DNA from: an uncultured Bacteroidales bacterium
Lineage (GTDB): Bacteria; Bacteroidota; Bacteroidia; Bacteroidales; Paludibacteraceae
Reading direction: 5' to 3'
NCBI GenBank assembly: GCA_902785605.1
Contig: CACZZL010000005.1
Coordinates: 108,628-172,627, forward strand
DNA length: 64,000 bases
The notes under the pieces are model-generated. The model had not been told where the DNA came from, ran no database searches, and worked only from the letters and a program-made list of their open reading frames with translations. The translations under genes and the position numbers were made by a program. Below, piece after piece: positions 1 through 64,000 of this stretch (within the stretch, counting starts at the first letter, position 1; every line of letters starts with the position of its first letter).

Positions 1-724
1 GAGCAGCGAAGAGCAGACCCGGCTCCTGTTGCGGAGAAGGGAAGACCTTACCGGTATAAACGATACTGAAACGGGTGGAAGGTGTGTCTCGCGGTTTGAA
101 ACACTGCGCATCGTATCCGTTATAGATAGTGGTCACATGGGTTTGCCCCGTAAGACGACGAATCAGGTCGTTGTGCCAGGGTGAGACGGTCGTAACGGCT
201 GTCGCGCGGGCTAACTCTTTATTGCGACGACGGAGGTTTTGTGCCAGGTAGAGTTCTGCGAACGGACGAAGCCACGAGGCGTGGTGACTCAGATAAAGGA
301 ATCTGTTTGCCGGTGCTTGCTCCGTCATGTCCCGTATATCCAACACAACAGGGAGATGCAACTTGGCACCGATACGATTTGCGCTACGAAGCGGGAAGGT
401 ATGAAACGAAGTGCAGAAAATGAGATCATACGTCTTCCCCTTTATACGCTTCTCCACTGCGCGTTGGAACGCACGTTCTTTCCAGTTAAAGAGCATCGTA
501 CCTATGTTCTTCACCGTCCAGTCTGCCATTCCGCCTTTGTAAAGCGCGATCTCATCAATAGGGTAGTTGTGCGCAAAAGACAACTCATCCGCTTTCTCGC
601 ATAGGACATGCACATGATGTCCCTGCTGCTGCAACCACTCGCACAGGATACGCAGACGTGGTTTGTAGGCGGGTTGGGAGAAACCGTCCGATAGCACTAA
701 TATACGCAGTCGTTTGTCGCTCAT
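1..724 (-). CDS. Glycosyltransferase, GT4-like, N-terminal part (cut by window edge)
   Basis: This minus-strand reading frame is open from the ATG at 724 to the window edge (about 241 codons). The protein begins MSDKRLRILVLSDGF and continues with a run rich in RILCEWLQQQGHHVHVLCEK, the typical first Rossmann strand and helix of a GT-B glycosyltransferase. Further motifs are VVLDIRDM near residue 130, ATAVTTVSPW near 180 and YNGYDAQCFKP near 207, which match the GT4 pattern of donor-domain entry. Its ATG overlaps the stop of the deacetylase-like gene upstream (ATGA), so the two are translationally coupled. The likely role is transfer of a sugar during surface polysaccharide assembly, fitting capD and the WecA-like gene upstream. 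The catalytic C-terminal half is outside the window, so donor and acceptor are unknown. Confidence 0.82.
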   Translation of the reverse strand, partial: MSDKRLRILVLSDGFSQPAYKPRLRILCEWLQQQGHHVHVLCEKADELSFAHNYPIDEIALYKGGMADWTVKNIGTMLFNWKERAFQRAVEKRIKGKTYDLIFCTSFHTFPLRSANRIGAKLHLPVVLDIRDMTEQAPANRFLYLSHHASWLRPFAELYLAQNLRRRNKELARATAVTTVSPWHNDLIRRLTGQTHVTTIYNGYDAQCFKPRDTPSTRFSIVYTGKVFPSPQQEPGLLFAA

Positions 725-1881
725 TTCAACAGGTTGAGCACCTTGGTATATAGCGATTTATGGTAGGTGTCGTCCGTGAGGTTGCTGTTATGCCAGAGCA
801 GACAGAGGTCACCGTGGTGCATCTTGACGTGTGCAATAAGACGTTCGCACAGGAAATACGCCTCATCTTCCGTGAGGTTCATGTAGTTCTTGTTACTCAG
901 CGTCGTGTCCATCACCATCAGCGGATGCAGGGTAAGGTTGGTCAGTCGCATCGTCTTGGGGTTAATCCAGCGTACGGCACGGGTGGTCTGTAAGCGGAAT
1001 CCGGCTTCATCGGCAAAGCCCATCGTGAAATCGTCGGTGTAACCCGCCTTGATCAGTCGCTCCATCTGTCCGATGGATTCCCGCAGGTAATGGGCCCGGT
1101 ACATCTTACTGTACTTGATGGGGGGCAGGGCCCCGTAGTAACTGCCGTGAATGGCCAGGTATGCATTGCTGTACCGCAGCAGTTTCTTCAGCCGTTTGTA
1201 ATCGCGTCCGCGCAGGCAGTACTGCGGGTAATCATAACCGCGGCCCTGGGTGTGCTTGATGAAGTAGATCGTCTCCGCACCCGGCACACGTGCATCCTGC
1301 TCAATCAGCCACGGGAAGGTGTAGAGCGGGTCATTATGAATATCGCGCAATGCTGCCCAAACCTGTTTGCTTTCCCCGCGCCGGATGCCGCCTAATGCGC
1401 CGCGAATGGAACGGTACTGCGAGATGGCATCTGCATCGTGTGTCAAGTAGATATGCTCGAACCCGGGGGAGGGAAGCGGGCAATTGAGCAGTTTGAGCAA
1501 CAGTCGGGCGTGCTCGTCCAAGGTCGGCATCTGCATGCGGTTGCTGTGACCCAGAACCGAATATCGCGCCATGAACCGGTCGTGCTCATCACGCTCGGTG
1601 TTGAACGTCTCTTCCGCACGGGAGATGAAGAAGAACGCTTTGTACACAATATCCGTGCGGATGATCGCCTTTCCTTTGGCGGGCTGTTCCACTTTGACCG
1701 CGCCCATGTCCGGCAACACGATACCGAGTCCTAACTCTCCGTTAGGCACGATGATCACGTCGTGGTCCTCCAGCGCGCTTTCGTCCGCTGTGTAAGCCAC
1801 GCGCGCTGCGGCTTCTTCGTCTCCGTAACATAACCAAGTGAGGATGTAATGGATGATCTCTTGTAATTTTTCCTGCTTCAT
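721..1881 (-). CDS. Polysaccharide-deacetylase-like protein
   Basis: A 386-residue soluble protein with no signal peptide. Near residue 145 it has YLTHDADAISQYRSIRG, which resembles the T(F/H)DxD metal and catalytic motif of the NodB/carbohydrate esterase 4 fold. Later come LAIHGSYYGALPP, with the histidine expected of motif 2, and TMGFADEAGFR and LWHNSNL near the C-terminus. This layout resembles the Bacteroidales proteins annotated as polysaccharide deacetylase family with a DUF7033-like N-terminus. The gene sits 4 bp after the ABC-F gene and overlaps the following glycosyltransferase by 4 bp, so a role in envelope polysaccharide modification is plausible. Activity is inferred, not shown: some family members lack classical esterase activity. 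Confidence 0.72.
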   Translation of the reverse strand: MKQEKLQEIIHYILTWLCYGDEEAAARVAYTADESALEDHDVIIVPNGELGLGIVLPDMGAVKVEQPAKGKAIIRTDIVYKAFFFISRAEETFNTERDEHDRFMARYSVLGHSNRMQMPTLDEHARLLLKLLNCPLPSPGFEHIYLTHDADAISQYRSIRGALGGIRRGESKQVWAALRDIHNDPLYTFPWLIEQDARVPGAETIYFIKHTQGRGYDYPQYCLRGRDYKRLKKLLRYSNAYLAIHGSYYGALPPIKYSKMYRAHYLRESIGQMERLIKAGYTDDFTMGFADEAGFRLQTTRAVRWINPKTMRLTNLTLHPLMVMDTTLSNKNYMNLTEDEAYFLCERLIAHVKMHHGDLCLLWHNSNLTDDTYHKSLYTKVLNLLK

Positions 1882-1885
1882 AGTT

Positions 1886-3688
1886 TTACTCTTCGCTTAG
1901 AAGCTCCCATTCGTACATTTTTTGTTCTATCTGATGTTTGATGTTTTCGTATTTCTGAAAACGTTCCTGCGTCTGGTTCTCGGGCAGCGCCAACTCCTGT
2001 TCCATCTGTTGCTGCAGCGCCTCCAGTGCCGCTATCTCCTCTTCTGTCTGCGCGATTGCCCGCTCTTTCTTACGCTTCTCCGCTGCTACCGCTTTCTGTG
2101 CTGCGTAGTCGAGTTTTGCGGAGCTGATTTCTGATGGCTGACTGCTGACAGCTGACGGCTTCGACTTCTCCAGTTCCTGTAGCGAGTCTATTTTCTTTGC
2201 CCGTAGGAAATCGTAGATACCGCCGAGGTGCTCTTTGACGCGGCCGCCGCCGAACTCATAGACCTTGCTCACTAATCCGTTGAGGAAATCACGGTCATGG
2301 CTCACGCAGATGAGGGTGCCGTTGAACTCCTGCAGAGCGGCCTTGAGCACATCTTTGGACTGCATGTCGAGGTGGTTGGTCGGCTCATCGAGGATCAGCA
2401 GGTTACAGGGCTCGAGCAGCAATCGGATCATTGCCAAACGGCTTCGTTCACCTCCGCTGAGCACTTTCACTTTCTTTTCGGAGGCCTCACCGCCGAACAT
2501 GAACGCGCCCAGTATATCACGAATCTTGGTGCGGATATCGCCTACCGCCACATAATCGATGGTATCGAACACCGTCAGGTTCTCATCCAGCAGAGCGGCC
2601 TGATTCTGTGCAAAATAGCCAATCTTCACATTGTGCCCGATCTTGAGCGTACCCATATAATCGAGTTGCCCCATGATGCACTTGACGAGGGTCGATTTAC
2701 CTTCTCCGTTCTTACCCACAAACGCTACTTTCTCGCCTCGGCGAATGGTAAACGTCACGTCGTGGAAGACATTGTGTGCGCCAAAGTCCTTGCGCAGGTC
2801 TTCGACTATCAGCGGAAAATCACCGCTTCGGGGAGCAGGCGGGAATCGCAGGTTGAGCCGGCTGGTGTCCTCTAAATCGACCTCTAACCGCTCCAGTTTC
2901 TCCAACTGCTTGATGCGGCTCTGTACCTGGACCGCCTTGGTCGCTTTGTAGCGGAAGCGCTCAATGAACTCCTCCGTGTCCGCAATCATCTTCTGCTGGT
3001 TCTGGTACGCCCTTACCTGTTGCTCGTGCCGCTCCTTGCGCAGTTCAACGAACTTACTGTAGTTGACGTTATAGTCGTAGATACGGCCGAGTGTGATCTC
3101 AATCGTACGTCCGCACACGTTGTCAATGAACGCACGGTCGTGGCTGACCATCAGCACGGCACTCTGGCTGTTCTTAAGGAAGTCTTCGAGCCATTGGATG
3201 GACTCGATGTCGAGGTGGTTGGTCGGCTCGTCCAACAGCAGCAGATCCGGGTGGCGCAGCAGGATCTTGGCCAACTCAATACGCATACGCCATCCGCCGG
3301 AGAACTCCGAACACGGACGCTCAAAATCCTTGCGCTCAAAACCCAGACCGATGATCGTCCGGTCCATCTCGGCAATGAAACGCGCATCCTCCCCTTCACC
3401 CGTAACCTGTAACCCCTCATCCTTCACTCGCATCACCTCGTCCCGCAAGGTCCGGTCGTCGTGGAAGAGCATCATCTGCGGCAGGTAACCGATGGTCATA
3501 TCGGCATCCCTGGCGATTCGTCCGGCGGTGGGTTGGTACTCACCGGCAATCAGGCGCAGCAAGGTCGTCTTGCCCGCTCCGTTCTTACCCACCAGCGCAA
3601 TGCGCTCCTTGCGGTTGATAAGGAACGTGATGTCATCCAGCACCGGGCGGGATGAGAACTCCATGCTGATATGATCAATCGTTAGCAT
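1886..3688 (-). CDS. ABC-F family ATPase (Uup/EttA-like)
   Basis: A 600-residue protein with two ATP-binding cassettes and no membrane segments, the hallmark of ABC-F translation factors. Walker A motifs are GKNGAGKTTLLR (about residues 37-48) and GKNGEGKSTLVK (about 330-341). Signature motifs are FSGGWRMR and LSGGERSR, each followed by LLLDEPTNHLD or LILDEPTNHLD. The basic linker between the cassettes (YRYKATKAVQ region) and the C-terminal coiled coil (AQTEEEIAALEALQQQ) resemble Uup. ABC-F proteins act on ribosomes, often at the E site; the specific role here is unknown. Two short tandem arrays lie in frame, one giving GLQVTGEG (3398-3418) and one giving KPSAVSSQPSEIS (2124-2158). It overlaps the WecA-like gene by 14 bp. 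Confidence 0.9.
   Translation of the reverse strand: MLTIDHISMEFSSRPVLDDITFLINRKERIALVGKNGAGKTTLLRLIAGEYQPTAGRIARDADMTIGYLPQMMLFHDDRTLRDEVMRVKDEGLQVTGEGEDARFIAEMDRTIIGLGFERKDFERPCSEFSGGWRMRIELAKILLRHPDLLLLDEPTNHLDIESIQWLEDFLKNSQSAVLMVSHDRAFIDNVCGRTIEITLGRIYDYNVNYSKFVELRKERHEQQVRAYQNQQKMIADTEEFIERFRYKATKAVQVQSRIKQLEKLERLEVDLEDTSRLNLRFPPAPRSGDFPLIVEDLRKDFGAHNVFHDVTFTIRRGEKVAFVGKNGEGKSTLVKCIMGQLDYMGTLKIGHNVKIGYFAQNQAALLDENLTVFDTIDYVAVGDIRTKIRDILGAFMFGGEASEKKVKVLSGGERSRLAMIRLLLEPCNLLILDEPTNHLDMQSKDVLKAALQEFNGTLICVSHDRDFLNGLVSKVYEFGGGRVKEHLGGIYDFLRAKKIDSLQELEKSKPSAVSSQPSEISSAKLDYAAQKAVAAEKRKKERAIAQTEEEIAALEALQQQMEQELALPENQTQERFQKYENIKHQIEQKMYEWELLSEE
2124..2158 (-). repeat. Heptamer array, CTGAxxx class, 5 units (in ABC-F gene)
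   Basis: Units CTGATTT, CTGATGG, CTGACTG, CTGACAG, CTGACGG in exact register. It encodes PSAVSSQPSEIS in the linker before the C-terminal coiled coil. Confidence 0.93.
3398..3418 (-). repeat. Heptamer array, ACCCGTA class, 3 units (in ABC-F gene)
   Basis: Units ACCCGTA, ACCTGTA, ACCCCTC. 21 bp, so it adds seven codons (GLQVTGE). Confidence 0.85.
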
Positions 3689-4757
3689 TGTTGCCGTACA
3701 GTTTCTTGTTAATCACCCGCCATAGGATCAGCGTCATCACCGTGGCCAGTGCAAAATCAGCGAAGAGCAGGAGCCACATGTTCCAGTTACGTCCCAGGAT
3801 CGCCAGCCCGATAAAGACGACGCTCACGCTGAGCAGCACACAGGTCGTCTGGATATGGTTCAATCCCGTGCGTAACAACAGATGGTGAATATGGTTCTTG
3901 TCCGGTTTGAACGGGCTGCAGTGATGTTTGATGCGAGTCAGACTGACGCGGATGGTGTCGAAGACAGGCACCGTCAGTACACAGATGGCTACCGCCGGAG
4001 CGGCACTCATATGGTAGATCTCAGGCACGACATGGTACGCGTTCTGCTCGCAGAAACGGAACACAAACGCCGTTAGCAGATACCCCAATAGCAGACTGCC
4101 GCTGTCGCCCATGAAGATCTTCTCGCGGCGACCGAACACATTGAAAATGAAGAACACAGCCAACGCACCGATCATACAGATGGCTAAGATAGACCAACTG
4201 GTTGAACCCACAAGGTGAAAATAGATGGCGAAGAAAAGGCAGTAGAGGATACCTAAACCGCTGGCCAGGCCGTCGATGCCGTCAATGAGGTTAATGGCAT
4301 TGATGATGGCGACGAGAATGAACAGCGAGAGCAGATAACTGGGGATGACACCGATCTGCTCGATGCCGAACAGACCGTGCAGATGGGTGATACGCAGATC
4401 GCTGAATCCGATCAACGCTACGCCTGCCAAGGTCTCGCCTAACAACTTAGACAGCGGCGTCAGCACCAGCACGTCGTCCACAAAACCGACCGCCATGATG
4501 GCAGCGATACCAATCATAAAAAACTGGTTGTGTGCAATCTGACTATAATCAAACAGCAAGTACGACAGCATCACACTGAAGTAGATATTCAGCCCGCCTA
4601 TATTAGGCACCTCACCTGTGTGACTCATTCGTTTGTTCGGTCTCACCACAAAACCTTTCGCCTTCGCGATACGAATAACGACAGGCATTCCAATCCATCC
4701 CAGCGCAAAACTGACCAAGCCGATCAAATAACTATGTTCGATAAAAAATGTATGCAT
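3675..4757 (-). CDS. WecA/MraY-family glycosyl-1-phosphate transferase
   Basis: A 360-residue polytopic membrane protein with about ten hydrophobic helices. It carries the family motifs NIGGLNIYFSV, DDVL (the catalytic aspartates near residue 92), NAINLIDGIDGLASGLG, GDSGSLLLGYLL and KNHIHHLLLR. The HIHH motif is typical of the WecA/TagO branch, which uses UDP-N-acetylhexosamine-1-phosphate to start lipid-linked polysaccharides, more than of MraY itself. The enzyme would transfer a sugar phosphate from UDP-sugar to undecaprenyl phosphate at the inner membrane. Its start overlaps the stop of the capD-like gene by one base (TAATG). With capD, the deacetylase-like gene and the glycosyltransferase it forms a small envelope-glycan module. 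Confidence 0.88.
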   Translation of the reverse strand: MHTFFIEHSYLIGLVSFALGWIGMPVVIRIAKAKGFVVRPNKRMSHTGEVPNIGGLNIYFSVMLSYLLFDYSQIAHNQFFMIGIAAIMAVGFVDDVLVLTPLSKLLGETLAGVALIGFSDLRITHLHGLFGIEQIGVIPSYLLSLFILVAIINAINLIDGIDGLASGLGILYCLFFAIYFHLVGSTSWSILAICMIGALAVFFIFNVFGRREKIFMGDSGSLLLGYLLTAFVFRFCEQNAYHVVPEIYHMSAAPAVAICVLTVPVFDTIRVSLTRIKHHCSPFKPDKNHIHHLLLRTGLNHIQTTCVLLSVSVVFIGLAILGRNWNMWLLLFADFALATVMTLILWRVINKKLYGNNAND

Positions 4758-6664
4758 TATTGCGGGTCTAATTGTTCATAAACGGAATTGTTACTGATGT
4801 ATTCGGGCACGAGCTGTTTCATCATCTTGACGGTCGTGAACGGCTTGCCTTGCCGGCTGATGGAGATCAATCGGTCCACCTTACCGCTGATCTGGTCAAA
4901 ATCAAACTCACGTACCCGTGCCACCATGATCTTCTCGTTCGTGGTCGGCATGGTGGTCTCTTTCTGGTTGAGCAACTCCTCGTACAGTTTCTCTCCCGGA
5001 CGCAGACCGGTGAACACGATCGGGATATCTTTCTCCGGTATATAACCGGCCAGACGAATCATGTTCCGTGCCAGATCCAGTATCTTCACCGGCTTACCCA
5101 TGTCGAACACGAAGATCTCTCCTCCTTCACCCAGCGTGCTGGCTTCCATCACCAGGCAGCATGCCTCGGGAATGGTCATGAAGTAACGAATGATATCCGG
5201 GTGCGTCACGGTCACCGGACCGCCGGATGCAATCTGTTTGCGGAAGTACGGAATGACCGAACCGTTGCTGCCCAGCACGTTGCCGAATCGGGTAGTGATG
5301 AACTTGGTGCAGTCCTTGTTCTGGGCATGCAGTTTGCGGAACAGCGACTGCACGTATATCTCCGCAATACGCTTGCTGGCACCCATGATGTTAGTCGGGT
5401 TGACGGCCTTGTCTGTTGAGATCATCACGAATCGCTTCACACCATATTGCACCGCCATATCGGCCATGTTCTTGGTGCCCAGCACGTTAGCCTGAATTGC
5501 TTCGTTGGGATAACTCTCCATGAGCGGCACGTGCTTGTATGCCGCGGCATGATAGACTACGTCCGGTCGCATCTCGTTGAAGATCTGCTCGATGCGGTTG
5601 CGGTTACGTACGTCGGCAATCACCGGAATGAATCGCGACTCGCGGTACTGGTTCTGCAATTCCAAGGTCAGGTCATGCAGCGGCGACTCCGCGATGTCCA
5701 CCAGAATAGTAGCTTGCGGTTGGTAGCACTGGATCTGACGCACCAGCTCACTACCGATGCTGCCGGCAGCACCGCTGACCAGCACCACTTGGTTATGCAG
5801 AATCTGACGCACGTTCTCCGTGTTGATGTCAATCTTAGGCCGCTCCAGTAAGTCCTCGATATGCACTGAGTCGATGCGGCCGATGCGCTGTGCATCGATA
5901 TCGTCTGTGTTGTCAAACTGGGTGAAATATGGGGTGGTCAGCACACGGATGTTGTGGTCAATGAAGATCTGTAACTCTTTGGCTGAATCGATCTCGCGCA
6001 TCTTGATCGGCGACACGATGACATGATGAATGCCGTTCTTCTCCATCCAGTTGAACAGTTCATCGTTGAGCGGGCGTACGTGCAGACCCGCCAGATCGTA
6101 GTTATGCCGTTCGTTGGCTCCGGCGATGAAACCCATCGGACGATACGGCGTGTTACCTGCCGAACGCAACATCTTGGCAATCGCCAAGCCTGCCGTCTGC
6201 GTACCGTAGATCATCACACGCGGGTCACCTTGGTTCTGCTCCATGGTCTCGCTCAGCGTCTTCACACTCACTCGCAATGCAAACAGCAACACAAACGATG
6301 TCGGCACATAAATAGCCATCACCGTGTTCAGAATCGGGTGCTGCCCGGTGACCTTGTCCATGATCAGATTGAATACGAAGATAGCCAAACCGGTGGCGAT
6401 ATTGGACAGTAGCACCTTGGAAGTGTCAATAAACGTTGAGTACCGCAGGATGCCCGAATAGGTATGCAACGCCCAGAAAGCGATTAATTGGATGCCGATA
6501 ACAATCAGAAACTGCACACTGATAGGAACAGCCTGCTGGCTCAGATCCAGGTAATGGAAGAAGCCGCTTCCAATCCACACACTCAGCCAGAAAGCGATGC
6601 TGCACAGCGCCAAATCCATCAGTAGAACACCCCATCGTGGCACATAACTGTTATTTGTTTTCAT
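4757..6664 (-). CDS. CapD/FlaA1-like nucleoside-diphosphate sugar epimerase/dehydratase
   Basis: A 635-residue protein read from the ATG at 6664, which overlaps the uvrA stop by 14 bp; an in-frame ATG upstream lies deep inside uvrA and was not used. Four hydrophobic helices (residues 12-140) precede a CoA-binding-like Rossmann domain (about 147-245) and an extended SDR domain. The NAD motif GAAGSIGSEL is at 298-307 and YHAAAYKHVPLME at about 371-383. The catalytic region has STDKAV (416-421) and MGASKR (427-432), the altered active site of membrane UDP-GlcNAc 4,6-dehydratases in which Met and Lys replace Tyr-Lys. It should convert a UDP-HexNAc to a 4-keto-6-deoxy sugar for polysaccharide synthesis. 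Exact substrate is unknown. Confidence 0.9.
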   Translation of the reverse strand: MKTNNSYVPRWGVLLMDLALCSIAFWLSVWIGSGFFHYLDLSQQAVPISVQFLIVIGIQLIAFWALHTYSGILRYSTFIDTSKVLLSNIATGLAIFVFNLIMDKVTGQHPILNTVMAIYVPTSFVLLFALRVSVKTLSETMEQNQGDPRVMIYGTQTAGLAIAKMLRSAGNTPYRPMGFIAGANERHNYDLAGLHVRPLNDELFNWMEKNGIHHVIVSPIKMREIDSAKELQIFIDHNIRVLTTPYFTQFDNTDDIDAQRIGRIDSVHIEDLLERPKIDINTENVRQILHNQVVLVSGAAGSIGSELVRQIQCYQPQATILVDIAESPLHDLTLELQNQYRESRFIPVIADVRNRNRIEQIFNEMRPDVVYHAAAYKHVPLMESYPNEAIQANVLGTKNMADMAVQYGVKRFVMISTDKAVNPTNIMGASKRIAEIYVQSLFRKLHAQNKDCTKFITTRFGNVLGSNGSVIPYFRKQIASGGPVTVTHPDIIRYFMTIPEACCLVMEASTLGEGGEIFVFDMGKPVKILDLARNMIRLAGYIPEKDIPIVFTGLRPGEKLYEELLNQKETTMPTTNEKIMVARVREFDFDQISGKVDRLISISRQGKPFTTVKMMKQLVPEYISNNSVYEQLDPQ

Positions 6665-9401
6665 TTTGTTCAATGATTTGGGCAAGGTACTTGCCGGTAT
6701 AACTCTCTTTGCATTGTGCCACCTGTTCCGGCGTACCGGTGCACACAATGTCTCCTCCTTCTTTTCCTCCCTCCGGACCCAGGTCAATCACATGGTCCGC
6801 AGCCAATATAACAGCCGGATTATGTTCAATGATAATGACCGTATGACCTTTGCTGATCAATCGGTTCAGTGCCTTGAGCAGCACTTCGATATCGCGGTGA
6901 TGCAGACCCGTTGTCGGTTCGTCGAAGATGAAGATCGTCGGGTTGCTCTCCTCTTGGGCAATGAACGATGCTAACTTGACACGTTGGCTCTCACCGCCGG
7001 ACAAGGTGCTGCTGCTCTGACCCAACTGGATGTAGCCGATTCCCACATCCTGCAACGGTTTGAGCCGCTTCACGATCTTGGCACACGCCGGGTCTTCCGA
7101 GAAGAACTCCACCGCCTGGTTCACGGTCATGCACAGCACGTCGTAGATCGATTTGCCGCGGTAGTGTACATCCAGAATATCCTGTTTGAACCGTCTGCCG
7201 TGACACTGTTCGCACTCCAGTACCAGGTCCGCCATGAACTGCATCTCAATCGTGATGGTTCCTTCGCCCTGACAGGTCTCGCAACGGCCGCCCGGGGTGT
7301 TGAAACTGAAGTGTGCCGGCGTCAGACCCAGTTGCTTGCTCAGCGGCTGCTCGGCATACAGACGACGGATCTCATCATACGCCTTGAGGTACGTCACGGG
7401 GTTACTGCGGCTGCTCCGGCTCAACGGGTTCTGGTCCACAAACTCAATATCTTTCATCAGGTGCGTGCTGCCGTGCAGATGGCCGAAATCACCCGTGTGC
7501 TCGGCAAATGTGCCGCCGTAGTGTTTCTTGAGGGCAGGGTAGAGCACCTTGCTCACCAGACTCGACTTACCGCTACCGCTCACGCCCGTGACGACGGTCA
7601 TCACATGCAGCGGGAAGCGTACCGTGATGTTCTTCAGGTTGTTCTCACATGCCCCTTCTATCTCGATGTAGTTATTCCAATGCCGGCGTTGCTCCGGGAT
7701 GGTAAAGTGCACCAACTCCGGTCGCGGCCGTCCTTCATACACCACCTCGCCTCCATGACGACCCGCATCCGGGCCGATCTCAATGATATGATCCGCTGCC
7801 GCGATGATATCCTCATCGTGCTCCACCACCACAATCGTGTTGCCCAGGTCGCGTAACTCACGCAGCACATGAATCAGCCGCTCCGTGTCCCGCGGATGCA
7901 AACCGATAGACGGCTCGTCCAACACATACAGACTGCCGACCAGACTGCTGCCTAACGACTTAGCTAAGTTGATTCGTTGACTCTCTCCGCCTGACAGGGT
8001 ATTACTCTGCCGGTTCAGCGTCAGGTAACTCAGACCCACATCCTGCATGAACTGCAGTCGGCTGTTGATCTCCACCAGCAGCATCTCGGCTGTCTGACGT
8101 TCGATATCGCTCAACTCAATATGCCGGAACCATTCCTGCAAATCCGAGATAGGCATCGAGCACAACTGTTGGATGCTCTTACCGCTAACCTGCACGTACT
8201 CTGCTTCTTGGCGCAGGTGTAAACCGTGGCACACCGGACAAGTGGTCTTGCCTTTGTACCGTGCCAACATCACGCGGTACTGGATCTTGTTGTACTGCTG
8301 CTCCTCCAGTTCGTGGAAGAACGCATTCAGTCCTCTAAACCACTTATTACCGGTCCAGATCAGGTGTTTCTGTTCCGGTGTCAGCGCGTAGAACGGGGTG
8401 TGAATCGGGAAATCGAATTTCGATGCGTTATAAACCAACTCGTCGTTCCAGGCCTGCATCTGCGGACTCTGCCAACATGCAATCGCCTGCTCGTAGATGG
8501 ACTTCGACTTATCCGGTACGACCAGGTCCGCATCGATACCCATCACGATTCCCACACCTCGGCACTCGGGGCAGGCTCCGATCGGGTTGTTGAAATCGAA
8601 CAAGTGCTCGCTCGGCTCAATGAACTGAATGCCATCCGCTTCAAACCGCTCCGAGAATACTTTGATCCTCGGCACATTGTTCGTCGTATATTGGACCTGA
8701 CATTCGCCTTTGCCCTCAAAGAACGCCGTCTGCACACTGTCCGCAAAGCGGTTGCTCGTGGCCTGCTCATGGTCCACCACAATACGGTCGACCAGCAGAT
8801 AAGCCTCGTGCCCTTCCGCTTTCTGCCACGTGCTGTCGTCGAGCCGCACCGCGTCACCGTCAATCATCAACCGGCTGAAACCCTGACTCTGCCATAATGC
8901 CAACTGCTCTTGCAACGTCCGGTTCTCCGGCAGTAGGATAGGGCTCAGCAGGTACAACCGGGTGCCGACAGGCAACTGCTCCATGTACGCCACCACATCG
9001 CGAATGGTGTTCTTCTTCACTTCTTCTCCGCTCACGGGCGAGTACGTGTGGCCTATGCGCGCGTACAATAATTTCAAATAGTCGTAAATCTCCGTCACCG
9101 TACCAACGGTTGAACGGGGATTACGACTACTCACTTTCTGTTGGATAGCAATAGCCGGAGGTATACCTTCTATCTTCTCTACCTCCGGTTTTTGCATGCG
9201 GCCCATGAACTGACGCGCATAAGCGCTCAGACTCTCCACATAGCGGCGTTGACCTTCAGCATACAAGGTATCAAACGCCAGCGAACTCTTGCCGCTGCCG
9301 CTCACACCTGTGATGACCACCAACTGTCCGCGAGGTATCGATACCGATACATGCTTCAAGTTGTGCGTGTCCGCACCTTCTATCCGAATAAAATCATCCA
9401 A
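6651..9401 (-). CDS. uvrA: Excinuclease ABC subunit A
   Basis: A 916-residue protein of normal UvrA length, the damage-recognition ATPase of nucleotide excision repair. Walker A motifs are TGVSGSGKSS at residues 31-40 and again near 610. The ABC signatures read LSGGESQRINLA and LSGGESQRVKLA. Zinc-binding cysteine pairs are visible as CPECRGVG with CPVCHGLH, and as CETCQGEG with CEQCHGRR. The start is a TTG (9401) preceded by AAGGA at a suitable distance; no in-frame ATG gives the expected N-terminus DDFIRIEGADTHNLK. The 32-bp gap to the HU-LysM gene is filled by a heptamer array. Its position in a mixed recQ-to-polysaccharide operon is unusual. Confidence 0.97.
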   Translation of the reverse strand: MDDFIRIEGADTHNLKHVSVSIPRGQLVVITGVSGSGKSSLAFDTLYAEGQRRYVESLSAYARQFMGRMQKPEVEKIEGIPPAIAIQQKVSSRNPRSTVGTVTEIYDYLKLLYARIGHTYSPVSGEEVKKNTIRDVVAYMEQLPVGTRLYLLSPILLPENRTLQEQLALWQSQGFSRLMIDGDAVRLDDSTWQKAEGHEAYLLVDRIVVDHEQATSNRFADSVQTAFFEGKGECQVQYTTNNVPRIKVFSERFEADGIQFIEPSEHLFDFNNPIGACPECRGVGIVMGIDADLVVPDKSKSIYEQAIACWQSPQMQAWNDELVYNASKFDFPIHTPFYALTPEQKHLIWTGNKWFRGLNAFFHELEEQQYNKIQYRVMLARYKGKTTCPVCHGLHLRQEAEYVQVSGKSIQQLCSMPISDLQEWFRHIELSDIERQTAEMLLVEINSRLQFMQDVGLSYLTLNRQSNTLSGGESQRINLAKSLGSSLVGSLYVLDEPSIGLHPRDTERLIHVLRELRDLGNTIVVVEHDEDIIAAADHIIEIGPDAGRHGGEVVYEGRPRPELVHFTIPEQRRHWNNYIEIEGACENNLKNITVRFPLHVMTVVTGVSGSGKSSLVSKVLYPALKKHYGGTFAEHTGDFGHLHGSTHLMKDIEFVDQNPLSRSSRSNPVTYLKAYDEIRRLYAEQPLSKQLGLTPAHFSFNTPGGRCETCQGEGTITIEMQFMADLVLECEQCHGRRFKQDILDVHYRGKSIYDVLCMTVNQAVEFFSEDPACAKIVKRLKPLQDVGIGYIQLGQSSSTLSGGESQRVKLASFIAQEESNPTIFIFDEPTTGLHHRDIEVLLKALNRLISKGHTVIIIEHNPAVILAADHVIDLGPEGGKEGGDIVCTGTPEQVAQCKESYTGKYLAQIIEQNENK

Positions 9402-9412
9402 CGATGAATTCC

Positions 9413-9440
9413 TTAATTCTTAATTTTTAATTTTTAATTT
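9413..9440 (-). repeat. Heptamer array, TTAATTT class, HU-LysM/uvrA junction
   Basis: Units TTAATTC, TTAATTT, TTAATTT, TTAATTT. It contains the stop codon of the HU-LysM gene (9434-9436). Confidence 0.92.
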
Positions 9441-10879
9441 TTCACTTTTCCGTACGCCTCTTCGCGCAACTGAATAAACTGTGCACTCGTTGTATCACGC
9501 TGAGCTGCAGTCAGTTTCGGAACGCGAATAGGTGTGCCGATAACAATATTGCTCGGATTGGTGATATGATCCCGGTTCGCATCGTACAGGTACGGCCAGT
9601 ACACTTTGTTGCCGTAGTACTTCTTTGCAATCCATGCCAGACGGCTGCCTTCCGTGATGTACTCCGTCGTGATCCAGTTGTTGTACTGACCCGGGGTGTA
9701 CACGGTCTCGGTCGGCTCTACAACCGGCTCAACCGCTACCTCTTCCACCACTTCTACGGCTACTTCTTCTGCGGGCTCTTCTTTTTCCGAAATGAACTCC
9801 TCTTCGTCCAACTCAATGATCTCCTCTGTCGTCATTTCGGCCGGCTCGAAATAGCCCATGATCCATCTCTCAACCTCACGATACAGATTTTCGCACCACT
9901 CCCCTACAGCATAGAACTGATCTTCCAACCACTCCATGCAATCATTGTAAATGGATTTGGCACTCTGCGTCAAGTCCGTATCTTTCATGTTAGCAAGTTC
10001 ATCTTCCACGGCAGCGAACTCTTCCTCAAGGTCAGCAAACTCTTCCTTAGTTGCCTCGACTTCATCCGTGAATACCTCCACAGCTTCCGCCTCTTCTTGC
10101 TGAACTTCTGCGACTACTTCCGTTTGTTCCGGACTGCCATTGATCAGACCGTCCATCCAACTGCTCAACTTATGGCGCAGGAAGAAGAATCCGCCCAGCA
10201 GCAGGAACAGCAGAATAACGACGCAGATCAGCACGTCACGCAAGAAATGGAATTTCTTCTTCGGCTTCTCCGGTTCAGGTTCGGGTTCCGGTTCCGGCTT
10301 TGGAGTAACCGGCGGGATAGGCGGAATCGGCGGAATAACCACTGGCTCCGGCATTTTTATCGGTTCGGGTTCTTTCACGGGTTCGGGCTCCTTAACCTCT
10401 TCTTTGGCTGGTTCGGGCTCCTTTACGGGTTCTTTTGCTGGCTCCGGTTCCTTAACCGGCGGCTCCTTAACCTCTTCCGTTTCCTTCACCGGCTGACCCA
10501 ACTCACCCAATATATCTACGATCTCATTGGCCTGTGCACCCAATTTCTGCAACGGGTCGATCTCTGAAGGAGCAACGGCAGACGGCTGAACGCTTTCTAC
10601 CAACTCTTTCACACCTGCTTCCGGAACGAAAGCGATCTTGTTGTATCCCTCTATCGTAATCTCCTCGCCGGTCTTCACATTGACACTCTTGCGCGGTGCT
10701 ACGGCTTGTAACTTGAACGTGCCTAATCCGTTCACTTTCACCTGTTTGTCGGTCTTTAACGCTTCAATCAGTTGCGTTTGGAAAGCGTTCAGAAAAGCGG
10801 TTGCTTCCTTCTCGCTCACTCCTGCACGAGCCGCTAAAGCACGGCGTAACTCGGTCCAACTCAATTTATTCTCTGCCAT
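9434..10879 (-). CDS. HU-domain / transmembrane / LysM fusion protein
   Basis: A 481-residue mosaic. Residues 1-95 form an HU/IHF-type DNA-binding domain (GLGTFKLQAVAPRKSVNVKT followed by a GEEI beta-arm region). Residues 130-205 are a Pro/Glu/Lys linker with EPEPAKEPVK-type repeats, then PPIPPIPP and PEPEPEPEP. A basic stretch KKKFH precedes one membrane helix (about 213-235), so the N-terminus should be cytoplasmic. An acidic, coiled-coil-like segment (250-395) leads to a LysM-like domain (about 402-456: ITEGSRLAWIAKKYYG, NPSNIVIGTPIRVP) that would face the periplasmic peptidoglycan. It could tie the nucleoid to the cell wall; that is inference. It starts 3 bp after an HU gene. The last codons and stop run into a heptamer array. 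Confidence 0.85.
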   Translation of the reverse strand: MAENKLSWTELRRALAARAGVSEKEATAFLNAFQTQLIEALKTDKQVKVNGLGTFKLQAVAPRKSVNVKTGEEITIEGYNKIAFVPEAGVKELVESVQPSAVAPSEIDPLQKLGAQANEIVDILGELGQPVKETEEVKEPPVKEPEPAKEPVKEPEPAKEEVKEPEPVKEPEPIKMPEPVVIPPIPPIPPVTPKPEPEPEPEPEKPKKKFHFLRDVLICVVILLFLLLGGFFFLRHKLSSWMDGLINGSPEQTEVVAEVQQEEAEAVEVFTDEVEATKEEFADLEEEFAAVEDELANMKDTDLTQSAKSIYNDCMEWLEDQFYAVGEWCENLYREVERWIMGYFEPAEMTTEEIIELDEEEFISEKEEPAEEVAVEVVEEVAVEPVVEPTETVYTPGQYNNWITTEYITEGSRLAWIAKKYYGNKVYWPYLYDANRDHITNPSNIVIGTPIRVPKLTAAQRDTTSAQFIQLREEAYGKVKN

Positions 10880-10882
10880 AAC

Positions 10883-11161
10883 TTAGATCTTTTTGAGTTC
10901 GTCTTTCATGTTTGCCACCGGTCTGAATACCAGTTGGTTCTTACGAGGCACAACCGTCTTCTCACCCGTCTTCGGATGAACAATCGTACGCTCCTGTTTC
11001 TCTTTGATTTCCAGAGCACCTAAACCCTGCAACTGAATCGCCTTTCCGGCCATCAGGTTCTCACGCATGATAGCGCCCGTTGTTGCAAGCAACTGCTCTA
11101 CGTTCTTTTTACTCTGACCCGATTCATTCGCAATCAGACCAATCAATTCTTTTGTTAGCAT
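10883..11161 (-). CDS. HU family DNA-binding protein
   Basis: A 92-residue protein of standard HU/IHF length. It starts MLTKELIGLIANESGQSKKN, has the IQLQGLGALEIKEKQERTIVHPKTGEK arm region split by the usual proline-containing turn, and ends PVANMKDELKKI. It should bind and bend DNA as a dimer. The gene lies directly upstream of the HU-TM-LysM gene with a 3-bp gap, so a soluble and a membrane-anchored HU domain are made together and might even heterodimerise (inference). Upstream, a 59-bp gap to rimO holds a TATATATAT stretch and the 7-bp CCTTACA array. Confidence 0.93.
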   Translation of the reverse strand: MLTKELIGLIANESGQSKKNVEQLLATTGAIMRENLMAGKAIQLQGLGALEIKEKQERTIVHPKTGEKTVVPRKNQLVFRPVANMKDELKKI

Positions 11162-11183
11162 GGTATATATATCTTCATTTAAT

Positions 11184-11225
11184 CCTTCAACTTTACACCT
11201 TACACCTTACACCTTACACCTTACA
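11184..11225 (-). repeat. Heptamer array, CCTTACA class, 6 units, rimO/HU junction
   Basis: Units CCTTCAA, CTTTACA, then CCTTACA four times. The rimO stop codon (11221-11223) lies inside. The first two units look like the CTTTCAA class, so this array blends two classes. Confidence 0.93.
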
Positions 11226-12570
11226 CAATCTCCCCGTACAAATCAAACTCTTCGGCCTTCGTGATTCTCACATCAACGAAGTCCCCATTTTTAATTTTTA
11301 ATTTTTCATTTTTAATTTCAATCAGCACCTCGCAGTCCACCTCCGGGCTATCAAATTGAGTCCGACCGACCCAATAGTCACCGTCCTGTCGGTCAATGAT
11401 CACGCGCTGTACGGTACCCACTTTCTGCGCCATCAGTTCGCCGCTGATCTCCTGTTGAATAGCCATCAACTCCTCCACACGGCGTTCCTTCACCTCTTGC
11501 GGCACATCGTCCTTATAATGTTTGTTCGCGTACGTCCCTTCTTCGTCCGAGTAGGCAAAACAACCCATTCGGTCAAAACGCATCTCGCGTATCCACTGTT
11601 TCAACTCCTCAAAATCCTCTTCTGTCTCGCCCGGGTGGCCGACCAACAAGGTCGTTCTGATACAGATACCCGGCACTTGTTCCCGAATCTTCCGAATCAG
11701 CGCATCCTGTTCCGCTCTCGTGATATGCCGCCGCATCAGACTCAACATATGGTCCGTGCAATGCTGCAGCGCGATATCCAGGTACTTGCACACATTCGCA
11801 TGCTTTGCCATCACCTCCAACAGTTCCTCCGGAAAATCAGTCGGGTAGGCATAGTGCAACCGAATCCATTCCACACCTTCTATCTGCGCCATCTCATCAA
11901 TCAGTTCCGGCAACAAGTGTACCTTTGTACATTGTACATTGTCCCTTTGTACATGCAAGTCGAGTCCATAACTGCTCAGATCCTGCGCTATCACATTGAA
12001 CTCCTTTACGCCTTGGCTCACCAGCCAGCGTACTTCTTCCAAAATCTCCTCCTTCGGTCGGCTCGTGTGTCTGCCCGTAATCAGTGGAATGGCACAATAC
12101 GAACACATCCGGTTACATCCCTCCGATATCTTCAAATACGCATAATGGGCTGGGGTAGTCAAGTGCCGCTCGAAGAACTTACAACTTTCAACTCTCCGAC
12201 TTCTTTCAACTTTCAACTTTAAACTCTCAACTAATTCGAGGAAGTCGAACTTTCCGTAGTACTCATCGACTTCCGGCAACTCCTCCTCTAACTCAGCACG
12301 GTATCGCTCGCTTAGGCATCCCATCACAATCAGTTTCCGAAGTTTGCCCTTTTTCTTCCGCTCCGCCATCTGCAGAATCATATTGATGCTCTCTTCTTTG
12401 GCATCCCCGATGAACCCGCAGGTGTTGATCACACATACCTCACCCTTCGGTTCCTCCGGATCATGTACACAGCGCCATCCTGCCGCCTCTAACTGCCGCA
12501 TCACCCGCTCCGCATCGACTAAGTTCTTCGAGCACCCCAGCGTTATAAAATCAACTACACCCCGCCTCAC
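11221..12570 (-). CDS. rimO: Ribosomal protein S12 methylthiotransferase
   Basis: A 449-residue radical-SAM enzyme with a GTG start at 12570. The N-terminal MTTase domain has FITLGCSKNLVDAERV and VCVINTCGFI (cluster cysteines), the radical-SAM core has CNRMCSYCAIP (about residues 152-162) with TGRHTSRP, and a TRAM-like domain ends the protein. RimO adds a methylthio group to the conserved aspartate of ribosomal protein S12. Three segments that do not belong to the family are encoded by tandem short repeats: residues 113-131 (SLKLKVERSRRVES), 206-220 (HVQRDNVQCTKVH) and 417-428 (IEIKNEKLKIKN). All keep the frame. The stop codon is inside a fourth array. Confidence 0.95.
   Translation of the reverse strand: MRRGVVDFITLGCSKNLVDAERVMRQLEAAGWRCVHDPEEPKGEVCVINTCGFIGDAKEESINMILQMAERKKKGKLRKLIVMGCLSERYRAELEEELPEVDEYYGKFDFLELVESLKLKVERSRRVESCKFFERHLTTPAHYAYLKISEGCNRMCSYCAIPLITGRHTSRPKEEILEEVRWLVSQGVKEFNVIAQDLSSYGLDLHVQRDNVQCTKVHLLPELIDEMAQIEGVEWIRLHYAYPTDFPEELLEVMAKHANVCKYLDIALQHCTDHMLSLMRRHITRAEQDALIRKIREQVPGICIRTTLLVGHPGETEEDFEELKQWIREMRFDRMGCFAYSDEEGTYANKHYKDDVPQEVKERRVEELMAIQQEISGELMAQKVGTVQRVIIDRQDGDYWVGRTQFDSPEVDCEVLIEIKNEKLKIKNGDFVDVRITKAEEFDLYGEIV
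11287..11321 (-). repeat. Heptamer array, ATTTTTA class, 5 units (in rimO)
   Basis: Units ATTTTTA, ATTTTTA, ATTTTTC, ATTTTTA, ATTTCAA. It encodes IEIKNEKLKIKN in the TRAM region. Confidence 0.9.
11925..11953 (-). repeat. Heptamer array, TTGTACA class, 4 units (in rimO)
   Basis: TTGTACA, TTGTACA, TTGTCCC, one T, TTGTACA. It encodes HVQRDNVQCTKVH. Class shared with 27890-27924. Confidence 0.9.
12178..12237 (-). repeat. Heptamer array, CTTTCAA class (in rimO)
   Basis: Units CTTACAA, CTTTCAA, CTCTCCG, then ACTT, then CTTTCAA, CTTTCAA, CTTTAAA, CTCTCAA, CTAATTC. It encodes ESLKLKVERSRRVESCK. The ACTT interruption is shared with 26831-26897. Confidence 0.9.
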
Positions 12571-12575
12571 AAGAA

Positions 12576-12610
12576 TTAATTTTTAATTCTTAATTTTTAA
12601 TTTTTAATTA
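12576..12610 (-). repeat. Heptamer array, TTAATTT class, recQ/rimO junction
   Basis: Units TTAATTT, TTAATTC, TTAATTT, TTAATTT, TTAATTA. It contains the recQ stop codon (12604-12606) and fills nearly the whole gap to the rimO GTG start. Confidence 0.93.
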
Positions 12611-14787
12611 CCTAAATCGCAGTGGAACTTCAAGCGTACCAACCGCACATGAATCTCATCGTAATAGTCCTCGCCGAGTTCTTCCAACGCCTTCTTGATA
12701 TTATCGTCATCTGCCTCTTTGAAGTACTGGTAGATCTCCGCCTCTTCGTCCGGGTCAACCACCTCTTTGATGAAGTAATTGATGTTGATCTTCGTGCCGC
12801 TGAACACAATCGCCTCCAGCTCGTCCAACATCTCCTCCATCGACATACCGTTACTCTCGGCCAGATCGTCCAGATCCACACGACGGTCAATTGCCTGAAT
12901 GATCTGTTTCTTACGGGTGCTCTTCTTGGCGACCGTGCGAATACGCAAATCCTCCGGACGAATGATCTCATTCTCCTCTACGTACTCCTTGATAACACGC
13001 AGGAACTCCTCACCGTACCGTTTCGCTTTTGCCACGCCCACACCGGGAATAGTCAGCAACTCTTCCATCGTAATGGGGTAGGTGGTGGCCATAGCTTCGA
13101 GACTCGGATCTTGGAAAATAACGAACGGCGGAACATCGTTCTTTTTAGCCGTTTTACGACGGATATCCTTCAGAATAGCAAACAGCACTTCATCGGCCGC
13201 GGCACACGTAGCCGCTGCACCGTCCATGATATCGTCATCGTCATTGTGCACCTCAATCGGTACTTCGAACTTACTCGGCTTGCGAATGAACTTCAGACCG
13301 TCTTTGGTCAACTTCAAGTCACCGTACGAATCCACATCCTTCGTGATCATACCCACCAGCAACGCCTGACGCAGGATAGCATGCAACGTGCTCTCTTCCT
13401 CATCACTCGCCGCACCGAAGTTCTCCAGCTCGTCGTGGTGATAACTCATCACCTCTGCCGTCTGGTTGCCATGCAGGATATCCACGATATGTTCCGCACG
13501 GTGTTTCTCGTTCACCTGCTGGATGGTCTCCAGCGCAATCTGCAGTAACTCGCGCGCGTCCACTTGCTTATAGGTCTTACGACAGTTATCGCAGTTACCG
13601 CACTTGTCCTCGTTGTACTCCTCGCCGAAATAGTGCAGCAGCAACTTACGTCGGCAAATCGTGCTCTCCGCATAACTCTGCGTCTCAAACAGCAACTGGT
13701 TGCCGATACCGATCTCTTTCGGGGTCTTGTCTTTTTGGAAACGGCGCAGACGCTCTATATCGTCCGGACTATAGAAACACAAGCAGATACCCTCACCGCC
13801 GTCACGACCGGCACGACCGGTCTCTTGATAGTATCCTTCCAGCGATTTAGGGATGTCATAGTGCACCACAAAACGTACGTCCGGCTTGTCAATTCCCATA
13901 CCGAACGCAATTGTAGCTACAATCACTTGCACCTCTTCCATTAGGAACGCGTCTTGGTTAGCGCTACGGGTCTGTGCGTCCATTCCGGCGTGATAAGCAC
14001 GCGCCGAGATGCCGTTCACCTGCAGCACTTGTGCCAGATCCTCCACTTCCTTGCGCGCCAGGCAATACACAATACCGCTCTTGCCTTCCATGCCGCGAAT
14101 GAATCGAACCAGGTCCTTATCTACGTTCTCCGTCTTCGGTCGTACTTCGTAATACAGGTTCGGACGGTTGAAACTGCTCTTGAACACCGTTGCATCCGGC
14201 ATACCCAGGTTCTTCTGAATATCCTTCTGCACCTTCGGCGTAGCCGTCGCGGTCAACGCAATGATCGGCGCCTTGCCGATGCGCTGTACCATACTGCGGA
14301 TCTGGCTGTACTCCGGACGGAAATCATGTCCCCATTCCGAGATACAATGCGCCTCGTCTACAGCGTAAAACGAAATCTTCACTCCCTTCAGGAAATCTAC
14401 GTTCTCTGTCTTCTGCAAACTCTCCGGTGCCAGATACAGCAACTTCGTCTTGCCGGTCACCACATCGTCGCGCACAGCGTTGATCTCGCCGCGGCTTAGA
14501 CTCGAGTTGATGAAGTGCGCTACACCTTCCTCCTCCGAGTAGTTGCGCATCGCATCCACCTGATTCTTCATCAGCGCAATCAGCGGTGAGATGACAATCG
14601 CTACACCGTCCATAATCAACGACGGCAACTGGTAACACAAACTCTTACCACCGCCTGTCGGCATCAGCACAAACGTGTCATTGCCCTCAATCACGTTCCG
14701 GATGATGGCTTCCTGATTTCCCTTGAACGTGTCAAAACCAAAATAGGTCTGCAACGCGTTCACTAATTCCTCATGTGTAATATCCAT
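12604..14787 (-). CDS. recQ: ATP-dependent DNA helicase RecQ
   Basis: A 727-residue RecQ of the longer Bacteroidetes type. Helicase motifs include PTGGGKSLCYQLP (Walker A, near residue 40), VDEAHCISEWGHDFRPEY (DEAH box), ALTATATPKV and the QETGRAGRDG motif VI. A zinc-binding domain with CGNCDNCRK follows, then a winged-helix region and an HRDC domain (ILKDIRRKTAKKNDVPPF, LLTIPGVGVAKAKRYG). The extra C-terminal region is acidic. RecQ unwinds DNA during recombination and fork repair. It is the first gene of the long minus-strand operon; its promoter is at 14825-14855, giving a leader of roughly 30 nt. Its stop codon lies in an AATTAAA-type array. Confidence 0.97.
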   Translation of the reverse strand: MDITHEELVNALQTYFGFDTFKGNQEAIIRNVIEGNDTFVLMPTGGGKSLCYQLPSLIMDGVAIVISPLIALMKNQVDAMRNYSEEEGVAHFINSSLSRGEINAVRDDVVTGKTKLLYLAPESLQKTENVDFLKGVKISFYAVDEAHCISEWGHDFRPEYSQIRSMVQRIGKAPIIALTATATPKVQKDIQKNLGMPDATVFKSSFNRPNLYYEVRPKTENVDKDLVRFIRGMEGKSGIVYCLARKEVEDLAQVLQVNGISARAYHAGMDAQTRSANQDAFLMEEVQVIVATIAFGMGIDKPDVRFVVHYDIPKSLEGYYQETGRAGRDGGEGICLCFYSPDDIERLRRFQKDKTPKEIGIGNQLLFETQSYAESTICRRKLLLHYFGEEYNEDKCGNCDNCRKTYKQVDARELLQIALETIQQVNEKHRAEHIVDILHGNQTAEVMSYHHDELENFGAASDEEESTLHAILRQALLVGMITKDVDSYGDLKLTKDGLKFIRKPSKFEVPIEVHNDDDDIMDGAAATCAAADEVLFAILKDIRRKTAKKNDVPPFVIFQDPSLEAMATTYPITMEELLTIPGVGVAKAKRYGEEFLRVIKEYVEENEIIRPEDLRIRTVAKKSTRKKQIIQAIDRRVDLDDLAESNGMSMEEMLDELEAIVFSGTKININYFIKEVVDPDEEAEIYQYFKEADDDNIKKALEELGEDYYDEIHVRLVRLKFHCDLGN

Positions 14788-14824
14788 ATAGTGTTTTCTG
14801 AATTCTTAAATTCCAAATCGGGCG

Positions 14825-14855
14825 CAAAGATACAAATATTATTTGATATACGCAA
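14825..14855 (-). promoter_or_regulatory. recQ operon promoter
   Basis: On the minus strand TTGCGTAT is followed, 27 nt from its first base, by TTTG within TATCTTTG. This fits the Bacteroidetes -33/-7 consensus and the extended form shared across this window. Confidence 0.85.
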
Positions 14856-14906
14856 TACTTGCTCTAATTTTTTTGATTTTTTTTTGTTCCTTGCTTAAGT
14901 TACTCT

Positions 14907-14950
14907 CGGTTCGTCTCCGGTTCGTCTCCGGTCCGTTCTCGGTCCGTTTA
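14907..14950. repeat. 11-bp tandem array, CGG class, 4 units
   Basis: Units read CGGTTCGTCTC twice, then CGGTCCGTTCT and CGGTCCGTTTA. It lies between the two divergent promoters. A second 11-bp CGG-containing array is at 63723-63777. Confidence 0.85.
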
Positions 14951-15033
14951 CGGGAGATAATCGGAGGTGTTTTAAAACATTTCGGTATATTTCGAAAAAA
15001 ATATAAAAAATTTGAAAAAAAATTGCAAAACTC

Positions 15034-15064
15034 TTGCGTATTCCAAAAAAATGTTGTAATTTTG
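15034..15064 (+). promoter_or_regulatory. Promoter of the MFS-Sus operon
   Basis: TTGCGTAT at 15034 and TAATTTTG at 15057-15064, with the window-wide 27-nt TTGC-to-TTTG spacing. It leaves a leader of about 60 nt before the ATG at 15134. Confidence 0.8.
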
Positions 15065-15133
15065 TGCCCGATTTTGTAAATTACATATTACAATATGCAA
15101 TTATCAACGACAAATAATTAACAAGTAGATACC

Positions 15134-16774
15134 ATGCAGAAACGAAATTTGTCTTTTGCGCAACTCTTCAATCTGAGTTTTGGATTCTTCGGAGTACAGA
15201 TTGCGTACGCGCTGCAGAGCGCTAACATTTCCCGTATTTTTGCTACACTCGGCGCTGACCCGCACCAACTCTCCCTGTTCTGGCTCTTACCGCCTCTTAT
15301 GGGAATGGTCGTGCAACCGTTGATCGGTAAGTTCTCCGACAAGACATGGAACAAACTGGGGCGCCGTAAGCCATACCTCTTAATCGGTGCTATCATCGCA
15401 GTTGCGGTGATGATTATGCTTCCGATGGCGGGTGACTTCTTCCCGGGCGAAACGGGCAGAAAAATGTTCATCGGTTTTACTGCGGTCATCTGGTTTGGTA
15501 TATTCTCGCTTATTTTCCTCGATACCTCGATTAACATCGCCATGCAACCGTTTAAGATGATGGTAGGCGATATGGTCAACGAGGAACAGAAGGGATTGGC
15601 TTATTCGATTCAGTCTTTCCTTTGCAATGCCGGTTCGCTGGTCGGCTATCTCTTGCCGTTCTGTCTCACTGCATGGTTCTTTAACAACGTCACCACCGAG
15701 CCCGGACACGTAGCTCCCTCTGTCCAATGGTCATTCTATATAGGTGCTGCCGTCCTCATTCTCTGCGTGTTATACACTTTCTTTGCGGTCAAAGAGATGC
15801 CGCCGAAGGAGTATGCTGAGTTCCACGGCATTGATCCGAACAAGAAAGAAGAGAAGAGCCCGAACTTCCTCGTGCTTCTCAAGAAAGCACCGAAGACCTT
15901 CTGGACGGTTGGACTCGTACAGTTCTTCTGCTGGTCCGCTTTCCTCTATATGTGGACCTATAGCACGGGAGCGGTCGCACAGCATGCAATCGGTGCTAAG
16001 AATGCACAGGCTATCGACGTTTATACAGACGCTGAAGGAAATGATATCACGCACACGTACGTGCAATATAATAATGAGATTATTGTGGCGAGCGGTGTCC
16101 TCAAATCGGATTCCGCACAAATCATCCTCACTACGCCGGGTAATGTGCTGCAGGTCGCTTCCGTCAAGGACGGCGATGTGCTCTCGCACCCCGAGGAATA
16201 CACGGTGGCAGAGGGCGCAGTGCTCAAAACGAAAACCGACATCGATGTCAGCAGTCCTGAGTATGGTAGAGCAGGTGACTGGGTAGGTGTTCTCTTCGCC
16301 ATCCAGGCGATCGGTTCTGTCCTCTGGGCCATGGTCATTCCTTTGTTCAAGCGTCGTCGCAAACTGGCATACTCGCTCAGTTTGCTCATCGGTGCTATCG
16401 GTTTCATCCTCACCTTCTTCTGCACGGATACAACGCAGACCAGTGTGGTGATTATGAAGATCCCGACAACTGTCGCACAGCTCGAACTCTGTGGTTGCTA
16501 CCTGCTGATCGGCTGCGCATGGGCGGCTATGCTTGCTATTCCGTTCACCATCGTCACTAACTCCATCAAGGAGCACATGGGTTCGTACCTCGGACTCTTC
16601 AACTGCTCGATCTGCCTCCCGCAGATTGTGGCAGCCGCTGTCGGTGGTATCATCCTTGGTTGGTTCCCGGAGGTTGACGGTGTCGCTCAACAGCCTTACA
16701 TGCTCGTTGTAGCCGGCGCACTCCTTATTGTAGGTGCCCTTTCGGTATTCATTATTAAGGAAGGAAAAGAGTAA
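15134..16774 (+). CDS. SLC45-like MFS sugar transporter
   Basis: A 546-residue major-facilitator protein with twelve predicted helices. The N-terminus has LFNLSFGFFGVQIAYALQ and, after helix 2, GKFSDKTWNKLGRRKPYLL, the RxGRR-type loop of the SLC45/glycoside-cation symporter group. Such transporters in Bacteroidales commonly accompany maltose or starch loci and move disaccharides across the inner membrane. Between helix 7 (about 255-278) and helix 8 (from 382) lies an unusual hydrophilic segment of about 100 residues, predicted to be periplasmic and beta-rich. It is followed by a lipoprotein gene and susC/susD, so it likely imports the oligosaccharides delivered by that outer-membrane system. 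Substrate is inferred from context. Confidence 0.85.
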   Translation: MQKRNLSFAQLFNLSFGFFGVQIAYALQSANISRIFATLGADPHQLSLFWLLPPLMGMVVQPLIGKFSDKTWNKLGRRKPYLLIGAIIAVAVMIMLPMAGDFFPGETGRKMFIGFTAVIWFGIFSLIFLDTSINIAMQPFKMMVGDMVNEEQKGLAYSIQSFLCNAGSLVGYLLPFCLTAWFFNNVTTEPGHVAPSVQWSFYIGAAVLILCVLYTFFAVKEMPPKEYAEFHGIDPNKKEEKSPNFLVLLKKAPKTFWTVGLVQFFCWSAFLYMWTYSTGAVAQHAIGAKNAQAIDVYTDAEGNDITHTYVQYNNEIIVASGVLKSDSAQIILTTPGNVLQVASVKDGDVLSHPEEYTVAEGAVLKTKTDIDVSSPEYGRAGDWVGVLFAIQAIGSVLWAMVIPLFKRRRKLAYSLSLLIGAIGFILTFFCTDTTQTSVVIMKIPTTVAQLELCGCYLLIGCAWAAMLAIPFTIVTNSIKEHMGSYLGLFNCSICLPQIVAAAVGGIILGWFPEVDGVAQQPYMLVVAGALLIVGALSVFIIKEGKE

Positions 16775-16802
16775 AATAACTAATTAACAAATATAATCTA
16801 TT

Positions 16803-17768
16803 ATGAGAAACAAATCTACAATTCTAATCATGGCCTTGGCCATCCTAACGGCCTTTGTGGGCTGTAGAAAGAATGAGATTGACATTGAGGACGAACTGAG
16901 AGATCTCTCCAATGAGACTTTCCAGAGTCTTGAGTATTGCAGCCATGTAGATGTAAATGGTTACAATATGGATGTCATCCAATTCCATTTTAATCATGCC
17001 GATAATACGGTAGAGAAAGCTACCTTCTCCTTCGGCGACGGCGTTCCTGCAGTGTCTGAGAAGAAGACCTATTCGTTTGAGTGGGAGGACTTTACCACCT
17101 CTATGATGGGCCGCAAGGCACGTCTCGTAGCGGGGGATGATGTGCTGAATTTGATCTATCTGAATAATACCTTTACGCTGTCGGATACCATTAAGATGAC
17201 GGAGAAAGAGCCGATCGCTGATATCGCTTCGTCCGCTTCTTCGAATATTGCTAACTCCGATTGGGCTGCTTATGATCCGATTTATGTGATGCAGGATCGT
17301 TGGACCATGGATACCACTTGGTATGAGACTCATCGTGAGGGTAAGAAGATTATCGTGGATACCATTACCGGTCGTTTCAAACATGCTGAGCAGATCCCTG
17401 TAGGTGTTGCTTCGCAGAAGATTGCGTATATCCGCTTCTATGACGATGCCGCTTCGCACAGAAAGACCATGGCTTGGTCCACAGGTAACCAGGTCAATGT
17501 AGTTACCCCGGATACGGCTATTTTACCGCAAATGCAGGATCCGACTAAGAATGATACGATCATCACGTTCGCTATCACCGAAATGCCGGCATCCCGTGTT
17601 TTTGCGGACTCGGCGGATCATTGGAGTTTCGCAGCAGTTAAAGATGGCGCATTGGACGTGATCTGCAAACATGTCGATGCTCCCGCAGATGAAATGCTGC
17701 AAATTTCCGCTTATACGGATAGTACTTTCACGCTGAATAGCGCGATTTATCATAACCTGAAAAAATAA
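16803..17768 (+). CDS. Unrecognised lipoprotein between MFS and SusC genes
   Basis: A 321-residue protein with a lipoprotein signal: MRNKSTILIMALAILTAFVG followed by the lipobox cysteine (AFVGC). The mature part is soluble and mixed alpha/beta with many acidic residues, and I recognise no enzymatic motif or named family. Repeated DT/TDT turns and stretches such as VIQFHFNHADNTVEKATFSF suggest a beta-sandwich. The gene is 28 bp after the transporter and 6 bp before susC, so it belongs to this operon and might be a surface-exposed accessory protein of the uptake system. Function unknown. Confidence 0.8.
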   Translation: MRNKSTILIMALAILTAFVGCRKNEIDIEDELRDLSNETFQSLEYCSHVDVNGYNMDVIQFHFNHADNTVEKATFSFGDGVPAVSEKKTYSFEWEDFTTSMMGRKARLVAGDDVLNLIYLNNTFTLSDTIKMTEKEPIADIASSASSNIANSDWAAYDPIYVMQDRWTMDTTWYETHREGKKIIVDTITGRFKHAEQIPVGVASQKIAYIRFYDDAASHRKTMAWSTGNQVNVVTPDTAILPQMQDPTKNDTIITFAITEMPASRVFADSADHWSFAAVKDGALDVICKHVDAPADEMLQISAYTDSTFTLNSAIYHNLKK

Positions 17769-17774
17769 TAGAGT

Positions 17775-20700
17775 ATGAAAAACAATAGATTCAATCTTCG
17801 CGCGTTGCTGATCTCGTGTTTCCTGGTTGTAGGACTGTCAGCATTCGCTCAAATGTCGGTACAGGGAACTGTTGTTGACGCCGCAAACGGCGAACCGATC
17901 ATCGGTGCTTCTATCCTCGAAATGGGGACTACGAATGGTACCATTACCGATTTTGACGGTAACTTTACGCTTACCGTGAAATCCGGTGCGAAACTGGCTA
18001 TCTCCTATATGGGTTATAAAACGCAGGAGTTGGAGGCTAAACCGATCATGTCTGTTAAGATGGGCGAAGACTCCGAGCTCCTTGACGAAGTCGTTGTCGT
18101 TGGCTACGGTGTGGTTAAGAAAGGTGACGCAACCGGTTCTGTTACCGCTATTAAGCCGGATGACATGAACAAAGGTCTCACCACTTCGGCGCAAGACATG
18201 CTCCAAGGTAAGATCGCCGGTGTGAACGTGGTCGCAGCTGATGGTACCCCGGGTGGTGCCGGTTCGATCACAATCCGTGGTGGTGCTTCGCTGAACGCAT
18301 CCAACAACCCGTTGATCGTCATCGATGGTCTGGCTATGGATGATAACGGTATCCAAGGTGTGGCTAACCCGTTGTCCATGGTGAACCCGAATGATATCGA
18401 GAGCTTTACCGTCCTCAAGGATGCATCGGCAACGGCCATCTACGGTAGCCGTGCTTCGAACGGTGTCATCCTCATCACAACCAAGAAAGGTTCGAAAGGC
18501 AGCAAGCCTAAAGTAAGTTACGCCGGTAACATGTCTATCGGTACGCTCACCAATCGTACCCAAGTGCTGACGGCAGACCAACTTCGCGGATATGCTACCG
18601 CTTTAGGTCACGGGGAAGATAAAACGAATACCTTAGGTACGGCCAGCACGGATTGGCAGGATCAGATCTATCGTACTACCGTTTCTACCGACCATAACGT
18701 TTCGATCATGGGCGGTGTAAAGAACAAAGTAGTCGATATGCCGTATCGTGCTTCGGTTGGTTATACGCTCCAAAACGGTGCCATCAAAACATCGCAAATG
18801 CAGCGTGTTACCGCTTCGCTCAACCTCAGCCCGTCCTTCTTGGATAACCACTTGAATTTCAATATCAATACCAAGGGTATGTATATCTACAACCACTATC
18901 CTGCAGGGGTGGTTGGCGCGGCCCTTTCGATGGATCCGACGATGCCCGTTAGAGGCGAGGCAGTGAATGCCAATGGTGACGTGCTCGTTCCGCAAAACGT
19001 GTTGGATAATTGGTTCGACGGATACTACCAGCGCGTAGTGACTCCCTCCGGATATAATGATAACGCTTGGCCTTATACGACCAACGCACAGACCACAGGA
19101 AACCCTGCTGCTGCTTTAGCGCATAAGAACGATCGCGCGCATGCTGGTTCGTTCGTAGGTAATATTGAAGCGGACTACGCAATCCATGGACTCGAAGATC
19201 TGCATCTCCATGCTAACTTCGGTGCTGACTATTCTTATGGTAAGCAGCTCACCACCATTATGGACCGTAGCTATGAGAATCACTACTTCGGTTGGAACGG
19301 ATGGAGCGATTCGAGAAAGTACAACCTCCAGTTCTCGGCTTATGTACAATACGGACATGACTGGACAGAAGCTAATCAGCATTTTGATGCGATGATCGGT
19401 TATGAGAACCAGTATTTCTATCGTCATACCGAAAGCGACGGTTCTGGTTTCTATCAGTCTACCAATAATGACCCCGCATTGGCAGGCCAGCCCTATAACC
19501 GATATACTTCCATCTATATCACAGACAATGCACTGCAGTCTGTCTATGGTCGTATCAACTGGAATGGTTGGGATCAACTCCTCGTTACGGCTACCTTCCG
19601 TGCAGATGCTTCTTCTCGCTTCGCGAAATATAATTCGAAAGGCCAGAACGCTCGTTGGGGCTTGTTCCCGTCGCTCGCTATCGGATGGAAGATTAAAGAG
19701 ACGTTCATGAAGGATGTACACTGGATCAATGACTTCAAACTCCGTCTCGGCTACGGTATCACGGGTCAGCAAAACATCGGTCTCGACTATTATTACATGC
19801 CTACTTACACGACTTCTCAGGATCACGCGTACTATCCCGTTTTGGATGGTGGCACAGCCAACCCGTTGTACGCAGGTACCGATGCGAACGGCAACGCGGT
19901 GTACTACACCAGCCGTCCGGGCGTATATAATACGGACTTGACTTGGGAGAAGACCTATACTAGCAATATCGGTATTGACTTCGCGTTCCTGAACAACCGT
20001 ATCAACGGTAATATCGACTACTACCATCGTCGTACCAAAGACCTGTTAAGTGATGTCAATGTTTCGGCAGGTTCGAACTTCAAGAACCAGATGAAGGGTA
20101 ACATCGGTAGCCTTTATAACCAAGGTATTGAGTTCGCTATCAACGGAGTACTCGTGGATAAGAAGAACTTTAAGTGGGACTTGGGCTACAATGTTTCTTG
20201 GAACCAGAACAAGATCACCCAACTGCTCTCCGACGATCCGGACTACTTCGTGCCGGTAGGTGGTATCAGCTCGGGTACGGGTAACTCCATCCAGGCGCAT
20301 AAAGTAGGCGAGGCAGCATACTCCTTCCTCGTGTATGAGACGAAAGCGATGACCGATGATAACGGTGTGGTACATCATTACTTCATCGACCGAAACCAGG
20401 ATGGTCAGATCAACGATAAAGATAAATACATTTATCATAACCCCGCAGCGCCTGTTACGATGGGTCTCCAAACTAAGTTCCAATTCTACGGATTTGACTT
20501 GGGCATAACGCTCCGTGCTAACATCGGTAACTATGTGTACAACGATGTCTTGGCAGGCAACTTGCAATGGGTTGAGGCTGATAAGGTTTACCAGAACCAG
20601 AACGGCGGTTATCACTCTGTCTTGACTTCTGCTTTCAATTGTTACTACGGCGACAATATGCGTAGCGATGATATTCTTACTTATGTTTGGAACAGCACCA

Positions 20701-20990
20701 CGCAAGCTTACGAAGTGGGTGTAGATCCTAAGGATGGAAAAGTGATCAAGAACTCTAACTGGTATGCTTCGGACTTCTTCGTAGAGCGCGCATCGTTCTT
20801 GCGTATCGATAACATCACCCTCGGTTATAGCTTCAATAAGAAAGTACAAGGCCGTGCGTATGTTACCGTATCCAACCCCTGCGTATTCTCGAAATATAAA
20901 GGACTTGACCCGGAGGTCGGCGGTGGTATTGACAACAATATCTATCCCCGTAGCATGACTACCGTAATGGGTATCAGCCTCCAATTCTAA
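17775..20990 (+). CDS. SusC-like TonB-linked outer-membrane porin
   Basis: A 1071-residue SusC/RagA-family protein. A signal peptide ends near residue 26 (VVGLSAFAQ). A carboxypeptidase-regulatory-like domain (VQGTVVDAANGEPIIGASI, FDGNFTLTV) precedes the TonB box and plug (DEVVVVGYGVVKKGDATG). The SusC-type plug motifs SITIRGGASLNASNNPLIVIDG and ATAIYGSRASNGVILITTKKG follow. The rest is a 22-strand-type barrel ending with the aromatic terminal strand TTVMGISLQF. It imports oligosaccharides in complex with the SusD lipoprotein encoded 48 bp downstream. Given the starch-type SusD, malto-oligosaccharides are a reasonable guess. Confidence 0.95.
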   Translation: MKNNRFNLRALLISCFLVVGLSAFAQMSVQGTVVDAANGEPIIGASILEMGTTNGTITDFDGNFTLTVKSGAKLAISYMGYKTQELEAKPIMSVKMGEDSELLDEVVVVGYGVVKKGDATGSVTAIKPDDMNKGLTTSAQDMLQGKIAGVNVVAADGTPGGAGSITIRGGASLNASNNPLIVIDGLAMDDNGIQGVANPLSMVNPNDIESFTVLKDASATAIYGSRASNGVILITTKKGSKGSKPKVSYAGNMSIGTLTNRTQVLTADQLRGYATALGHGEDKTNTLGTASTDWQDQIYRTTVSTDHNVSIMGGVKNKVVDMPYRASVGYTLQNGAIKTSQMQRVTASLNLSPSFLDNHLNFNINTKGMYIYNHYPAGVVGAALSMDPTMPVRGEAVNANGDVLVPQNVLDNWFDGYYQRVVTPSGYNDNAWPYTTNAQTTGNPAAALAHKNDRAHAGSFVGNIEADYAIHGLEDLHLHANFGADYSYGKQLTTIMDRSYENHYFGWNGWSDSRKYNLQFSAYVQYGHDWTEANQHFDAMIGYENQYFYRHTESDGSGFYQSTNNDPALAGQPYNRYTSIYITDNALQSVYGRINWNGWDQLLVTATFRADASSRFAKYNSKGQNARWGLFPSLAIGWKIKETFMKDVHWINDFKLRLGYGITGQQNIGLDYYYMPTYTTSQDHAYYPVLDGGTANPLYAGTDANGNAVYYTSRPGVYNTDLTWEKTYTSNIGIDFAFLNNRINGNIDYYHRRTKDLLSDVNVSAGSNFKNQMKGNIGSLYNQGIEFAINGVLVDKKNFKWDLGYNVSWNQNKITQLLSDDPDYFVPVGGISSGTGNSIQAHKVGEAAYSFLVYETKAMTDDNGVVHHYFIDRNQDGQINDKDKYIYHNPAAPVTMGLQTKFQFYGFDLGITLRANIGNYVYNDVLAGNLQWVEADKVYQNQNGGYHSVLTSAFNCYYGDNMRSDDILTYVWNSTTQAYEVGVDPKDGKVIKNSNWYASDFFVERASFLRIDNITLGYSFNKKVQGRAYVTVSNPCVFSKYKGLDPEVGGGIDNNIYPRSMTTVMGISLQF

Positions 20991-21038
20991 TGAGTAAGCA
21001 ATGAGTAGAATTATGTAACTTAAAAATTAATTAGCGTT

Positions 21039-22760
21039 ATGAAATACACAAAAATAGTTTTAGCTACCTTATTAGGTATAGGTATGACAGCGTGTTCGTT
21101 GGATAGAACTCCGCTGGATCCTAATACGGACACTAATTTCAATAAAGATGCCGTGTTCGCTAAGTGCTACGCTACGTTCGGTACTACCGGACAAAAAGGT
21201 CCGGATGGTAACGGAGATGTGGATGGTATTGATGAGGGTACATCGTCCTTCTATCGTATGTTCTGGGAACTCAATGAGTTCTGTACCGACGAAGGTTGGT
21301 GGATCTGGAACGATGTAGGATTGGCGGATATCCGTACTCAGACTTGGAGTGCAAGCAACGACTTGGTTTACGGCTTGTATTCGCGTCTGAACTTCGATAT
21401 CACGCTGTGCAATTCGTTCCTCGATAAGACGGCCGAATATACCGATGCCGAGACTATGGCGCAACGCGCAGAAGTGCGCATGTTACGTGCGATTAACTTC
21501 TACTATCTGTTGGATATGTTCTATCGCGTGCCGTTCTCGCTGTCCGTATCTCCGGAAAAACCGATGCCGACTACGCGTCCCGACTTGTTCGCTTGGTTGG
21601 AGACGGAGTGTCTGGATCTGGAGAAAGATCCGTATATCATCCAAGCCGGACAACGTACCAATAAATACCGTGTTGATCAGGCCTGCGCATGGTTCCTGCT
21701 GATGCGTCTTTACCTCAACTCGGAGGTATATAACGAGTCCTCTCTCGGTGCTCGTGACGGTCAGGCACGTTATGCAGATGCGAAGCTGTATGCGAAGAAA
21801 TTGATGGATAGCCCGTACGGCCTCCATGGCTTTGATAAATCCTCGAAGACAGCCGTTGACTTGGCTGCAGAGCGTACCGCAGACCATGTGTACTTCTCTG
21901 CTTACCAGCAGTTGTTTATGGGCGATAACGATAATAACGGTGCGCAAGACGAGGCGATCTTCCTCATCTACCAAGATGCTATCCACTGCCTAAACTGGGG
22001 TGGTTCACGCTTCCTGGTCAGCGCTGTTCGCGATGCCAACTATGTTCCGTTCGGATCGACCGATACTTGGTCGTGCTTCCGTTCTTCGCCTGAGTTCGTA
22101 TTCTACTGGGTGGACCAAAGCAAAGCTTCCACTATTCTTAAGAATGAGTACCAAATGCCGGTTGCTTTAGGTGACGACCGTGCGATCATGGCATCGAAGA
22201 CCACGGCAGGAAAGAAGATGTCGTTGACCGGTAATGAGGCGGCTGATTTCTATGCTTCTTGGTCGGTGCTTAAGTTTACGGGTATTTACTCTACCGCCAA
22301 AACAACCACGCTCAAGGATATCGCGGGGAATGACTCGATCGTAGAGGCTCCGTGGATTTGGGCTTCGCCTGTTGGTGAGCCGAAATGGCCGGATACCGAT
22401 ATCCCCTTGTTCCGTTTGGCAGAGGCTTATCTGACCTACGCAGAGGCTTGCTATCGTACGGGCGAAACGGCTCCGGGCTTGGAGGCACTTAACTGCTTGC
22501 GTCGCCGTGCCAATGCTGCGGATCTTACTACGCTGGACGAAGAGACCTTATTGACCGAGTGGGCAAAAGAGTTCTGGTGCGAAGGTCGTCGTCGTACCGA
22601 CTTGATCCGTTTCGGACAATTTGCCGGCGCATCGTCTACCAAAGTATGGGAAGGACATAAGGCCGGTAAGGATGCAAAATACAATGTGTATCCGATTCCT
22701 GAGAAGGATGTTACCGCAAATGAGAACTTGAAAGGTATTAACGAAGAAATAGGCTACTAA
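21039..22760 (+). CDS. SusD-like glycan-binding lipoprotein, starch-type
   Basis: A 573-residue RagB/SusD-family protein with a lipoprotein signal (LGIGMTACS). The mature N-terminus resembles the starch SusD of Bacteroides thetaiotaomicron as I remember it: GQKGPDGNGDVDGIDEG, FYRMFWELNEFCTDEGWW, then TPR-like helices (RAEVRMLRAINFYYLLDMF) and a conserved end (DTDIPLFRLAEAYLTYAEA, WAKEFWCEGRRRTDLIRFG). SusD binds glycan at the surface and caps the SusC barrel. The likeness supports an alpha-glucan substrate, but no amylase or other alpha-glucosidase gene lies in this window, so the assignment rests on sequence resemblance only. Confidence 0.93.
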   Translation: MKYTKIVLATLLGIGMTACSLDRTPLDPNTDTNFNKDAVFAKCYATFGTTGQKGPDGNGDVDGIDEGTSSFYRMFWELNEFCTDEGWWIWNDVGLADIRTQTWSASNDLVYGLYSRLNFDITLCNSFLDKTAEYTDAETMAQRAEVRMLRAINFYYLLDMFYRVPFSLSVSPEKPMPTTRPDLFAWLETECLDLEKDPYIIQAGQRTNKYRVDQACAWFLLMRLYLNSEVYNESSLGARDGQARYADAKLYAKKLMDSPYGLHGFDKSSKTAVDLAAERTADHVYFSAYQQLFMGDNDNNGAQDEAIFLIYQDAIHCLNWGGSRFLVSAVRDANYVPFGSTDTWSCFRSSPEFVFYWVDQSKASTILKNEYQMPVALGDDRAIMASKTTAGKKMSLTGNEAADFYASWSVLKFTGIYSTAKTTTLKDIAGNDSIVEAPWIWASPVGEPKWPDTDIPLFRLAEAYLTYAEACYRTGETAPGLEALNCLRRRANAADLTTLDEETLLTEWAKEFWCEGRRRTDLIRFGQFAGASSTKVWEGHKAGKDAKYNVYPIPEKDVTANENLKGINEEIGY

Positions 22761-22823
22761 TAATAAGGTAACTTATTAATTAAATTTATTAACTAATTTT
22801 ATTAACTAAATTCATTAAGCATT

Positions 22824-24179
22824 ATGAAAAAATTTTATGCATTTGTAGCAGCTGCTTTGGTTAGCGTTGCTATGTTCGCAAGTCGTGAAGTGGTTCCGTC
22901 TGATGCCGACCTGGCTGCGTATGCAACCGGAACTTACACGATGTGTATCTACAATGACGGCGCGTGCAACGGTATCGTTCTGAATGGTACGTATGCAGGT
23001 TGGCCTAATGCTGCTGACCACGCTACTCTGCTTGACTTCGTAGCAGTAGAAGGTTTCGAAGGCTGGTATGTAGTTACTTGGGAAGATGCAACTGATCCTT
23101 CAGCTGACGGTGGTGTACAGGCTAAACCGATTCAATTGGACGGTAGCGGTCTGTTCAACTGGGATTACCAACTTGGTCCGGATGCAGAGTTGATTCGCGG
23201 TACTGCAGACTTGCTTCCCGGTAACAATGGTACTGAGGTTGATATCAAGAATATCGGAGCAGGTATCGTTGTAATTGATGTAAAGAGCTGGAAGAATAAT
23301 CCTTGTACAGCTGTATATCACACTTACAAAGTATCACTTGTTTCGCCGGATTGCAACGACGAGGACTATGTCGTTCCTGCTATCTCCGGTGGTTTCAATG
23401 GTTGGGCACAAGAGGCTATGACCATGAATGAGTTGAAGACTGCTGAGCGTCAGCAAGCCGAACTCCCGGGTGCTGTATTCGAAATCAGTTTCAGGGCTGC
23501 TGAGGGTTCAGAGTTCAAATTCCGTTCTGCTGCAGAGTGGGGCGCTGACTGGAGCAACGAGCTCAAAGCGTACAACGCAGAGGATGATGCATGGGGCGCA
23601 TTCAACGGTGGTGCAAACCTTGTACTTGGCGAAGAAACCGATATTATGTATGACCTTGGCGATCCGGACTTGTATTCTTGGAACAACTGCGAGAAACCTC
23701 AGCCGGTTGACTCAACAGTTTATTATACGGTTATCGGCGTAAAGGTACCGGCAGGTGCTCCTGAAGCAGGTGTTGAGATTATCGGTACGTTCGATAACTG
23801 GGCTGGTACTGCAATGGAACTCCTTAATACCGGTTGGTACTTTGCTGAACTTAATGTTATGGGATTCCAAGAGTTCAAGTTCCGTGAGGCTGGTACATGG
23901 AATAATGAGATCGTTTATGCTGAAAACGGTGCGGGCCTCGCAAATATGAAATTCGAGCAACTCTGGCTGGATGACAGCTACCATGGCACTCCTTGCAAGT
24001 GGATCGAGTTGGATCTCAGTGGCGAAGACTATGTATGGAAAGCTAACTGGGTTGCACCGGAGGAAGGTATCGAGAACGTAGTTCTGACCGAGAAGGCTCA
24101 GAAAGTAGTTGTTGACGGTGTTCTCTACATCATCCGTGACAACAAGATGTTCAACGTACAAGGTACTCAAGTTCGTTAA
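22824..24179 (+). CDS. SusE/SusF-like surface glycan-binding protein
   Basis: A 451-residue secreted protein with a short signal (MKKFYAFVAAALVSVAMFA); no clear lipobox cysteine follows. It has at least two repeated domains with GGFNGWAQEAMTMNE near residue 190 and GTFDNWAGTAMELLNTGWY near 325, each followed by FEFKFR or FQEFKFREAGTW. This is the pattern of the starch-binding CBM-like modules of SusE and SusF. The C-terminus ends with a compact sequence (KAQKVVVDGVLYIIRDNK, then FNVQGTQVR) resembling truncated T9SS-type sorting tails common in Bacteroidales. Its place after susD fits an accessory glycan-binding role. Substrate not proven. Confidence 0.75.
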   Translation: MKKFYAFVAAALVSVAMFASREVVPSDADLAAYATGTYTMCIYNDGACNGIVLNGTYAGWPNAADHATLLDFVAVEGFEGWYVVTWEDATDPSADGGVQAKPIQLDGSGLFNWDYQLGPDAELIRGTADLLPGNNGTEVDIKNIGAGIVVIDVKSWKNNPCTAVYHTYKVSLVSPDCNDEDYVVPAISGGFNGWAQEAMTMNELKTAERQQAELPGAVFEISFRAAEGSEFKFRSAAEWGADWSNELKAYNAEDDAWGAFNGGANLVLGEETDIMYDLGDPDLYSWNNCEKPQPVDSTVYYTVIGVKVPAGAPEAGVEIIGTFDNWAGTAMELLNTGWYFAELNVMGFQEFKFREAGTWNNEIVYAENGAGLANMKFEQLWLDDSYHGTPCKWIELDLSGEDYVWKANWVAPEEGIENVVLTEKAQKVVVDGVLYIIRDNKMFNVQGTQVR

Positions 24180-24216
24180 TCCGAACAACGCATCAGCCAT
24201 CACGGCTGAGCAAAAC

Positions 24217-24244
24217 AATAGCCCGGGCATCTGCTCGGGCTATT
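24217..24244 (+). terminator. Terminator of the MFS-Sus operon
   Basis: ATAGCCCG pairs with CGGGCTAT across a 10-nt loop, followed by TTTCTTTG. A smaller CAGCC/GGCTG hairpin lies just upstream at 24194-24208. Confidence 0.75.
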
Positions 24245-24324
24245 TCTTTGTTAGCACTCTGTACGTATCCTGTCGATACTATGTCGGAATCGCATCGGGG
24301 GAATATCGTATCCCACCAATACCT

Positions 24325-24345
24325 ATAATATACGTAGTATATTAT
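24325..24345 (-). terminator. Palindrome over the GH2 stop codon
   Basis: ATAATATAC, a 3-nt loop and GTATATTAT form a perfect inverted repeat that contains the stop codon of the GH2 gene (24342-24344). It may stabilise or end the galactose transcript; there is no strong T-run. Confidence 0.4.
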
Positions 24346-26837
24346 TCCGTGATTTTGAATTCTCCCTTATTCCCCTTCTTTATAATGAACGTACATTGTC
24401 CGGCAAAAGCGTGCATCTGTGGCTCTACAAACGAATCCAAACAAGCGGCATCTCCATTAGCAGCAGCTACAAAGCCATTTCCTTCATACCGAATCAGGTT
24501 ATTAGCCTTCGGGCAGATGTTTCCGTCTTTGTCAACTACCTTTATTGTATAATAGCACAACTCTTCAGGTTTCTCATCCTTATTGGCCCAAACAACTTCC
24601 AAATGATCCGGTTCGCCGGCAGTCTTAATACATTCTCGCGCTGCTTCCTTTCCATTCTCGTCATAGGCCACCACTTCTATTTGCCCTGCCTCATAAGGCA
24701 CGTCAAACCACATCAGACGATAGCGCGGTAATAACTCCGGTCTCGGCGCAGAACCCCATATCGGCGGAACAAAATCACCCACTTTCGGCATCTCACTAAC
24801 ATTAGCCTCTAACCCTTCGCCTTTAGCCTCTATCCTTTCGCCTTTCGCCATTAACTCTGTCTCTTCTTTCGTCGCAAAGCGTAACTTGCCGTAACTCTTA
24901 CCGTTCACAAACAACTCCGCACTCGGATACGTCGTGTAACAGAATACAGGCACTAAATCCCCTTCGCTCCAATTCCAGTGTGGCAGCACATGCAAAGTCG
25001 CGTCCTCTTTGTTCCACTGACTCCGATACAGCCAATACCTGTCTTTCGGAAGCGAAGCCAAGTCAATAATGCCGAAATAACTGCTGTGACTTGGCCATGC
25101 GTCTGTATCGTACGGAGAAGGTTCTCCTAAGTAGTCAAATCCCGTCCACACAAACTGTCCCAAAGTCCAGTTATAGTCGTCCTGTAACTGAAAATCCTGT
25201 TCCGGTAGTCCTGCCCATGGACAGTATTCCACATCATATCCGCTGCTCTGATAATCCTCATACATCGCGAAATCTTTCAATATAGCAGGAATCTTATACA
25301 CGCCGCGGCTGGATACCGTACTGGCTGTCTCCGAACCCAATATCATCTTCTGTGGCAGGTTCTCATAGCCCTCTTCGTACCGACTCGTACGATAATTGAA
25401 TCCCGGCAATTCTACCGCTGCGCCAAAACCGTTATGAATCACATGCATCGCTTGGTCCATGCCGTTCGTCACCGGTCGGGTAGGATCTAACTGGTGGAAG
25501 AGATCTTGCAGCATCGTTACAATCTCAATACCATCCGGCAGCACTTGGTTCCACACCTCGTTTCCGCTGCTCCACAACATCACACATGGGTCATTGCGGT
25601 AGTGCTTCACCATATTCGTGACATCCGCACGCCACCACTCATTAAACTCCTTGCTGTAGTCATTCTCCGTCTTCCCACAGTTCCATACATCAAACGGCTC
25701 GATCATCATCATCAGACCCATCTCATTGCACAACTGCACTAACTGCGGATCCGGCATGTTATGACTCGTCCGAATCGCATCACACCCCATGTCTTTAAGC
25801 ATCGTCAATTGGTGCCGCAACGCATCCTTATGTACAGCCGCACCTAACGGACCCAAATCATGATGCAGGCATACGCCCTTGAATTTCCTTGTCTCACCGT
25901 TCAACTGAAAACCGTGCTCCGGTGTATAACTCAGACTCCGAATACCAAACACCGTCTCTTTCTCGTCAATGAGTTCTGAAGGCTGATGGCTGACTTCTGA
26001 CTGCTTATAAACTCTCGTACGCGCGGTATACAGATACGGTGTCTCCGGACTCCACAAATGCGGATTCTTCACCTCCGCTACCGCTTGCTGTCCTTCCGCA
26101 CTTGCTACTACTTTGCCGTTAAACAAGATATCGGTCTTAATTTTTAATTCTTCATTTTTAATTTTTAATTCTTCAACACCGTTCTGCAACTCAACCTCTA
26201 TGGTGATCTGTGCAAACTCTTTGCTGATCTTCGGTGTACGAACCAGCACACCAAATGTCGGGATATGAATCGGGTGGGTTTCTACCAAGTGTACATTCCT
26301 ATACAAGCCTGCACCGGGATACCAACGGCTCTGTTGGGGCTTGTTCTCCAGATACACATCAATATCCACACTGTCACCGGTCATTAACTCAGGCAGAATA
26401 TAACAGTCAAACGTGTTGTACCCGTAGGGCCAATACACCATCTCTTCTCCGTTGACATACACGTCTGCATGACTCATCGCACCGTCAAACACCAGTGTGT
26501 AGAATTTTTCCTTATCCACTGCTACGCGCGTATGATAATGACCCTTACCCATCCAGGGGAGTCCACCACTACGGCCTGTTTTCCAGGTCGGCTCTTTCTC
26601 TCCGTTCTGCACAACGATCACTTCCTGTAAGTCGTTTGCACGGTCAAAAGGACCGCTGATGGCCCAATCGTGCGGAACAGTAACATCTTCCCATACGGGA
26701 TTCTCTGTCGTGTCATGCGTAAACTGCCATTGTCGCAACAAGGTGTCTGTGCGTACAGGCTGCTTCGTGGAACATGAATACAACACCATGCTACTAATCA
26801 GCAGCATGGTGTACATGATATTGAGTGGAACTTTCAT
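24342..26837 (-). CDS. Glycoside hydrolase family 2 beta-galactosidase, lipoprotein
   Basis: An 831-residue enzyme with a lipoprotein signal (MVLYSC at about residues 17-22). An N-terminal sugar-binding domain (DVTVPHDWAISGPFD) and immunoglobulin-like domain precede the TIM barrel. The acid/base glutamate is in SSGNEVWNQ and the nucleophile in ILGSETAST, both GH2 hallmarks; CDAIRTSHNMPDP also matches. The C-terminal region resembles the DUF4982-type extension of Bacteroidales beta-galactosidases. It should release galactose that GalM and GalK then process. Three in-frame tandem arrays occur: residues 220-234 (ELKIKNEELKIK), 279-287 (within KQSEVSHQPSEL) and 661-678 (AKGERIEAKGEGLEA). Its ATG lies inside another array. 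Confidence 0.92.
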   Translation of the reverse strand: MKVPLNIMYTMLLISSMVLYSCSTKQPVRTDTLLRQWQFTHDTTENPVWEDVTVPHDWAISGPFDRANDLQEVIVVQNGEKEPTWKTGRSGGLPWMGKGHYHTRVAVDKEKFYTLVFDGAMSHADVYVNGEEMVYWPYGYNTFDCYILPELMTGDSVDIDVYLENKPQQSRWYPGAGLYRNVHLVETHPIHIPTFGVLVRTPKISKEFAQITIEVELQNGVEELKIKNEELKIKTDILFNGKVVASAEGQQAVAEVKNPHLWSPETPYLYTARTRVYKQSEVSHQPSELIDEKETVFGIRSLSYTPEHGFQLNGETRKFKGVCLHHDLGPLGAAVHKDALRHQLTMLKDMGCDAIRTSHNMPDPQLVQLCNEMGLMMMIEPFDVWNCGKTENDYSKEFNEWWRADVTNMVKHYRNDPCVMLWSSGNEVWNQVLPDGIEIVTMLQDLFHQLDPTRPVTNGMDQAMHVIHNGFGAAVELPGFNYRTSRYEEGYENLPQKMILGSETASTVSSRGVYKIPAILKDFAMYEDYQSSGYDVEYCPWAGLPEQDFQLQDDYNWTLGQFVWTGFDYLGEPSPYDTDAWPSHSSYFGIIDLASLPKDRYWLYRSQWNKEDATLHVLPHWNWSEGDLVPVFCYTTYPSAELFVNGKSYGKLRFATKEETELMAKGERIEAKGEGLEANVSEMPKVGDFVPPIWGSAPRPELLPRYRLMWFDVPYEAGQIEVVAYDENGKEAARECIKTAGEPDHLEVVWANKDEKPEELCYYTIKVVDKDGNICPKANNLIRYEGNGFVAAANGDAACLDSFVEPQMHAFAGQCTFIIKKGNKGEFKITE
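24802..24857 (-). repeat. Heptamer array, TTCGCCT class, 8 units (in GH2 gene)
   Basis: Eight units in exact 7-bp register: TTAGCCT, CTAACCC, TTCGCCT, TTAGCCT, CTATCCT, TTCGCCT, TTCGCCA, TTAACTC. It encodes the GERIEAKGEGLEA stretch. A related array is at 35927-35962. Confidence 0.9.
25976..26003 (-). repeat. Heptamer array, CTGAxxx class, 4 units (in GH2 gene)
   Basis: Units CTGAAGG, CTGATGG, CTGACTT, CTGACTG. The same class is found in the ABC-F gene at 2124-2158; the peptides are alike (QSEVSHQPSEL here, SAVSSQPSEIS there). Confidence 0.9.
26137..26178 (-). repeat. Heptamer array, TTAATTT class, 6 units (in GH2 gene)
   Basis: Units TTAATTT, TTAATTC, TTCATTT, TTAATTT, TTAATTC, TTCAACA in exact register. 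Total 42 bp, a multiple of three, so the frame is kept. Confidence 0.92.
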
Positions 26838-26897
26838 CTTTCAACTTTCAACTATAAAACTTCTTTCAACTTTAAACTTTCAACTTTAAACTTTACA
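26831..26897 (-). repeat. Heptamer array, CTTTCAA class, galM/GH2 junction
   Basis: Units CTTTCAT, CTTTCAA, CTTTCAA, CTATAAA, then ACTT, then CTTTCAA, CTTTAAA, CTTTCAA, CTTTAAA, CTTTACA. It runs from the galM stop through the whole 55-bp gap into the GH2 start codon. The same ACTT interruption occurs in the array inside rimO at 12178-12237. Confidence 0.92.
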
Positions 26898-27888
26898 AGA
26901 ACCTGTATTCTGTTGTTTCGTCTAATTTCTCTCCGGGTCGCAGAACTACATTCGGGAAATCGTCATGATGCACACCGTCAGGCCAATTCTGCGCTTCCAG
27001 GCACACCGCGTGTTGTATGTCGTACATGGTGCCGCTCTTGCCTTCGTGTTGCTCAATGAAATTGCCGGTATAGACTTGCAGACCCTTCAGCGTCGTCCAG
27101 CACTCCATCGTTCTGCCGTCTGCTTCCAACGTAGCGGCATGACGCAATTCTTTCGGTGCATCGTGCAGGCACAGACACCAGTTATTGTCAATGCCTCGCC
27201 AAGGAGCAAAGAACGGATCGTTCATTCGATCACCTAAGCGAATAGGCTTACGGAAGTCCATTACCGTGCCCTCTACCGGCTTGATCTCACCCGTCGGGCA
27301 GGTCCATTCGTCAAACGGAGTGTAGTAGTCTGCATTCACTTGCAGTACATGCTCATCCACTCGTCCGCTTGACTCGCCGGCCAAGTTGAAGTACGCGTGG
27401 TTGGTAAACGCAGCCAGGGTAGGCGCGTCTGTCTTGGCTTCATAATGAATACGCAGCACATTGTCTTTCGTAGCCGTGTATGTCACCCACACGTCCAAGT
27501 TACCGGGAAATCCTTCCTCTCCGTCCTTACTGCGGTAGTGCAACTTAATCTCAAATAGACTTTGCTCCACTACCTCCCAAATCTTGGCATTGAATCCCTC
27601 CAAGCCGCCGTGCAGACAGTTCGGACCGTTGTTGACGGGCAGCGAATAACTATGACCGTCCAATGTAAACGTTCCTCCGCCGATACGGTTAGCTACACGT
27701 CCGCAGATGGCATTGAAATACGTCTCCTGCGTTTGCCATTCGTTTGCGGTCTTGAAGCCCAACACCACATCTTTCACTTCGCCTTTGCGATTCGCTACCA
27801 GTAACTTCGTGATCTTAGCTCCCAAGTTACTGATCTCCACTTTCAGTCCACTGCTGCTCTTTATCGTATAAAACCGTACAAAACTCAT
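26893..27888 (-). CDS. galM: Aldose 1-epimerase (mutarotase)
   Basis: A 331-residue GalM-family enzyme interconverting alpha and beta galactose. GRVANRIGGGTF (about residues 63-74), the catalytic histidine in FTNHAYFNLAG (about 161-171) and the catalytic glutamate in AVCLEAQNWPDG near 295 are present. It has no signal peptide, so it acts in the cytoplasm. It lies between galK and the GH2 gene; both flanking gaps consist almost wholly of short tandem arrays, which must therefore hold its ribosome-binding region. Together the three genes form a beta-galactoside/galactose use operon. Confidence 0.94.
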   Translation of the reverse strand: MSFVRFYTIKSSSGLKVEISNLGAKITKLLVANRKGEVKDVVLGFKTANEWQTQETYFNAICGRVANRIGGGTFTLDGHSYSLPVNNGPNCLHGGLEGFNAKIWEVVEQSLFEIKLHYRSKDGEEGFPGNLDVWVTYTATKDNVLRIHYEAKTDAPTLAAFTNHAYFNLAGESSGRVDEHVLQVNADYYTPFDEWTCPTGEIKPVEGTVMDFRKPIRLGDRMNDPFFAPWRGIDNNWCLCLHDAPKELRHAATLEADGRTMECWTTLKGLQVYTGNFIEQHEGKSGTMYDIQHAVCLEAQNWPDGVHHDDFPNVVLRPGEKLDETTEYRFL

Positions 27889-27889
27889 A

Positions 27890-27924
27890 TTGTCCTTTGT
27901 ACATTGTACATTGTAAATTGTAAA
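27890..27924 (-). repeat. Heptamer array, TTGTACA class, galK/galM junction
   Basis: Units TTGTCCT, TTGTACA, TTGTACA, TTGTAAA, TTGTAAA in exact register, filling the gap between the galK stop (27925) and galM start (27888). The class recurs inside rimO at 11925-11953. Confidence 0.92.
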
Positions 27925-29130
27925 TTATGCAAGGCGCATAACGCCGTCTCCAATCTCGGCAACATAGAAGTCCGCCTTCAGTCCTGTCTTCTCTTCGTAT
28001 TCCTTGCCGACAAAAGCTTTGAACTCTTCAATTGCTTCATCCTTTACCAGGCTGACTGTGCAACCACCGAAACCACCACCGGTCATACGACTACCGAGCA
28101 CACCTTCTACTTGCCATGCAGCTTCAGCTAAAGTATCCAACTCTTTTCCGGTTACTTCGTAGTCATCACGCAACGACACATGGCTTGCAGTCATCAACTC
28201 ACCAAAGTAAGCAATCTCTCCTTTCTTAAGTGCCTCTACCGCAGCTGCGGTACGTGCAACTTCACCTACCACGTGGCGAGCTCTTTTCTTCGCGATTGGA
28301 TCAGTAATAGCACCTTCCACTTCTTTCCAATCTTCCGGTGTCAGTTCTGCCAAGCACTTAATCGGTTTCACTTTGCTGATCTGCTCAACAGCCGTCTTAC
28401 ATTGACGAACGCGGTCATTATACGCACCGCTGTCCAAGTGATGCGGGCTGTGTGTGTTGGTAATCACCACTTTGATGCCTTCTAACTTCACCGGTACATG
28501 CTCAAACTCCATCGTGTCGCAGTTCAGATAAATAGCATGGTCTTTCTTACCTTGCGCACTCGCAAACTGATCCATAATACCGCACATCACACCTGCGTAC
28601 TCATGCTCGCAAGCCTGACCAATCAATGCCAACTCCGTGCGGTAGGCCTTTTCGTCTGTGTAGCCGCATGGATATCCGCCTCGGTCGCTGACCGCCATTT
28701 CCTCGGTAAAGGCTCTTGCCGTCACTACCTCCATGGCTGCACTGCTGCTCAAACCGGCTCCTGCAGGTACATTGCCGTAATACATAAGGTCATAACCACT
28801 CTCCAACTTAGCTTCCGGATGGCGGCGTGCGATGATCTCAATACATCCCAACGAATAGTTACACCACGCTCTGTCCGGCTGAGGTGCGATTGCATCAATA
28901 GCAATCTCATACACTTGCGGCATATTGAGCGAGCGGAAACGAAGCACGTTGTCTTCGTTCTTAGCGATCAGTAACCATGCACCGAAACTCAGTGCGCACG
29001 GGAATACACATCCGCCGTTGTAATCGGTGTGCTCACCAATTAAGTTTACGCGACCCGGGGAAAAAAATACTTTTTCGGCCTTGTGACCATACGCTTGCTC
29101 AAAAGCAGCTTGCATCTCTTGTGTTGTCAT
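27925..29130 (-). CDS. galK: Galactokinase
   Basis: A 401-residue GHMP kinase read from the ATG at 29130 (MTTQEMQAAFEQAYGHK); an in-frame ATG further upstream at 29190 lies on or beyond the promoter and was rejected. Motifs: GRVNLIGEHTDYNGG (about 27-41, galactose binding), PAGAGLSSSAAMEVV (ATP-binding loop) and GGGFGGCTVSLV near the C-terminus. It phosphorylates galactose at C1 as the entry step of the Leloir pathway. galT and galE are not in this window. The promoter at 29168-29198 makes it the first gene of a galK-galM-GH2 operon. Confidence 0.96.
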   Translation of the reverse strand: MTTQEMQAAFEQAYGHKAEKVFFSPGRVNLIGEHTDYNGGCVFPCALSFGAWLLIAKNEDNVLRFRSLNMPQVYEIAIDAIAPQPDRAWCNYSLGCIEIIARRHPEAKLESGYDLMYYGNVPAGAGLSSSAAMEVVTARAFTEEMAVSDRGGYPCGYTDEKAYRTELALIGQACEHEYAGVMCGIMDQFASAQGKKDHAIYLNCDTMEFEHVPVKLEGIKVVITNTHSPHHLDSGAYNDRVRQCKTAVEQISKVKPIKCLAELTPEDWKEVEGAITDPIAKKRARHVVGEVARTAAAVEALKKGEIAYFGELMTASHVSLRDDYEVTGKELDTLAEAAWQVEGVLGSRMTGGGFGGCTVSLVKDEAIEEFKAFVGKEYEEKTGLKADFYVAEIGDGVMRLA

Positions 29131-29167
29131 AGTGATATATTTTAATAAATGATTATCAAATTTTGTG

Positions 29168-29198
29168 CAAAGATACAAAATATTTTGCATTTATGCAA
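29168..29198 (-). promoter_or_regulatory. galK operon promoter
   Basis: Minus strand TTGCATAA then TATCTTTG with 27 nt from TTGC to TTTG. TTTTGCATAAATGCAAAA forms a palindrome across the -33 box. Confidence 0.85.
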
Positions 29199-29237
29199 AA
29201 AAAACTGCATTTTATGCTGTAAAACATATCAAAATAG

Positions 29238-29268
29238 TTGCATAATTCATAAAAAATGTGTATCTTTG
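29238..29268 (+). promoter_or_regulatory. Promoter of the 29321 gene
   Basis: TTGCATAA at 29238 and TATCTTTG at 29261-29268, same 27-nt spacing. It is divergent from the galK promoter with only 40 bp between the -33 boxes. Confidence 0.85.
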
Positions 29269-29320
29269 CAGCGAGTTTTTAAAATAGGCATATTGATAAC
29301 CTTTTAAATTTAATACGCAT

Positions 29321-30067
29321 ATGAGAGAACTTTTACTTTACGCATTTCTTTTCGTCATCATCGGATTAACGTTCGTTTCGTTCTTCCTCGTGTGGCAGTG
29401 GTTTGATGCCAAGGACCGCTTAAAAGTTGTTCGTGAGGTGACGCGCGAACAGACATTACACGCTATTCGTCATTCGCACAACAAGTGCCGTATTTTGCTC
29501 TATATCGGTATCCTGCTGGCGCTGGCGTATATCCCTGTCCCGTTCTTAATCAGCGGTTCGTATTATTCCACCTTGATTTACCCGGGAGTGGCGATTTTGG
29601 TCGATATACTCATTCTAATCGGCTTGTTGATCAAGGCGCGTGAGTACCGTGCAGCGATTGATGACTATGTGAATGAAAATGAGGAGCATGTCCGCGAGGC
29701 AGCAGCACAGCGGGAGCAGCAGCGTGAACAATGGCGCAAAGAGGCTGCGGATCTGAATCCCAAAGCACAAGCTGTGATCAAAGAGGCGCTGGGAGATGAC
29801 TACGAAACTTGGTATCAGCATGACATCCTCGTCGGTCGTAATGTGCTTGTGAATCGCGAATTAGGCAAGATGTATGTGCAAGGAATCGTTATTCCTATAT
29901 CCGAGATCATGGAGGTACGTCAGGGACGCAAGGACCTTAAACTTGTTACTTCCAACAGTACCTATCCGTTCATCACCATTGACTTTGGTGCGCTGCCGAT
30001 TAACCCCGAGACGGGCAACCGTTACAAGGATGAGATCGCGCAGAAGATAGAAGCTTTGATGGCATAA
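29321..30067 (+). CDS. Unrecognised three-helix membrane protein
   Basis: A 248-residue protein. Three hydrophobic helices occupy about residues 3-25 (FLFVIIGLTFVSFFLVW), 57-75 and 82-107 (VAILVDILILIGLLI). A charged coiled-coil-like stretch (about 110-150, EEHVREAAAQREQQREQWRK) follows, then a soluble C-terminal domain with VLVNRELGKMYVQGIVIPISEI and VTSNSTYPFITIDFG. The C-terminal part has beta-strand character reminiscent of small PH-like sensor domains, but that is only a guess. I recognise no named family. It has its own strong promoter and is followed after 19 bp by another unknown gene, suggesting a two-gene unit. Confidence 0.8.
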   Translation: MRELLLYAFLFVIIGLTFVSFFLVWQWFDAKDRLKVVREVTREQTLHAIRHSHNKCRILLYIGILLALAYIPVPFLISGSYYSTLIYPGVAILVDILILIGLLIKAREYRAAIDDYVNENEEHVREAAAQREQQREQWRKEAADLNPKAQAVIKEALGDDYETWYQHDILVGRNVLVNRELGKMYVQGIVIPISEIMEVRQGRKDLKLVTSNSTYPFITIDFGALPINPETGNRYKDEIAQKIEALMA

Positions 30068-30086
30068 AAAAGTATCGTATATCACT

Positions 30087-30440
30087 ATGGAGAATAATTC
30101 AATTGAGATGTCGCTCATGGAGCCGGAAGAGCGTGAGTTAGTGCAGTTTATCTTCGATGCCATTCCTGCGGAGGACCGCAAGGATCTGACCCCTGATGAT
30201 ATATTGCTGGTATTGGACCTGATGGATGATTATCTGGAGGAGCAGGGCTTGCTTCGTGAGGACCCGGAGACCGGAGAGATGGAGTATCTGGACGGTGAGG
30301 TGGATGAGACGGAGCAACTGAACTACGTGCTCTCTGCCATGAAGGAAGAAGGTCGTACCGTCACCGGTGTTCAGATTCAACTCATTCAAGATGCCGAACT
30401 CCAATACGGCATCGAGCACGGCTACTACGAAGAGGAATAG
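30087..30440 (+). CDS. Small acidic protein of unknown function
   Basis: A 117-residue, strongly acidic cytoplasmic protein with no signal peptide or membrane segment. It appears all-helical: EPEERELVQFIFDAI, TPDDILLVLDLMDDYLEEQG, and a C-terminal TVTGVQIQLIQDAELQYGIEHG. It is 19 bp after the membrane protein gene and likely co-transcribed. The codon use matches the neighbours. No family recognised. Confidence 0.75.
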   Translation: MENNSIEMSLMEPEERELVQFIFDAIPAEDRKDLTPDDILLVLDLMDDYLEEQGLLREDPETGEMEYLDGEVDETEQLNYVLSAMKEEGRTVTGVQIQLIQDAELQYGIEHGYYEEE

Positions 30441-30458
30441 TGCTGTTACGGTGCAAGG

Positions 30459-31304
30459 CTAGAGAATAATGGAGGAGCAATCCTCCATTATTTGTTTTTG
30501 GAGGGCATCGAGGGAATCTATTTGTTTCTCGTCCCGAATGAAACGCATAAAACGGATCTCCATCGACTGGTCATATAAATCTCCTTGGAAAGAGGGAATA
30601 TGGACTTCAATGATGCCGTTGGCATCAATATTGAGCATGGCGGGTGTCCATTCTAACGCAACTGTGCGTACCTGTACGGCATACACACCCGTTTTCGGAA
30701 TAATAAGATGCGGGTCAGCAGGTTGTATGTTCGCCGTCGGGAAACCAATGGTGCGCCCAAGCCCCTTACCATGTACCACAGTGCCGCGAAGCGAGTAGGG
30801 ACGGCCTAACAGATCGTTGGCCACAGCTATATTACCATTCTCCAATGCCGAACGAATCTCTGTGGAGGATACATGCCACTCACCTTCGGTGAACTCACTC
30901 ATTGTCAGCACTTCGATGCCCATCTGTTCGCCTATGCGGCGGTAGTCCTGCGGACGTTTCAGACGGTCTGAACCGAAACGGTGATCATAACCCATGAGTA
31001 GTACGGTCACATCATACTGCGTGTGCAGTTGTTCCATGAACTGCGCAGCTGTAAGCGCCTGAATAGATTCAAAAGGAAGCATCTGTACATGACCAAATGC
31101 ACTGAGCAGGGCGCGTCGTTCATCCGCCGTGTTCAGCAAACGGGGCATGTAATCACTCTGCAACACCTCACGCGGATGGTGCTCAAACGTGATGATGAGC
31201 GGCTCCAAACCACGCTCAGCGGCTAACTTGTCCAACTGCTTGAATAAGTACCGGTGCCCTTTGTGTACACCGTCAAAAAATCCTATGGTGGCAATGCGTT
31301 TCAA
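30459..31304 (-). CDS. ribF: Bifunctional riboflavin kinase / FAD synthetase
   Basis: A 281-residue enzyme making FMN and FAD from riboflavin. The FAD-synthetase domain has ATIGFFDGVHKGHRYL (residues 5-20) with the nucleotidyltransferase H-x-G-H-like motif, and YDHRFGSDR. The riboflavin-kinase domain has VVHGKGLGRTIGFPTANI with the PTAN motif, then KTGVYAVQV. The N-terminus is about a dozen residues shorter than usual, beginning directly at the first strand. The last six codons (SSIIL and stop) form one arm of a perfect hairpin that probably ends transcription. It is the last gene of the rho operon, 3 bp after the lipoprotein gene. Confidence 0.95.
   Translation of the reverse strand: MKRIATIGFFDGVHKGHRYLFKQLDKLAAERGLEPLIITFEHHPREVLQSDYMPRLLNTADERRALLSAFGHVQMLPFESIQALTAAQFMEQLHTQYDVTVLLMGYDHRFGSDRLKRPQDYRRIGEQMGIEVLTMSEFTEGEWHVSSTEIRSALENGNIAVANDLLGRPYSLRGTVVHGKGLGRTIGFPTANIQPADPHLIIPKTGVYAVQVRTVALEWTPAMLNIDANGIIEVHIPSFQGDLYDQSMEIRFMRFIRDEKQIDSLDALQKQIMEDCSSIIL
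30465..30492. terminator. Bidirectional terminator overlapping the ribF 3' end
   Basis: AATAATGGAGGA, loop GCAA, TCCTCCATTATT: a perfect 12-bp stem between two convergent operons. TTTGTTTTTG follows on the plus strand. The stem is also ribF coding sequence. Confidence 0.8.
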
Positions 31305-31307
31305 ATC

Positions 31308-32747
31308 TTAATTATGCTGATAACACCCGGCGTCGGGCATGACATTCGCGCGGCTCACACCGTTTCTATCCAAAGGATAGGGCAGGGCGGTAATACTATC
31401 ACCGATACCGATGGCCGGGCTCAATGAATCAAGCCGGAAGTCATAATAGATATACTCCTTGTACTTATAGAAATCATTGACGAACACATCCGCCGTGTCT
31501 GTTTTCTGCCAATACACATTGTCTGCCGCATGCGGTAACTGCAAACTGTCCGTCTTGAGATAATTGCCGATAAACGTCCCCGGATAGTACTGATCAAAGG
31601 GCGTAGCAACGACCAATTGGTTGGATAAGAACCCGGTGATGATACTGTTGTAAAACGAGGTCTCTGTCTTCGGTTCGGTCTTGCTCAAGTTATCAATATA
31701 AACTGCTGCCGCATCTTCTTTGACAACAGATTGAATGCGAATAGAGGTGTAATTAAAATACGATGCTATCGTCGTATGTACAAACTGGTGAGCTCCTCCT
31801 GCACAATAGACACAGTACGATGCGCAGTTGCTGATCTCGGTGTTGGTCACCAGCGCATCGGTATTAAGCAGCACCAGACCGTACAATGTGTGGTTATGAA
31901 TGCGACATCCATCCATGCGTAGCATAGGCAGGGAAGAGGTGCAACTACTATAACAGTACAGGCCGATATTGCCGGAAAGGATATCCACATACTTCAAATC
32001 ATAAGTCTGCGGTTGTTCGGCCAACAAGTACAATCCGTTCCAACTGCCGCCTGCGTAGAGGTAGGGCACCGAGTCGAACAAGTTATCCAATCGGTCTCCG
32101 CGAATCAATATAGGCGCATCCACTGTACCTTGTGCCGTTACGTCTCCCAAAGCATATACACAAGCGCCCTTGTGCATATACAGCGTGGCACCGGCTTGCA
32201 GAGTCAAAGTGCCGTTCACCACTAAGGTGTCATAAAGGAGGTAAGGCTTGTCCGATGTGAAAGTGATGGATGCTACATCTTTGCGTCCGATTCCCGGACG
32301 TCCGATGCGTACCACATCTTGTCCATATGCTTCCAACTCAATCTGTTGGGTAGCACCGTTCGCCAAATGAAAACGCAGTTGGTCGGTGACTAATATGGGG
32401 TTGTTGTCACCCGTCGGATCTATCTCCACACGGATGAAGACAAACACACTGTCACCGCCGTTGATCTGCAGATGTGTCAAACGGTCTAACTGCGGTTCTC
32501 CGTCCACATTGACTTGAAACGCCGTACCGTTCTCTAACCAAACGCAGTCTACTATGACAGCTGACACATTGCGGTTATACACCAATACCTGCGCCGTTGC
32601 ACTGCCCTGAGCCGTGAACACGGTGTCGAAACAGAGCGTGTCGGTCGAGAACTCCAGACGCAGCGTCGGGTCGTCGCTCACTTGATACTCGCGACAACCA
32701 ATCATCGCGCACGCGCACACTATGAGGAAAAGCCACTTACGCATCAT
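31308..32747 (-). CDS. Lipoprotein with right-handed beta-helix-like domain
   Basis: A 479-residue lipoprotein (signal ending CACAMIGC, lipobox cysteine about residue 18). The N-terminal 130 residues look like an immunoglobulin-type fold (LRLEFSTDTLCFDTVFTAQGSATAQVLVYN). The middle has the short repeating strands of a parallel beta-helix (LTLQAGATLYMHKGACVYALGDVTAQGTVDAPILIRGDR, MDGCRIHNHTLYGLVLLN, TNTEISNCASYCVYC given here in part). The end, GDSITALPYPLDRNGVSRAN, is typical of Bacteroidales proteins listed as hypothetical next to porT-like genes. It overlaps the PorT-like gene by 4 bp (ATGA). Probably surface or periplasmic; function unknown. Confidence 0.8.
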   Translation of the reverse strand: MMRKWLFLIVCACAMIGCREYQVSDDPTLRLEFSTDTLCFDTVFTAQGSATAQVLVYNRNVSAVIVDCVWLENGTAFQVNVDGEPQLDRLTHLQINGGDSVFVFIRVEIDPTGDNNPILVTDQLRFHLANGATQQIELEAYGQDVVRIGRPGIGRKDVASITFTSDKPYLLYDTLVVNGTLTLQAGATLYMHKGACVYALGDVTAQGTVDAPILIRGDRLDNLFDSVPYLYAGGSWNGLYLLAEQPQTYDLKYVDILSGNIGLYCYSSCTSSLPMLRMDGCRIHNHTLYGLVLLNTDALVTNTEISNCASYCVYCAGGAHQFVHTTIASYFNYTSIRIQSVVKEDAAAVYIDNLSKTEPKTETSFYNSIITGFLSNQLVVATPFDQYYPGTFIGNYLKTDSLQLPHAADNVYWQKTDTADVFVNDFYKYKEYIYYDFRLDSLSPAIGIGDSITALPYPLDRNGVSRANVMPDAGCYQHN

Positions 32748-33493
32748 TCAAAATTGAAAGTCAGACACACGCAGTGGTTGGTCAGACGGGTTAGGGACTC
32801 GGTGTAGAAGAACTCTTGCGGAGCCAATTCCATTCGCCCGTCCGTCGGTGCTAACTGGTTAGCAAAACCGATGCGGTAGGTGATCTCAGGGCAGAACTTG
32901 AACCAACGGAAATAGAGGTCACAACCAAAGCCTACCTCGCAGAAATAGTCCATCGTATTGAGCAACACGGGTTTCTCTCGGTCACGGCTCACATTGAAAC
33001 TCACACCTCCACCACCGATGACATAGGGTCGGTAGTTGCCTTCTCGTGCAGCTGACCACTTGAGGTACAGCGGCAAATTGACAGGCATCGCCAGCACATC
33101 GACATTAGCTCCCGACTTACCGGGCAAGCCCACTACCGCAGCGCCCGATTCGGTCTTGTAACTGAGCGTGCGGCTGGTGAACTGCATACCCGGACAGAAA
33201 CGCAGGTTGAGGTATTCGCATAGACGCAAATCCGTTACGAAACCCACATGGAATCCCGGCAAAATACTGCTGACGCGCGCATGGTAAATCTCCGTCACTC
33301 CCGTTACAGGATTGACGATAGGCAACTCTGAATCGGTCACACCGAAACTGGCGAAATTGACACCCAACTGAAAACCGAAGTGGAACAGTTTGTCGTCAAT
33401 ATATGGCCTGTTCTGTGCGCGCTGTGCCCTTATGGGAATAAGGACAAAGGACAGAAGGCAAAGGACTAATATGGATCGTCTATACTGCGTAAT
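32744..33493 (-). CDS. PorT-like outer-membrane beta-barrel protein, probable ATT start
   Basis: A 249-residue protein if read from ATT at 33493; otherwise the first usual start is TTG at 33367, which would delete the export signal. The longer frame gives MTQYRRSILVLCLLSFVLIP then RAQ, a good signal peptide, followed by RAQNRPYIDDKLFHFGFQLG, the conserved N-terminus of PorT-family barrels as I know it. An in-frame stop lies about four codons before the ATT and no ATG, GTG or TTG is available in between. The barrel strands alternate through to CVCLTFNFE. The signal-peptide core is encoded by a heptamer array (33439-33466) and the start abuts another (33489-33523). An ATG-destroying array change, or a sequencing error, is an alternative. 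Confidence 0.72.
   Translation of the reverse strand: MTQYRRSILVLCLLSFVLIPIRAQRAQNRPYIDDKLFHFGFQLGVNFASFGVTDSELPIVNPVTGVTEIYHARVSSILPGFHVGFVTDLRLCEYLNLRFCPGMQFTSRTLSYKTESGAAVVGLPGKSGANVDVLAMPVNLPLYLKWSAAREGNYRPYVIGGGGVSFNVSRDREKPVLLNTMDYFCEVGFGCDLYFRWFKFCPEITYRIGFANQLAPTDGRMELAPQEFFYTESLTRLTNHCVCLTFNFE
33439..33466 (-). repeat. Heptamer array, AAAGGAC class, 4 units (PorT signal peptide)
   Basis: Units TAAGGAC, AAAGGAC, AGAAGGC, AAAGGAC. On the coding strand this is GTCCTTT-type and encodes LVLCLLSFVL of the signal peptide. Confidence 0.85.
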
Positions 33494-33523
33494 TCTTAAT
33501 TTTTAATTCTTAATTTTTAATTT
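33489..33523 (-). repeat. Heptamer array, TTAATTT class, TonB receptor/PorT junction
   Basis: Units GTAATTC, TTAATTT, TTAATTC, TTAATTT, TTAATTT, lying 3 bp after the receptor stop codon and running into the putative ATT start of the PorT-like gene. Confidence 0.9.
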
Positions 33524-33526
33524 CGA

Positions 33527-36088
33527 TCAATAATCGCTGTTGCTGTTTCCGCTGTCATCGAAATCATCACTGCCTCCCATATCTCCGTCCGAACGACCGC
33601 GTTTACGGCCTTGCTGGTTGCCGAAGTTATAGGTGAGCGTCAAACTGATGGAACGACTGTGCCAACGGTTCTCGCTGAACTGCCAGAATCCGTCACCCCA
33701 GGTGTTATTACGGCGTGCACGGCTGTCCAACAGGTCACGTACGTTAAGTGCCAAAGCCAACTGTTTGTTGAGGAAGGTGTGTCTCAAACCGAGGTCAATC
33801 GAGTAGGAGTGACTCGTTGTACCTTGCGCAACAACGCGCGGGGAACGGTAGTTGGCACTGATCTGTCCGCTGAAGTTCTTGGTGAACAGGAACTGTGCAT
33901 TGACGCGTACCGAACCGGCGAAGATGTTCTGTGCCGCCAGGTTAACAGGAATAGGCTTACCTTGATACATGATCGTTTCGTGTACCTCTGAGATATTATT
34001 CCAGTAGAAATTGGCACTGGTCGTCAGTTGCAGCAACTCACCGAACAGACGGTTCTTTGCTACGACCTCTACCCCCAACTCTTGACGTGTTGCCACGTTG
34101 AGGTAGGTATTTTTCATTACGGTGCCGTCCATGTACTTGACGTTCTGCACGGCTCCTTCGTTGTATTTCCAGAACACCCCTGCGCTCAGCGTGTGACGCT
34201 CCCAGGTCTTGAGGTAGTTCAACTCAAGGTTGTTCGAGTACGAGGGCAACAGATCTACATTACCGTAACTGATGTTCGTACTATCGCTGAAGTCCATGCG
34301 CGGATTGATCTGGTGTCCCCACGGACGACGTACACGGCGTGTGTAGTTCAACTGCAACTCGTGTCCATTACCGAAATCATATCCGATATATGCACTCGGG
34401 AAAACTTGGAAATATGCGGTGTCCTTCTTGTTCGGGAATGCCGCATAGGAGTCCTGCTCTGCACCCAAACCGTCCTTGTAGGTGGACTCCAAATGGCGCA
34501 TGTAGTACTCACCGCGCAAGCCGACTTGGATAGACAGTTTGTCCCAGAAACGGTTGCCGTAGGTGATATAAAGAGCATGGTTTTGGGTTAGTCCTTCCAC
34601 TTTGGAATAGTACGGATACAATTCCGTCTCAGTGCCGTCTTTGGCGATGTTATGTGCGTTGGACAAACTGTTGTCCCAATTGCGTGTGTAGTCATAACCC
34701 GCTTCCAAACGGCTCTGCGGTGTCGGTTTCCATTCGTAGTCCGCTTTGATCTCAATTCCCTGGCTCAGGTTCTTATTGTCCTGATCCTGATAGGTGGTAT
34801 CGGCGTTCTCAATCTGCGTGTAATAGGTGTATTGGTTCCATCCGAAGTTATTGTACGTACCGCTGATATACAACTTATGGTTGTCCATCTCGAAGGTATA
34901 ATCCAATGTTGCGTTTCCGCCCGGGTGACTGCCGTTTCCGGCTTGGTCACGCGTGTAGTCGCGTAGTACTGTTCCGTCGGGTTGGGTCAGCAAATAGGAA
35001 CGGTGGTTGCTGTTGTTGTTATTGAACACCTTCGGGTCGCTGATCATACCAAAACCGGATACACCGAGAGTAGAGTGCTCTGCCAAACGGAAGTTCAAAC
35101 CGCCGCGAGCAAACATACCACCACCACGGTGACTTTGCAGACCTTCTTGCAGCAAATGACTCTGTATCAGACTCGAATCCAATACCTGTGAACCCATTCC
35201 GCTCAGGTTGTACCGGTCCGTTGTACTACCACCATTACTGGTATGGTAGCGGTAGCCGACATTGAAATAACCATCCACCGGACCGGCATTGAAATTGATA
35301 TTAAAGCCCACATTGGCTCCCGGAGGAGTGGTCCATGGTTTGGCTAACGCATAGTCCAGACCGGCTTGTATCGAACCGTAGTAACCGGCAGAACGGTCTT
35401 TTTTCATAACAAGGTTAATAATACCGGTCGTTCCTTCCGGCGAGTATTTGGCACTCGGGTTAGTGATCAACTCGATCTTCTCTATCGTACCGGCAGGCAT
35501 CTGTTGCAGCACCTGTCCGCGGTTCTCGGAGTTGAGTCCTGCCGGTTTACCGTTGATCCAAATCTCCACATCTTCGGAGTTGCGCAGGCTGATGTTACCT
35601 TCCTGGTCCACATCCACAGAAGGGATGTTCTCCAACACTTCGCTCACACTGGCCCCGGCAGATGCGATGTTTTGGTCCACCGTGAACACTTTCTTGTCCA
35701 ACTCAAAGCGCATCGCGCTTCCTTGACCAACCACTTCCACTTCGCTCAGCGTTTGTGTATCTTCTTTGAGTGCGATTCGTCCGACGTTTAGCGGTTTGCC
35801 GGATATGGCAATCTCTTTGCGTTGCTCCGTGTAACCCATGAACGAGACAACGAGCACGTACTGACCGTCTTCCACTTCGATGCTGAATTCGCCTTTCGCA
35901 TCGGTAATAGCGCCGGTGACCAACTTTTCGCCATTTGCCTCATCGCCATTCGCCTTTACCACGCTGACGTTGGCGAAATCAATCGGCTGCTTGGTGCCAA
36001 AATCAACCACCTTTCCCGTCACAGGGTAGGCCGCCAATAATGTGAGTGCGGCACTCAATAGCATCATAACTGTAAATAACCGTTTCAT
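33527..36088 (-). CDS. TonB-dependent outer-membrane receptor, OMP_b-brl_3 type
   Basis: An 853-residue receptor starting at the ATG at 36088 (MKRLFTVMMLLSAALTLLAA, a signal peptide), which overlaps the aroQ stop as ATGA; an in-frame ATG eight codons earlier lies in aroQ. A carboxypeptidase-regulatory-like domain (YPVTGKVVDFGTKQPIDFANV) precedes the plug (LSEVEVVGQGSAMRFELDKKVF, VLENIPSVDVDQEGNISLR shown in part). The barrel ends ISLTLTYNFG, then a disordered GRKRGRSDGDMGGSDD tail. This architecture matches the receptors often linked with metal, vitamin or oligopeptide uptake; ligand unknown. Residues near 45 (KANGDEANGEK) come from a tandem array at 35927-35962. Confidence 0.92.
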   Translation of the reverse strand: MKRLFTVMMLLSAALTLLAAYPVTGKVVDFGTKQPIDFANVSVVKANGDEANGEKLVTGAITDAKGEFSIEVEDGQYVLVVSFMGYTEQRKEIAISGKPLNVGRIALKEDTQTLSEVEVVGQGSAMRFELDKKVFTVDQNIASAGASVSEVLENIPSVDVDQEGNISLRNSEDVEIWINGKPAGLNSENRGQVLQQMPAGTIEKIELITNPSAKYSPEGTTGIINLVMKKDRSAGYYGSIQAGLDYALAKPWTTPPGANVGFNINFNAGPVDGYFNVGYRYHTSNGGSTTDRYNLSGMGSQVLDSSLIQSHLLQEGLQSHRGGGMFARGGLNFRLAEHSTLGVSGFGMISDPKVFNNNNSNHRSYLLTQPDGTVLRDYTRDQAGNGSHPGGNATLDYTFEMDNHKLYISGTYNNFGWNQYTYYTQIENADTTYQDQDNKNLSQGIEIKADYEWKPTPQSRLEAGYDYTRNWDNSLSNAHNIAKDGTETELYPYYSKVEGLTQNHALYITYGNRFWDKLSIQVGLRGEYYMRHLESTYKDGLGAEQDSYAAFPNKKDTAYFQVFPSAYIGYDFGNGHELQLNYTRRVRRPWGHQINPRMDFSDSTNISYGNVDLLPSYSNNLELNYLKTWERHTLSAGVFWKYNEGAVQNVKYMDGTVMKNTYLNVATRQELGVEVVAKNRLFGELLQLTTSANFYWNNISEVHETIMYQGKPIPVNLAAQNIFAGSVRVNAQFLFTKNFSGQISANYRSPRVVAQGTTSHSYSIDLGLRHTFLNKQLALALNVRDLLDSRARRNNTWGDGFWQFSENRWHSRSISLTLTYNFGNQQGRKRGRSDGDMGGSDDFDDSGNSNSDY
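35927..35962 (-). repeat. Heptamer array, TTCGCCA class, about 5 units (in TonB receptor)
   Basis: Units TTCGCCA, TTTGCCT, one extra C, ATCGCCA, TTCGCCT, TTACCAC. It encodes KANGDEANGEK in the N-terminal domain. Same class as 24802-24857. Confidence 0.75.
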
Positions 36089-36507
36089 ACTAATACCTTG
36101 TTTATAATCCATTCTACGGCTTGTTCGTAGCCGTCTGTGCCGTGACCTATTATACTATGCACGCACACGTCCGTGAGAAGACTGATCTGTCGGAACGGTT
36201 CACGCTTGCTGATGTCACTGATATGCACCTCCACTACCGGTACTTCACACTCTTCCACAGCGTCTCTTAATGCCACGCTGGTATGCGTATACCCGCCTGC
36301 ATTGAGCACAATACCGTCTCCCTCGAAGGCTTGTATCTGATCAATCAGGTCACCTTCGTGATTCGACTGAAAGTACGTCAAATAGACCTCTGGCCGGATT
36401 CGTTGGATATCCAACAAAATCTGTGCCATACTCTTTGAACCGTAGATCTCGGGCTTCCGCAACCCGAGTCGGTTCAAGTTCGGTCCGTTGAGAATAAGTA
36501 TCTGCAT
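36085..36507 (-). CDS. aroQ: 3-dehydroquinate dehydratase, type II
   Basis: A 140-residue enzyme of typical type II size. It has ILNGPNLNRLGLRKPEIYGS (catalytic tyrosine in EIYG, residue about 22), FQSNHEGDLID, LNAGGYTHTSVALRDA (catalytic-site asparagine) and VEVHISDISKREPFR (catalytic histidine). It catalyses the third step of the shikimate pathway. It lies 27 bp after rho and overlaps the TonB receptor start by 4 bp. A small GTCGAA-CCG-TTCGAC hairpin (36520-36534) sits just after the rho stop. Confidence 0.96.
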   Translation of the reverse strand: MQILILNGPNLNRLGLRKPEIYGSKSMAQILLDIQRIRPEVYLTYFQSNHEGDLIDQIQAFEGDGIVLNAGGYTHTSVALRDAVEECEVPVVEVHISDISKREPFRQISLLTDVCVHSIIGHGTDGYEQAVEWIINKVLV

Positions 36508-36519
36508 AGCGAAGTGGGT

Positions 36520-36534
36520 GTCGAACCGTTCGAC
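36520..36534 (-). other. Small hairpin between rho and aroQ
   Basis: GTCGAA, loop CCG, TTCGAC, directly next to the rho stop codon. No T-run, so it may be an RNA-processing or attenuation element rather than a terminator. Confidence 0.35.
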
Positions 36535-38283
36535 TCATCGTGCGCCGTTGACGGCTAATAAAAATTCGTCATTATCTTCGGTTCTTTCCATATAGGCCTT
36601 GAGTTTCTCAATAGCCTCTTGTCCGTTCATGTCGCTTAACTGCTTACGAATCTGCCACATACGACTAATAACATCGGGCGGTAACAGCAGGTCATCACGA
36701 CGAGTGCTGGATGCCGGTATATCAACAGCCGGGAAGATACGACGGTTAGCCAGCTTACGGTCGAGCTGCAACTCCATATTACCTGTACCCTTGAACTCCT
36801 CAAAGATCAGGTCATCCATTTTCGAACCGGTCTCGGTCAGTGCGGTAGCGATGATCGTGAGCGAACCGCCGTTCTCGATGTTACGTGCCGCACCGAAGAA
36901 ACGTTTCGGTTTATGCAGTGCCTGTGCTTCCACACCACCGCTCAGCACTTTACCGCTGGACGGAGCTACCGTGTTGTACGCACGCGCCAGACGAGTGATG
37001 GAGTCGAGCAAGATCACTACATCGTGACCGCTCTCTACCAATCGTTTAGCTTTCTCATGCACGATATTGGCTACGCGTACGTGGTTATCTGCCGGCTCGT
37101 CAAAGGTCGACGCAATCACTTCCGCATTCACGCTGCGACTCATGTCGGTTACCTCTTCCGGACGCTCGTCAATGAGTAGCACAATCATGTACACTTCGGG
37201 ATTGTTCTTCAGAATAGCGTTTGCTAACTCCTTGAGTAACACCGTCTTACCGGTCTTCGGTTGGGCGACAATCAATCCGCGCTGACCTTTGCCGATAGGC
37301 GCGAACAGATCAATCATACGTACGCTCAACGGATCGCCATGACCGGTGCAGAGCTTGAATTTCTCATCGGGGAAGAGCGGTGTGAGGTTCTCAAACGCCA
37401 CCCGTTTCTTCGCCAACTCCGGTGCCAGACCGTTGATGCGAATCACCTTATCCATCGGGAAGAACTTATCCGGCTGCGGATTGACGCGAATAGAGCATTC
37501 CACCGTGTCACCCGGTTTGAGTCCGTACGTGCGCACCTGATCTTTGCTTACATAAATATCATCCGGAGAGGGCAGGTAGTTATAATCCGCAGAGCGAAGG
37601 AAACCGTAACCATCCGGTGCGCACTCCAGCGTACCCATGCCGATCACGTTTTCACCCAAGTCCGGCAAGATATAATCCGGTGCCTCCTCTTTCTCTTCCT
37701 GCGCTTCTTCCGCTACCGGCTCTTGAGCAACCGGTTGAGCGGGTTGTTCAAAGACCAGTTCCGTCTGTGCTTTGTCTTGCGCTGCCTGTTTGTCTTCTAC
37801 CTTTGCTGCAACCTCTTTTTTCGGTCTTCCGCGTTTCTTCTTTTGGGGCTGTACCGGCTCTTCTGCTACCGGCTCAATGCTTTCTTTTTGAACCTCATTC
37901 GGTACCTCGCCGAGGATACCTCCGGCTTGCTGTACGGTGCGGTTAGGACGATGGTTGTCCGACTCCAACTGCTCTTGTATTTGTGCCATCTGCTCTTTCT
38001 CGGAGCCCACAGTCGCCAAGATAGGCTTGTCGGCCACCTTCACCTTGGTGGCTGATCGCTTCACGCCGCGCGTACGTTCACGCTTAGCAGGTAAGCCTGC
38101 TGCGACACGCTCGTCCTCCTTAGCTTGCACCACTGCCGCACGGTTGTCCGCCTGCGCATCTAAAATAGCGTAACTGATTTCGCGAATCGATTGACTGCGA
38201 CGCGGCTTCAAACCCATACGCTCAGCAATCTCACGCACATCTTCGAGCGACATACGCTCGAGTTTTTGTAATTCGTATTGCAT
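36535..38283 (-). CDS. rho: Transcription termination factor Rho with disordered insert
   Basis: A 582-residue Rho, about 160 longer than the E. coli protein. Residues 1-48 form the Rho_N helical domain ([16 protein letters not shown]). Residues about 50-205 are a low-complexity insert rich in Glu, Gln, Pro, Ala and Lys, with [10 protein letters not shown] (148-157), an AT-hook-like basic motif. The RNA-binding domain follows ([20 protein letters not shown]), then the ATPase core with [33 protein letters not shown] and [14 protein letters not shown]. Such inserts are known in Bacteroides Rho, where the disordered region has been reported to drive condensate formation. It is the first gene of a six-gene operon from the promoter at 38349-38379. 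Confidence 0.97.
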
Positions 38284-38348
38284 AGTCTAAATAAAATATA
38301 TTCTTGGAAAAATTCAAGAAAAAGAGAGCCTTCTTCTCAAATCCGATG

Positions 38349-38379
38349 CAAAGATACAACATTTTTTGGATATATGCAA
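38349..38379 (-). promoter_or_regulatory. rho operon promoter
   Basis: Minus strand TTGCATAT and TATCTTTG, 27 nt from TTGC to TTTG; leader about 60 nt. Confidence 0.85.
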
Positions 38380-38426
38380 ATTTTGGACATGATTTTTGAA
38401 AAAAAACTTAAAAAAATCAATTACTA

Positions 38427-38458
38427 TTTGCATATATGCAAAAAAAGCAGTACCTTTG
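38427..38458 (+). promoter_or_regulatory. hppA promoter with palindromic -33 region
   Basis: TTTGCATATATGCAAA (38427-38442) is a perfect palindrome covering the -33 box; AAAAAGCAGTAC then leads to TACCTTTG (38451-38458). An almost identical arrangement precedes the RluA gene at 52060-52091. Confidence 0.88.
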
Positions 38459-38515
38459 CATCCCAATTGTAGAAAAATACACCATTAATACTAATACAAA
38501 CAAAACACATTTTCT

Positions 38516-40738
38516 ATGACTGATTTAACGATCTTAATGTATGCCGTATTGGCGGCTTCGGTCTTAGCACTCGGTTTTGCCTATTATTTCTATCGTTCCA
38601 TGCTGCGGAAAGAGGAGGGGACAGAGTTGATGAAGACGATTGCTTCGCACGTCCGTAAGGGTGCGTTGGCTTATTTGAAACAGCAGTACAAAGTAGTGAC
38701 GATTGTATTCGTCCTGCTGGCTGCTATTTTTGCTGTAATGGCTTATTTTAACTTACAGAACGGTATCGTGTGGTTCGCGTTCCTAACCGGTGGTTTCTTC
38801 TCCGGTTTGGCAGGCTTCTTCGGCATGAAGACAGCAACCTATGCTTCTGCTCGTACGGCCAATGCGGCGCGGCAGAGCCTGAATGCAGGTCTGCAAGTGG
38901 CTTTCCGTTCGGGTGCCGTAATGGGTCTCACGGTGGTTGGTCTGGCACTGCTGGATATCTCCGGTTGGTTCCTGGTGCTGCAAAAAACAGGCCTCTTGGA
39001 ACTCGTGGGAGCCAAAGCGGACTTGATCACCATCACGACCACGATGTTGACCTTCGGAATGGGTGCTTCTACCCAAGCACTCTTTGCCCGTGTCGGAGGT
39101 GGTATCTATACGAAAGCAGCTGACGTGGGAGCCGACTTGGTGGGTAAGACGGAGTACAACATCCCGGAGGACGATCCGCGTAACCCTGCCACAATCGCCG
39201 ATAATGTAGGTGACAACGTAGGTGACGTAGCCGGAATGGGTGCCGACTTGTATGAGAGTTACGCAGGATCAATACTCGCCACAATGGCGTTGGGTGCATC
39301 TGCATTTGCCGGTTCGGCTGTCGAAGGCTTGCAGATGAAAGCCGTACTGGCTCCTTCGCTGATTGCTGCATGTGGTGTGCTGCTTTCTATCATCGGTATT
39401 TATATGGTAAAAACCAAAGAGGGTGCAGGCATGAAAGAACTGCTTCGCGCACTCGCTATCGGAACCAACACGGCAGCGTTCTTGATTGCCGGTGTGACTT
39501 TCGGTATCTTCTATTGGCTGTTGGGTGACAACCCTGCAGCACCGAACCAATGGTGGCAGGTGAGCCTGTCGGTTGTAGTCGGTCTGGCTGCCGGTGTGAT
39601 CATCGGCAAATCGACCGAGTACTACACCTCGCAGAGTTACAAACCGACACAGAAAGTGAGTGAGAGTTCGCAAACCGGTCCGGCTACGGTGATTATCAGC
39701 GGTTTGGGTCTTGGTATGCTCTCAACTGCTATCCCGGTAGTAACTGTTGGCGTAGCCATCATCCTGGCGTACCTCTGTGCCAACGGATTTGCGATTGAGT
39801 TCAATGCCGCTAACTTATCCATGGGTCTCTACGGCATCGGTATCGCCGCTGTCGGAATGCTCTCCACTTTGGGTATCACGTTGGCAACCGATGCGTATGG
39901 TCCGATCGCTGATAATGCCGGAGGTAATGCCGAGATGTCAGGACTGCCGGAAGAGGTTCGTCAGCGTACCGATGCCTTGGATGCGCTGGGTAACACAACC
40001 GCTGCTACCGGTAAAGGTTTTGCGATCGGTTCGGCAGCATTGACCGCTTTGGCTCTGCTCGCATCCTATGTAGAGGAGATCAAGATAGCCCTTATCCGCA
40101 CAGGCGAGGCACTGCCGAACGGTGTGGAGGCTGCTAAAGCTTCACTGGTTGATTTTATGGAGGCATATAATGTGAACCTCATGAACCCGATTGTACTCGT
40201 GGGTATCTTCATCGGTTCGATGATGGCCTTCCTGTTCTGCGGTCTGACGATGAATGCCGTTGGCCGTGCAGCACAGAAGATGGTAGAAGAAGTACGTCGT
40301 CAGTTCCAAACGATTAAAGGAATCTTGGAAGGCAAAGCGGAACCCGATTACGCACGTTGTGTGGCTATTTCCACCAAGGGTGCACAGCACGAGATGTTGT
40401 TACCCTCCATTCTGGCGATCATCGTGCCGATTGGAACCGGTCTTCTGTTAGGTGTTGCCGGTGTGCTTGGTCTGCTCATCGGAGGTCTGGCTACCGGATT
40501 CGTATTGGCTGTCTTCATGGCCAATGCCGGTGGCGCATGGGATAATGCGAAGAAGTATGTGGAAGAAGGCCACTTCGGCGGCAAAGGCTCTGATTGTCAC
40601 AAAGCTACCGTTGTAGGTGACACCGTAGGTGATCCGTTCAAAGACACATCGGGTCCGTCGCTCAACATCCTCATCAAACTGATGTCAATGGTGTCCATCG
40701 TGATGGCCGGTCTGACGGTGGCTTACCACCTGTTGTAA
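38516..40738 (+). CDS. hppA: Membrane-bound ion-translocating pyrophosphatase
   Basis: A 740-residue integral membrane pyrophosphatase with about 16 helices. The substrate site has DVGADLVGKTEYN (the Dx7KxE motif) and DNVGDNVGDVAGMGADLYES, and a second acidic cluster near the C-terminus (GDTVGDPFKDTSGPSLNILIK region). DALGNTTAATGKGFAIGS has alanine where K+-independent enzymes have lysine, so this is the K+-dependent type. K+-dependent members from Bacteroides can pump Na+ and H+ together, so dual pumping is possible. It hydrolyses pyrophosphate from biosynthesis to energise the inner membrane. It is monocistronic, between its own promoter and a strong terminator. Confidence 0.96.
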   Translation: MTDLTILMYAVLAASVLALGFAYYFYRSMLRKEEGTELMKTIASHVRKGALAYLKQQYKVVTIVFVLLAAIFAVMAYFNLQNGIVWFAFLTGGFFSGLAGFFGMKTATYASARTANAARQSLNAGLQVAFRSGAVMGLTVVGLALLDISGWFLVLQKTGLLELVGAKADLITITTTMLTFGMGASTQALFARVGGGIYTKAADVGADLVGKTEYNIPEDDPRNPATIADNVGDNVGDVAGMGADLYESYAGSILATMALGASAFAGSAVEGLQMKAVLAPSLIAACGVLLSIIGIYMVKTKEGAGMKELLRALAIGTNTAAFLIAGVTFGIFYWLLGDNPAAPNQWWQVSLSVVVGLAAGVIIGKSTEYYTSQSYKPTQKVSESSQTGPATVIISGLGLGMLSTAIPVVTVGVAIILAYLCANGFAIEFNAANLSMGLYGIGIAAVGMLSTLGITLATDAYGPIADNAGGNAEMSGLPEEVRQRTDALDALGNTTAATGKGFAIGSAALTALALLASYVEEIKIALIRTGEALPNGVEAAKASLVDFMEAYNVNLMNPIVLVGIFIGSMMAFLFCGLTMNAVGRAAQKMVEEVRRQFQTIKGILEGKAEPDYARCVAISTKGAQHEMLLPSILAIIVPIGTGLLLGVAGVLGLLIGGLATGFVLAVFMANAGGAWDNAKKYVEEGHFGGKGSDCHKATVVGDTVGDPFKDTSGPSLNILIKLMSMVSIVMAGLTVAYHLL

Positions 40739-40742
40739 TACA

Positions 40743-40772
40743 AAAAAGCGGAGCCCAAAAGCTCCGCTTTTT
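40743..40772. terminator. Bidirectional terminator, hppA / acyl-CoA ligase
   Basis: AAAAAGCGGAGC, loop CCAAAA, GCTCCGCTTTTT: a 12-bp stem with A- and T-tracts that serves both convergent genes. Confidence 0.92.
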
Positions 40773-40788
40773 CTATAACCTATAACTT

Positions 40789-42429
40789 TTACTTATAGAG
40801 GAATCGTTTAATAGACCGCTTCGGTGTTTTCTCAAACGGTTTGTCCTGAACCTCGATATTGGCCACCTTGCTATAAGATGGAATGAGCTTGTTCAGCTTC
40901 TCAAGATTGGATTTCATGATGGTCTGTATCTCCTCCAGACTCATACGCTTGGTCAGTGTCTCATCGGGGAAGACGAGGGCCACCAGTTTGCCTTCACGCT
41001 CTACAATCAGCGACTCGCCGACCGCCTCTTGGTTATTGAGCTTGTCTTCAATCTCCTCGGGGTAGATGTTCTGTCCCGAGGCGCCAAGGAACATGGTCTT
41101 GCAGCGACCTTTGATGTAGATATTCTTCTTTCGATCCAACCTTCCAAGGTCTCCGGTACGCATCCATCCGTCTTCAGTGAACACGGCATTGGTGGCATCG
41201 GGATTCTTGTAATAACCGAGCATCACGTTCTCGCCTTTGACCAATATCTCTCCAATACCGGCCTCGTTCGGCATGTCAATCTTGACATCCATATTGAGTA
41301 CCGGCACACCGCCTGTACGCGCTTTGAAGTATTTAGGCGGGTTGCCTCCGATGAGCGGTCCGCATTCGGTCATTCCGTATCCGATAGAGAGCGGGAAATG
41401 GATATCCATTAGACATTTCTCCACAATCGGGTTCATGGCCGCTCCTCCGCAGATGAAATAGCGTAACTTGCCGCCGAATGCATTCCTTAGACCTTTCTTG
41501 ACACGTCCTTTGATGATGTTGCCGATGATGGGCACGTGCCAGAACGAACGGATAGCCCATTTACTAAGCATCGGGTCAAGGTTCTTCTTGTAGATCTTTT
41601 CAATCACAAGTGGCACAGTTACAACCAGATAAGGCTGCACCTCTTTCATCGCCTTGAGCAGAATAGACGGGGTGGGTGACTTGGTTAGGAAATAGATATG
41701 TGTACCGCAGCAGAGCGGGTAGAGCAGTTCGCATACTTGTCCGAACATATGTGCCAACGGCAGCATGGAAACTAACCGCTGACCTGGCTCCACGGGCAAA
41801 ATCTTCATGCCCACTTCGATGTTGTTACTGATTGAACGGCTGTTGAGCATTACGCCTTTCGGACTGCCGGTAGAGCCGGACGTGTAGTTAATGAGCGAGA
41901 GTGCGTTCTCATCTGCGGCAAAATGAATATCCTCCGGTTCTACGCCGCGCGGGAACTTGGTCTGAAAAGCCGTGTGCCACTCTTTCTCGTTCGGAACGAT
42001 TCCTTTTTCTGATTCGTACAACACGTGCCAGTCTTCCAAAGACAATGCTGCTTTCAGTTTGGCAGGCATGGTCTGGTGCTGCAGATCTTTCCAAACATAG
42101 GGGCCGACAAACAGCAATTCGCTATCCGAATGCTCCAGCAGATGCGAGATGTCTTCTGCCGTAAAGTCCTGTAAAATAGATACTACCACACCTTCGTAAG
42201 ACGTGATGGCGAGGTATGCTACCGCCCAATTGGCGCAGTTACGACCGGCGAGTGCGATCTTGTCGCCACGCTTGATACCCAATTGCTCAAACAACACATG
42301 CAAGCGAAGCATCTCCACCGCCAACTCACCAAAGGTGTACTCGTGATTCTCTCCGTAGTCGGTTAATGCCGCATCATTCCACTGGTGCGACATGACGTCT
42401 GTCAAATAATGTAAGTAATGTTTTGTCAT
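40789..42429 (-). CDS. AMP-forming acyl-CoA synthetase (long-chain type)
   Basis: A 546-residue member of the ANL superfamily. Signature motifs: LINYTSGSTGSPKGVMLN (P-loop-like AMP motif, about residues 181-198), YGMTECGPL (adenine binding), GWMRTGDLGRLD (hinge aspartates) and the C-terminal lysine in KTPKRSIKRFLYK. It should activate a fatty acid to acyl-CoA via acyl-AMP. It is closely similar in layout to the next gene upstream (42666-44315), though it has its own promoter at 42450-42480 with a leader of only about 14 nt. Substrate chain length is unknown; related Bacteroidales proteins are called long-chain fatty-acid-CoA ligases. Confidence 0.9.
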   Translation of the reverse strand: MTKHYLHYLTDVMSHQWNDAALTDYGENHEYTFGELAVEMLRLHVLFEQLGIKRGDKIALAGRNCANWAVAYLAITSYEGVVVSILQDFTAEDISHLLEHSDSELLFVGPYVWKDLQHQTMPAKLKAALSLEDWHVLYESEKGIVPNEKEWHTAFQTKFPRGVEPEDIHFAADENALSLINYTSGSTGSPKGVMLNSRSISNNIEVGMKILPVEPGQRLVSMLPLAHMFGQVCELLYPLCCGTHIYFLTKSPTPSILLKAMKEVQPYLVVTVPLVIEKIYKKNLDPMLSKWAIRSFWHVPIIGNIIKGRVKKGLRNAFGGKLRYFICGGAAMNPIVEKCLMDIHFPLSIGYGMTECGPLIGGNPPKYFKARTGGVPVLNMDVKIDMPNEAGIGEILVKGENVMLGYYKNPDATNAVFTEDGWMRTGDLGRLDRKKNIYIKGRCKTMFLGASGQNIYPEEIEDKLNNQEAVGESLIVEREGKLVALVFPDETLTKRMSLEEIQTIMKSNLEKLNKLIPSYSKVANIEVQDKPFEKTPKRSIKRFLYK

Positions 42430-42449
42430 ATACTAATACCTTTGCGGTG

Positions 42450-42480
42450 CAAAGGTACTGCTTTTTTTTGACATACGCAA
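42450..42480 (-). promoter_or_regulatory. Promoter of acyl-CoA ligase 1
   Basis: Minus strand TTGCGTAT, then AAAAAAGCAGTAC and TACCTTTG, 27-nt spacing. The spacer matches the hppA and RluA promoters. Confidence 0.87.
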
Positions 42481-42548
42481 GCACTAATTGCATTTTGTCA
42501 ACTATGATGCACAAAATCAGGCTCTTTCTGCACTATAAAAAAAAACAA

Positions 42549-42572
42549 GCGGGTGGTTTCACAATCACCCGC
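42549..42572 (-). terminator. Terminator of acyl-CoA ligase 2
   Basis: GCGGGTGGTT, loop TCAC, AATCACCCGC (one G-U-type pair), followed on the minus strand by CTTGTTTTTTTTT. Confidence 0.85.
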
Positions 42573-42579
42573 AAGCTTT

Positions 42580-42652
42580 GACTCCCGAAGGAGTCCATCT
42601 ACTTACTCACTTAATTATTTACAGAACGTTGTGGTTACTCACGCCACAACGT
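42580..42652. other. Two hairpins upstream of the terminator
   Basis: GACTCC-CGAA-GGAGTC (42580-42595) and ACGTTGTGG / CCACAACGT with a 9-nt loop (42626-42652) lie in the 3' untranslated part of ligase 2. They may be mRNA-stability structures. Confidence 0.5.
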
Positions 42653-42665
42653 GGGATGCGATACA

Positions 42666-44315
42666 TTACTTATATAAGTACCGCTTGATCGAGCGCTTGG
42701 GAGTTTTTTCAAACTCGGAAGCAACTAATTCTATTGCACTGATTTGGCTATAAGCCGGCAGATTCTTGTTAACGGCAACACGGTTCTCTTCCATTACTTG
42801 GGTAAGGGTCTTGGTGCCCATCAGTTTCTTGCCTTCATTGGAAGTGTCCGGGAAGACGAGTGCCACCAGTTTGTGATCGCGGTCCACTACGATGGACTCA
42901 ATCACGCACGGCATCGAGTTCAGTTTGTCCTCCAACTCCTCGGGATAGATATTCTGACCCGAAGGACCGAGAATCATGTTCTTCGAACGGCCGTGGATAT
43001 AGATGTTGCCTTTTTTGTCCAGTACGCCGAGGTCACCGGTGCGCATCCAACCGTCTTCGGTGAATACCGCCTTGGTGGCTTCTTCGTTCTTATAATAACC
43101 CTTCATCACGTTGATACCCTTTACTTGGATCTCACCGTCTTTGGAGGTCGGGTCTTCCGAATCAATACGGACGTGACATTGCGGCAGTTCCTTACCACAG
43201 CTGTGGAATGCGTACGCCCACCAATCTTCGTAACTGATCAGCGGACCGCACTCGGTCATGCCGTAACCTACGCAGTATTGGAACTTGATGTCATGGAGCA
43301 CTTGCTCTACTTCGCCGTTGAGCGCTGCACCTCCGATGATCAAATAGCGGAGTTGGCCACCGAAGGTCTTATCCAAGCCTTCTTTCACCTTACCGCGGAT
43401 GATCTTATTCAGAAGCGGAGTCTTCCACATGATCTTCGCCAAAGGACTGCTGATCTTCGGCAGCACACCTTTCTTGATGATCTTCTCAACAACCAAAGGT
43501 ACGGTCAAGATCATGAACGGTCTTACTTGTGCAAATGCCTTCATCAAAACCGTCGGAGTCGGTGCTTGGGTGAGGAAATAAACCTCTGCACCGTCACATA
43601 CCTGATACAGGAACTCGAACATCAAACCGAACATATGTGCGACCGGCAGCATGGAGAGCACCTTGTCACCCGGTTTGTGAGGAATACGCTGACAAGCGAA
43701 CTCTACATTACCGCTCAAGTTCATGTGCGTCAGCATAACACCCTTCGGGTTGCCGGTAGAACCGGACGTGTAGTTGATAACAGCCAGTTCGTCGTAGTTA
43801 TCGGTCGGGTAGTGGACATCGCTTACTTTAACACCGTTCGGATAAGCTTTTGCGAACGCTGCGTCCACACCTTCAAATGCCTTGCGTACTTTGTCATCAG
43901 CGTCCACAATCGTCATGTCGTCCATGAACAAGGTCGCTTTCAGACCTTTCATTTGCGTGGTGTCAATCTTCTTCTTTACGTTCGGGCCTACATAGAGCAA
44001 AATAGCCTCTGAGTGGTCCACCAACGAGTAGATACCTTCTGCGGTGAAGTCCGGAAGAATACTAACAACTACTGCTTTATACGTCTCAACCGCCAAAAAT
44101 AACAAACCCCAGTTCGCGCAGTTACGACCGCAGAGAGCAATCTTATCGCCCTCTTTGATGCCTAACTCACGCCATGTAACATGTAGTTTTTCAATCTCCG
44201 AAGCTAATTCGGCATACGTATATGAATTGACGCCGTCAAGATCTTTCATTGCAAGACGATCCCAATGGGTATTCATCGTTTCTTGCAAAAAAGACAAGTA
44301 GTGTTTTGTTGCCAT
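42666..44315 (-). CDS. AMP-forming acyl-CoA synthetase, TetR-linked copy
   Basis: A 549-residue ANL-superfamily ligase, a paralogue of the 40789-42429 gene. Motifs: VINYTSGSTGNPKGVMLTH, YGMTECGPLIS, GWMRTGDLGVLDKKGN and the C-terminal KTPKRSIKRYLYK that matches the other copy almost letter for letter. It should form acyl-CoA from a fatty acid, ATP and CoA. Its promoter has a good -7 box (44344-44351) but no TTG -33 box; a 20-bp inverted repeat lies there instead, and a tetR gene sits 78 bp upstream on the same strand. This suggests regulated expression, perhaps by an acyl-CoA ligand. Confidence 0.9.
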   Translation of the reverse strand: MATKHYLSFLQETMNTHWDRLAMKDLDGVNSYTYAELASEIEKLHVTWRELGIKEGDKIALCGRNCANWGLLFLAVETYKAVVVSILPDFTAEGIYSLVDHSEAILLYVGPNVKKKIDTTQMKGLKATLFMDDMTIVDADDKVRKAFEGVDAAFAKAYPNGVKVSDVHYPTDNYDELAVINYTSGSTGNPKGVMLTHMNLSGNVEFACQRIPHKPGDKVLSMLPVAHMFGLMFEFLYQVCDGAEVYFLTQAPTPTVLMKAFAQVRPFMILTVPLVVEKIIKKGVLPKISSPLAKIMWKTPLLNKIIRGKVKEGLDKTFGGQLRYLIIGGAALNGEVEQVLHDIKFQYCVGYGMTECGPLISYEDWWAYAFHSCGKELPQCHVRIDSEDPTSKDGEIQVKGINVMKGYYKNEEATKAVFTEDGWMRTGDLGVLDKKGNIYIHGRSKNMILGPSGQNIYPEELEDKLNSMPCVIESIVVDRDHKLVALVFPDTSNEGKKLMGTKTLTQVMEENRVAVNKNLPAYSQISAIELVASEFEKTPKRSIKRYLYK

Positions 44316-44343
44316 AAATTACCTTTGTTTTCAAATCCAACTG

Positions 44344-44380
44344 CAAAGATACAGCTTTTATTTCGAATACTCGTTCGAAA
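44344..44380 (-). promoter_or_regulatory. Acyl-CoA ligase 2 promoter with probable TetR operator
   Basis: The -7 box is TATCTTTG on the minus strand (44344-44351). TTTCGAA, 6 nt, TTCGAAA (44361-44380) is a perfect inverted repeat over the -33 position. The tetR stop is at 44394. Binding by that regulator is inferred from proximity and symmetry. Confidence 0.65.
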
Positions 44381-44393
44381 AGTGTATTTTTTT

Positions 44394-44984
44394 TTATTTT
44401 TTTAGCAATTTGTGAAATTCTGAATATGTTTTTTCTAATAATGAAAAGTCCATCTGCGTTTGACCGAGTCCGTTGTCGTATGTATCCTTGATATGCGTGC
44501 ACATGAGCGCTATCTGATCTCGGTCTATATCCCGACGTATCTTATCGGCACGCTGGTCGTTATAAATCGCCTTGCGCCATAACTCCAGTTCCTTGAGCGC
44601 CAGACGTTGTGCTTTGCGGTGCAGGGAAGGGAACTTACTATAGGCGGTGAACATGAGGTTATTGACATTGCTGGTGTTGATGGCTTTGTTGTCAAAGGTC
44701 AGCAACGCTTCTTCCAGACTGCGCAGATACGTCATCATGGTAGCAATCATTTCGTCCACTCCGCCGTTCTCCGGCATGGTGTTGAGAGCACGTTGTTTGG
44801 GCTCCAGAAAATAGCGCTCCATGCAGGTAAGAAAGATCTCGTCCTGATCCTTGAAATAGTAATAGAGCGTCCCGCGTCCCATGTCCAACGCGAACTGCAG
44901 ATCGGTGATGCTCACGTTCTGATAGCCCTTGGTGGCATACAACTCCATGGATTTGCGGATGATATATTCTTTCCTGTCTTTCAT
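44394..44984 (-). CDS. TetR/AcrR family transcriptional regulator
   Basis: A 196-residue regulator. The N-terminal helix-turn-helix reads IIRKSMELYATKGYQNVSITDLQFALDMGRGTLYYYFKDQDE (residues about 8-49; the recognition helix is around GRGTLYYYF). The C-terminal ligand domain is divergent. It is the last gene of the minus-strand run beginning near 51958 and lies directly upstream of the acyl-CoA ligase 2 promoter with its inverted repeat. A FadR-like role sensing fatty acids or acyl-CoA is a reasonable inference. No separate promoter was seen in the 12 bp before it. Confidence 0.92.
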   Translation of the reverse strand: MKDRKEYIIRKSMELYATKGYQNVSITDLQFALDMGRGTLYYYFKDQDEIFLTCMERYFLEPKQRALNTMPENGGVDEMIATMMTYLRSLEEALLTFDNKAINTSNVNNLMFTAYSKFPSLHRKAQRLALKELELWRKAIYNDQRADKIRRDIDRDQIALMCTHIKDTYDNGLGQTQMDFSLLEKTYSEFHKLLKK

Positions 44985-44996
44985 TTCAAACCTGAA

Positions 44997-46883
44997 TTAG
45001 AAACGGGCGGTGAGGCCGATTCTTCCTTGTGCACCGGGCATGAGGACCGCTCCGTAGTCATAATAATGACGGTTGGTCATGTTGGTGCACTCAGCGCTTA
45101 CGCGTACATGCGCAAGTTCTATATATATACTGCCGTCCAGCAACAGCACCGGTTCAAATACATTACCGGCTGTGCCGTGTATATCGACATACGTTCCCAT
45201 GCGATCTTGCCATCTCAGGCTCCAGTTGGCCCCGACACGTCCTTTGGACCATACATAGATTCCGTGGTCGATGTGCAGCGTCACTTTGTGACGCAGGTAG
45301 TCCAGATAATTGCTCTTGGCGGTGACCACGTCCAACGACAGGTTCGTGTAAGCATAACTCACAGCCACCTCTCTCAACCACTCATTGTAGTGATACTGTA
45401 CGTCCGCTTCTACGCCGAACGTGTTCACTTTGTTGCGGTTGGTGGCATGGAACAGGCTGTCGGTCTCATTGTATGTCCAATCAATGATGTTTTCTCCCCA
45501 TCGGTAATACACATCACCGCGGATACGCAGACTGCCTGCTTGCTCCCACTTCCATTCGTATTGGGCACCCGCTGTCACTTGCCACGCTTTCTCTGCCTGG
45601 AGGTCCGAGCTGCCGCGTTGCACACCTGCCTTGTAATACATATCCGTCCAAGTCGGCATACGCAGCGAACGGTTCGCACTCACATAGACCATTCCTCTCT
45701 TGGGAAAATGATACCCGATATGAGCGGCTCCCGAACCGTACCAGCCACACCAACTATTGTAATGACCGGCTGCGCTGATGGAGGCATCCAAGGCCGGCAA
45801 TGCTTGCCAATGGAACTGCTGTTTCGCGCGTAGCGTCACTTGCCAGCGGTTGTGCTCTCCCATGTTCGTGGACCGAATGAACTCATCCCTGAACTCCGCT
45901 CCCAACGAGGTGGTGCCTATCTTGTTTGAGTGATACGTCGCCTCCACGGTTGCTTGTGTGTTATGCGTCCAGTGACGGTTGCTTACTGTTCCCCGATGCC
46001 ACTCGTAGCGGTCGTACTGACCGCGGTAGGCTACTGTTGTATGGAGGCACCACTGTCCGAGCGGTATAGAAGCCCGAATGCCGGCAAACATCGTTCGAGT
46101 GGCATCGAACTGGTCCGTACTCGCATAGCCGTAACCCGTTCCGAGACCTGCATCTTTGTATTGGGCACCCGCCTGGGCATCGATCAACCCTCTCCAGTTG
46201 GTCCGCACGTATAGGGTCGCCAACTGATAATCGGTGTGTCGCAGCGCTTCTTGTTCCTTGGTATCATTCGTCGGGGCGTAGTACCCGTCACTTCGTGCAT
46301 ACTCTGCCGAACAATGCACGTTGGTGGCACCTCTGTGCCAACTGCCGGCAAACACAGGATTTGCTTCTCCGTTCGTTCCGGCGTTCATCTGCAGCGTGTA
46401 TTCGTCCTGTGCTACATCGCGCTTGGTGACGATATTAATTGCACCGGTCAGTGCTCCCGTCCTATCCGCTTCCGCTCCTTGCAGAACCTCAATCCGCTCA
46501 ATCAGTGCTATCGAGACGGGGATGTTCATTGCGTAGTGACCTGTCTGCGCGTCCGCTAACGGTACGCCGTTCAGCAACACTACTACCTGGTCAAACGTAC
46601 CGCCGCGTAGACTGATATCGTTCTGCGCGTTGCTCGCACCGCGTGATCGCACATCGATGCTCGGCAAATAGGCCAGCACCTCTGCTACATTGGTCACCGG
46701 CAAGGCGGCGATCTGCTCGTGGTTCAGTTCGGCTACTTTGGTGTAGGAACGTCCGAAATCGTCACTGAGAACCACTATTTCTTCTATCTCAAACGGTGAT
46801 TGAGCATGCGTCCAAGGAACACAAACTGCGGTACACAGCACACAACTCAGTACAAACCGCTTAATGCTCACTTTTTGCCTCAT
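44997..46883 (-). CDS. TonB-dependent receptor, BtuB/Cir-like
   Basis: A 628-residue receptor with signal peptide (CVLCTAVCVPWTHAQ). The TonB box region FEIEEIVVLSDD precedes a plug with NVAEVLAYLPSIDVRSRGAS, DISLRGGTFDQVVVLLNG and LTGAINIVTKRD. The barrel ends with GAQGRIGLTARF. It lacks the carboxypeptidase-regulatory domain of SusC-type receptors, so it is closer to cobalamin or siderophore receptors; the ligand is unknown. Its start overlaps the patatin gene by 23 bp and tetR follows after 12 bp. Confidence 0.92.
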   Translation of the reverse strand: MRQKVSIKRFVLSCVLCTAVCVPWTHAQSPFEIEEIVVLSDDFGRSYTKVAELNHEQIAALPVTNVAEVLAYLPSIDVRSRGASNAQNDISLRGGTFDQVVVLLNGVPLADAQTGHYAMNIPVSIALIERIEVLQGAEADRTGALTGAINIVTKRDVAQDEYTLQMNAGTNGEANPVFAGSWHRGATNVHCSAEYARSDGYYAPTNDTKEQEALRHTDYQLATLYVRTNWRGLIDAQAGAQYKDAGLGTGYGYASTDQFDATRTMFAGIRASIPLGQWCLHTTVAYRGQYDRYEWHRGTVSNRHWTHNTQATVEATYHSNKIGTTSLGAEFRDEFIRSTNMGEHNRWQVTLRAKQQFHWQALPALDASISAAGHYNSWCGWYGSGAAHIGYHFPKRGMVYVSANRSLRMPTWTDMYYKAGVQRGSSDLQAEKAWQVTAGAQYEWKWEQAGSLRIRGDVYYRWGENIIDWTYNETDSLFHATNRNKVNTFGVEADVQYHYNEWLREVAVSYAYTNLSLDVVTAKSNYLDYLRHKVTLHIDHGIYVWSKGRVGANWSLRWQDRMGTYVDIHGTAGNVFEPVLLLDGSIYIELAHVRVSAECTNMTNRHYYDYGAVLMPGAQGRIGLTARF

Positions 46884-47799
46884 ACGCGTCCAGCGCTTCG
46901 TTCATGATTCGTTTTCCGTCCGCAATGATCTCTTCCGCCTTGTCAAAATCGAAGGTGTTATAGGCATATTGCCGCATCACGGCGTGCACGTCGGGTGGGG
47001 TGAGACGCAGCGAAAGTATGGTGTTCTGCTGAATCTGCATATCGCTCATACGATCCAGCATGCTGATGAAACTGACTTTGCGCTGCAGGTCGTTCGCCCG
47101 GTCTTCCCGTGCTTTATTAATCCGCTTGGTCAACTGTCTTATTTGTGTCTCCAGGGTCTTCGGTACCGGAATACCGCGCGCCACCAGGTCCGCCAGACGG
47201 GTCTCCACATCAATCGGTTCCGGATGTTCCTCCGTGGTCGGCATACTATCCTTGCCGCTGATGTTCATCGCCACCAGCAGATCCCCTTCCGTCCGTTGTA
47301 TGGCGTGCAACGGCAGCGGGTTAAGAATACCGCCGTCAATGAGCAGACGGTGTTCCAATTGCACCGGTTGGAAAAAGAGCGGAATAGAGATAGAAGCACG
47401 CACAGCCTCGAACAAGCTGCCCGAACGGAAAATCACCTCTTCGGTGTTCATCATGTCCGATGCTACGATCGAGCAGGGGATATTGAGTTCTTCGATGGGC
47501 CGGTCCGGCACGATCTTCTGCAACTCGTCAATGATCCGTTTGCCTTTGACCAATGAATTGACACTCAGCAGGTTAATATCCATCATTCGCCAAATGAGCT
47601 GCATGTCCACTTGCAGAAACCACTCTTTGGCCTCTTTCAACTGTCCTGCGGCATACATACCTGCGATGATCGACCCCATAGAGCAACCGGCTATACTGGT
47701 AATCGTATAGCCGCGTTCCTCCAAGGCCTCTATCGCTCCGATGTGCGCCAAACCGCGTGCGCCGCCTGAACCCAAGACTAACGCTACATTCTTTCCCAT
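46861..47799 (-). CDS. Patatin-like phospholipase
   Basis: A 312-residue RssA/patatin-family protein. The oxyanion motif is GSGGARGLAH (residues 10-19), the nucleophile is the serine of GCSMG (38-42), and the catalytic aspartate is in LIDGGILNPLP near residue 153. There is no signal peptide, so it is probably cytoplasmic or membrane-associated. It would hydrolyse acyl chains from lipids. Its neighbours include a TetR gene and an acyl-CoA ligase, consistent with lipid turnover. Start and gcvT stop share one base. Confidence 0.92.
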   Translation of the reverse strand: MGKNVALVLGSGGARGLAHIGAIEALEERGYTITSIAGCSMGSIIAGMYAAGQLKEAKEWFLQVDMQLIWRMMDINLLSVNSLVKGKRIIDELQKIVPDRPIEELNIPCSIVASDMMNTEEVIFRSGSLFEAVRASISIPLFFQPVQLEHRLLIDGGILNPLPLHAIQRTEGDLLVAMNISGKDSMPTTEEHPEPIDVETRLADLVARGIPVPKTLETQIRQLTKRINKAREDRANDLQRKVSFISMLDRMSDMQIQQNTILSLRLTPPDVHAVMRQYAYNTFDFDKAEEIIADGKRIMNEALDAYEAKSEH

Positions 47800-48884
47800 T
47801 ATACCTCCTTCGCAGGAATGAGTTTCTCGCGAATCTTAATGTAAATGATAGTTTCCTTTTTAGCAAACTCAGTCTTTACATAACCCATGCCGATACCCAC
47901 CTTGGTGTTGGGCAGCATGATGCCGGATGTCACATTACCGATGACGTTTCCCTCTGCATCGCAGATCTCATAGCCATTACGCGGGATCGCACGCTCCAGA
48001 CACTCGAAATGTACCAGTTTGCGCTTCACGCCTTCTGCTTTCTGCTGTTTGAGGAAGTCACGGTCAATGAAATCTTTGGCATCCAGTTTGGTGATCCATC
48101 CCAGACCGGCCTCCAGGGGCGAAGTGGTGTCGTCAATATCGTGACCGTACAGGCAGTACCATTTCTCCAGACGCAGGCTGTCACGGGCACCCAAACCAAT
48201 CGGTGCCAGACCGAACGGCTTGCCTACTTCGAACAGCGCATCCCAGATCTGTTTGCCTTTCTCTGCCGGGAAATAGAGTTCGAATCCGCCTGCTCCGGTG
48301 TAACCGGTGTTACTGAGGATCACACCCGGTACGCCTGCAAAACTCCACTCGCGGAAGGCATAGTAGTCAATCGACTTCAGATCCGCATCGGTCAGCAGTT
48401 GCAGCATTTCGGTTGCTTTCGGACCTTGTACCGCCAATTGACCGTACCGTTCACTCGCGTTCTCCAACTTGAGGTCGGCGTCCGCGAACTTCTCATCCTT
48501 TACCTGATTGACCCAATTCCAATCCTTGTCAATATTGCCTGCATTGACAACCATCAAGTATTTTGTCGTCGAGTACTTGTAGATGATCAAATCGTCCACA
48601 ATGCCGCCTTTGCCGTTCGGCATGCAGGTGTACTGTGCTTTGCCTGCCGGAATAACACTGAGGTCGTTCGTTGTGATATACTGCAGAAAATCCAGCGCCT
48701 TCTCGCCTTTAACCCAGAACTCGCCCATGTGACTGACGTCGAATACGCCCACGCCTTCACGTACGATCATGTGTTCCTGATTGATGCCGGTGGGATATTG
48801 AATCGGCATATTAAAACCTGCAAACTCAGCCATCTTTGCGCCTAACGCAATGTGGATGTCTGTAAACGGAGTTGTTTTTAACAT
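47799..48884 (-). CDS. gcvT: Glycine cleavage system aminomethyltransferase
   Basis: A 361-residue GcvT of normal length. It contains [29 protein letters not shown] (folate-site region, in part), [25 protein letters not shown] and [21 protein letters not shown], all typical of T-protein. It transfers the methylene group of glycine to tetrahydrofolate. gcvH and gcvP are not in the window. It follows pepT, an arrangement also common in other Bacteroidales. The 21-bp gap to pepT is a heptamer array. Confidence 0.96.
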
Positions 48885-48891
48885 AATATGT

Positions 48892-48919
48892 TTAATTCTT
48901 AATTCTTAATTTTTAATTT
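48892..48919 (-). repeat. Heptamer array, TTAATTT class, pepT/gcvT junction
   Basis: Units TTAATTC, TTAATTC, TTAATTT, TTAATTT in register. The pepT stop (48906-48908) is inside the array, and the last pepT residues (VKIKN) are encoded by it. Confidence 0.9.
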
Positions 48920-50069
48920 TCACAATCTCGAGAATGACGTCTCGTGCGGCTTCGAGAGATTTGATGGGCAGATACTCGTACCGGCTGTGGAAGTTCTCGC
49001 CGCCTGCGAAGATATTGGGACACGGCAGTCCCTCAAAACTCAGCCGTGCACCGTCCGTACCGCCGCGAATAGGCTTCACTACCGGCGTCACACCGACTGC
49101 CGTCATGGCCTCTTTGGCCAGATCAATGATGTGCATGACCGGTTCGATCTGCTCGCGCATGTTGTAATACTGATCGCGTATCTCAATCTCGGCCGTTCCT
49201 TCACCGAACTCCGTGTTGATCTTACGTACCAGATGCTCCATCTCGCGTTTGCGGTACTCGAACTGCGTGCGGTCGTGGTCACGGATGATATAATTGAGGG
49301 TCGTCTCTTCCACCGTGCCGTTCATGCCGATCAGGTGATAGAACCCTTCGTAACCTTGCGTATGCTCCGGGGTCTGGAACCGCGGCAGCATAACTGCCAA
49401 CTGGTACGCGATGCGCATCGAGTTACGCATCTTGTGGTACGCCGTGCCCGGATGCACATTCAGACCGTGCACTTTGATTTTGCAATAAGCGGCGTTGAAG
49501 TTCTCATACTCCAACTCACCAATCGCACCGCCGTCCATCGTATACGCCCAATTGGCACCGAACGCTTGCACGTCAAAATGATCCGCTCCCTGACCGATCT
49601 CCTCGTCCGGCGTGAAACCGATACGCACCTTGCCGTGTCGGATCTCCGGATGAGCTATCAGGTACTCACAAGCTGTTACGATCTCAGCGATACCGGCTTT
49701 GTCATCGGCACCCAGCAAGGTCGTTGTGTCCGTCACGATCACATCCTGCCCGGCGTAGCGCGCATCGATATAATCGCGCTCTTCTGCCTTCACAATGCTC
49801 GCCTTCACATGTCTCCCGCTCGCGTCCGGACTCGTGTCCATGTGCGCAATGAATCCGATAACAGGGTGACCCTCTTCTGTCGCCGGAAGAGTAGCCATAA
49901 TATACCCGTTCTCATCCAGCGTCACCTCGCTTAACCCGATCTGTTTCAACTCGTCCGCCAGATAGCGGGCAAACTCCATCTGCCCGGGCGTGGACGGGGT
50001 CATGCCGGTGTTCTCATCGCTCGTCGTGCAGAACGAAACGTATTTCAAAAAACGATCTACGATATTCAT
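48906..50069 (-). CDS. pepT: Tripeptidase (peptidase T)
   Basis: A 387-residue M20-family metallopeptidase, slightly shorter than the usual 400-410. Metal-binding motifs: [37 protein letters not shown] (catalytic glutamate), YTMDGG, and [14 protein letters not shown] near the C-terminus. It removes N-terminal residues from tripeptides in the cytoplasm. The C-terminus KIKN and stop are supplied by a tandem array, so the natural end may have been replaced. It lies 1 bp after the small lipoprotein gene. Confidence 0.95.
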
Positions 50070-50070
50070 C

Positions 50071-50586
50071 TTATTTGTTTCCGAAAAGGCTCAGCAAGTT
50101 ACTGATTGAACCGGCGTATTGGGACGCAGTGTTCAGATAGCCGGCTGTCGTGTTAGCCGCATTCTGCGTCTGCGTGGTGGCAGCTTGTACGTTCTCGTTG
50201 TTCTTAACCATATCCACCAGACTGTTGGTTACGGTCTGTACGTTGTTCTGGTTCACCAGACCCAGCGAGGAAGCAATCATGCCCTTACCGAAATCTTTGA
50301 GATACGTTGTGTTCTTGTAGTTCTCCTTCAGACCCTGACAGCTGGAGAGCAGCGAAATGGTGTTCATCGCGTTCTGCATGTTCGTGTAGTCGTACTTGCC
50401 GTCTGCTTTGTACTGCGCGTACAAGGCCTGCAAAGCCGTGCCGGCACCTTGACCGGAAGTCAAAGCGCTGTTGGTCGTTGTTGTCGTGGTGGTTGTGGTA
50501 GTTGCAGGAGCGCTGGCTCCGTTTTTCATGAATCCGCAGCCGGTCAACATAGCAACCGCAACTGCTAAAAGAATGCTTTTTTTCAT
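50071..50586 (-). CDS. Small lipoprotein with polythreonine stretch
   Basis: A 171-residue lipoprotein ([17 protein letters not shown] lipobox). After the lipid anchor the linker contains ten consecutive threonines (about residues 29-38) encoded by a run of AC-starting codons, a potential slippage site. The mature domain is helical, with [23 protein letters not shown], and rich in Asn, Gln and Thr ([19 protein letters not shown]). I recognise no named family with certainty. It overlaps the dehydrogenase gene by 4 bp and lies 1 bp before pepT. Confidence 0.8.
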
Positions 50587-51521
50587 AATACTATATTCAT
50601 TTTGTTATTATCATTTGCTTCAAAGGCCAAAATATTGTCCGTCACACACTCACACATAGCGATGCGTCCTTCCCAAGTACCGGTTCCGGTATGCGGACTG
50701 AGCACCACATTCGGCAGTGTGAGCAACTCTTGACTGATCTGCGGCTCGTGCTCATACACATCGAGTGCCGCACCGGCAATGATGCCGTTCTGGAGCGCTT
50801 CGACCAACGCCTGCTCATCCACATGCGCGCCGCGGGCGGTATTGACCAGGAACGCTGTCCGTTTCATCATGCCGAACTCCGGCTTGCCGATGATATGATG
50901 CACTTCCGGGGTGTAGGGTAGGTTCAGACTCAAGAAATCACTGTCTTGCAGCAAGGTCTGAAAATCCACGTACCGTGCCTCCACTCCTTCACTCTTTAAC
51001 TCCTTCATTCGTTCACTCGTTAACTCGTGCCGGTTGTGATAAAGAATCCGCATTCCGGATGCTTTGGCTCGGCGCGCCAGCGCCTGACCGATGCGTCCCA
51101 TGCCCAATATACCGAGTGTCTTGCCGTACAACGAATGACTGAGGTTGTTCATGACGGCCATCGGTTGACCGGTCCCGTTTCGTAGCGCACGGTCGAACTC
51201 ACTCACCCGTCTGGCTACATCAATCAGCAGCGCAAAAGCCAACTCTGCCGTCGGCTCAATCACCGGTTGGGGGGTGTTGGTTACCCGGATACCGCGTTCA
51301 CGGCAGGCTTCCGGATCAATGTTGTTATACCCGGCACCGAAATTGGCAATCAACTTCAACTTCGGCATCGAATCCATCAGCTCACGCCCCACACGGTAAT
51401 CGAACGTGCTCACCAGCACGTCCGCTTCGGAACAATCATCCCGATCCAGCAACCGAAAATCGTGCCCGGCCAGCCGTTTGAAACCTTTGGCAGGAAGCGC
51501 TGTGGTAAATGCAATGATCAT
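50583..51521 (-). CDS. NAD-dependent D-2-hydroxyacid dehydrogenase
   Basis: A 312-residue enzyme. The NAD-binding motif is LGILGMGRIGQALARRAKA, the substrate arginine lies in FLVNTARGAHVDEQALVEAL, the glutamate in DVYEHEPQ, and the histidine in VVLSPHTGTGT. FGAGYNNIDPEACRERGI is the hinge entry. The family reduces 2-keto acids such as hydroxypyruvate, glyoxylate or pyruvate; the substrate here is not determined. A 48-bp array of 8-bp units (50983-51030) adds the peptide ELTSERMKELKSEGVEA between the dinucleotide motif and the next strand, where the family normally has a shorter loop. Confidence 0.92.
   Translation of the reverse strand: MIIAFTTALPAKGFKRLAGHDFRLLDRDDCSEADVLVSTFDYRVGRELMDSMPKLKLIANFGAGYNNIDPEACRERGIRVTNTPQPVIEPTAELAFALLIDVARRVSEFDRALRNGTGQPMAVMNNLSHSLYGKTLGILGMGRIGQALARRAKASGMRILYHNRHELTSERMKELKSEGVEARYVDFQTLLQDSDFLSLNLPYTPEVHHIIGKPEFGMMKRTAFLVNTARGAHVDEQALVEALQNGIIAGAALDVYEHEPQISQELLTLPNVVLSPHTGTGTWEGRIAMCECVTDNILAFEANDNNKMNIVL
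50983..51030 (-). repeat. 8-bp tandem array, ACTCsTTm class, 6 units (in dehydrogenase)
   Basis: Units ACTCCTTC, ACTCTTTA, ACTCCTTC, ATTCGTTC, ACTCGTTA, ACTCGTGC. Total 48 bp, in frame. Confidence 0.85.
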
Positions 51522-51529
51522 ACCTGCAC

Positions 51530-51958
51530 TTATTCAATAGCGTTCAGCAGACGGCGTGCGTTCTCTTCACGGGCAGCGGCCATGATCAGGAACAGGTCCA
51601 CTATAGCCCAAATTCCGAAACCGCCGCAGGTCAGCAGTTTAATCACGCCCAACGATGTTTGACCTACATAGAAACGGTCAATACCCAACTCGCCTACGAA
51701 CAACGAAAGGAGCAGCGCAATCAGCGGATCTTTGTACGAGATCGAATACGCTTCACTCCATTTGTTCTCGTCAATATACAGGAGCTGCTCACGGATAGCG
51801 GTAATCTGATCCTCCGGGAACTTGTCATTGTGACTGAGGAAGAACATGTTTACCTTGCTGGCATTGTAACTCTCATACGTGCGGTAGAACGGGGTGCCGC
51901 AGTTCGAACAAAACTTACTGTCATCGGCCATGATTTGACCGCAATTCGGACATTTCAT
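51530..51958 (-). CDS. Zinc-ribbon TM2-domain protein
   Basis: A 142-residue protein read from ATG at 51958 (MKCPNCGQIMADD); an earlier in-frame ATG overlaps the promoter. A zinc ribbon (CPNCG and CSNCGTPF) is followed by a linker and a TM2 domain with two membrane helices (ALLLSLFVGELGIDRFYVGQ, then TCGGFGIWAIVDLFLIM). TM2 proteins are found across bacteria with no settled function. It is the first gene of the 51958-44394 run, from the promoter at 51983-52013. Confidence 0.9.
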   Translation of the reverse strand: MKCPNCGQIMADDSKFCSNCGTPFYRTYESYNASKVNMFFLSHNDKFPEDQITAIREQLLYIDENKWSEAYSISYKDPLIALLLSLFVGELGIDRFYVGQTSLGVIKLLTCGGFGIWAIVDLFLIMAAAREENARRLLNAIE

Positions 51959-51982
51959 AGGAGTATAATTTAAAAATTTGCG

Positions 51983-52013
51983 CAAAGTTACTAAAAATTT
52001 TTCATATACGCAA
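51983..52013 (-). promoter_or_regulatory. Promoter of the TM2 gene run
   Basis: Minus strand TTGCGTAT and TAACTTTG with 27-nt TTGC-to-TTTG spacing. It is divergent from the RluA promoter. Confidence 0.83.
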
Positions 52014-52059
52014 GCGCGCACGCAAAAATCTTTCTTTTTTTAGAAAAGAACGGCAAAAA

Positions 52060-52091
52060 TTTGCACATGTGCAAAAAAAGCAGTACTTTTG
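52060..52091 (+). promoter_or_regulatory. Promoter of the RluA-type gene
   Basis: TTTGCACATGTGCAAA (52060-52075) is a perfect palindrome over the -33 region, then AAAAAGCAGTAC and TACTTTTG (52084-52091). Near-copy of the hppA promoter. Confidence 0.85.
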
Positions 52092-52113
52092 CAGCGCAAA
52101 AGAGTCAGACGAC

Positions 52114-52815
52114 ATGACCGTATTATACGAAGACAACCATATTATAGCCGTCAACAAAACCTGCAACGAGATCGTACAGGGCGACAAAACAGGCGATACA
52201 CCCTTGAGCGAAATCGTCAAGGAGTATATCAAAGACAAATATAACAAACCCGGGGAAGTGTTCCTCGGTGTGACCCATCGTCTGGACCGTCCAACTAGCG
52301 GAGTGGTGCTCTTTGCCCGTACCTCCAAAGCCCTCACCCGTCTCAACGAGATGTTCAAGGAAAAATCACAAATTACCAATCACCAATCACCAATCACTAA
52401 GACGTATTGGGCCATCGTGCAAGGTGCTCCCAAACAAGCCGAAGCACGGCTGGAGAACTGGTTGGTTCGCAACGAGGCGCAGAACAAATCCTATATAACA
52501 AAACCGAATGCAAAGGATGCGAAGCAGGCTATTCTGACTTATCGTACACTTGTTCGCGGAGAAAACTACACCTTGTTAGAAATCAATCTGGAGACCGGAA
52601 GACACCATCAGATACGCTGTCAATTGGCGGCTATCGGGTGCCCGATCAAAGGGGATTTGAAGTACGGTGCCAAGCGCTCCAATCCTGACGGAGGCATCTG
52701 TCTGCATGCCCGCAAAATTGAATTTATTCACCCTGTAAAAAAAGAACCCATATGTATCACAGCTCCCGTTCCCAACGACTCCTTGTGGCAGCAGCTCTCT
52801 GCATCTGTTCGCTAA
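52114..52815 (+). CDS. RluA-family pseudouridine synthase
   Basis: A 233-residue enzyme read from ATG at 52114 (MTVLYEDNHIIAVNK); an ATG 15 codons earlier is inside the promoter. The catalytic aspartate is in VTHRLDRPTSGVVLFA (HRLD motif), with LEINLETGRHHQIRCQLAAIG further on. It isomerises uridine in rRNA or tRNA; the site is not predictable. A tandem array (52365-52397) encodes EKSQITNHQSPITKTYW at a place where relatives have a shorter turn. The stop codon lies in another array, and the last 64 bp overlap the start of the next gene. Confidence 0.94.
   Translation: MTVLYEDNHIIAVNKTCNEIVQGDKTGDTPLSEIVKEYIKDKYNKPGEVFLGVTHRLDRPTSGVVLFARTSKALTRLNEMFKEKSQITNHQSPITKTYWAIVQGAPKQAEARLENWLVRNEAQNKSYITKPNAKDAKQAILTYRTLVRGENYTLLEINLETGRHHQIRCQLAAIGCPIKGDLKYGAKRSNPDGGICLHARKIEFIHPVKKEPICITAPVPNDSLWQQLSASVR
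52365..52397 (+). repeat. Heptamer array, CAATCAC class, about 4 units (in RluA gene)
   Basis: CAAATTAC then CAATCAC three times in register (52377-52397). It encodes ITNHQSPIT. Confidence 0.88.
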
Positions 52816-54425
52816 TCCCTAACACCCTAATCGCTAATCCCTTACCCGCCTTTCCGGGTGCGGAAGGATTTGGCAAGTACGCTTCCGGTGGTCGGGGTGG
52901 TCAGGTAGTCTATGTGACCAGCCTCGCCGATGATTCCGACGGCACCACCGAAGGGACGCTCCGTTGGGCCATGAAGCAATATCCGAACGAGCCGATCACC
53001 GTTTGTTTTGCGGTGTCGGGTGAGATACGACTCGTCAAGGACCTGCGTATCAACCGCAAGAACTACACCATCGCCGGACAGACTGCTCCGGGCATGGGAA
53101 TCATCATCACGCACAACAAAGTGAACTGCGGCGGGTCGGAGAATTTCATCATCCGGAACATCCGTTTTCGTATCGGTCGCAATGATGTGAACGGGAACAT
53201 CATTACCCAGAACGCCTTCGGTGCGGAGAACTGCAGTAACTACATCATCGACCACTGCGAGTTCGGCTGGTCTACCGAGGAGAACATGAACACCTACGAC
53301 AGCCATTTCATCACTGTGCAGTACTGCATTGTGCACGAAGGACTCAATAAGTCCGGTCACCCGAAAGGGGAACGTGGATACGGTTGCCAATGGGGCGGTT
53401 CTCCCGCTACCTATCACCATAACCTGCTGGTAAACAACAACAAACGTTCGTGCCGTTTCAACGGTGCGCAGAGCAATGACTATGTCGTCTACCTCGATTA
53501 TATCAACAATGTGAACTATAATTTCGAGGGAGGCTCCAACGGCTGTTACGGCGGCGAGAACACCGCCAAGCTGGCAGAAGGGGAGTACAACGGACTCAAC
53601 TCGGCACACGAGTGCAATTTCGTGAACAATTACTACAAAGCCGGACCCAATACGACCAATACGAAATATTTCGTGTCGGTGGAGAAAGCGCGTAGCGGTG
53701 CTACCAGTTGGGGACCGAGTAAGTGGTATCTGAGCGGAAACATTTTCGACGGTGTACCCGCTGCGACCGAAGATAACTGGTCAGCGGTCAATGTAAAGGG
53801 TTATGCCAAAGAAGAGAGTCGTGTCGATACGCTCATTCGTCCGGCTACGCCTTGGTGGCGCTGGACACAAGACTCCATCTACGGACGCTATGACTTCGAT
53901 ACCTATGCCTATGCGGCAAGCAACTACGAGAGCGCGGAAGAGGCATACGAGACCGTGCTGGACACGGCCGGTGTGTTCCCGCGTGACCATGTGGGCTTGC
54001 GTCTTATCGCGGACACGCGCGCGGGTTCCTATACCTATACAGGCAGCCAAACCAAGAAGAAAGGGATCATCGACACCGAAACCGATGCCGAAGGCTTCTA
54101 CGATTATCCGGAAGCGGACGCATTAAGCGATTTGGATGCAGACGGCATGCCTGATTTCTGGGAAGCCTTGAACGGCACCGATCCGCTCAACCCGGACAAT
54201 AACACCCTGCACGAGAGCGGATACACGATGCTCGAGATGTACCTCGATTACGCCATGACCCATCGCGAGCCGATGAATGACGGATATACCCCTTCAGAAG
54301 AAGGCATTCAGAACACAGCGCATGGCACACAGGCACAAAAAATAATCCGCGAAGGACAGATCTATATCCAACGCGGATCCAAAACATACACCCTCGAAGG
54401 GCAAGTTATAGAGGTAAATAAATAA
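52752..54425 (+). CDS. Secreted pectate-lyase-like protein (PL1 type)
   Basis: A 557-residue protein with signal peptide (RLLVAAALCICSLIPNTLIA). It starts at 52752 inside the previous gene, in another frame. The mature protein opens with PAFPGAEGFGKYASGGRGG, the usual start of PL1-type lyases, followed by TLRWAMKQYPNEPITVCFAVSG and beta-helix strands (ENFIIRNIRFRIGRNDV, NYIIDHCEFGWSTEEN). After the helix an Asp-rich segment (LDADGMPDFWEALNGTDPLNPD) resembles a calcium-binding EF/TSP3 loop. The end, AQKIIREGQIYIQRGSKTY, then TLEGQVIEVNK, resembles the tail of the SusE-like protein. Pectin cleavage is inferred from family. Confidence 0.85.
   Translation: MYHSSRSQRLLVAAALCICSLIPNTLIANPLPAFPGAEGFGKYASGGRGGQVVYVTSLADDSDGTTEGTLRWAMKQYPNEPITVCFAVSGEIRLVKDLRINRKNYTIAGQTAPGMGIIITHNKVNCGGSENFIIRNIRFRIGRNDVNGNIITQNAFGAENCSNYIIDHCEFGWSTEENMNTYDSHFITVQYCIVHEGLNKSGHPKGERGYGCQWGGSPATYHHNLLVNNNKRSCRFNGAQSNDYVVYLDYINNVNYNFEGGSNGCYGGENTAKLAEGEYNGLNSAHECNFVNNYYKAGPNTTNTKYFVSVEKARSGATSWGPSKWYLSGNIFDGVPAATEDNWSAVNVKGYAKEESRVDTLIRPATPWWRWTQDSIYGRYDFDTYAYAASNYESAEEAYETVLDTAGVFPRDHVGLRLIADTRAGSYTYTGSQTKKKGIIDTETDAEGFYDYPEADALSDLDADGMPDFWEALNGTDPLNPDNNTLHESGYTMLEMYLDYAMTHREPMNDGYTPSEEGIQNTAHGTQAQKIIREGQIYIQRGSKTYTLEGQVIEVNK
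52811..52846 (+). repeat. Heptamer array, CTAATCC class, RluA / pectate lyase overlap
   Basis: Units GCTAATC, CCTAACA, CCCTAATC (8), GCTAATC, CCTTACC. It contains the RluA stop codon and encodes LIPNTLIANPL around the signal-peptide cleavage region of the lyase. Confidence 0.85.
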
Positions 54426-55017
54426 CTTGTTTACCAACAAACCACTCACCGCGGAAGTAATTGCTGCAAGGCATTGCTTCCGCTTCTTTAAACGGCTTCA
54501 GTTCGTCTTGCAGATCTCCGCCTTTGAGTACGATCAGCCCGTTCGGCACGGCGTTGATGGGTTTGGTGGCGATGTTCTTACGTACCAGTTTGACCAGGTC
54601 GGGTAGGGGCATGACCGCGCGGGAGACCACGAAATCGAATTTCTGTTTCTCTTCCTCCGCACGTTCTTGCTTGCATACCACGTTCGTCAACCCGAGCGCC
54701 TGTGCCACTTCGGATGCGACCTTGATCTTCTTACCGATTGAATCAATGAGCACGAAACGGCATTCGGGAAACAGAATCGCCAACGGGATACCCGGAAAAC
54801 CGCCGCCTGTACCGACATCCAATATGGATGTGCCCGGTTGGAATGGCAGTAACTTGGCAATCGCCAATGAATGGAGCACATGGTGCTCGTACAGGTTGTC
54901 AATGTCCTTGCGGGAGATGACGTTGATCTTGCTGTTCCAATCGCGATACAAGGCATCAAGCTGAGCAAACTGCTCAGCCTGACGCTCTGTTAGTTTAAAA
55001 TAATCGGAGATGATCAT
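54406..55017 (-). CDS. rsmG: 16S rRNA (guanine527-N7)-methyltransferase
   Basis: A 203-residue RsmG of typical size. SAM-binding motif LDVGTGGGFPGIPLAILFP (about residues 70-88), WNSKINVISRKDIDNLYEHHVLHSL upstream of it (in part), and VVSRAVMPLPDLVKLV. It methylates G527 of 16S rRNA; loss causes low-level streptomycin resistance in other bacteria. Its 3' end overlaps the pectate lyase gene on the other strand by 20 bp. Its start overlaps the yebC stop by 4 bp. Confidence 0.96.
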   Translation of the reverse strand: MIISDYFKLTERQAEQFAQLDALYRDWNSKINVISRKDIDNLYEHHVLHSLAIAKLLPFQPGTSILDVGTGGGFPGIPLAILFPECRFVLIDSIGKKIKVASEVAQALGLTNVVCKQERAEEEKQKFDFVVSRAVMPLPDLVKLVRKNIATKPINAVPNGLIVLKGGDLQDELKPFKEAEAMPCSNYFRGEWFVGKQVIYLPL

Positions 55018-55730
55018 GCCATATTGGTGAAGACATTCTGCACGTCTTCGTCCTCTTCGATCTTGTCAATCAGTTTCTGAACGGACTCCCGTTGCTCGTC
55101 GGTCAGTTCCTTGGTGTCGTTCGGGATACGAACGAACTCCATCGACTGAATCTCAAAACCGTTGTCCTCGAGGTACTTCTGCATGTTGACAGCCTCGTTG
55201 AAATCCGAGTAGATGACGATCGTGTTCTCCTCTTCGTCCACACCCAGTTCCTCTACACCGAAGTCAATGAGCTCGAGCTCCAGCTCGTCCAGATCAATGC
55301 CGTCCTTCATGGTTACGGTGAAGCAAGCTTTGCGGTCGAACAGGAACTGCAACGAACCCTGTGTACCCAGCGTGCCGCCGAACTTGGTGAAGTACGAACG
55401 GATGTTCGCTACCGTACGCATGTGGTTGTCGGTCGCGGTCTCTACGAAGATTGCGATACCATGCGGTCCGTATCCTTCGTAATTGATCTCCTTGTAACCC
55501 TCCGACGATTTATCGGTCGCTTTCTTGATAGCGCGGTCGATGTTATCCTTCGGCATGTTCTCGCGTTTGCACTGTTGGATCAGTGCACGCAGACGCGGGT
55601 TGGAGTCCGGATCCGGTCCACCCTCACGGGCAGCAATCGTGATTTCTTTTCCTAATTTGGTGAATGTGCGGGACATGTGTCCCCATCTTTTCAGTTTGGT
55701 TGCTTTGCGATATTCAAATGCGCGTCCCAT
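55014..55730 (-). CDS. yebC: YebC/PmpR family protein
   Basis: A 238-residue YebC/TACO1-family protein. It begins MGRAFEYRKATKLKRWGHMS, the Bacteroidetes form of the N-terminus, followed by REGGPDPDSNPRLRALIQQC and ENMPKDNIDRAIKKA, then FVETATDNHMRTVANIRSYF. The family has been described as DNA-binding regulators and more recently as factors that help ribosomes through proline-rich stretches. It lies 24 bp after the OmpA-like gene and overlaps rsmG. Confidence 0.96.
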   Translation of the reverse strand: MGRAFEYRKATKLKRWGHMSRTFTKLGKEITIAAREGGPDPDSNPRLRALIQQCKRENMPKDNIDRAIKKATDKSSEGYKEINYEGYGPHGIAIFVETATDNHMRTVANIRSYFTKFGGTLGTQGSLQFLFDRKACFTVTMKDGIDLDELELELIDFGVEELGVDEEENTIVIYSDFNEAVNMQKYLEDNGFEIQSMEFVRIPNDTKELTDEQRESVQKLIDKIEEDEDVQNVFTNMA

Positions 55731-55754
55731 ATATATAATTTTTTTAAATGTTAA

Positions 55755-58349
55755 TTACTCTTGCGGAGTGGGGTCAGCATGGTCGAGGATGGTCTCGATA
55801 TGTACTTCCTCGAACGTGATCTTGAACTCTACACGGCGGTTCTTCTGACGACCAGCCGCCGTCTTGTTGTCTGCGATCGGCACGTCCGGACCGTAACCCA
55901 TAGCGCTCAGACGCTCTGCCGGTACCCCCTTGTTGATCAGGTACTGCATCACAGCGTTCGCACGTTGGTTAGACAGTTTCTTGTTCAGCTCTGCCTTACC
56001 GGTGTTATCGGTGTGACCTTGTACTTCGATGATATAGGTCTCGTTGTCAATGAAGGTCTGTGCGATCTGGTCGAGCAGCGGATAGGACTTCTTCTTGATG
56101 GTTGCCTTACCGGTCTCGAACTCAATTCCCTGCATAGCTTTCTCCAGCAGTTTACGAACCTCCCGTTTGATCTCCGGACAGCCCTTGTTCGCCTTGATAC
56201 CGACTACGTTCGGACACTCGTCCTGGTAATCGGGTATACCGTCGCCGTCGCTATCCAACTCACAACCGCGTGCATCGACAAAACCGATGGCTGCAGCCGG
56301 TGTATTCGGACACTCGTCCAGATAATCGGGTACACTATCGTGGTCACTATCGATCGGACAACCCTTCTCGTCCACCTTGCCGTAAGCGGCTGCCGGCGTG
56401 TTCGGACACTCGTCCAGATAATCGGCTACACCGTCGCCGTCGCTATCGATCGGACAACCCTTGGCATCAATCTTGCCGTAAGCCTCTTTCGGCGTCTCCG
56501 GACACTCGTCCTTCCAATCAGGTACACCGTCACCGTCCGTATCGAGTTCACAACCGACGCTGTCTACCTTGCCCCATGCTTCCTTCGGGGTGTGCGGGCA
56601 GCGGTCTTTGTAGTCCTCTACACCGTCACCGTCGCTATCCATCATACAGCCTACCGAGTCTACGAAACCGATTGCTTCCTTCGGCGTGCCGGGGCAGTGA
56701 TCCAGGTAATCGGGTACACCGTCATGGTCGCTGTCAATCGGACAACCTACGCTGTCCACTTCGACGCCACGCGGGGTATCCGGACACATATCCAGTTTGT
56801 CCCATACACCGTCTTTGTCTTTGTCACGACGGTTCGTGCCCCAACAGATGGAGAAACCGAGTGCGACATTGACGGTCTTGGCTTTATACGGCAGGATATA
56901 CTTCGGAGTGCCGTTCACGTCCATCGACGCATACGAGGTCGGGATATAATCCATCGCCAGTGTCATGTTGATTCCGTCGTACGGCATGATGCTCAGACCG
57001 GCACCGATGTTACTGTACTTACCGTTGCTCAGCAGCGAGTAGGAGGCCGCCAGACTGAGCCAGTTGAACGGACGGAAAGCCACACCTAACGTGATCTCCT
57101 CGTACAGACGGGCGTTATACAGACGGGTAGCCGACACGAGGCCTACGCCTACGCGATTGTCCCAGAAATTAGCATCTACACCTACGTTCAGTCGAGCCGA
57201 GGTCATGCGGGCAAAACCGCTGCCTGCCTGGCGCATGTACACACCGTCGAGCAGACCCATCATTCGGCTCTTGACCGTATCCATGACGATGGCGGTAGAG
57301 AAATTACCGTCCGCATCGCGGTACGCCGGGTCGCCGTAGTCAATCGTTCCGGCTCCTTCAAACACCGTATCCACGGTGCAGGTGAAGCGGTTGCTTCTGC
57401 TCCAGTAGATGAAACCGAAGTCCGTCAACGCTGCGGTGATCTGCAGGTTCTCAATCGGCTTGAACGTGAAACCGAAGTCAATCGCTGCACCGTAACCCGC
57501 CGGGTTGAGTACACTCTTGACCAACGCTTTCGGATCATCGGTGTCGATCAGTTTCTTGGTGTCGAATGTGCCGTCCTCGAAACTCTTGATGACCTGGTTC
57601 ATGTTCTTACCGTCGATATACGAAGCGAGGTAAGCGGCATCTACCGGTGCTGCGATATCCATCGAAGCGGTGCCGTAGATGTTCCACTGCTCGGTGCTGG
57701 CATCAATCGTCAGGTTCTTGGTGTTCGCGCCCATGTAGGCTTGGCCCAACAGGATCTTCAACTTACCACCGATCGTCCACCGCTCATCCAACCGATGGCT
57801 GTAACCACCGCTGATCTCGGTGTACAGCGTAGCGCCTGCACCCAAACCGGCCAGGCTGAAACGGTTGTACCCGCCGGTCAGATCGGTCATACCACCGCCG
57901 AGTGCGAAGTTGAAGATCGACTGCGGAACGGTCGTACCGGCCGTCATACGCTCGTTGATACCGATCGTCACGTATCCGACCTCATTGACGCGGAATCCGA
58001 AGTTGACCAGACCCAGCGTTGCTTCACCGTTGACCAGGGTCATGGCGCGCATCTGACGCAGGAAAGCGTTCTTGTCTGCGTTCGGGTGGAGCGGGGTAAT
58101 GGTCTTACCCGTCGTCGGGTCCACAAAGAAGATATCGCTCATTGTCAGCGAGTTGTTACCCACCGAGTACGACATCCATCCTAACGGAGTGAAGTTCACA
58201 TAACCCTGACTAACCGGCTGGAATGCAGGGTTGATCGTATGACGCATCGGAGCATTCTCCAAGAAGTAAAGCGTGTTCACCTGTTGAGCGCTCACACTCA
58301 GCGTCAGCATTGCCACGAGGGCTACGAGAATAGATTTCTTGTTTGTCAT
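55755..58349 (-). CDS. DUF5723-like barrel with TSP3 repeats and OmpA domain
   Basis: An 864-residue protein with signal peptide (VALVAMLTLSVSAQQ). Residues about 20-480 are beta-strand rich and start TLYFLENAPMRHTINPAFQP, typical of the DUF5723 barrels of Bacteroidales. Seven calcium-binding TSP3 repeats (DSDGDGVPDYLDECPNTP-type, about 28 residues each) follow. The C-terminal OmpA domain has VQGHTDNTGKAELNKKLSNQ and GRQKNRRVEFKI, which bind peptidoglycan. It likely links outer membrane and cell wall. It is 13 bp after the lipoprotein gene 58363-60237, a pairing I associate with DUF5723 loci. The repeats make an 84-bp tandem pattern in the DNA. Confidence 0.9.
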   Translation of the reverse strand: MTNKKSILVALVAMLTLSVSAQQVNTLYFLENAPMRHTINPAFQPVSQGYVNFTPLGWMSYSVGNNSLTMSDIFFVDPTTGKTITPLHPNADKNAFLRQMRAMTLVNGEATLGLVNFGFRVNEVGYVTIGINERMTAGTTVPQSIFNFALGGGMTDLTGGYNRFSLAGLGAGATLYTEISGGYSHRLDERWTIGGKLKILLGQAYMGANTKNLTIDASTEQWNIYGTASMDIAAPVDAAYLASYIDGKNMNQVIKSFEDGTFDTKKLIDTDDPKALVKSVLNPAGYGAAIDFGFTFKPIENLQITAALTDFGFIYWSRSNRFTCTVDTVFEGAGTIDYGDPAYRDADGNFSTAIVMDTVKSRMMGLLDGVYMRQAGSGFARMTSARLNVGVDANFWDNRVGVGLVSATRLYNARLYEEITLGVAFRPFNWLSLAASYSLLSNGKYSNIGAGLSIMPYDGINMTLAMDYIPTSYASMDVNGTPKYILPYKAKTVNVALGFSICWGTNRRDKDKDGVWDKLDMCPDTPRGVEVDSVGCPIDSDHDGVPDYLDHCPGTPKEAIGFVDSVGCMMDSDGDGVEDYKDRCPHTPKEAWGKVDSVGCELDTDGDGVPDWKDECPETPKEAYGKIDAKGCPIDSDGDGVADYLDECPNTPAAAYGKVDEKGCPIDSDHDSVPDYLDECPNTPAAAIGFVDARGCELDSDGDGIPDYQDECPNVVGIKANKGCPEIKREVRKLLEKAMQGIEFETGKATIKKKSYPLLDQIAQTFIDNETYIIEVQGHTDNTGKAELNKKLSNQRANAVMQYLINKGVPAERLSAMGYGPDVPIADNKTAAGRQKNRRVEFKITFEEVHIETILDHADPTPQE
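56170..56830 (-). repeat. 84-bp tandem repeats encoding TSP3 modules
   Basis: Seven coding repeats of about 84 bp, each with GACxxCGACGGT-type aspartate codons and a conserved CPxTP. They could recombine to change copy number. Confidence 0.75.
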
Positions 58350-58362
58350 CGTTCAGCCCTCC

Positions 58363-60237
58363 TTATTGATTGTCCTTGTTATCCAGATCAAAGACCGCAT
58401 CCACCTTGGCAGCCAGGCCGATCTTAAGGGTCAGACCCTGGTCCTTGGTGATACGGATATTGCTCATGTCGTTCTTGTACGCTTCTGCCAACGACTCATC
58501 GTCAATCGTAGCATCGTATTCGATCTTGCTAATCGAGGGGAGCAGGTCCATCTCGGCCTTGGTCAGGCTGGCATAGATGATGGTCTCACCCGGCTCTTTC
58601 TGAGCCCACGAACCGTGCTCCTGTACGTACTTCGGCGCCTTAAGCGTAATCGTGTCTTGCTTGAACAGCAGCAGCGGTTTGCTCGGATCGGCCGGATCGG
58701 CAATCACGTTGCCGTATTCGTCCAGACAACGCATCGCGGCCTTGATATCCAGCGGAATGGTGTTCTTGGCGTGCAGCACTACCTTCACATCCGCATCCTT
58801 GATCTCCGCGTTGGTCAGCAGCGAGTCAATCTTGAACTGGCTGAGGTTAACGCTGTCCATCGTATCTTTGTAATTGATGTACAGACCTTGGTTGAAAATG
58901 AACGGCAGTCGGCAGATGGCATCAATCCGGATGCTGGTGTTGTCCGTCACACGGATCTGCGGGGTGAGCGTGTAGTTGAAGTCCACACGGAACTTATAAC
59001 CCAACTTCTGCGGCATGTTTTGGAACAGCTTGTCGATATGTCCCTCTTTCGGATCTTTGCTGAAGAAGATGATCATGTTGGTCGTCGAGTCACCGATCGC
59101 GCTCTTCACCGGATCCAGGTACTCACCTTCCTCGAACTGCTTCGGGAAATTCTGATAGACGTTCGCTCCACGGGTGAACTCCGCGTAGCGTTTAACGCCG
59201 TTCTTGTCCTCTGCGAACAGATAATCGCCGTCCATCTTCATCGCACCGGCTACGTGGGTTACGACGTGCATGTCAATGCGCGGATCGGCAAACGGTACGT
59301 TCGAGCGGGAGATGAAATCCAACTCACCCCATGATTCGCTCAGGTCCACTACCGCCTCGTCGCTCATGTCCGACGACGGTTTGAAGTAACCCCAGATAGC
59401 GCGGTAGTCAATGAACTGCACGGTCAGTTTGTACTCAAATCCGCTACCTGCCGGAACAACCACTTGGGTGCCTGCCGGAACGGTGAACTTGAAGTGTACC
59501 ATGAACTGGCACGAGTCGATGATGTTGGTGGACGACGGGAGCATGTCGCGGAATTTCATCAGGTGAATGGTGAACTTGTCCACTTCCGTCGGGATGGTCT
59601 GACCGTAACCGTAGTTATCGCGGTTCTTGTCATACACCAGCATTCTGTTACCGGCCGGACGATCGATCTGATCACCCAGATCCAAAGTCACCTCGTCAAT
59701 CCATTCCCAAGCCAACGGCAGACCGTTCTTGGTCTTGATCTCCGAAGCGAAACTGGCCAAATCAATGTACGCACTGTCCAGACGCTCGTCCAGGTTTCCG
59801 GCTGCGTCGGGTTGGTTGATACCTTTGAGCTTGAGGGTCAGCGGGAAATCCAGTTGGGTCTGAATACCCATTCCGGTGATCTTACCGTCCGAGCCGATCA
59901 AACCCTTGGCCTGAGCCTGGTCGTACACATTCAGGTTCAATGTGGTAGAGGAGATGTTCTTCGTCAAATCCACTTTGTGGAAGTTACGGGCAATCTGGAA
60001 CGTGTCTTTCCACGTCAGCACGCCTTTGTTGTCCAGCGAGTCTACGTAGATCTTGCCGATGCCGTCGCCTAAGAAATCAGCGATCGTGGCATGGATACTG
60101 CCGACCGGCAGCGCGATGCCCAGATCCAACTCCGCTTTCGGGTCAATGTTGTTCAGGTCCACATCCGAGTGGCAGCTCGACAACAGACACCCGATCAGGA
60201 GTGCAGGCAAAGCCAAAAAATGATTAAACTTTCTCAT
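58363..60237 (-). CDS. Large lipoprotein of unknown function
   Basis: A 624-residue lipoprotein (LIGCLLSSC lipobox near residue 23). The mature part begins HSDVDLNNIDPKAELDLGIALPVGS and consists of repeated beta-sandwich-like segments (LRLPLTLKLKG-type strands, DSINIS-like turns). I recognise no catalytic motif. The pattern is common in Bacteroidales next to DUF5723/OmpA genes, suggesting that it partners the downstream barrel in the outer membrane. It is transcribed from its own promoter at 60276-60306. Confidence 0.82.
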   Translation of the reverse strand: MRKFNHFLALPALLIGCLLSSCHSDVDLNNIDPKAELDLGIALPVGSIHATIADFLGDGIGKIYVDSLDNKGVLTWKDTFQIARNFHKVDLTKNISSTTLNLNVYDQAQAKGLIGSDGKITGMGIQTQLDFPLTLKLKGINQPDAAGNLDERLDSAYIDLASFASEIKTKNGLPLAWEWIDEVTLDLGDQIDRPAGNRMLVYDKNRDNYGYGQTIPTEVDKFTIHLMKFRDMLPSSTNIIDSCQFMVHFKFTVPAGTQVVVPAGSGFEYKLTVQFIDYRAIWGYFKPSSDMSDEAVVDLSESWGELDFISRSNVPFADPRIDMHVVTHVAGAMKMDGDYLFAEDKNGVKRYAEFTRGANVYQNFPKQFEEGEYLDPVKSAIGDSTTNMIIFFSKDPKEGHIDKLFQNMPQKLGYKFRVDFNYTLTPQIRVTDNTSIRIDAICRLPFIFNQGLYINYKDTMDSVNLSQFKIDSLLTNAEIKDADVKVVLHAKNTIPLDIKAAMRCLDEYGNVIADPADPSKPLLLFKQDTITLKAPKYVQEHGSWAQKEPGETIIYASLTKAEMDLLPSISKIEYDATIDDESLAEAYKNDMSNIRITKDQGLTLKIGLAAKVDAVFDLDNKDNQ

Positions 60238-60275
60238 ATATCCAATAGATTTTGTTTGTTATTCCCATTTGGGCG

Positions 60276-60306
60276 CAAAATTACAAAAAATATTTGATAT
60301 ATGCAA
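60276..60306 (-). promoter_or_regulatory. Promoter of the lipoprotein-ompA-yebC-rsmG operon
   Basis: Minus strand TTGCATAT and TAATTTTG with 27-nt spacing. Confidence 0.82.
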
Positions 60307-60322
60307 ATTTATCTAATAAATT

Positions 60323-61747
60323 TTATCGAAGAAGGTATATTTTTTCGGTAGCACGGGTCAAAGCGGTGTATAACCAGCGCAAGTATTCGTGTTTTTCCGC
60401 GTCCGCTAATTCGTTCGTCCATTCGTCCGTTAAGCCCGAATCAATGTACACATGCCGCCATTGTCCGCCTTGTGCTTTGTGGCAGGTTACGGCGTACGCG
60501 TACCGGATCTGCAACGCGTTGTAGTACGGCGATTCGAAGATGGTCTTCACCAACTCTTTCTTGTTCCGAATCTCCGGATAGTCCTCCGCGATGCGGGCAA
60601 AGAGCTCTTTTTGCAGCATATAATTGGCCTCCGGACTGTCCGTCGTGAGCGTGTCCAGCCACACGAGCGCCTCGATCTCCCAGTTGTAATCCACCGACCG
60701 CAGCGAGGCTTTGGCGAAATGAAAACCGTACAGCTCGTGATGATTGCTAAGTCGCTCAATCTCAAACATATCGCCATTGGCGATGAACTCCAGATCCTCG
60801 TACTCCTCAGCCCAGAAATAGTTGTTCTTGGTCACCATGATCCGGTCGCCGTTGGACAGCTCGTCCTCTTTCCACAGCACGTTCGCCCGGACCGATCCGT
60901 TGTAGAGGTTGGTCAACTTGTTACTGCGGGTGATGATGAGCGTCTCTTCCGCGCCTACGGTTCGCCAACTGTCCTCCAGCGTCTCAATCGCGTTCTCGCC
61001 GGACAACTTGACGATATCTTTCCCGTTCGGCTGAACGGATAAATCTCCAATCTCCAATCTGAAATCTGAAATCTGAAATCTGAAATCTGAAATCTTTTCT
61101 CTTATCCTCGTCGCTTCGCTCAGAATCCCGCTGTCCAGCGCCTGTCGCGCCACGTCGGTTAACCCGTAACCCGTAACCTGTAACCCGTAACCCCTCATGT
61201 AATCCGCCTCCAGCGCAGGGCTGTTGGTACTGCCCACGGGCGGTAACTGCGCATCGTCGCCGACTAACAGCAGGCTGCAGCCCGGACCGTTGTACACGAA
61301 CCGCACCAGGTCGTCCAGCAAACAGCCGCTGCCGAAGGTCGTGTTATCACGGTTGCCGGACAGCATGGACGCTTCATCGACGATAAAAAGGGTGTTGCGG
61401 TGCAGGTTATCCGTCAGCGAGAACGCTTCTTGGCCCAGTTGGTTCTGACGATAAATCTTTTTATGGATTGTATACGCCTGCGCGCCCGAGTAGCGACTCA
61501 GCACCTTGGCGGCGCGGCCGGTAGGGGCGAGTAGGACACAGGGTTGTTTGAGTTCCGCGAGTGCCCGCACCAACGCACTCATCACGCTCGTCTTACCCGT
61601 ACCCGCATAACCGCGCAGAATGAACGCCTTGCGCGGGTCACGGCTGATGATGAACTGACCCAGCGCCGTGAACAAACCCTCTTTCTCTTCGTTCGGTTCA
61701 AACGGCAGCTGTGCCTTGATACGTCCTATGATAAAGTCCTGAAGCAT
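60323..61747 (-). CDS. RecD-like ATP-dependent DNA helicase
   Basis: A 474-residue superfamily 1B helicase of the RecD/ExoV-alpha type. Walker A GYAGTGKTS (46-54), TGRAAKVLSRYSG, LFIVDEASMLS (120-130), LLVGDDAQLPPVGS, and motif VI region VTCHKAQGGQWRHVYID with YTALTRATEKIYLLR at the end. The short form lacks the RecD2 N-terminus. Two in-frame arrays alter the middle: residues 185-196 (GYGLQVTGYGL) and 217-236 (EKISDFRFQISDF then RLEIGDL), where Bacteroides relatives as I recall have an ordinary EVVRQ-type loop. A third, 8-bp array lies at 60401-60432. It is 1 bp after the upstream barrel gene. Confidence 0.92.
   Translation of the reverse strand: MLQDFIIGRIKAQLPFEPNEEKEGLFTALGQFIISRDPRKAFILRGYAGTGKTSVMSALVRALAELKQPCVLLAPTGRAAKVLSRYSGAQAYTIHKKIYRQNQLGQEAFSLTDNLHRNTLFIVDEASMLSGNRDNTTFGSGCLLDDLVRFVYNGPGCSLLLVGDDAQLPPVGSTNSPALEADYMRGYGLQVTGYGLTDVARQALDSGILSEATRIREKISDFRFQISDFRLEIGDLSVQPNGKDIVKLSGENAIETLEDSWRTVGAEETLIITRSNKLTNLYNGSVRANVLWKEDELSNGDRIMVTKNNYFWAEEYEDLEFIANGDMFEIERLSNHHELYGFHFAKASLRSVDYNWEIEALVWLDTLTTDSPEANYMLQKELFARIAEDYPEIRNKKELVKTIFESPYYNALQIRYAYAVTCHKAQGGQWRHVYIDSGLTDEWTNELADAEKHEYLRWLYTALTRATEKIYLLR
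60401..60432 (-). repeat. 8-bp tandem array, 4 degenerate units (in RecD-like gene)
   Basis: Units GTCCGCTA, ATTCGTTC, GTCCATTC, GTCCGTTA. It encodes LTDEWTNELAD. Weaker than the others and could be chance. Confidence 0.45.
61044..61099 (-). repeat. Heptamer array, TCTGAAA class, 8 units (in RecD-like gene)
   Basis: Units TCTCCAA twice, TCTGAAA five times, TCTTTTC, in exact 7-bp register. It encodes ISDFRFQISDFRLEIGD. This is the cleanest array in the window. Confidence 0.95.
61162..61196 (-). repeat. Heptamer array, ACCCGTA class, 5 units (in RecD-like gene)
   Basis: Units ACCCGTA, ACCCGTA, ACCTGTA, ACCCGTA, ACCCCTC. It ends with the same ACCCCTCAT as the array in the ABC-F gene (3398-3418). 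Confidence 0.92.
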
Positions 61748-61748
61748 G

Positions 61749-62990
61749 TTAGTGCGAGGAGGAGAAGAAATAGTCGGTTACCCACTGCGGTAACTTGCTC
61801 TTTTTGGTCGGTTCAGCCGGTCCGAACGGGGTTTCCGGTTCGCCTAATACCTGAACGGCCCGTTTCTTGCCGGCACCGATCCGCACACCGATATTAAGGT
61901 GTGCCTGCCAATGCCAGTTGCTGATGTTCAGCGAAGTCAGATCGCCTGCTTTGGAGCGGAAACTCAGGTTGTTGGCTTGTGCCCACAGCGAGAGGTGCGC
62001 CCAACGACAGATCTCCCAACTCACGGCGGCACGCATGCTGCCCGACACATGAACCGGCGAAGACGGACGAAGCACATAATGCGGCTCGCCCGGCAGATAG
62101 ACTCCTTTAGGAGTCATGTACGACACATGGTTGATCGAGTAGCACACCACCTGCATGTTCGCCGAGGCGTGCAGCAGCACTTTGCCGTGATTCGGCGTGT
62201 AGTTGATGCCGTAACCCAGACCCAGCGCCACCTGACGCGTGATCATACCCGTCACTCCGTCCATGAGCGTGGACATGTCCTCGTCCTTGATATACTTGAG
62301 CGTGTCCAATATCTGCATCTGAGACGACAGGTACGACACCGACAGAATGAGCGAACCCGCAGTCCGTTTCTGGATATACGACTGTTTGGTGGCTGCTTCG
62401 TGCGAGTAGTGAGCTGCGTTCATCACGTACCGGGCAGTCAGCGAAGTGTTCGAGATTCGGAACTCCCCTTTGTTGAGCATCGGTGTGTTGGCGGCCAACT
62501 GGTCCGCTACATAGAACTGACCCGTCAGGTTCGTGCTCACATTTCGCAGGAACTCGATGCCCAGGCTCTTGTTACCGAACGACAGGTTCCAGTTGGTCGT
62601 GTACGCATTGAGCACATCCCATGAGTATCCGCCTCCGAGACCGCGGTAACCGGCGTTGAAACCCAACTCCACACTCGGCGTCGTCTGGGCACGGAGCGTC
62701 ATTGGCGTGGAGGGATCGGCCCAGGTCGTGTAGTTCGCACGGATACCCACTTCGCCGTTGTTGAGCGTTATGCGCCACCGATGTTCCGGCAGCGTGATGT
62801 AGTTCGTATCCAATCCGCTCAGCTCGAACCGGTCTATCCACTGCCCGGCACGGTGAAAGAACACCGCCGCCTTGTTCGGCTGCTTGGTCGATTGCTTTGC
62901 TGCCTTGCCCGGCTCCTCTGCTCGGATTCCGGTCGCTATACTGCTGAATAGCAGTACCCACAGGAGTATATGAAACTGCCCTCTTTTCAT
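61749..62990 (-). CDS. Outer-membrane barrel-like protein, DUF4421-like
   Basis: A 413-residue protein read from ATG at 62990 (MKRGQFHILLWVLLFSS), with a signal peptide ending near TGIRAEE. An ATG four codons earlier overlaps the -7 box and cannot be used. The mature part contains RFELSGLDTNYITLPEHRWRI (in part), NNGEVGIRANYT, GYRGLGGGYSWD and many alternating strands, a pattern I associate with DUF4421. It is probably an outer-membrane barrel; function unknown. The predicted transcript would start within a few bases of the ATG, so it may be nearly leaderless. It shares an operon with the RecD-like helicase. Confidence 0.75.
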   Translation of the reverse strand: MKRGQFHILLWVLLFSSIATGIRAEEPGKAAKQSTKQPNKAAVFFHRAGQWIDRFELSGLDTNYITLPEHRWRITLNNGEVGIRANYTTWADPSTPMTLRAQTTPSVELGFNAGYRGLGGGYSWDVLNAYTTNWNLSFGNKSLGIEFLRNVSTNLTGQFYVADQLAANTPMLNKGEFRISNTSLTARYVMNAAHYSHEAATKQSYIQKRTAGSLILSVSYLSSQMQILDTLKYIKDEDMSTLMDGVTGMITRQVALGLGYGINYTPNHGKVLLHASANMQVVCYSINHVSYMTPKGVYLPGEPHYVLRPSSPVHVSGSMRAAVSWEICRWAHLSLWAQANNLSFRSKAGDLTSLNISNWHWQAHLNIGVRIGAGKKRAVQVLGEPETPFGPAEPTKKSKLPQWVTDYFFSSSH

Positions 62991-62999
62991 AAAATCGTG

Positions 63000-63030
63000 C
63001 AAAGGTACAACAAATTTTTCAAATTTGCAA
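63000..63030 (-). promoter_or_regulatory. Promoter of the 62990 gene
   Basis: Minus strand TTGCAAAT and TACCTTTG, 27-nt TTGC-to-TTTG spacing, ending 10 bp before the ATG. GTACAACAAATTTTT here recurs at 63186. Confidence 0.83.
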
Positions 63031-63071
63031 GATTTTTAGTAAAAAAATAATCGATTTGCAAGCAAAGAGAA

Positions 63072-63186
63072 GATTCCTTAGAATCGTCTGTGCTTGCACA
63101 AGCGTAGTTTTATACTAAAAAGATTGTAGTTTGCACGATAGTGCGAACGTACCTTCGAGGGGCCCCTTTAGGGTAGTTGGTCGAAG
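63072..63186 (-). other. Cluster of four hairpins between a degenerate and an intact promoter
   Basis: GATTC-CTTA-GAATC (63072-63085), GCTTG-CA-CAAGC (63092-63103), GTTTGCAC-GATA-GTGCGAAC (63129-63148) and CTTCGA/TCGAAG enclosing GGGGCCCC (63153-63186). On the minus strand they lie downstream of a promoter-like TTGCGTAT (63204-63211) whose -7 box has decayed to TACTTCGA. Confidence 0.5.
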
Positions 63187-63295
63187 TACAACAAATTTTT
63201 GACATACGCAAATTTTAAGGATTTTTTTATATGTTTCAGGGGCATTTCTGTTTTGGCATAGTCTTTGTTTTTTTTTCCTTCCTTTGTTGATTAGC

Positions 63296-63312
63296 CCCGC
63301 ATTGAATGCGGG
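63296..63312. other. Inverted repeat, 8-bp arms
   Basis: CCCGCATT, G, AATGCGGG; perfect. Confidence 0.7.
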
Positions 63313-63433
63313 TTCTTACCTTTCTTTTAGCGGTTAAACCCGCGACCATTTCGCGACCATTACGGACATGTACGTCACGTCTCTGTCCGGCTGCCTTCGT
63401 CTGTTAGCTCCGCGGGTTCTCTTCTTCTGTTGT

Positions 63434-63450
63434 GCCGGATGCCATCCGGC
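63434..63450. other. Inverted repeat, 8-bp arms
   Basis: GCCGGATG, C, CATCCGGC; perfect, same arm and loop size as 63296-63312 but unrelated sequence. Confidence 0.7.
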
Positions 63451-63472
63451 GTTTGACAGGATGCCGCTCGAC

Positions 63473-63530
63473 GCCCTTAGTACGTACGCATACTCCCCCT
63501 AATAGGGGGACGTATGCAGTACTAACGGGC
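63473..63530. other. Long imperfect palindrome (58 bp)
   Basis: GCCC/GGGC and TTAGTAC/GTACTAA form the outer arms, then TACGCATAC against CGTATGCA, and CCCCC-TAATA-GGGGG at the tip. The stem is about 25 bp with few mismatches. It directly follows the stop of the small frame 63531-63680. No T-run on either side. Confidence 0.75.
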
Positions 63531-63680
63531 TCAGGTATCCTCGTCAAAAAGTTGCTGCTGACGTTGTAACAGGTATTCCCTGCGACCGTTGATGAGTAGC
63601 GTTTGTATCAGTCCGCTGTCGCGGGCCTCTTGCATGAGCGTCTCCGCAAAATGGGCACTACGTATATGTGCTGTTTGCAT
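63531..63680 (-). CDS. Possible small protein (49 residues)
   Basis: A minus-strand frame MQTAHIRSAHFAETLMQEAR, then DSGLIQTLLINGRREYLLQR and QQQLFDEDT. It is polar, helical-looking and unlike the antisense shadows in composition. An upstream 11-codon frame (MEHYRTIYALN) ends at TGATG, overlapping this start, which could couple translation or mark a frameshifted older gene. No family recognised and no good promoter close by. The palindrome 63473-63530 follows its stop directly. Confidence 0.35.
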   Translation of the reverse strand: MQTAHIRSAHFAETLMQEARDSGLIQTLLINGRREYLLQRQQQLFDEDT

Positions 63681-63722
63681 CAATTGAGCGCGTAGATCGT
63701 TCTATAATGTTCCATTTTTCTC

Positions 63723-63777
63723 ATCGGTATTACATCGGTATCACATCGGAGGCAATACGGAGGCAATACGGAGGTAA
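63723..63777. repeat. 11-bp tandem array, CGG class, 5 units
   Basis: Units ATCGGTATTAC, ATCGGTATCAC, ATCGGAGGCAA, TACGGAGGCAA, TACGGAGGTAA. Units drift gradually along the array. Confidence 0.85.
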
Positions 63778-63824
63778 TACCTATGCACTAATGTTCTATT
63801 TTCCTTTCTTATAATTTGCATTTT

Positions 63825-63878
63825 GGCGACATTTTTGTCGCCATTAGTAGCGTCAGTTTTTGCGGGATATTATCCCGC
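63825..63878. other. Two short hairpins, second followed by TTTT
   Basis: GGCGACA-TTTT-TGTCGCC (63825-63842) and GCGGGATA-T-TATCCCGC (63862-63878). The second is followed by TTTTAC on the plus strand, terminator-like. Confidence 0.6.
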
Positions 63879-63932
63879 TTTTACGTAGATCACTTTCTGT
63901 TCTGTCGGGTTCGCCATTTTTGATATTGGGGT

Positions 63933-63956
63933 CCCCGAGGATTTTAATCCTTGGGG
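63933..63956. other. Inverted repeat, 11-bp arms
   Basis: CCCCGAGGATT, TT, AATCCTTGGGG, with one G-U-type pair. Confidence 0.7.
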
Positions 63957-64000
63957 AGAGCGGAGCACATCCGAGTATTTACTACTAAAACGGAGTTTTG

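What the first reader, a model, noticed from the sequence alone, without database searches (positions are those of the whole stretch)
2124..63777. Dispersed degenerate heptamer arrays: an unnamed short-tandem-repeat system
About 25 short arrays are visible, most with an exact 7-bp period and 3-9 units, where single units differ by one to three bases. At least a dozen sequence classes exist (TTAATTT, CTTTCAA, CCTTACA, TTGTACA, TCTGAAA, ACCCGTA, CTGAxxx, TTCGCCT, CAATCAC, CTAATCC, AAAGGAC), and six classes occur at two or more unrelated loci. Such density and class sharing cannot come from independent slippage. The closest precedent I know is the STRR heptamers of heterocystous cyanobacteria; I know of no named equivalent in Bacteroidales.
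Basis: partly seen in the sequence, partly recalled or inferred. Interest (0 to 1): 0.82.

Follow-up and report, generated by a model that had tools for sequence, protein, structure and literature searches.

The report
Copied seven-letter repeat blocks in genes
A group of uncultured rumen bacteria carries many short DNA arrays repeating every seven letters, and the shared end points and shared order of variant units suggest that ready-made arrays of about 33 letters are copied from place to place into gene junctions and protein loops, rather than arising separately at each site.

Summary
The arrays are real. The window holds 15 strict period-7 arrays against 0 in simulated sequence. A 464-kb sample of the same Paludibacteraceae-related MAG holds 120, against at most 9 for any period from 4 to 30 that is not a multiple of seven; 236 kb from 20 other families of the order holds 2. 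Heptamer arrays are a known kind (Xanthomonas, cyanobacteria, Beggiatoaceae, five Bacteroidetes). Three things go beyond what I found in print. (1) Families have shared end points: AAATTAA-type arrays favour 33 bp, GGGTTAC-type 31 bp, in several species; GGGTTAC copies even share letters just outside the repeat. Weaker in other classes. (2) AAATTAA arrays share a genome-specific order of variant units across unrelated loci. (3) One protein loop holds arrays of 19 unit classes in 32 of 81 species. This fits dispersal as ready-made blocks, filtered by selection on strand and frame, better than independent slippage. How they are copied is inferred: no target-site duplication was seen, and neither RVT_1 nor Y1_Tnp was found in G000, G006 or G021.

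The parts
2124..2160 (-). weak heptamer array (CTGAxxx) inside an ABC-F-like ATPase gene (1886-3688; name inferred from Pfam)
   Evidence: the orthologous place holds other period-7 sequence in G003, G036 and G015
9412..9450 (-). AAATTAA-type array at the junction between the HU-domain gene (9434-10879) and the UvrA-like gene (6651-9401); the upstream stop codon lies in the array
11193..11226 (-). (GTGTAAG)x4.9 array right after the RimO-like gene; the matching stretch is 0-1 nt in five of 11 relatives aligned (L131, G015, G026, G030, G079)
11287..11318 (-). AAATTAA-type array in the TRAM-domain part (site s3) of the RimO-like gene 11221-12570
11925..11954 (-). TTGTACA-type array inside the radical-SAM domain (site s2)
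   Evidence: 48 of 81 species have an 18-nt loop there
12176..12232 (-). AAAGTTG-type array between the UPF0004 and radical-SAM domains (site s1)
12576..12609 (-). AAATTAA-type array at the RecQ-like / RimO-like junction; one unit shorter (27 bp) in the closest relative L131
24802..24849 (-). TTCGCCT / TTAGCCT array inside the GH2 gene 24342-26837
26137..26170 (-). AAATTAA-type array inside the GH2 gene; one unit reads AAATGAA, which avoids an in-frame stop (peptide EELKIKNEELKIK)
26829..26895 (-). two AAAGTTG-type arrays at the aldose-epimerase / GH2 junction
27890..27926 (-). TTGTACA-type array filling the junction 27925-29190 / 26893-27888
33440..33523 (-). AAAGGAC array (33440-33466, with indels) and AAATTAA-type array (33490-33523) just downstream of gene 33527-36112
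48892..48920 (-). AAATTAA-type array at the junction 48906-50069 / 47799-48884
52363..52397 (+). CAATCAC array inside the predicted gene 52114-52815
52812..52842 (+). CTAATCC array near the start of the predicted gene 52785-54425
61041..61095 (-). AATCTGA/AATCTCC array, 7.9 units, in frame inside a PIF1/UvrD-type helicase gene (60323-61747)
61160..61193 (-). GGGTTAC-type array in the same helicase gene, in the strand that has no stop codon in any frame

Best explanation
The arrays are members of many small families of dispersed heptamer blocks. In each genome some ready-made arrays (76 of 120 are 26-35 bp, four to five units) with shared first and last positions in the unit cycle have been copied to many unrelated places in both orientations. 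Copies survive where they do no harm: at or just after a stop codon or between co-directional genes, there preferring the strand that carries stop codons; or in frame in protein loops, there preferring the strand without stops, or with a unit base changed so that no stop arises. After landing, arrays gain and lose whole units and mutate. SHOWN by sequence: period, density, shared end points, shared order of variant units (one class), genome-specific families, strand-by-context rule, the same sites occupied by different heptamers. INFERRED: that this means copying; that copying happens by replication or repair patching (template switching or illegitimate repair) rather than by a transposase or reverse transcriptase; and that a first array is born by 7-nt slippage.
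For: End points: AAATTAA arrays start at phase 0/1 in 29 of 45 and end at phase 4/5 in 31 of 45 in G000; G035 20 and 22 of 25; G015 14 and 13 of 20. Against a simulated null, Monte Carlo p <= 5e-5 at both ends in G000 and G035, 0.004 and 0.03 in G015. GGGTTAC arrays start at phase 0 in 21 of 40 and end at phase 2 in 20 of 40 in G000, and in 14 and 12 of 21 in G035/G026/G032. At those ends letters outside the repeat are shared too: A at -2 in 20 of 21 and 13 of 14, A at +1 in 15 of 20 and 11 of 12; further out nothing is. Other classes, three genomes: pairs sharing left phase 95 of 322 (null 45.6), right 91 (null 46.0), p < 0.0005. Unit order in AAATTAA arrays: pairs sharing an ordered 4-unit word 30 vs 7.9 (G000), 5 vs 0.7 (G015), 8 vs 2.7 (G035, p 0.018); within-genome sharing 43 of 159 pairs, between-genome 36 of 337, p 0.001. 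Genome-specific expansion: GGTTAY x3 windows 93 in G000, 63 in G035, 47 in G006, 4 in G015, 0 in 34 of 61; reversed pattern 1 in G000. Strand by context: units with stops on one strand only, CDS 7 sense: 23 antisense, junction 23: 9, Fisher p 1.6e-4; GGGTTAC type CDS 13:1, junctions 1:4. Empty sites: stretch at 11193 is 0-1 nt in five of 11 relatives; loop s2 is 18 nt in 48 of 81 species. Confidence was raised from 0.57 to 0.60.
Against: Unit-order sharing is shown for one class only; for AACCCGT and AAAGTTG the test gave 0 pairs, though the null expected only 0.48 and 0.0, so it had little power. AAAGTTG arrays share the right end (p 0.0004) but not significantly the left (p 0.126). The phase null is a plain rotation that ignores flank composition. 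At 12576 the change seen between close relatives is one whole unit, as slippage predicts. Flanks beyond one or two bases share nothing and there is no target-site duplication, and no mobilising enzyme was found, so the copying step has no agent. Shared ends could also arise if a recurring seed is amplified again and again. One genome per species was available, so no copying event was seen directly.
Confidence: 0.6

Rival explanations
1. Independent slippage at each site: DNA polymerase favours 7-nt slips (an idea that PMC4679880 and PMC4692102 credit to Mrazek and colleagues; that paper was not read), so arrays arise wherever a seed lies in tolerant sequence; class sharing reflects slip-prone seeds.
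For: Period 7 dominates in G000, its relatives and the 80-species set. One whole-unit length change between close relatives. Same loops carry different heptamers in different species. MutS is present in G000, G035, G015, G006 and G021, so no repair defect need be assumed.
Against: Shared ends, shared letters just outside them, shared unit order between unrelated loci, and class abundance that differs between genomes of one genus; lengths peak at 30-34 bp and drop at 35 rather than falling off steadily.
Confidence: 0.25
2. Regulatory leaders: the arrays are translation or termination elements kept between genes, as proposed for TAACTGA repeats upstream of start codons (PMC4679880); they supply stops and an A-rich leader.
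For: Of 60 arrays between co-directional genes 33 end within 10 nt of (or beyond) the next start and 46 begin no later than 10 nt after the previous stop; the sense strand is purine-rich in 40 of 60; 37 of 60 close all three frames.
Against: 44 of 120 arrays lie inside coding sequence; the same class occurs in both settings in opposite orientation; at the two junctions of the RimO-like gene 67 and 74 of 81 species have no array; unit sequences are unrelated.
Confidence: 0.08
3. A dedicated mobilising enzyme (reverse transcriptase, Y1/RAYT transposase, or one not yet recognised) writes or moves the blocks.
For: Defined ends and dispersal in both orientations look like an element.
Against: RVT_1 has no match in G000, G035, G006 or G021 and one in G015; Y1_Tnp none in G000, G006, G015 or G021 and one just at the cut-off in G035; no target-site duplication. 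MAGs are incomplete (G000 83.5%), and no other enzyme family was searched for.
Confidence: 0.07

Closest known systems
TAACTGA direct repeats of Beggiatoaceae, cyanobacteria and some Bacteroidetes (MacGregor 2015, PMC4679880; abstract, passages and sections 12 and 15 read)
   Same: Heptamer tandem arrays, many per genome, mostly at gene junctions; forward strand has stops in all frames, reverse strand found in ORFs; mobility raised, no mechanism.
   Different: One unit sequence; here 38 classes in 464 kb and none is TAACTGA. Shared ends, unit order and site re-use are added here.
GGGAATC / GGGGA(C/T)T heptamers of Xanthomonas and Nostoc (Rehm 2015, PMC4692102; abstract, passages and Discussion read)
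   Same: Heptamers genome-wide, preference for four units, between aligned ORFs, under-represented between divergent ORFs.
   Different: They link the four-unit preference to G-quadruplexes; here AAATTAA and AAAGTTG arrays, which lack G-tracts, have a similar size.
Tandem repeats of constant size and variable sequence (Subirana and Messeguer 2021, PMC8161180, passages read; 2019, PMC6749651, passages read)
   Same: Repeat length is the invariant, sequence families differ by species; the 2019 paper mentions a possible transposition mechanism for short repeats.
   Different: Their constant sizes are 20-21 and 52 nt.
STRR heptamers of heterocystous cyanobacteria (recalled; no primary paper read)
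   Same: Degenerate heptamer arrays.
   Different: Other phylum; no comparison of sequences or ends was made here.
Rickettsia palindromic elements (recalled; seen only as a search term)
   Same: Short dispersed sequences inserted in frame in genes.
   Different: Those are palindromic (recalled); heptamer blocks are tandem.

Membership tests
Heptanucleotide simple sequence repeats of prokaryotes (broad kind) | tandem units of 7 nt well above chance | tested here: met
TAACTGA direct repeats (MacGregor) | unit TAACTGA | tested here: not met
   not among the 38 classes of 120 arrays in the 464-kb sample
TAACTGA direct repeats (MacGregor) | stop-bearing strand at junctions, other strand in ORFs | tested here: met
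   Fisher p 1.6e-4
GGGAATC-type G-quadruplex repeats (Rehm) | G-tract in the unit | tested here: not met
   true of GGGTTAC-type classes only; most of the 38 classes have no G or C tract of three
Constant-size, variable-sequence repeats (Subirana) | one repeat length, many species-specific sequences | tested here: met
   period 11 and 8 arrays also occur at lower numbers
Constant-size, variable-sequence repeats (Subirana) | length 20-21 or 52 nt | tested here: not met
   length is 7
MITE / REP-RAYT elements | target-site duplication | tested here: not met
   flanks sharing 2 nt or more: 11 of 120, about 10.7 expected; 1-nt matches 34 against 25.6
MITE / REP-RAYT elements | Y1 transposase partner in the genome | tested here: not met
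   0 matches in G000, G006, G015, G021; one at the cut-off in G035; G000 is 83.5% complete
Rickettsia palindromic elements | in-frame presence in ORFs | tested here: met
   44 of 120 arrays inside predicted coding sequence
Rickettsia palindromic elements | palindromic fold | not tested
   no fold was run

The most novel reading that the evidence does not exclude
The heptamer block is a new type of minimal dispersed element: about four and a half units with defined ends, whose conserved property is a 7-nt period and a total length near 33 bp rather than any sequence, multiplied by a cellular copying process that treats the array as a unit and keeps renewing its sequence at a fixed set of tolerant sites.
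Probability: 0.25. Interest if true: 0.8.

Novelty: new variant of a known kind. Interest (0 to 1): 0.6.

Why it matters
Heptamer repeats have been noted in scattered bacteria and the reason for the number seven is unexplained in the papers read here. A genus with dense arrays, dozens of sequenced species and many unit families lets the question be split: what sets the period, what sets the size of about 33 bp, and what copies a block from one gene to another. A similar size in classes without G-tracts argues that G-quadruplex formation is not a general reason for four-unit arrays. If the copying is real, it also inserts new peptides into loops of conserved enzymes.

Tried and rejected
Chance: rejected. 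Shared ancestry alone: not enough for the RimO-like gene, where parsimony needs 14 (s2) and 27 (s3) class changes on the tree of the rest of the protein; 29 of its 78 inner branches are drawn open, so these are rough. Reverse transcriptase and Y1 transposase as necessary agents: not supported. Loss of MutS: not supported. Spread by phages: exact 32- and 31-letter blocks hit 1 and 3 stretches of the viral collection, which were not looked at further. Target-site duplication: none. Flank motif: I first read as showing none; one search shows shared letters at -2 and +1 of GGGTTAC arrays and nothing further out (the base at -1 is limited to A or G by the search rule). Ordered-unit test in AACCCGT and AAAGTTG: no pairs, little power. 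The reversed-pattern control for TTAATTY is uninformative, because the unit reads nearly the same backwards; that for GGTTAY is 1 in G000 but up to 7 elsewhere (G003) and equals the count in G015 (4 and 4). The end-phase test on all classes was first run with the 80 orthologous loci included, which counts common descent, and was repeated without them. In one search about six arrays of mixed units appear under both AAATTAA and AAAGTTG. Nine of ten allowed literature searches were run; seven bore on heptamers or bacterial repeats, and apart from MacGregor's two TAACTGA sets in Paludibacter propionicigenes no listed title or abstract start concerned heptamers in this family. Only one library was searched.
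Full report
WHAT IS THERE. The window is a stretch of a 2.08-Mb, 83.5% complete genome (G000). Relatives found by a protein search of the genome collection are Paludibacteraceae/Bacteroidales MAGs, many from ruminants. Period-7 tandem arrays are not chance: 15 strict arrays in the window against 0.0 in ten simulations, and 120 in 464 kb of the same genome (400 kb fetched, plus the window) against at most 9 for any period from 4 to 30 that is not a multiple of seven, and 0 in a Markov-4 simulation. They fall into 38 unit classes, 19 of them seen twice or more; the largest are AAAAATT (28), AACCCGT (17) and AAAGTTG (9). In 385 kb from ten species of the genus there are 57 arrays: per 40 kb G015 14, G035 13, G079 7, G003 6, G026, G036 and G030 2 each, G002 1; G021 8 in 31 kb, G022 2 in 34 kb. 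Single stretches (422 to 20,000 bases) from 20 other families of the order gave 2 arrays in 236 kb.

WHERE THEY SIT. With a simple gene caller of my own (363 genes, 86% coding), 60 of 120 arrays lie between co-directional genes, 44 inside coding sequence, 8 between convergent and 6 between divergent genes, 2 at sequence ends. Set against the spacer lengths that is roughly 1.5, 2.9 and 0.5 arrays per kb for co-directional, convergent and divergent pairs. Of the 60, 46 begin no later than 10 nt after the upstream stop codon, 33 end within 10 nt of (or beyond) the downstream start, 27 do both and 8 neither. The sense strand is purine-rich in 75 of the 104 arrays inside genes or between co-directional genes. 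Where a unit has stop codons on one strand only, the stop strand is antisense in 23 of 30 coding arrays and sense in 23 of 32 junction arrays (Fisher p 1.6e-4). In the GGGTTAC family 13 of 14 coding copies are in the stop-free strand, 4 of 5 junction copies in the stop-bearing strand. AAATTAA arrays inside genes carry AAATGAA units where a stop would otherwise fall, for example at 26137-26170.

THE SAME SITES, DIFFERENT HEPTAMERS. The gene at 11221-12570 has Pfam UPF0004, Radical_SAM and TRAM_2 domains (the name RimO is inferred). Its three arrays lie at three places whose length varies across the genus. In 81 species (G000 and the best 80 of 147 relatives), at a slightly lower threshold, arrays occur at s1 in 17, s2 in 16 and s3 in 32 species, in the junction before the gene in 14, after it in 7, and elsewhere in 4. 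The units differ: 9 classes at s1, 11 at s2, 19 at s3. At s2, 48 of 81 species have an 18-nt loop. On a tree of the rest of the protein the class changes at least 14 times at s2 and 27 times at s3 (support is weak in places). At 11193 the stretch that corresponds to 66-67 nt in G000 is 0-1 nt in five of 11 relatives aligned, 5-9 nt in three, another heptamer array in G021, and longer in G035 and G036; at 12576 the closest relative L131 has the same array one unit shorter. Some species fill the same places with unrelated sequence, among it a dispersed repeat.

EVIDENCE THAT BLOCKS ARE COPIED. First, ends. If arrays grew at each site separately, the phase of the unit at which they start and stop should vary. 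In AAATTAA arrays the start is at phase 0 or 1 in 29 of 45 and the end at phase 4 or 5 in 31 of 45 in G000; G035 20 and 22 of 25; G015 14 and 13 of 20. Against a null that allows chance extension into the flanks, p is at most 5e-5 at both ends in G000 and G035, and 0.004 and 0.03 in G015. GGGTTAC arrays prefer start 0 and end 2 in G000 (21 and 20 of 40) and in G035, G026 and G032 (14 and 12 of 21). At those ends a letter outside the repeat is shared as well: A two bases before the start in 20 of 21 and 13 of 14, and A directly after the end, where the repeat would have T, in 15 of 20 and 11 of 12; further out nothing is shared. AAAGTTG arrays share the right end (p 0.0004) but not the left (p 0.126). 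In other classes pairs share a left or right phase about twice as often as a plain rotation null (95 and 91 of 322 against 46). Second, order. In AAATTAA arrays the GAATTAA variant takes the same place in unrelated loci (AAATTAA x3, GAATTAA, AAATTAA in G000): 30 pairs share an ordered four-unit word against 7.9 by reshuffling, 5 against 0.7 in G015, 8 against 2.7 in G035, and sharing is higher within than between genomes (p 0.001; 13, 10 and 9 arrays with informative words in G000, G035 and G015, of 31, 20 and 18 collected). The same kind of test in AACCCGT and AAAGTTG found no pairs, with little power. Third, lengths peak at 30-34 bp and drop at 35. Fourth, families expand in particular genomes: GGTTAY windows number 93 in G000, 63 in G035 and 47 in G006, but 4 in G015 and 0 in G021, which carry the AAATTAA family (39 and 12 windows).

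HOW IT MIGHT WORK. The sequence record supports dispersal of ready-made blocks in both orientations, then removal of harmful copies, then unit gain and loss. What copies them is inferred. RVT_1 has no match in G000, G035, G006 or G021 (one in G015), and Y1_Tnp none in G000, G006, G015 or G021 (one at the cut-off in G035); flanks show no target-site duplication. MutS is present in these five genomes. I favour replication or repair patching (template switching), with 7-nt slippage as the origin of new families.

WHAT IS KNOWN. Heptamer arrays are a known kind (PMC4679880, PMC4692102), as is constant repeat size with variable sequence (PMC8161180). MacGregor already noted the strand rule for TAACTGA and raised mobility; Rehm noted a four-unit preference and linked it to G-quadruplexes. 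A survey of short tandem repeats (PMC12699852, passages read) reports a subset of 6-9 bp units enriched in prokaryotic phyla and a high repeat density in Bacteroidota. New here, as far as the searches show, are the shared ends, the shared unit order, the re-use of sites by different heptamers, and the many-class set in this group.

LIMITS. One genome per species; MAGs; own gene calls; the G035 and G015 stretches were chosen around AAATTAA-family hits, so the class shares for those genomes are biased toward it (the densities come from stretches chosen by orthology). The strongest evidence rests on the AAATTAA and GGGTTAC families.

Noticed in passing
63722-63780: Two adjacent 11-bp tandem arrays (CATCGGTATYA, then CGGAGGYAATA). 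In the 80-species set period 11 is the commonest period that is not a multiple of seven (57 arrays).
   Followed up: partly
22773-22818: A 13-bp AT-rich tandem repeat just upstream of a + strand gene; G035 has a shorter version at the orthologous place.
   Followed up: partly
L119, L123 (G035, G003): An unrelated dispersed repeat, GGACGCTTCGCTACAGGACGG, sits in loop s1 of the RimO-like gene in G003 and just after the gene in G035; exact copies 12 in G035, 3 in G003, 3 in G014, 1 each in four others, 0 in G000 and the remaining 53 of 61.
   Followed up: partly
56211-56573: A 96-bp tandem repeat (about 3.5 copies) inside the gene 55755-58349.
   Followed up: no
10269-10456: 6-, 9- and 30-bp repeats in the part of the HU-domain gene 9434-10879 that follows the HU domain.
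   Followed up: no
L138, RimO-like loop s3: The s3 array has about 13 units (CAATGCA/CAATTCA), while its sister L149 has about 4 units of the same class.
   Followed up: no
L271-L274: Four viral-collection stretches carry exact heptamer blocks; whether they are phages of this family was not checked.
   Followed up: no
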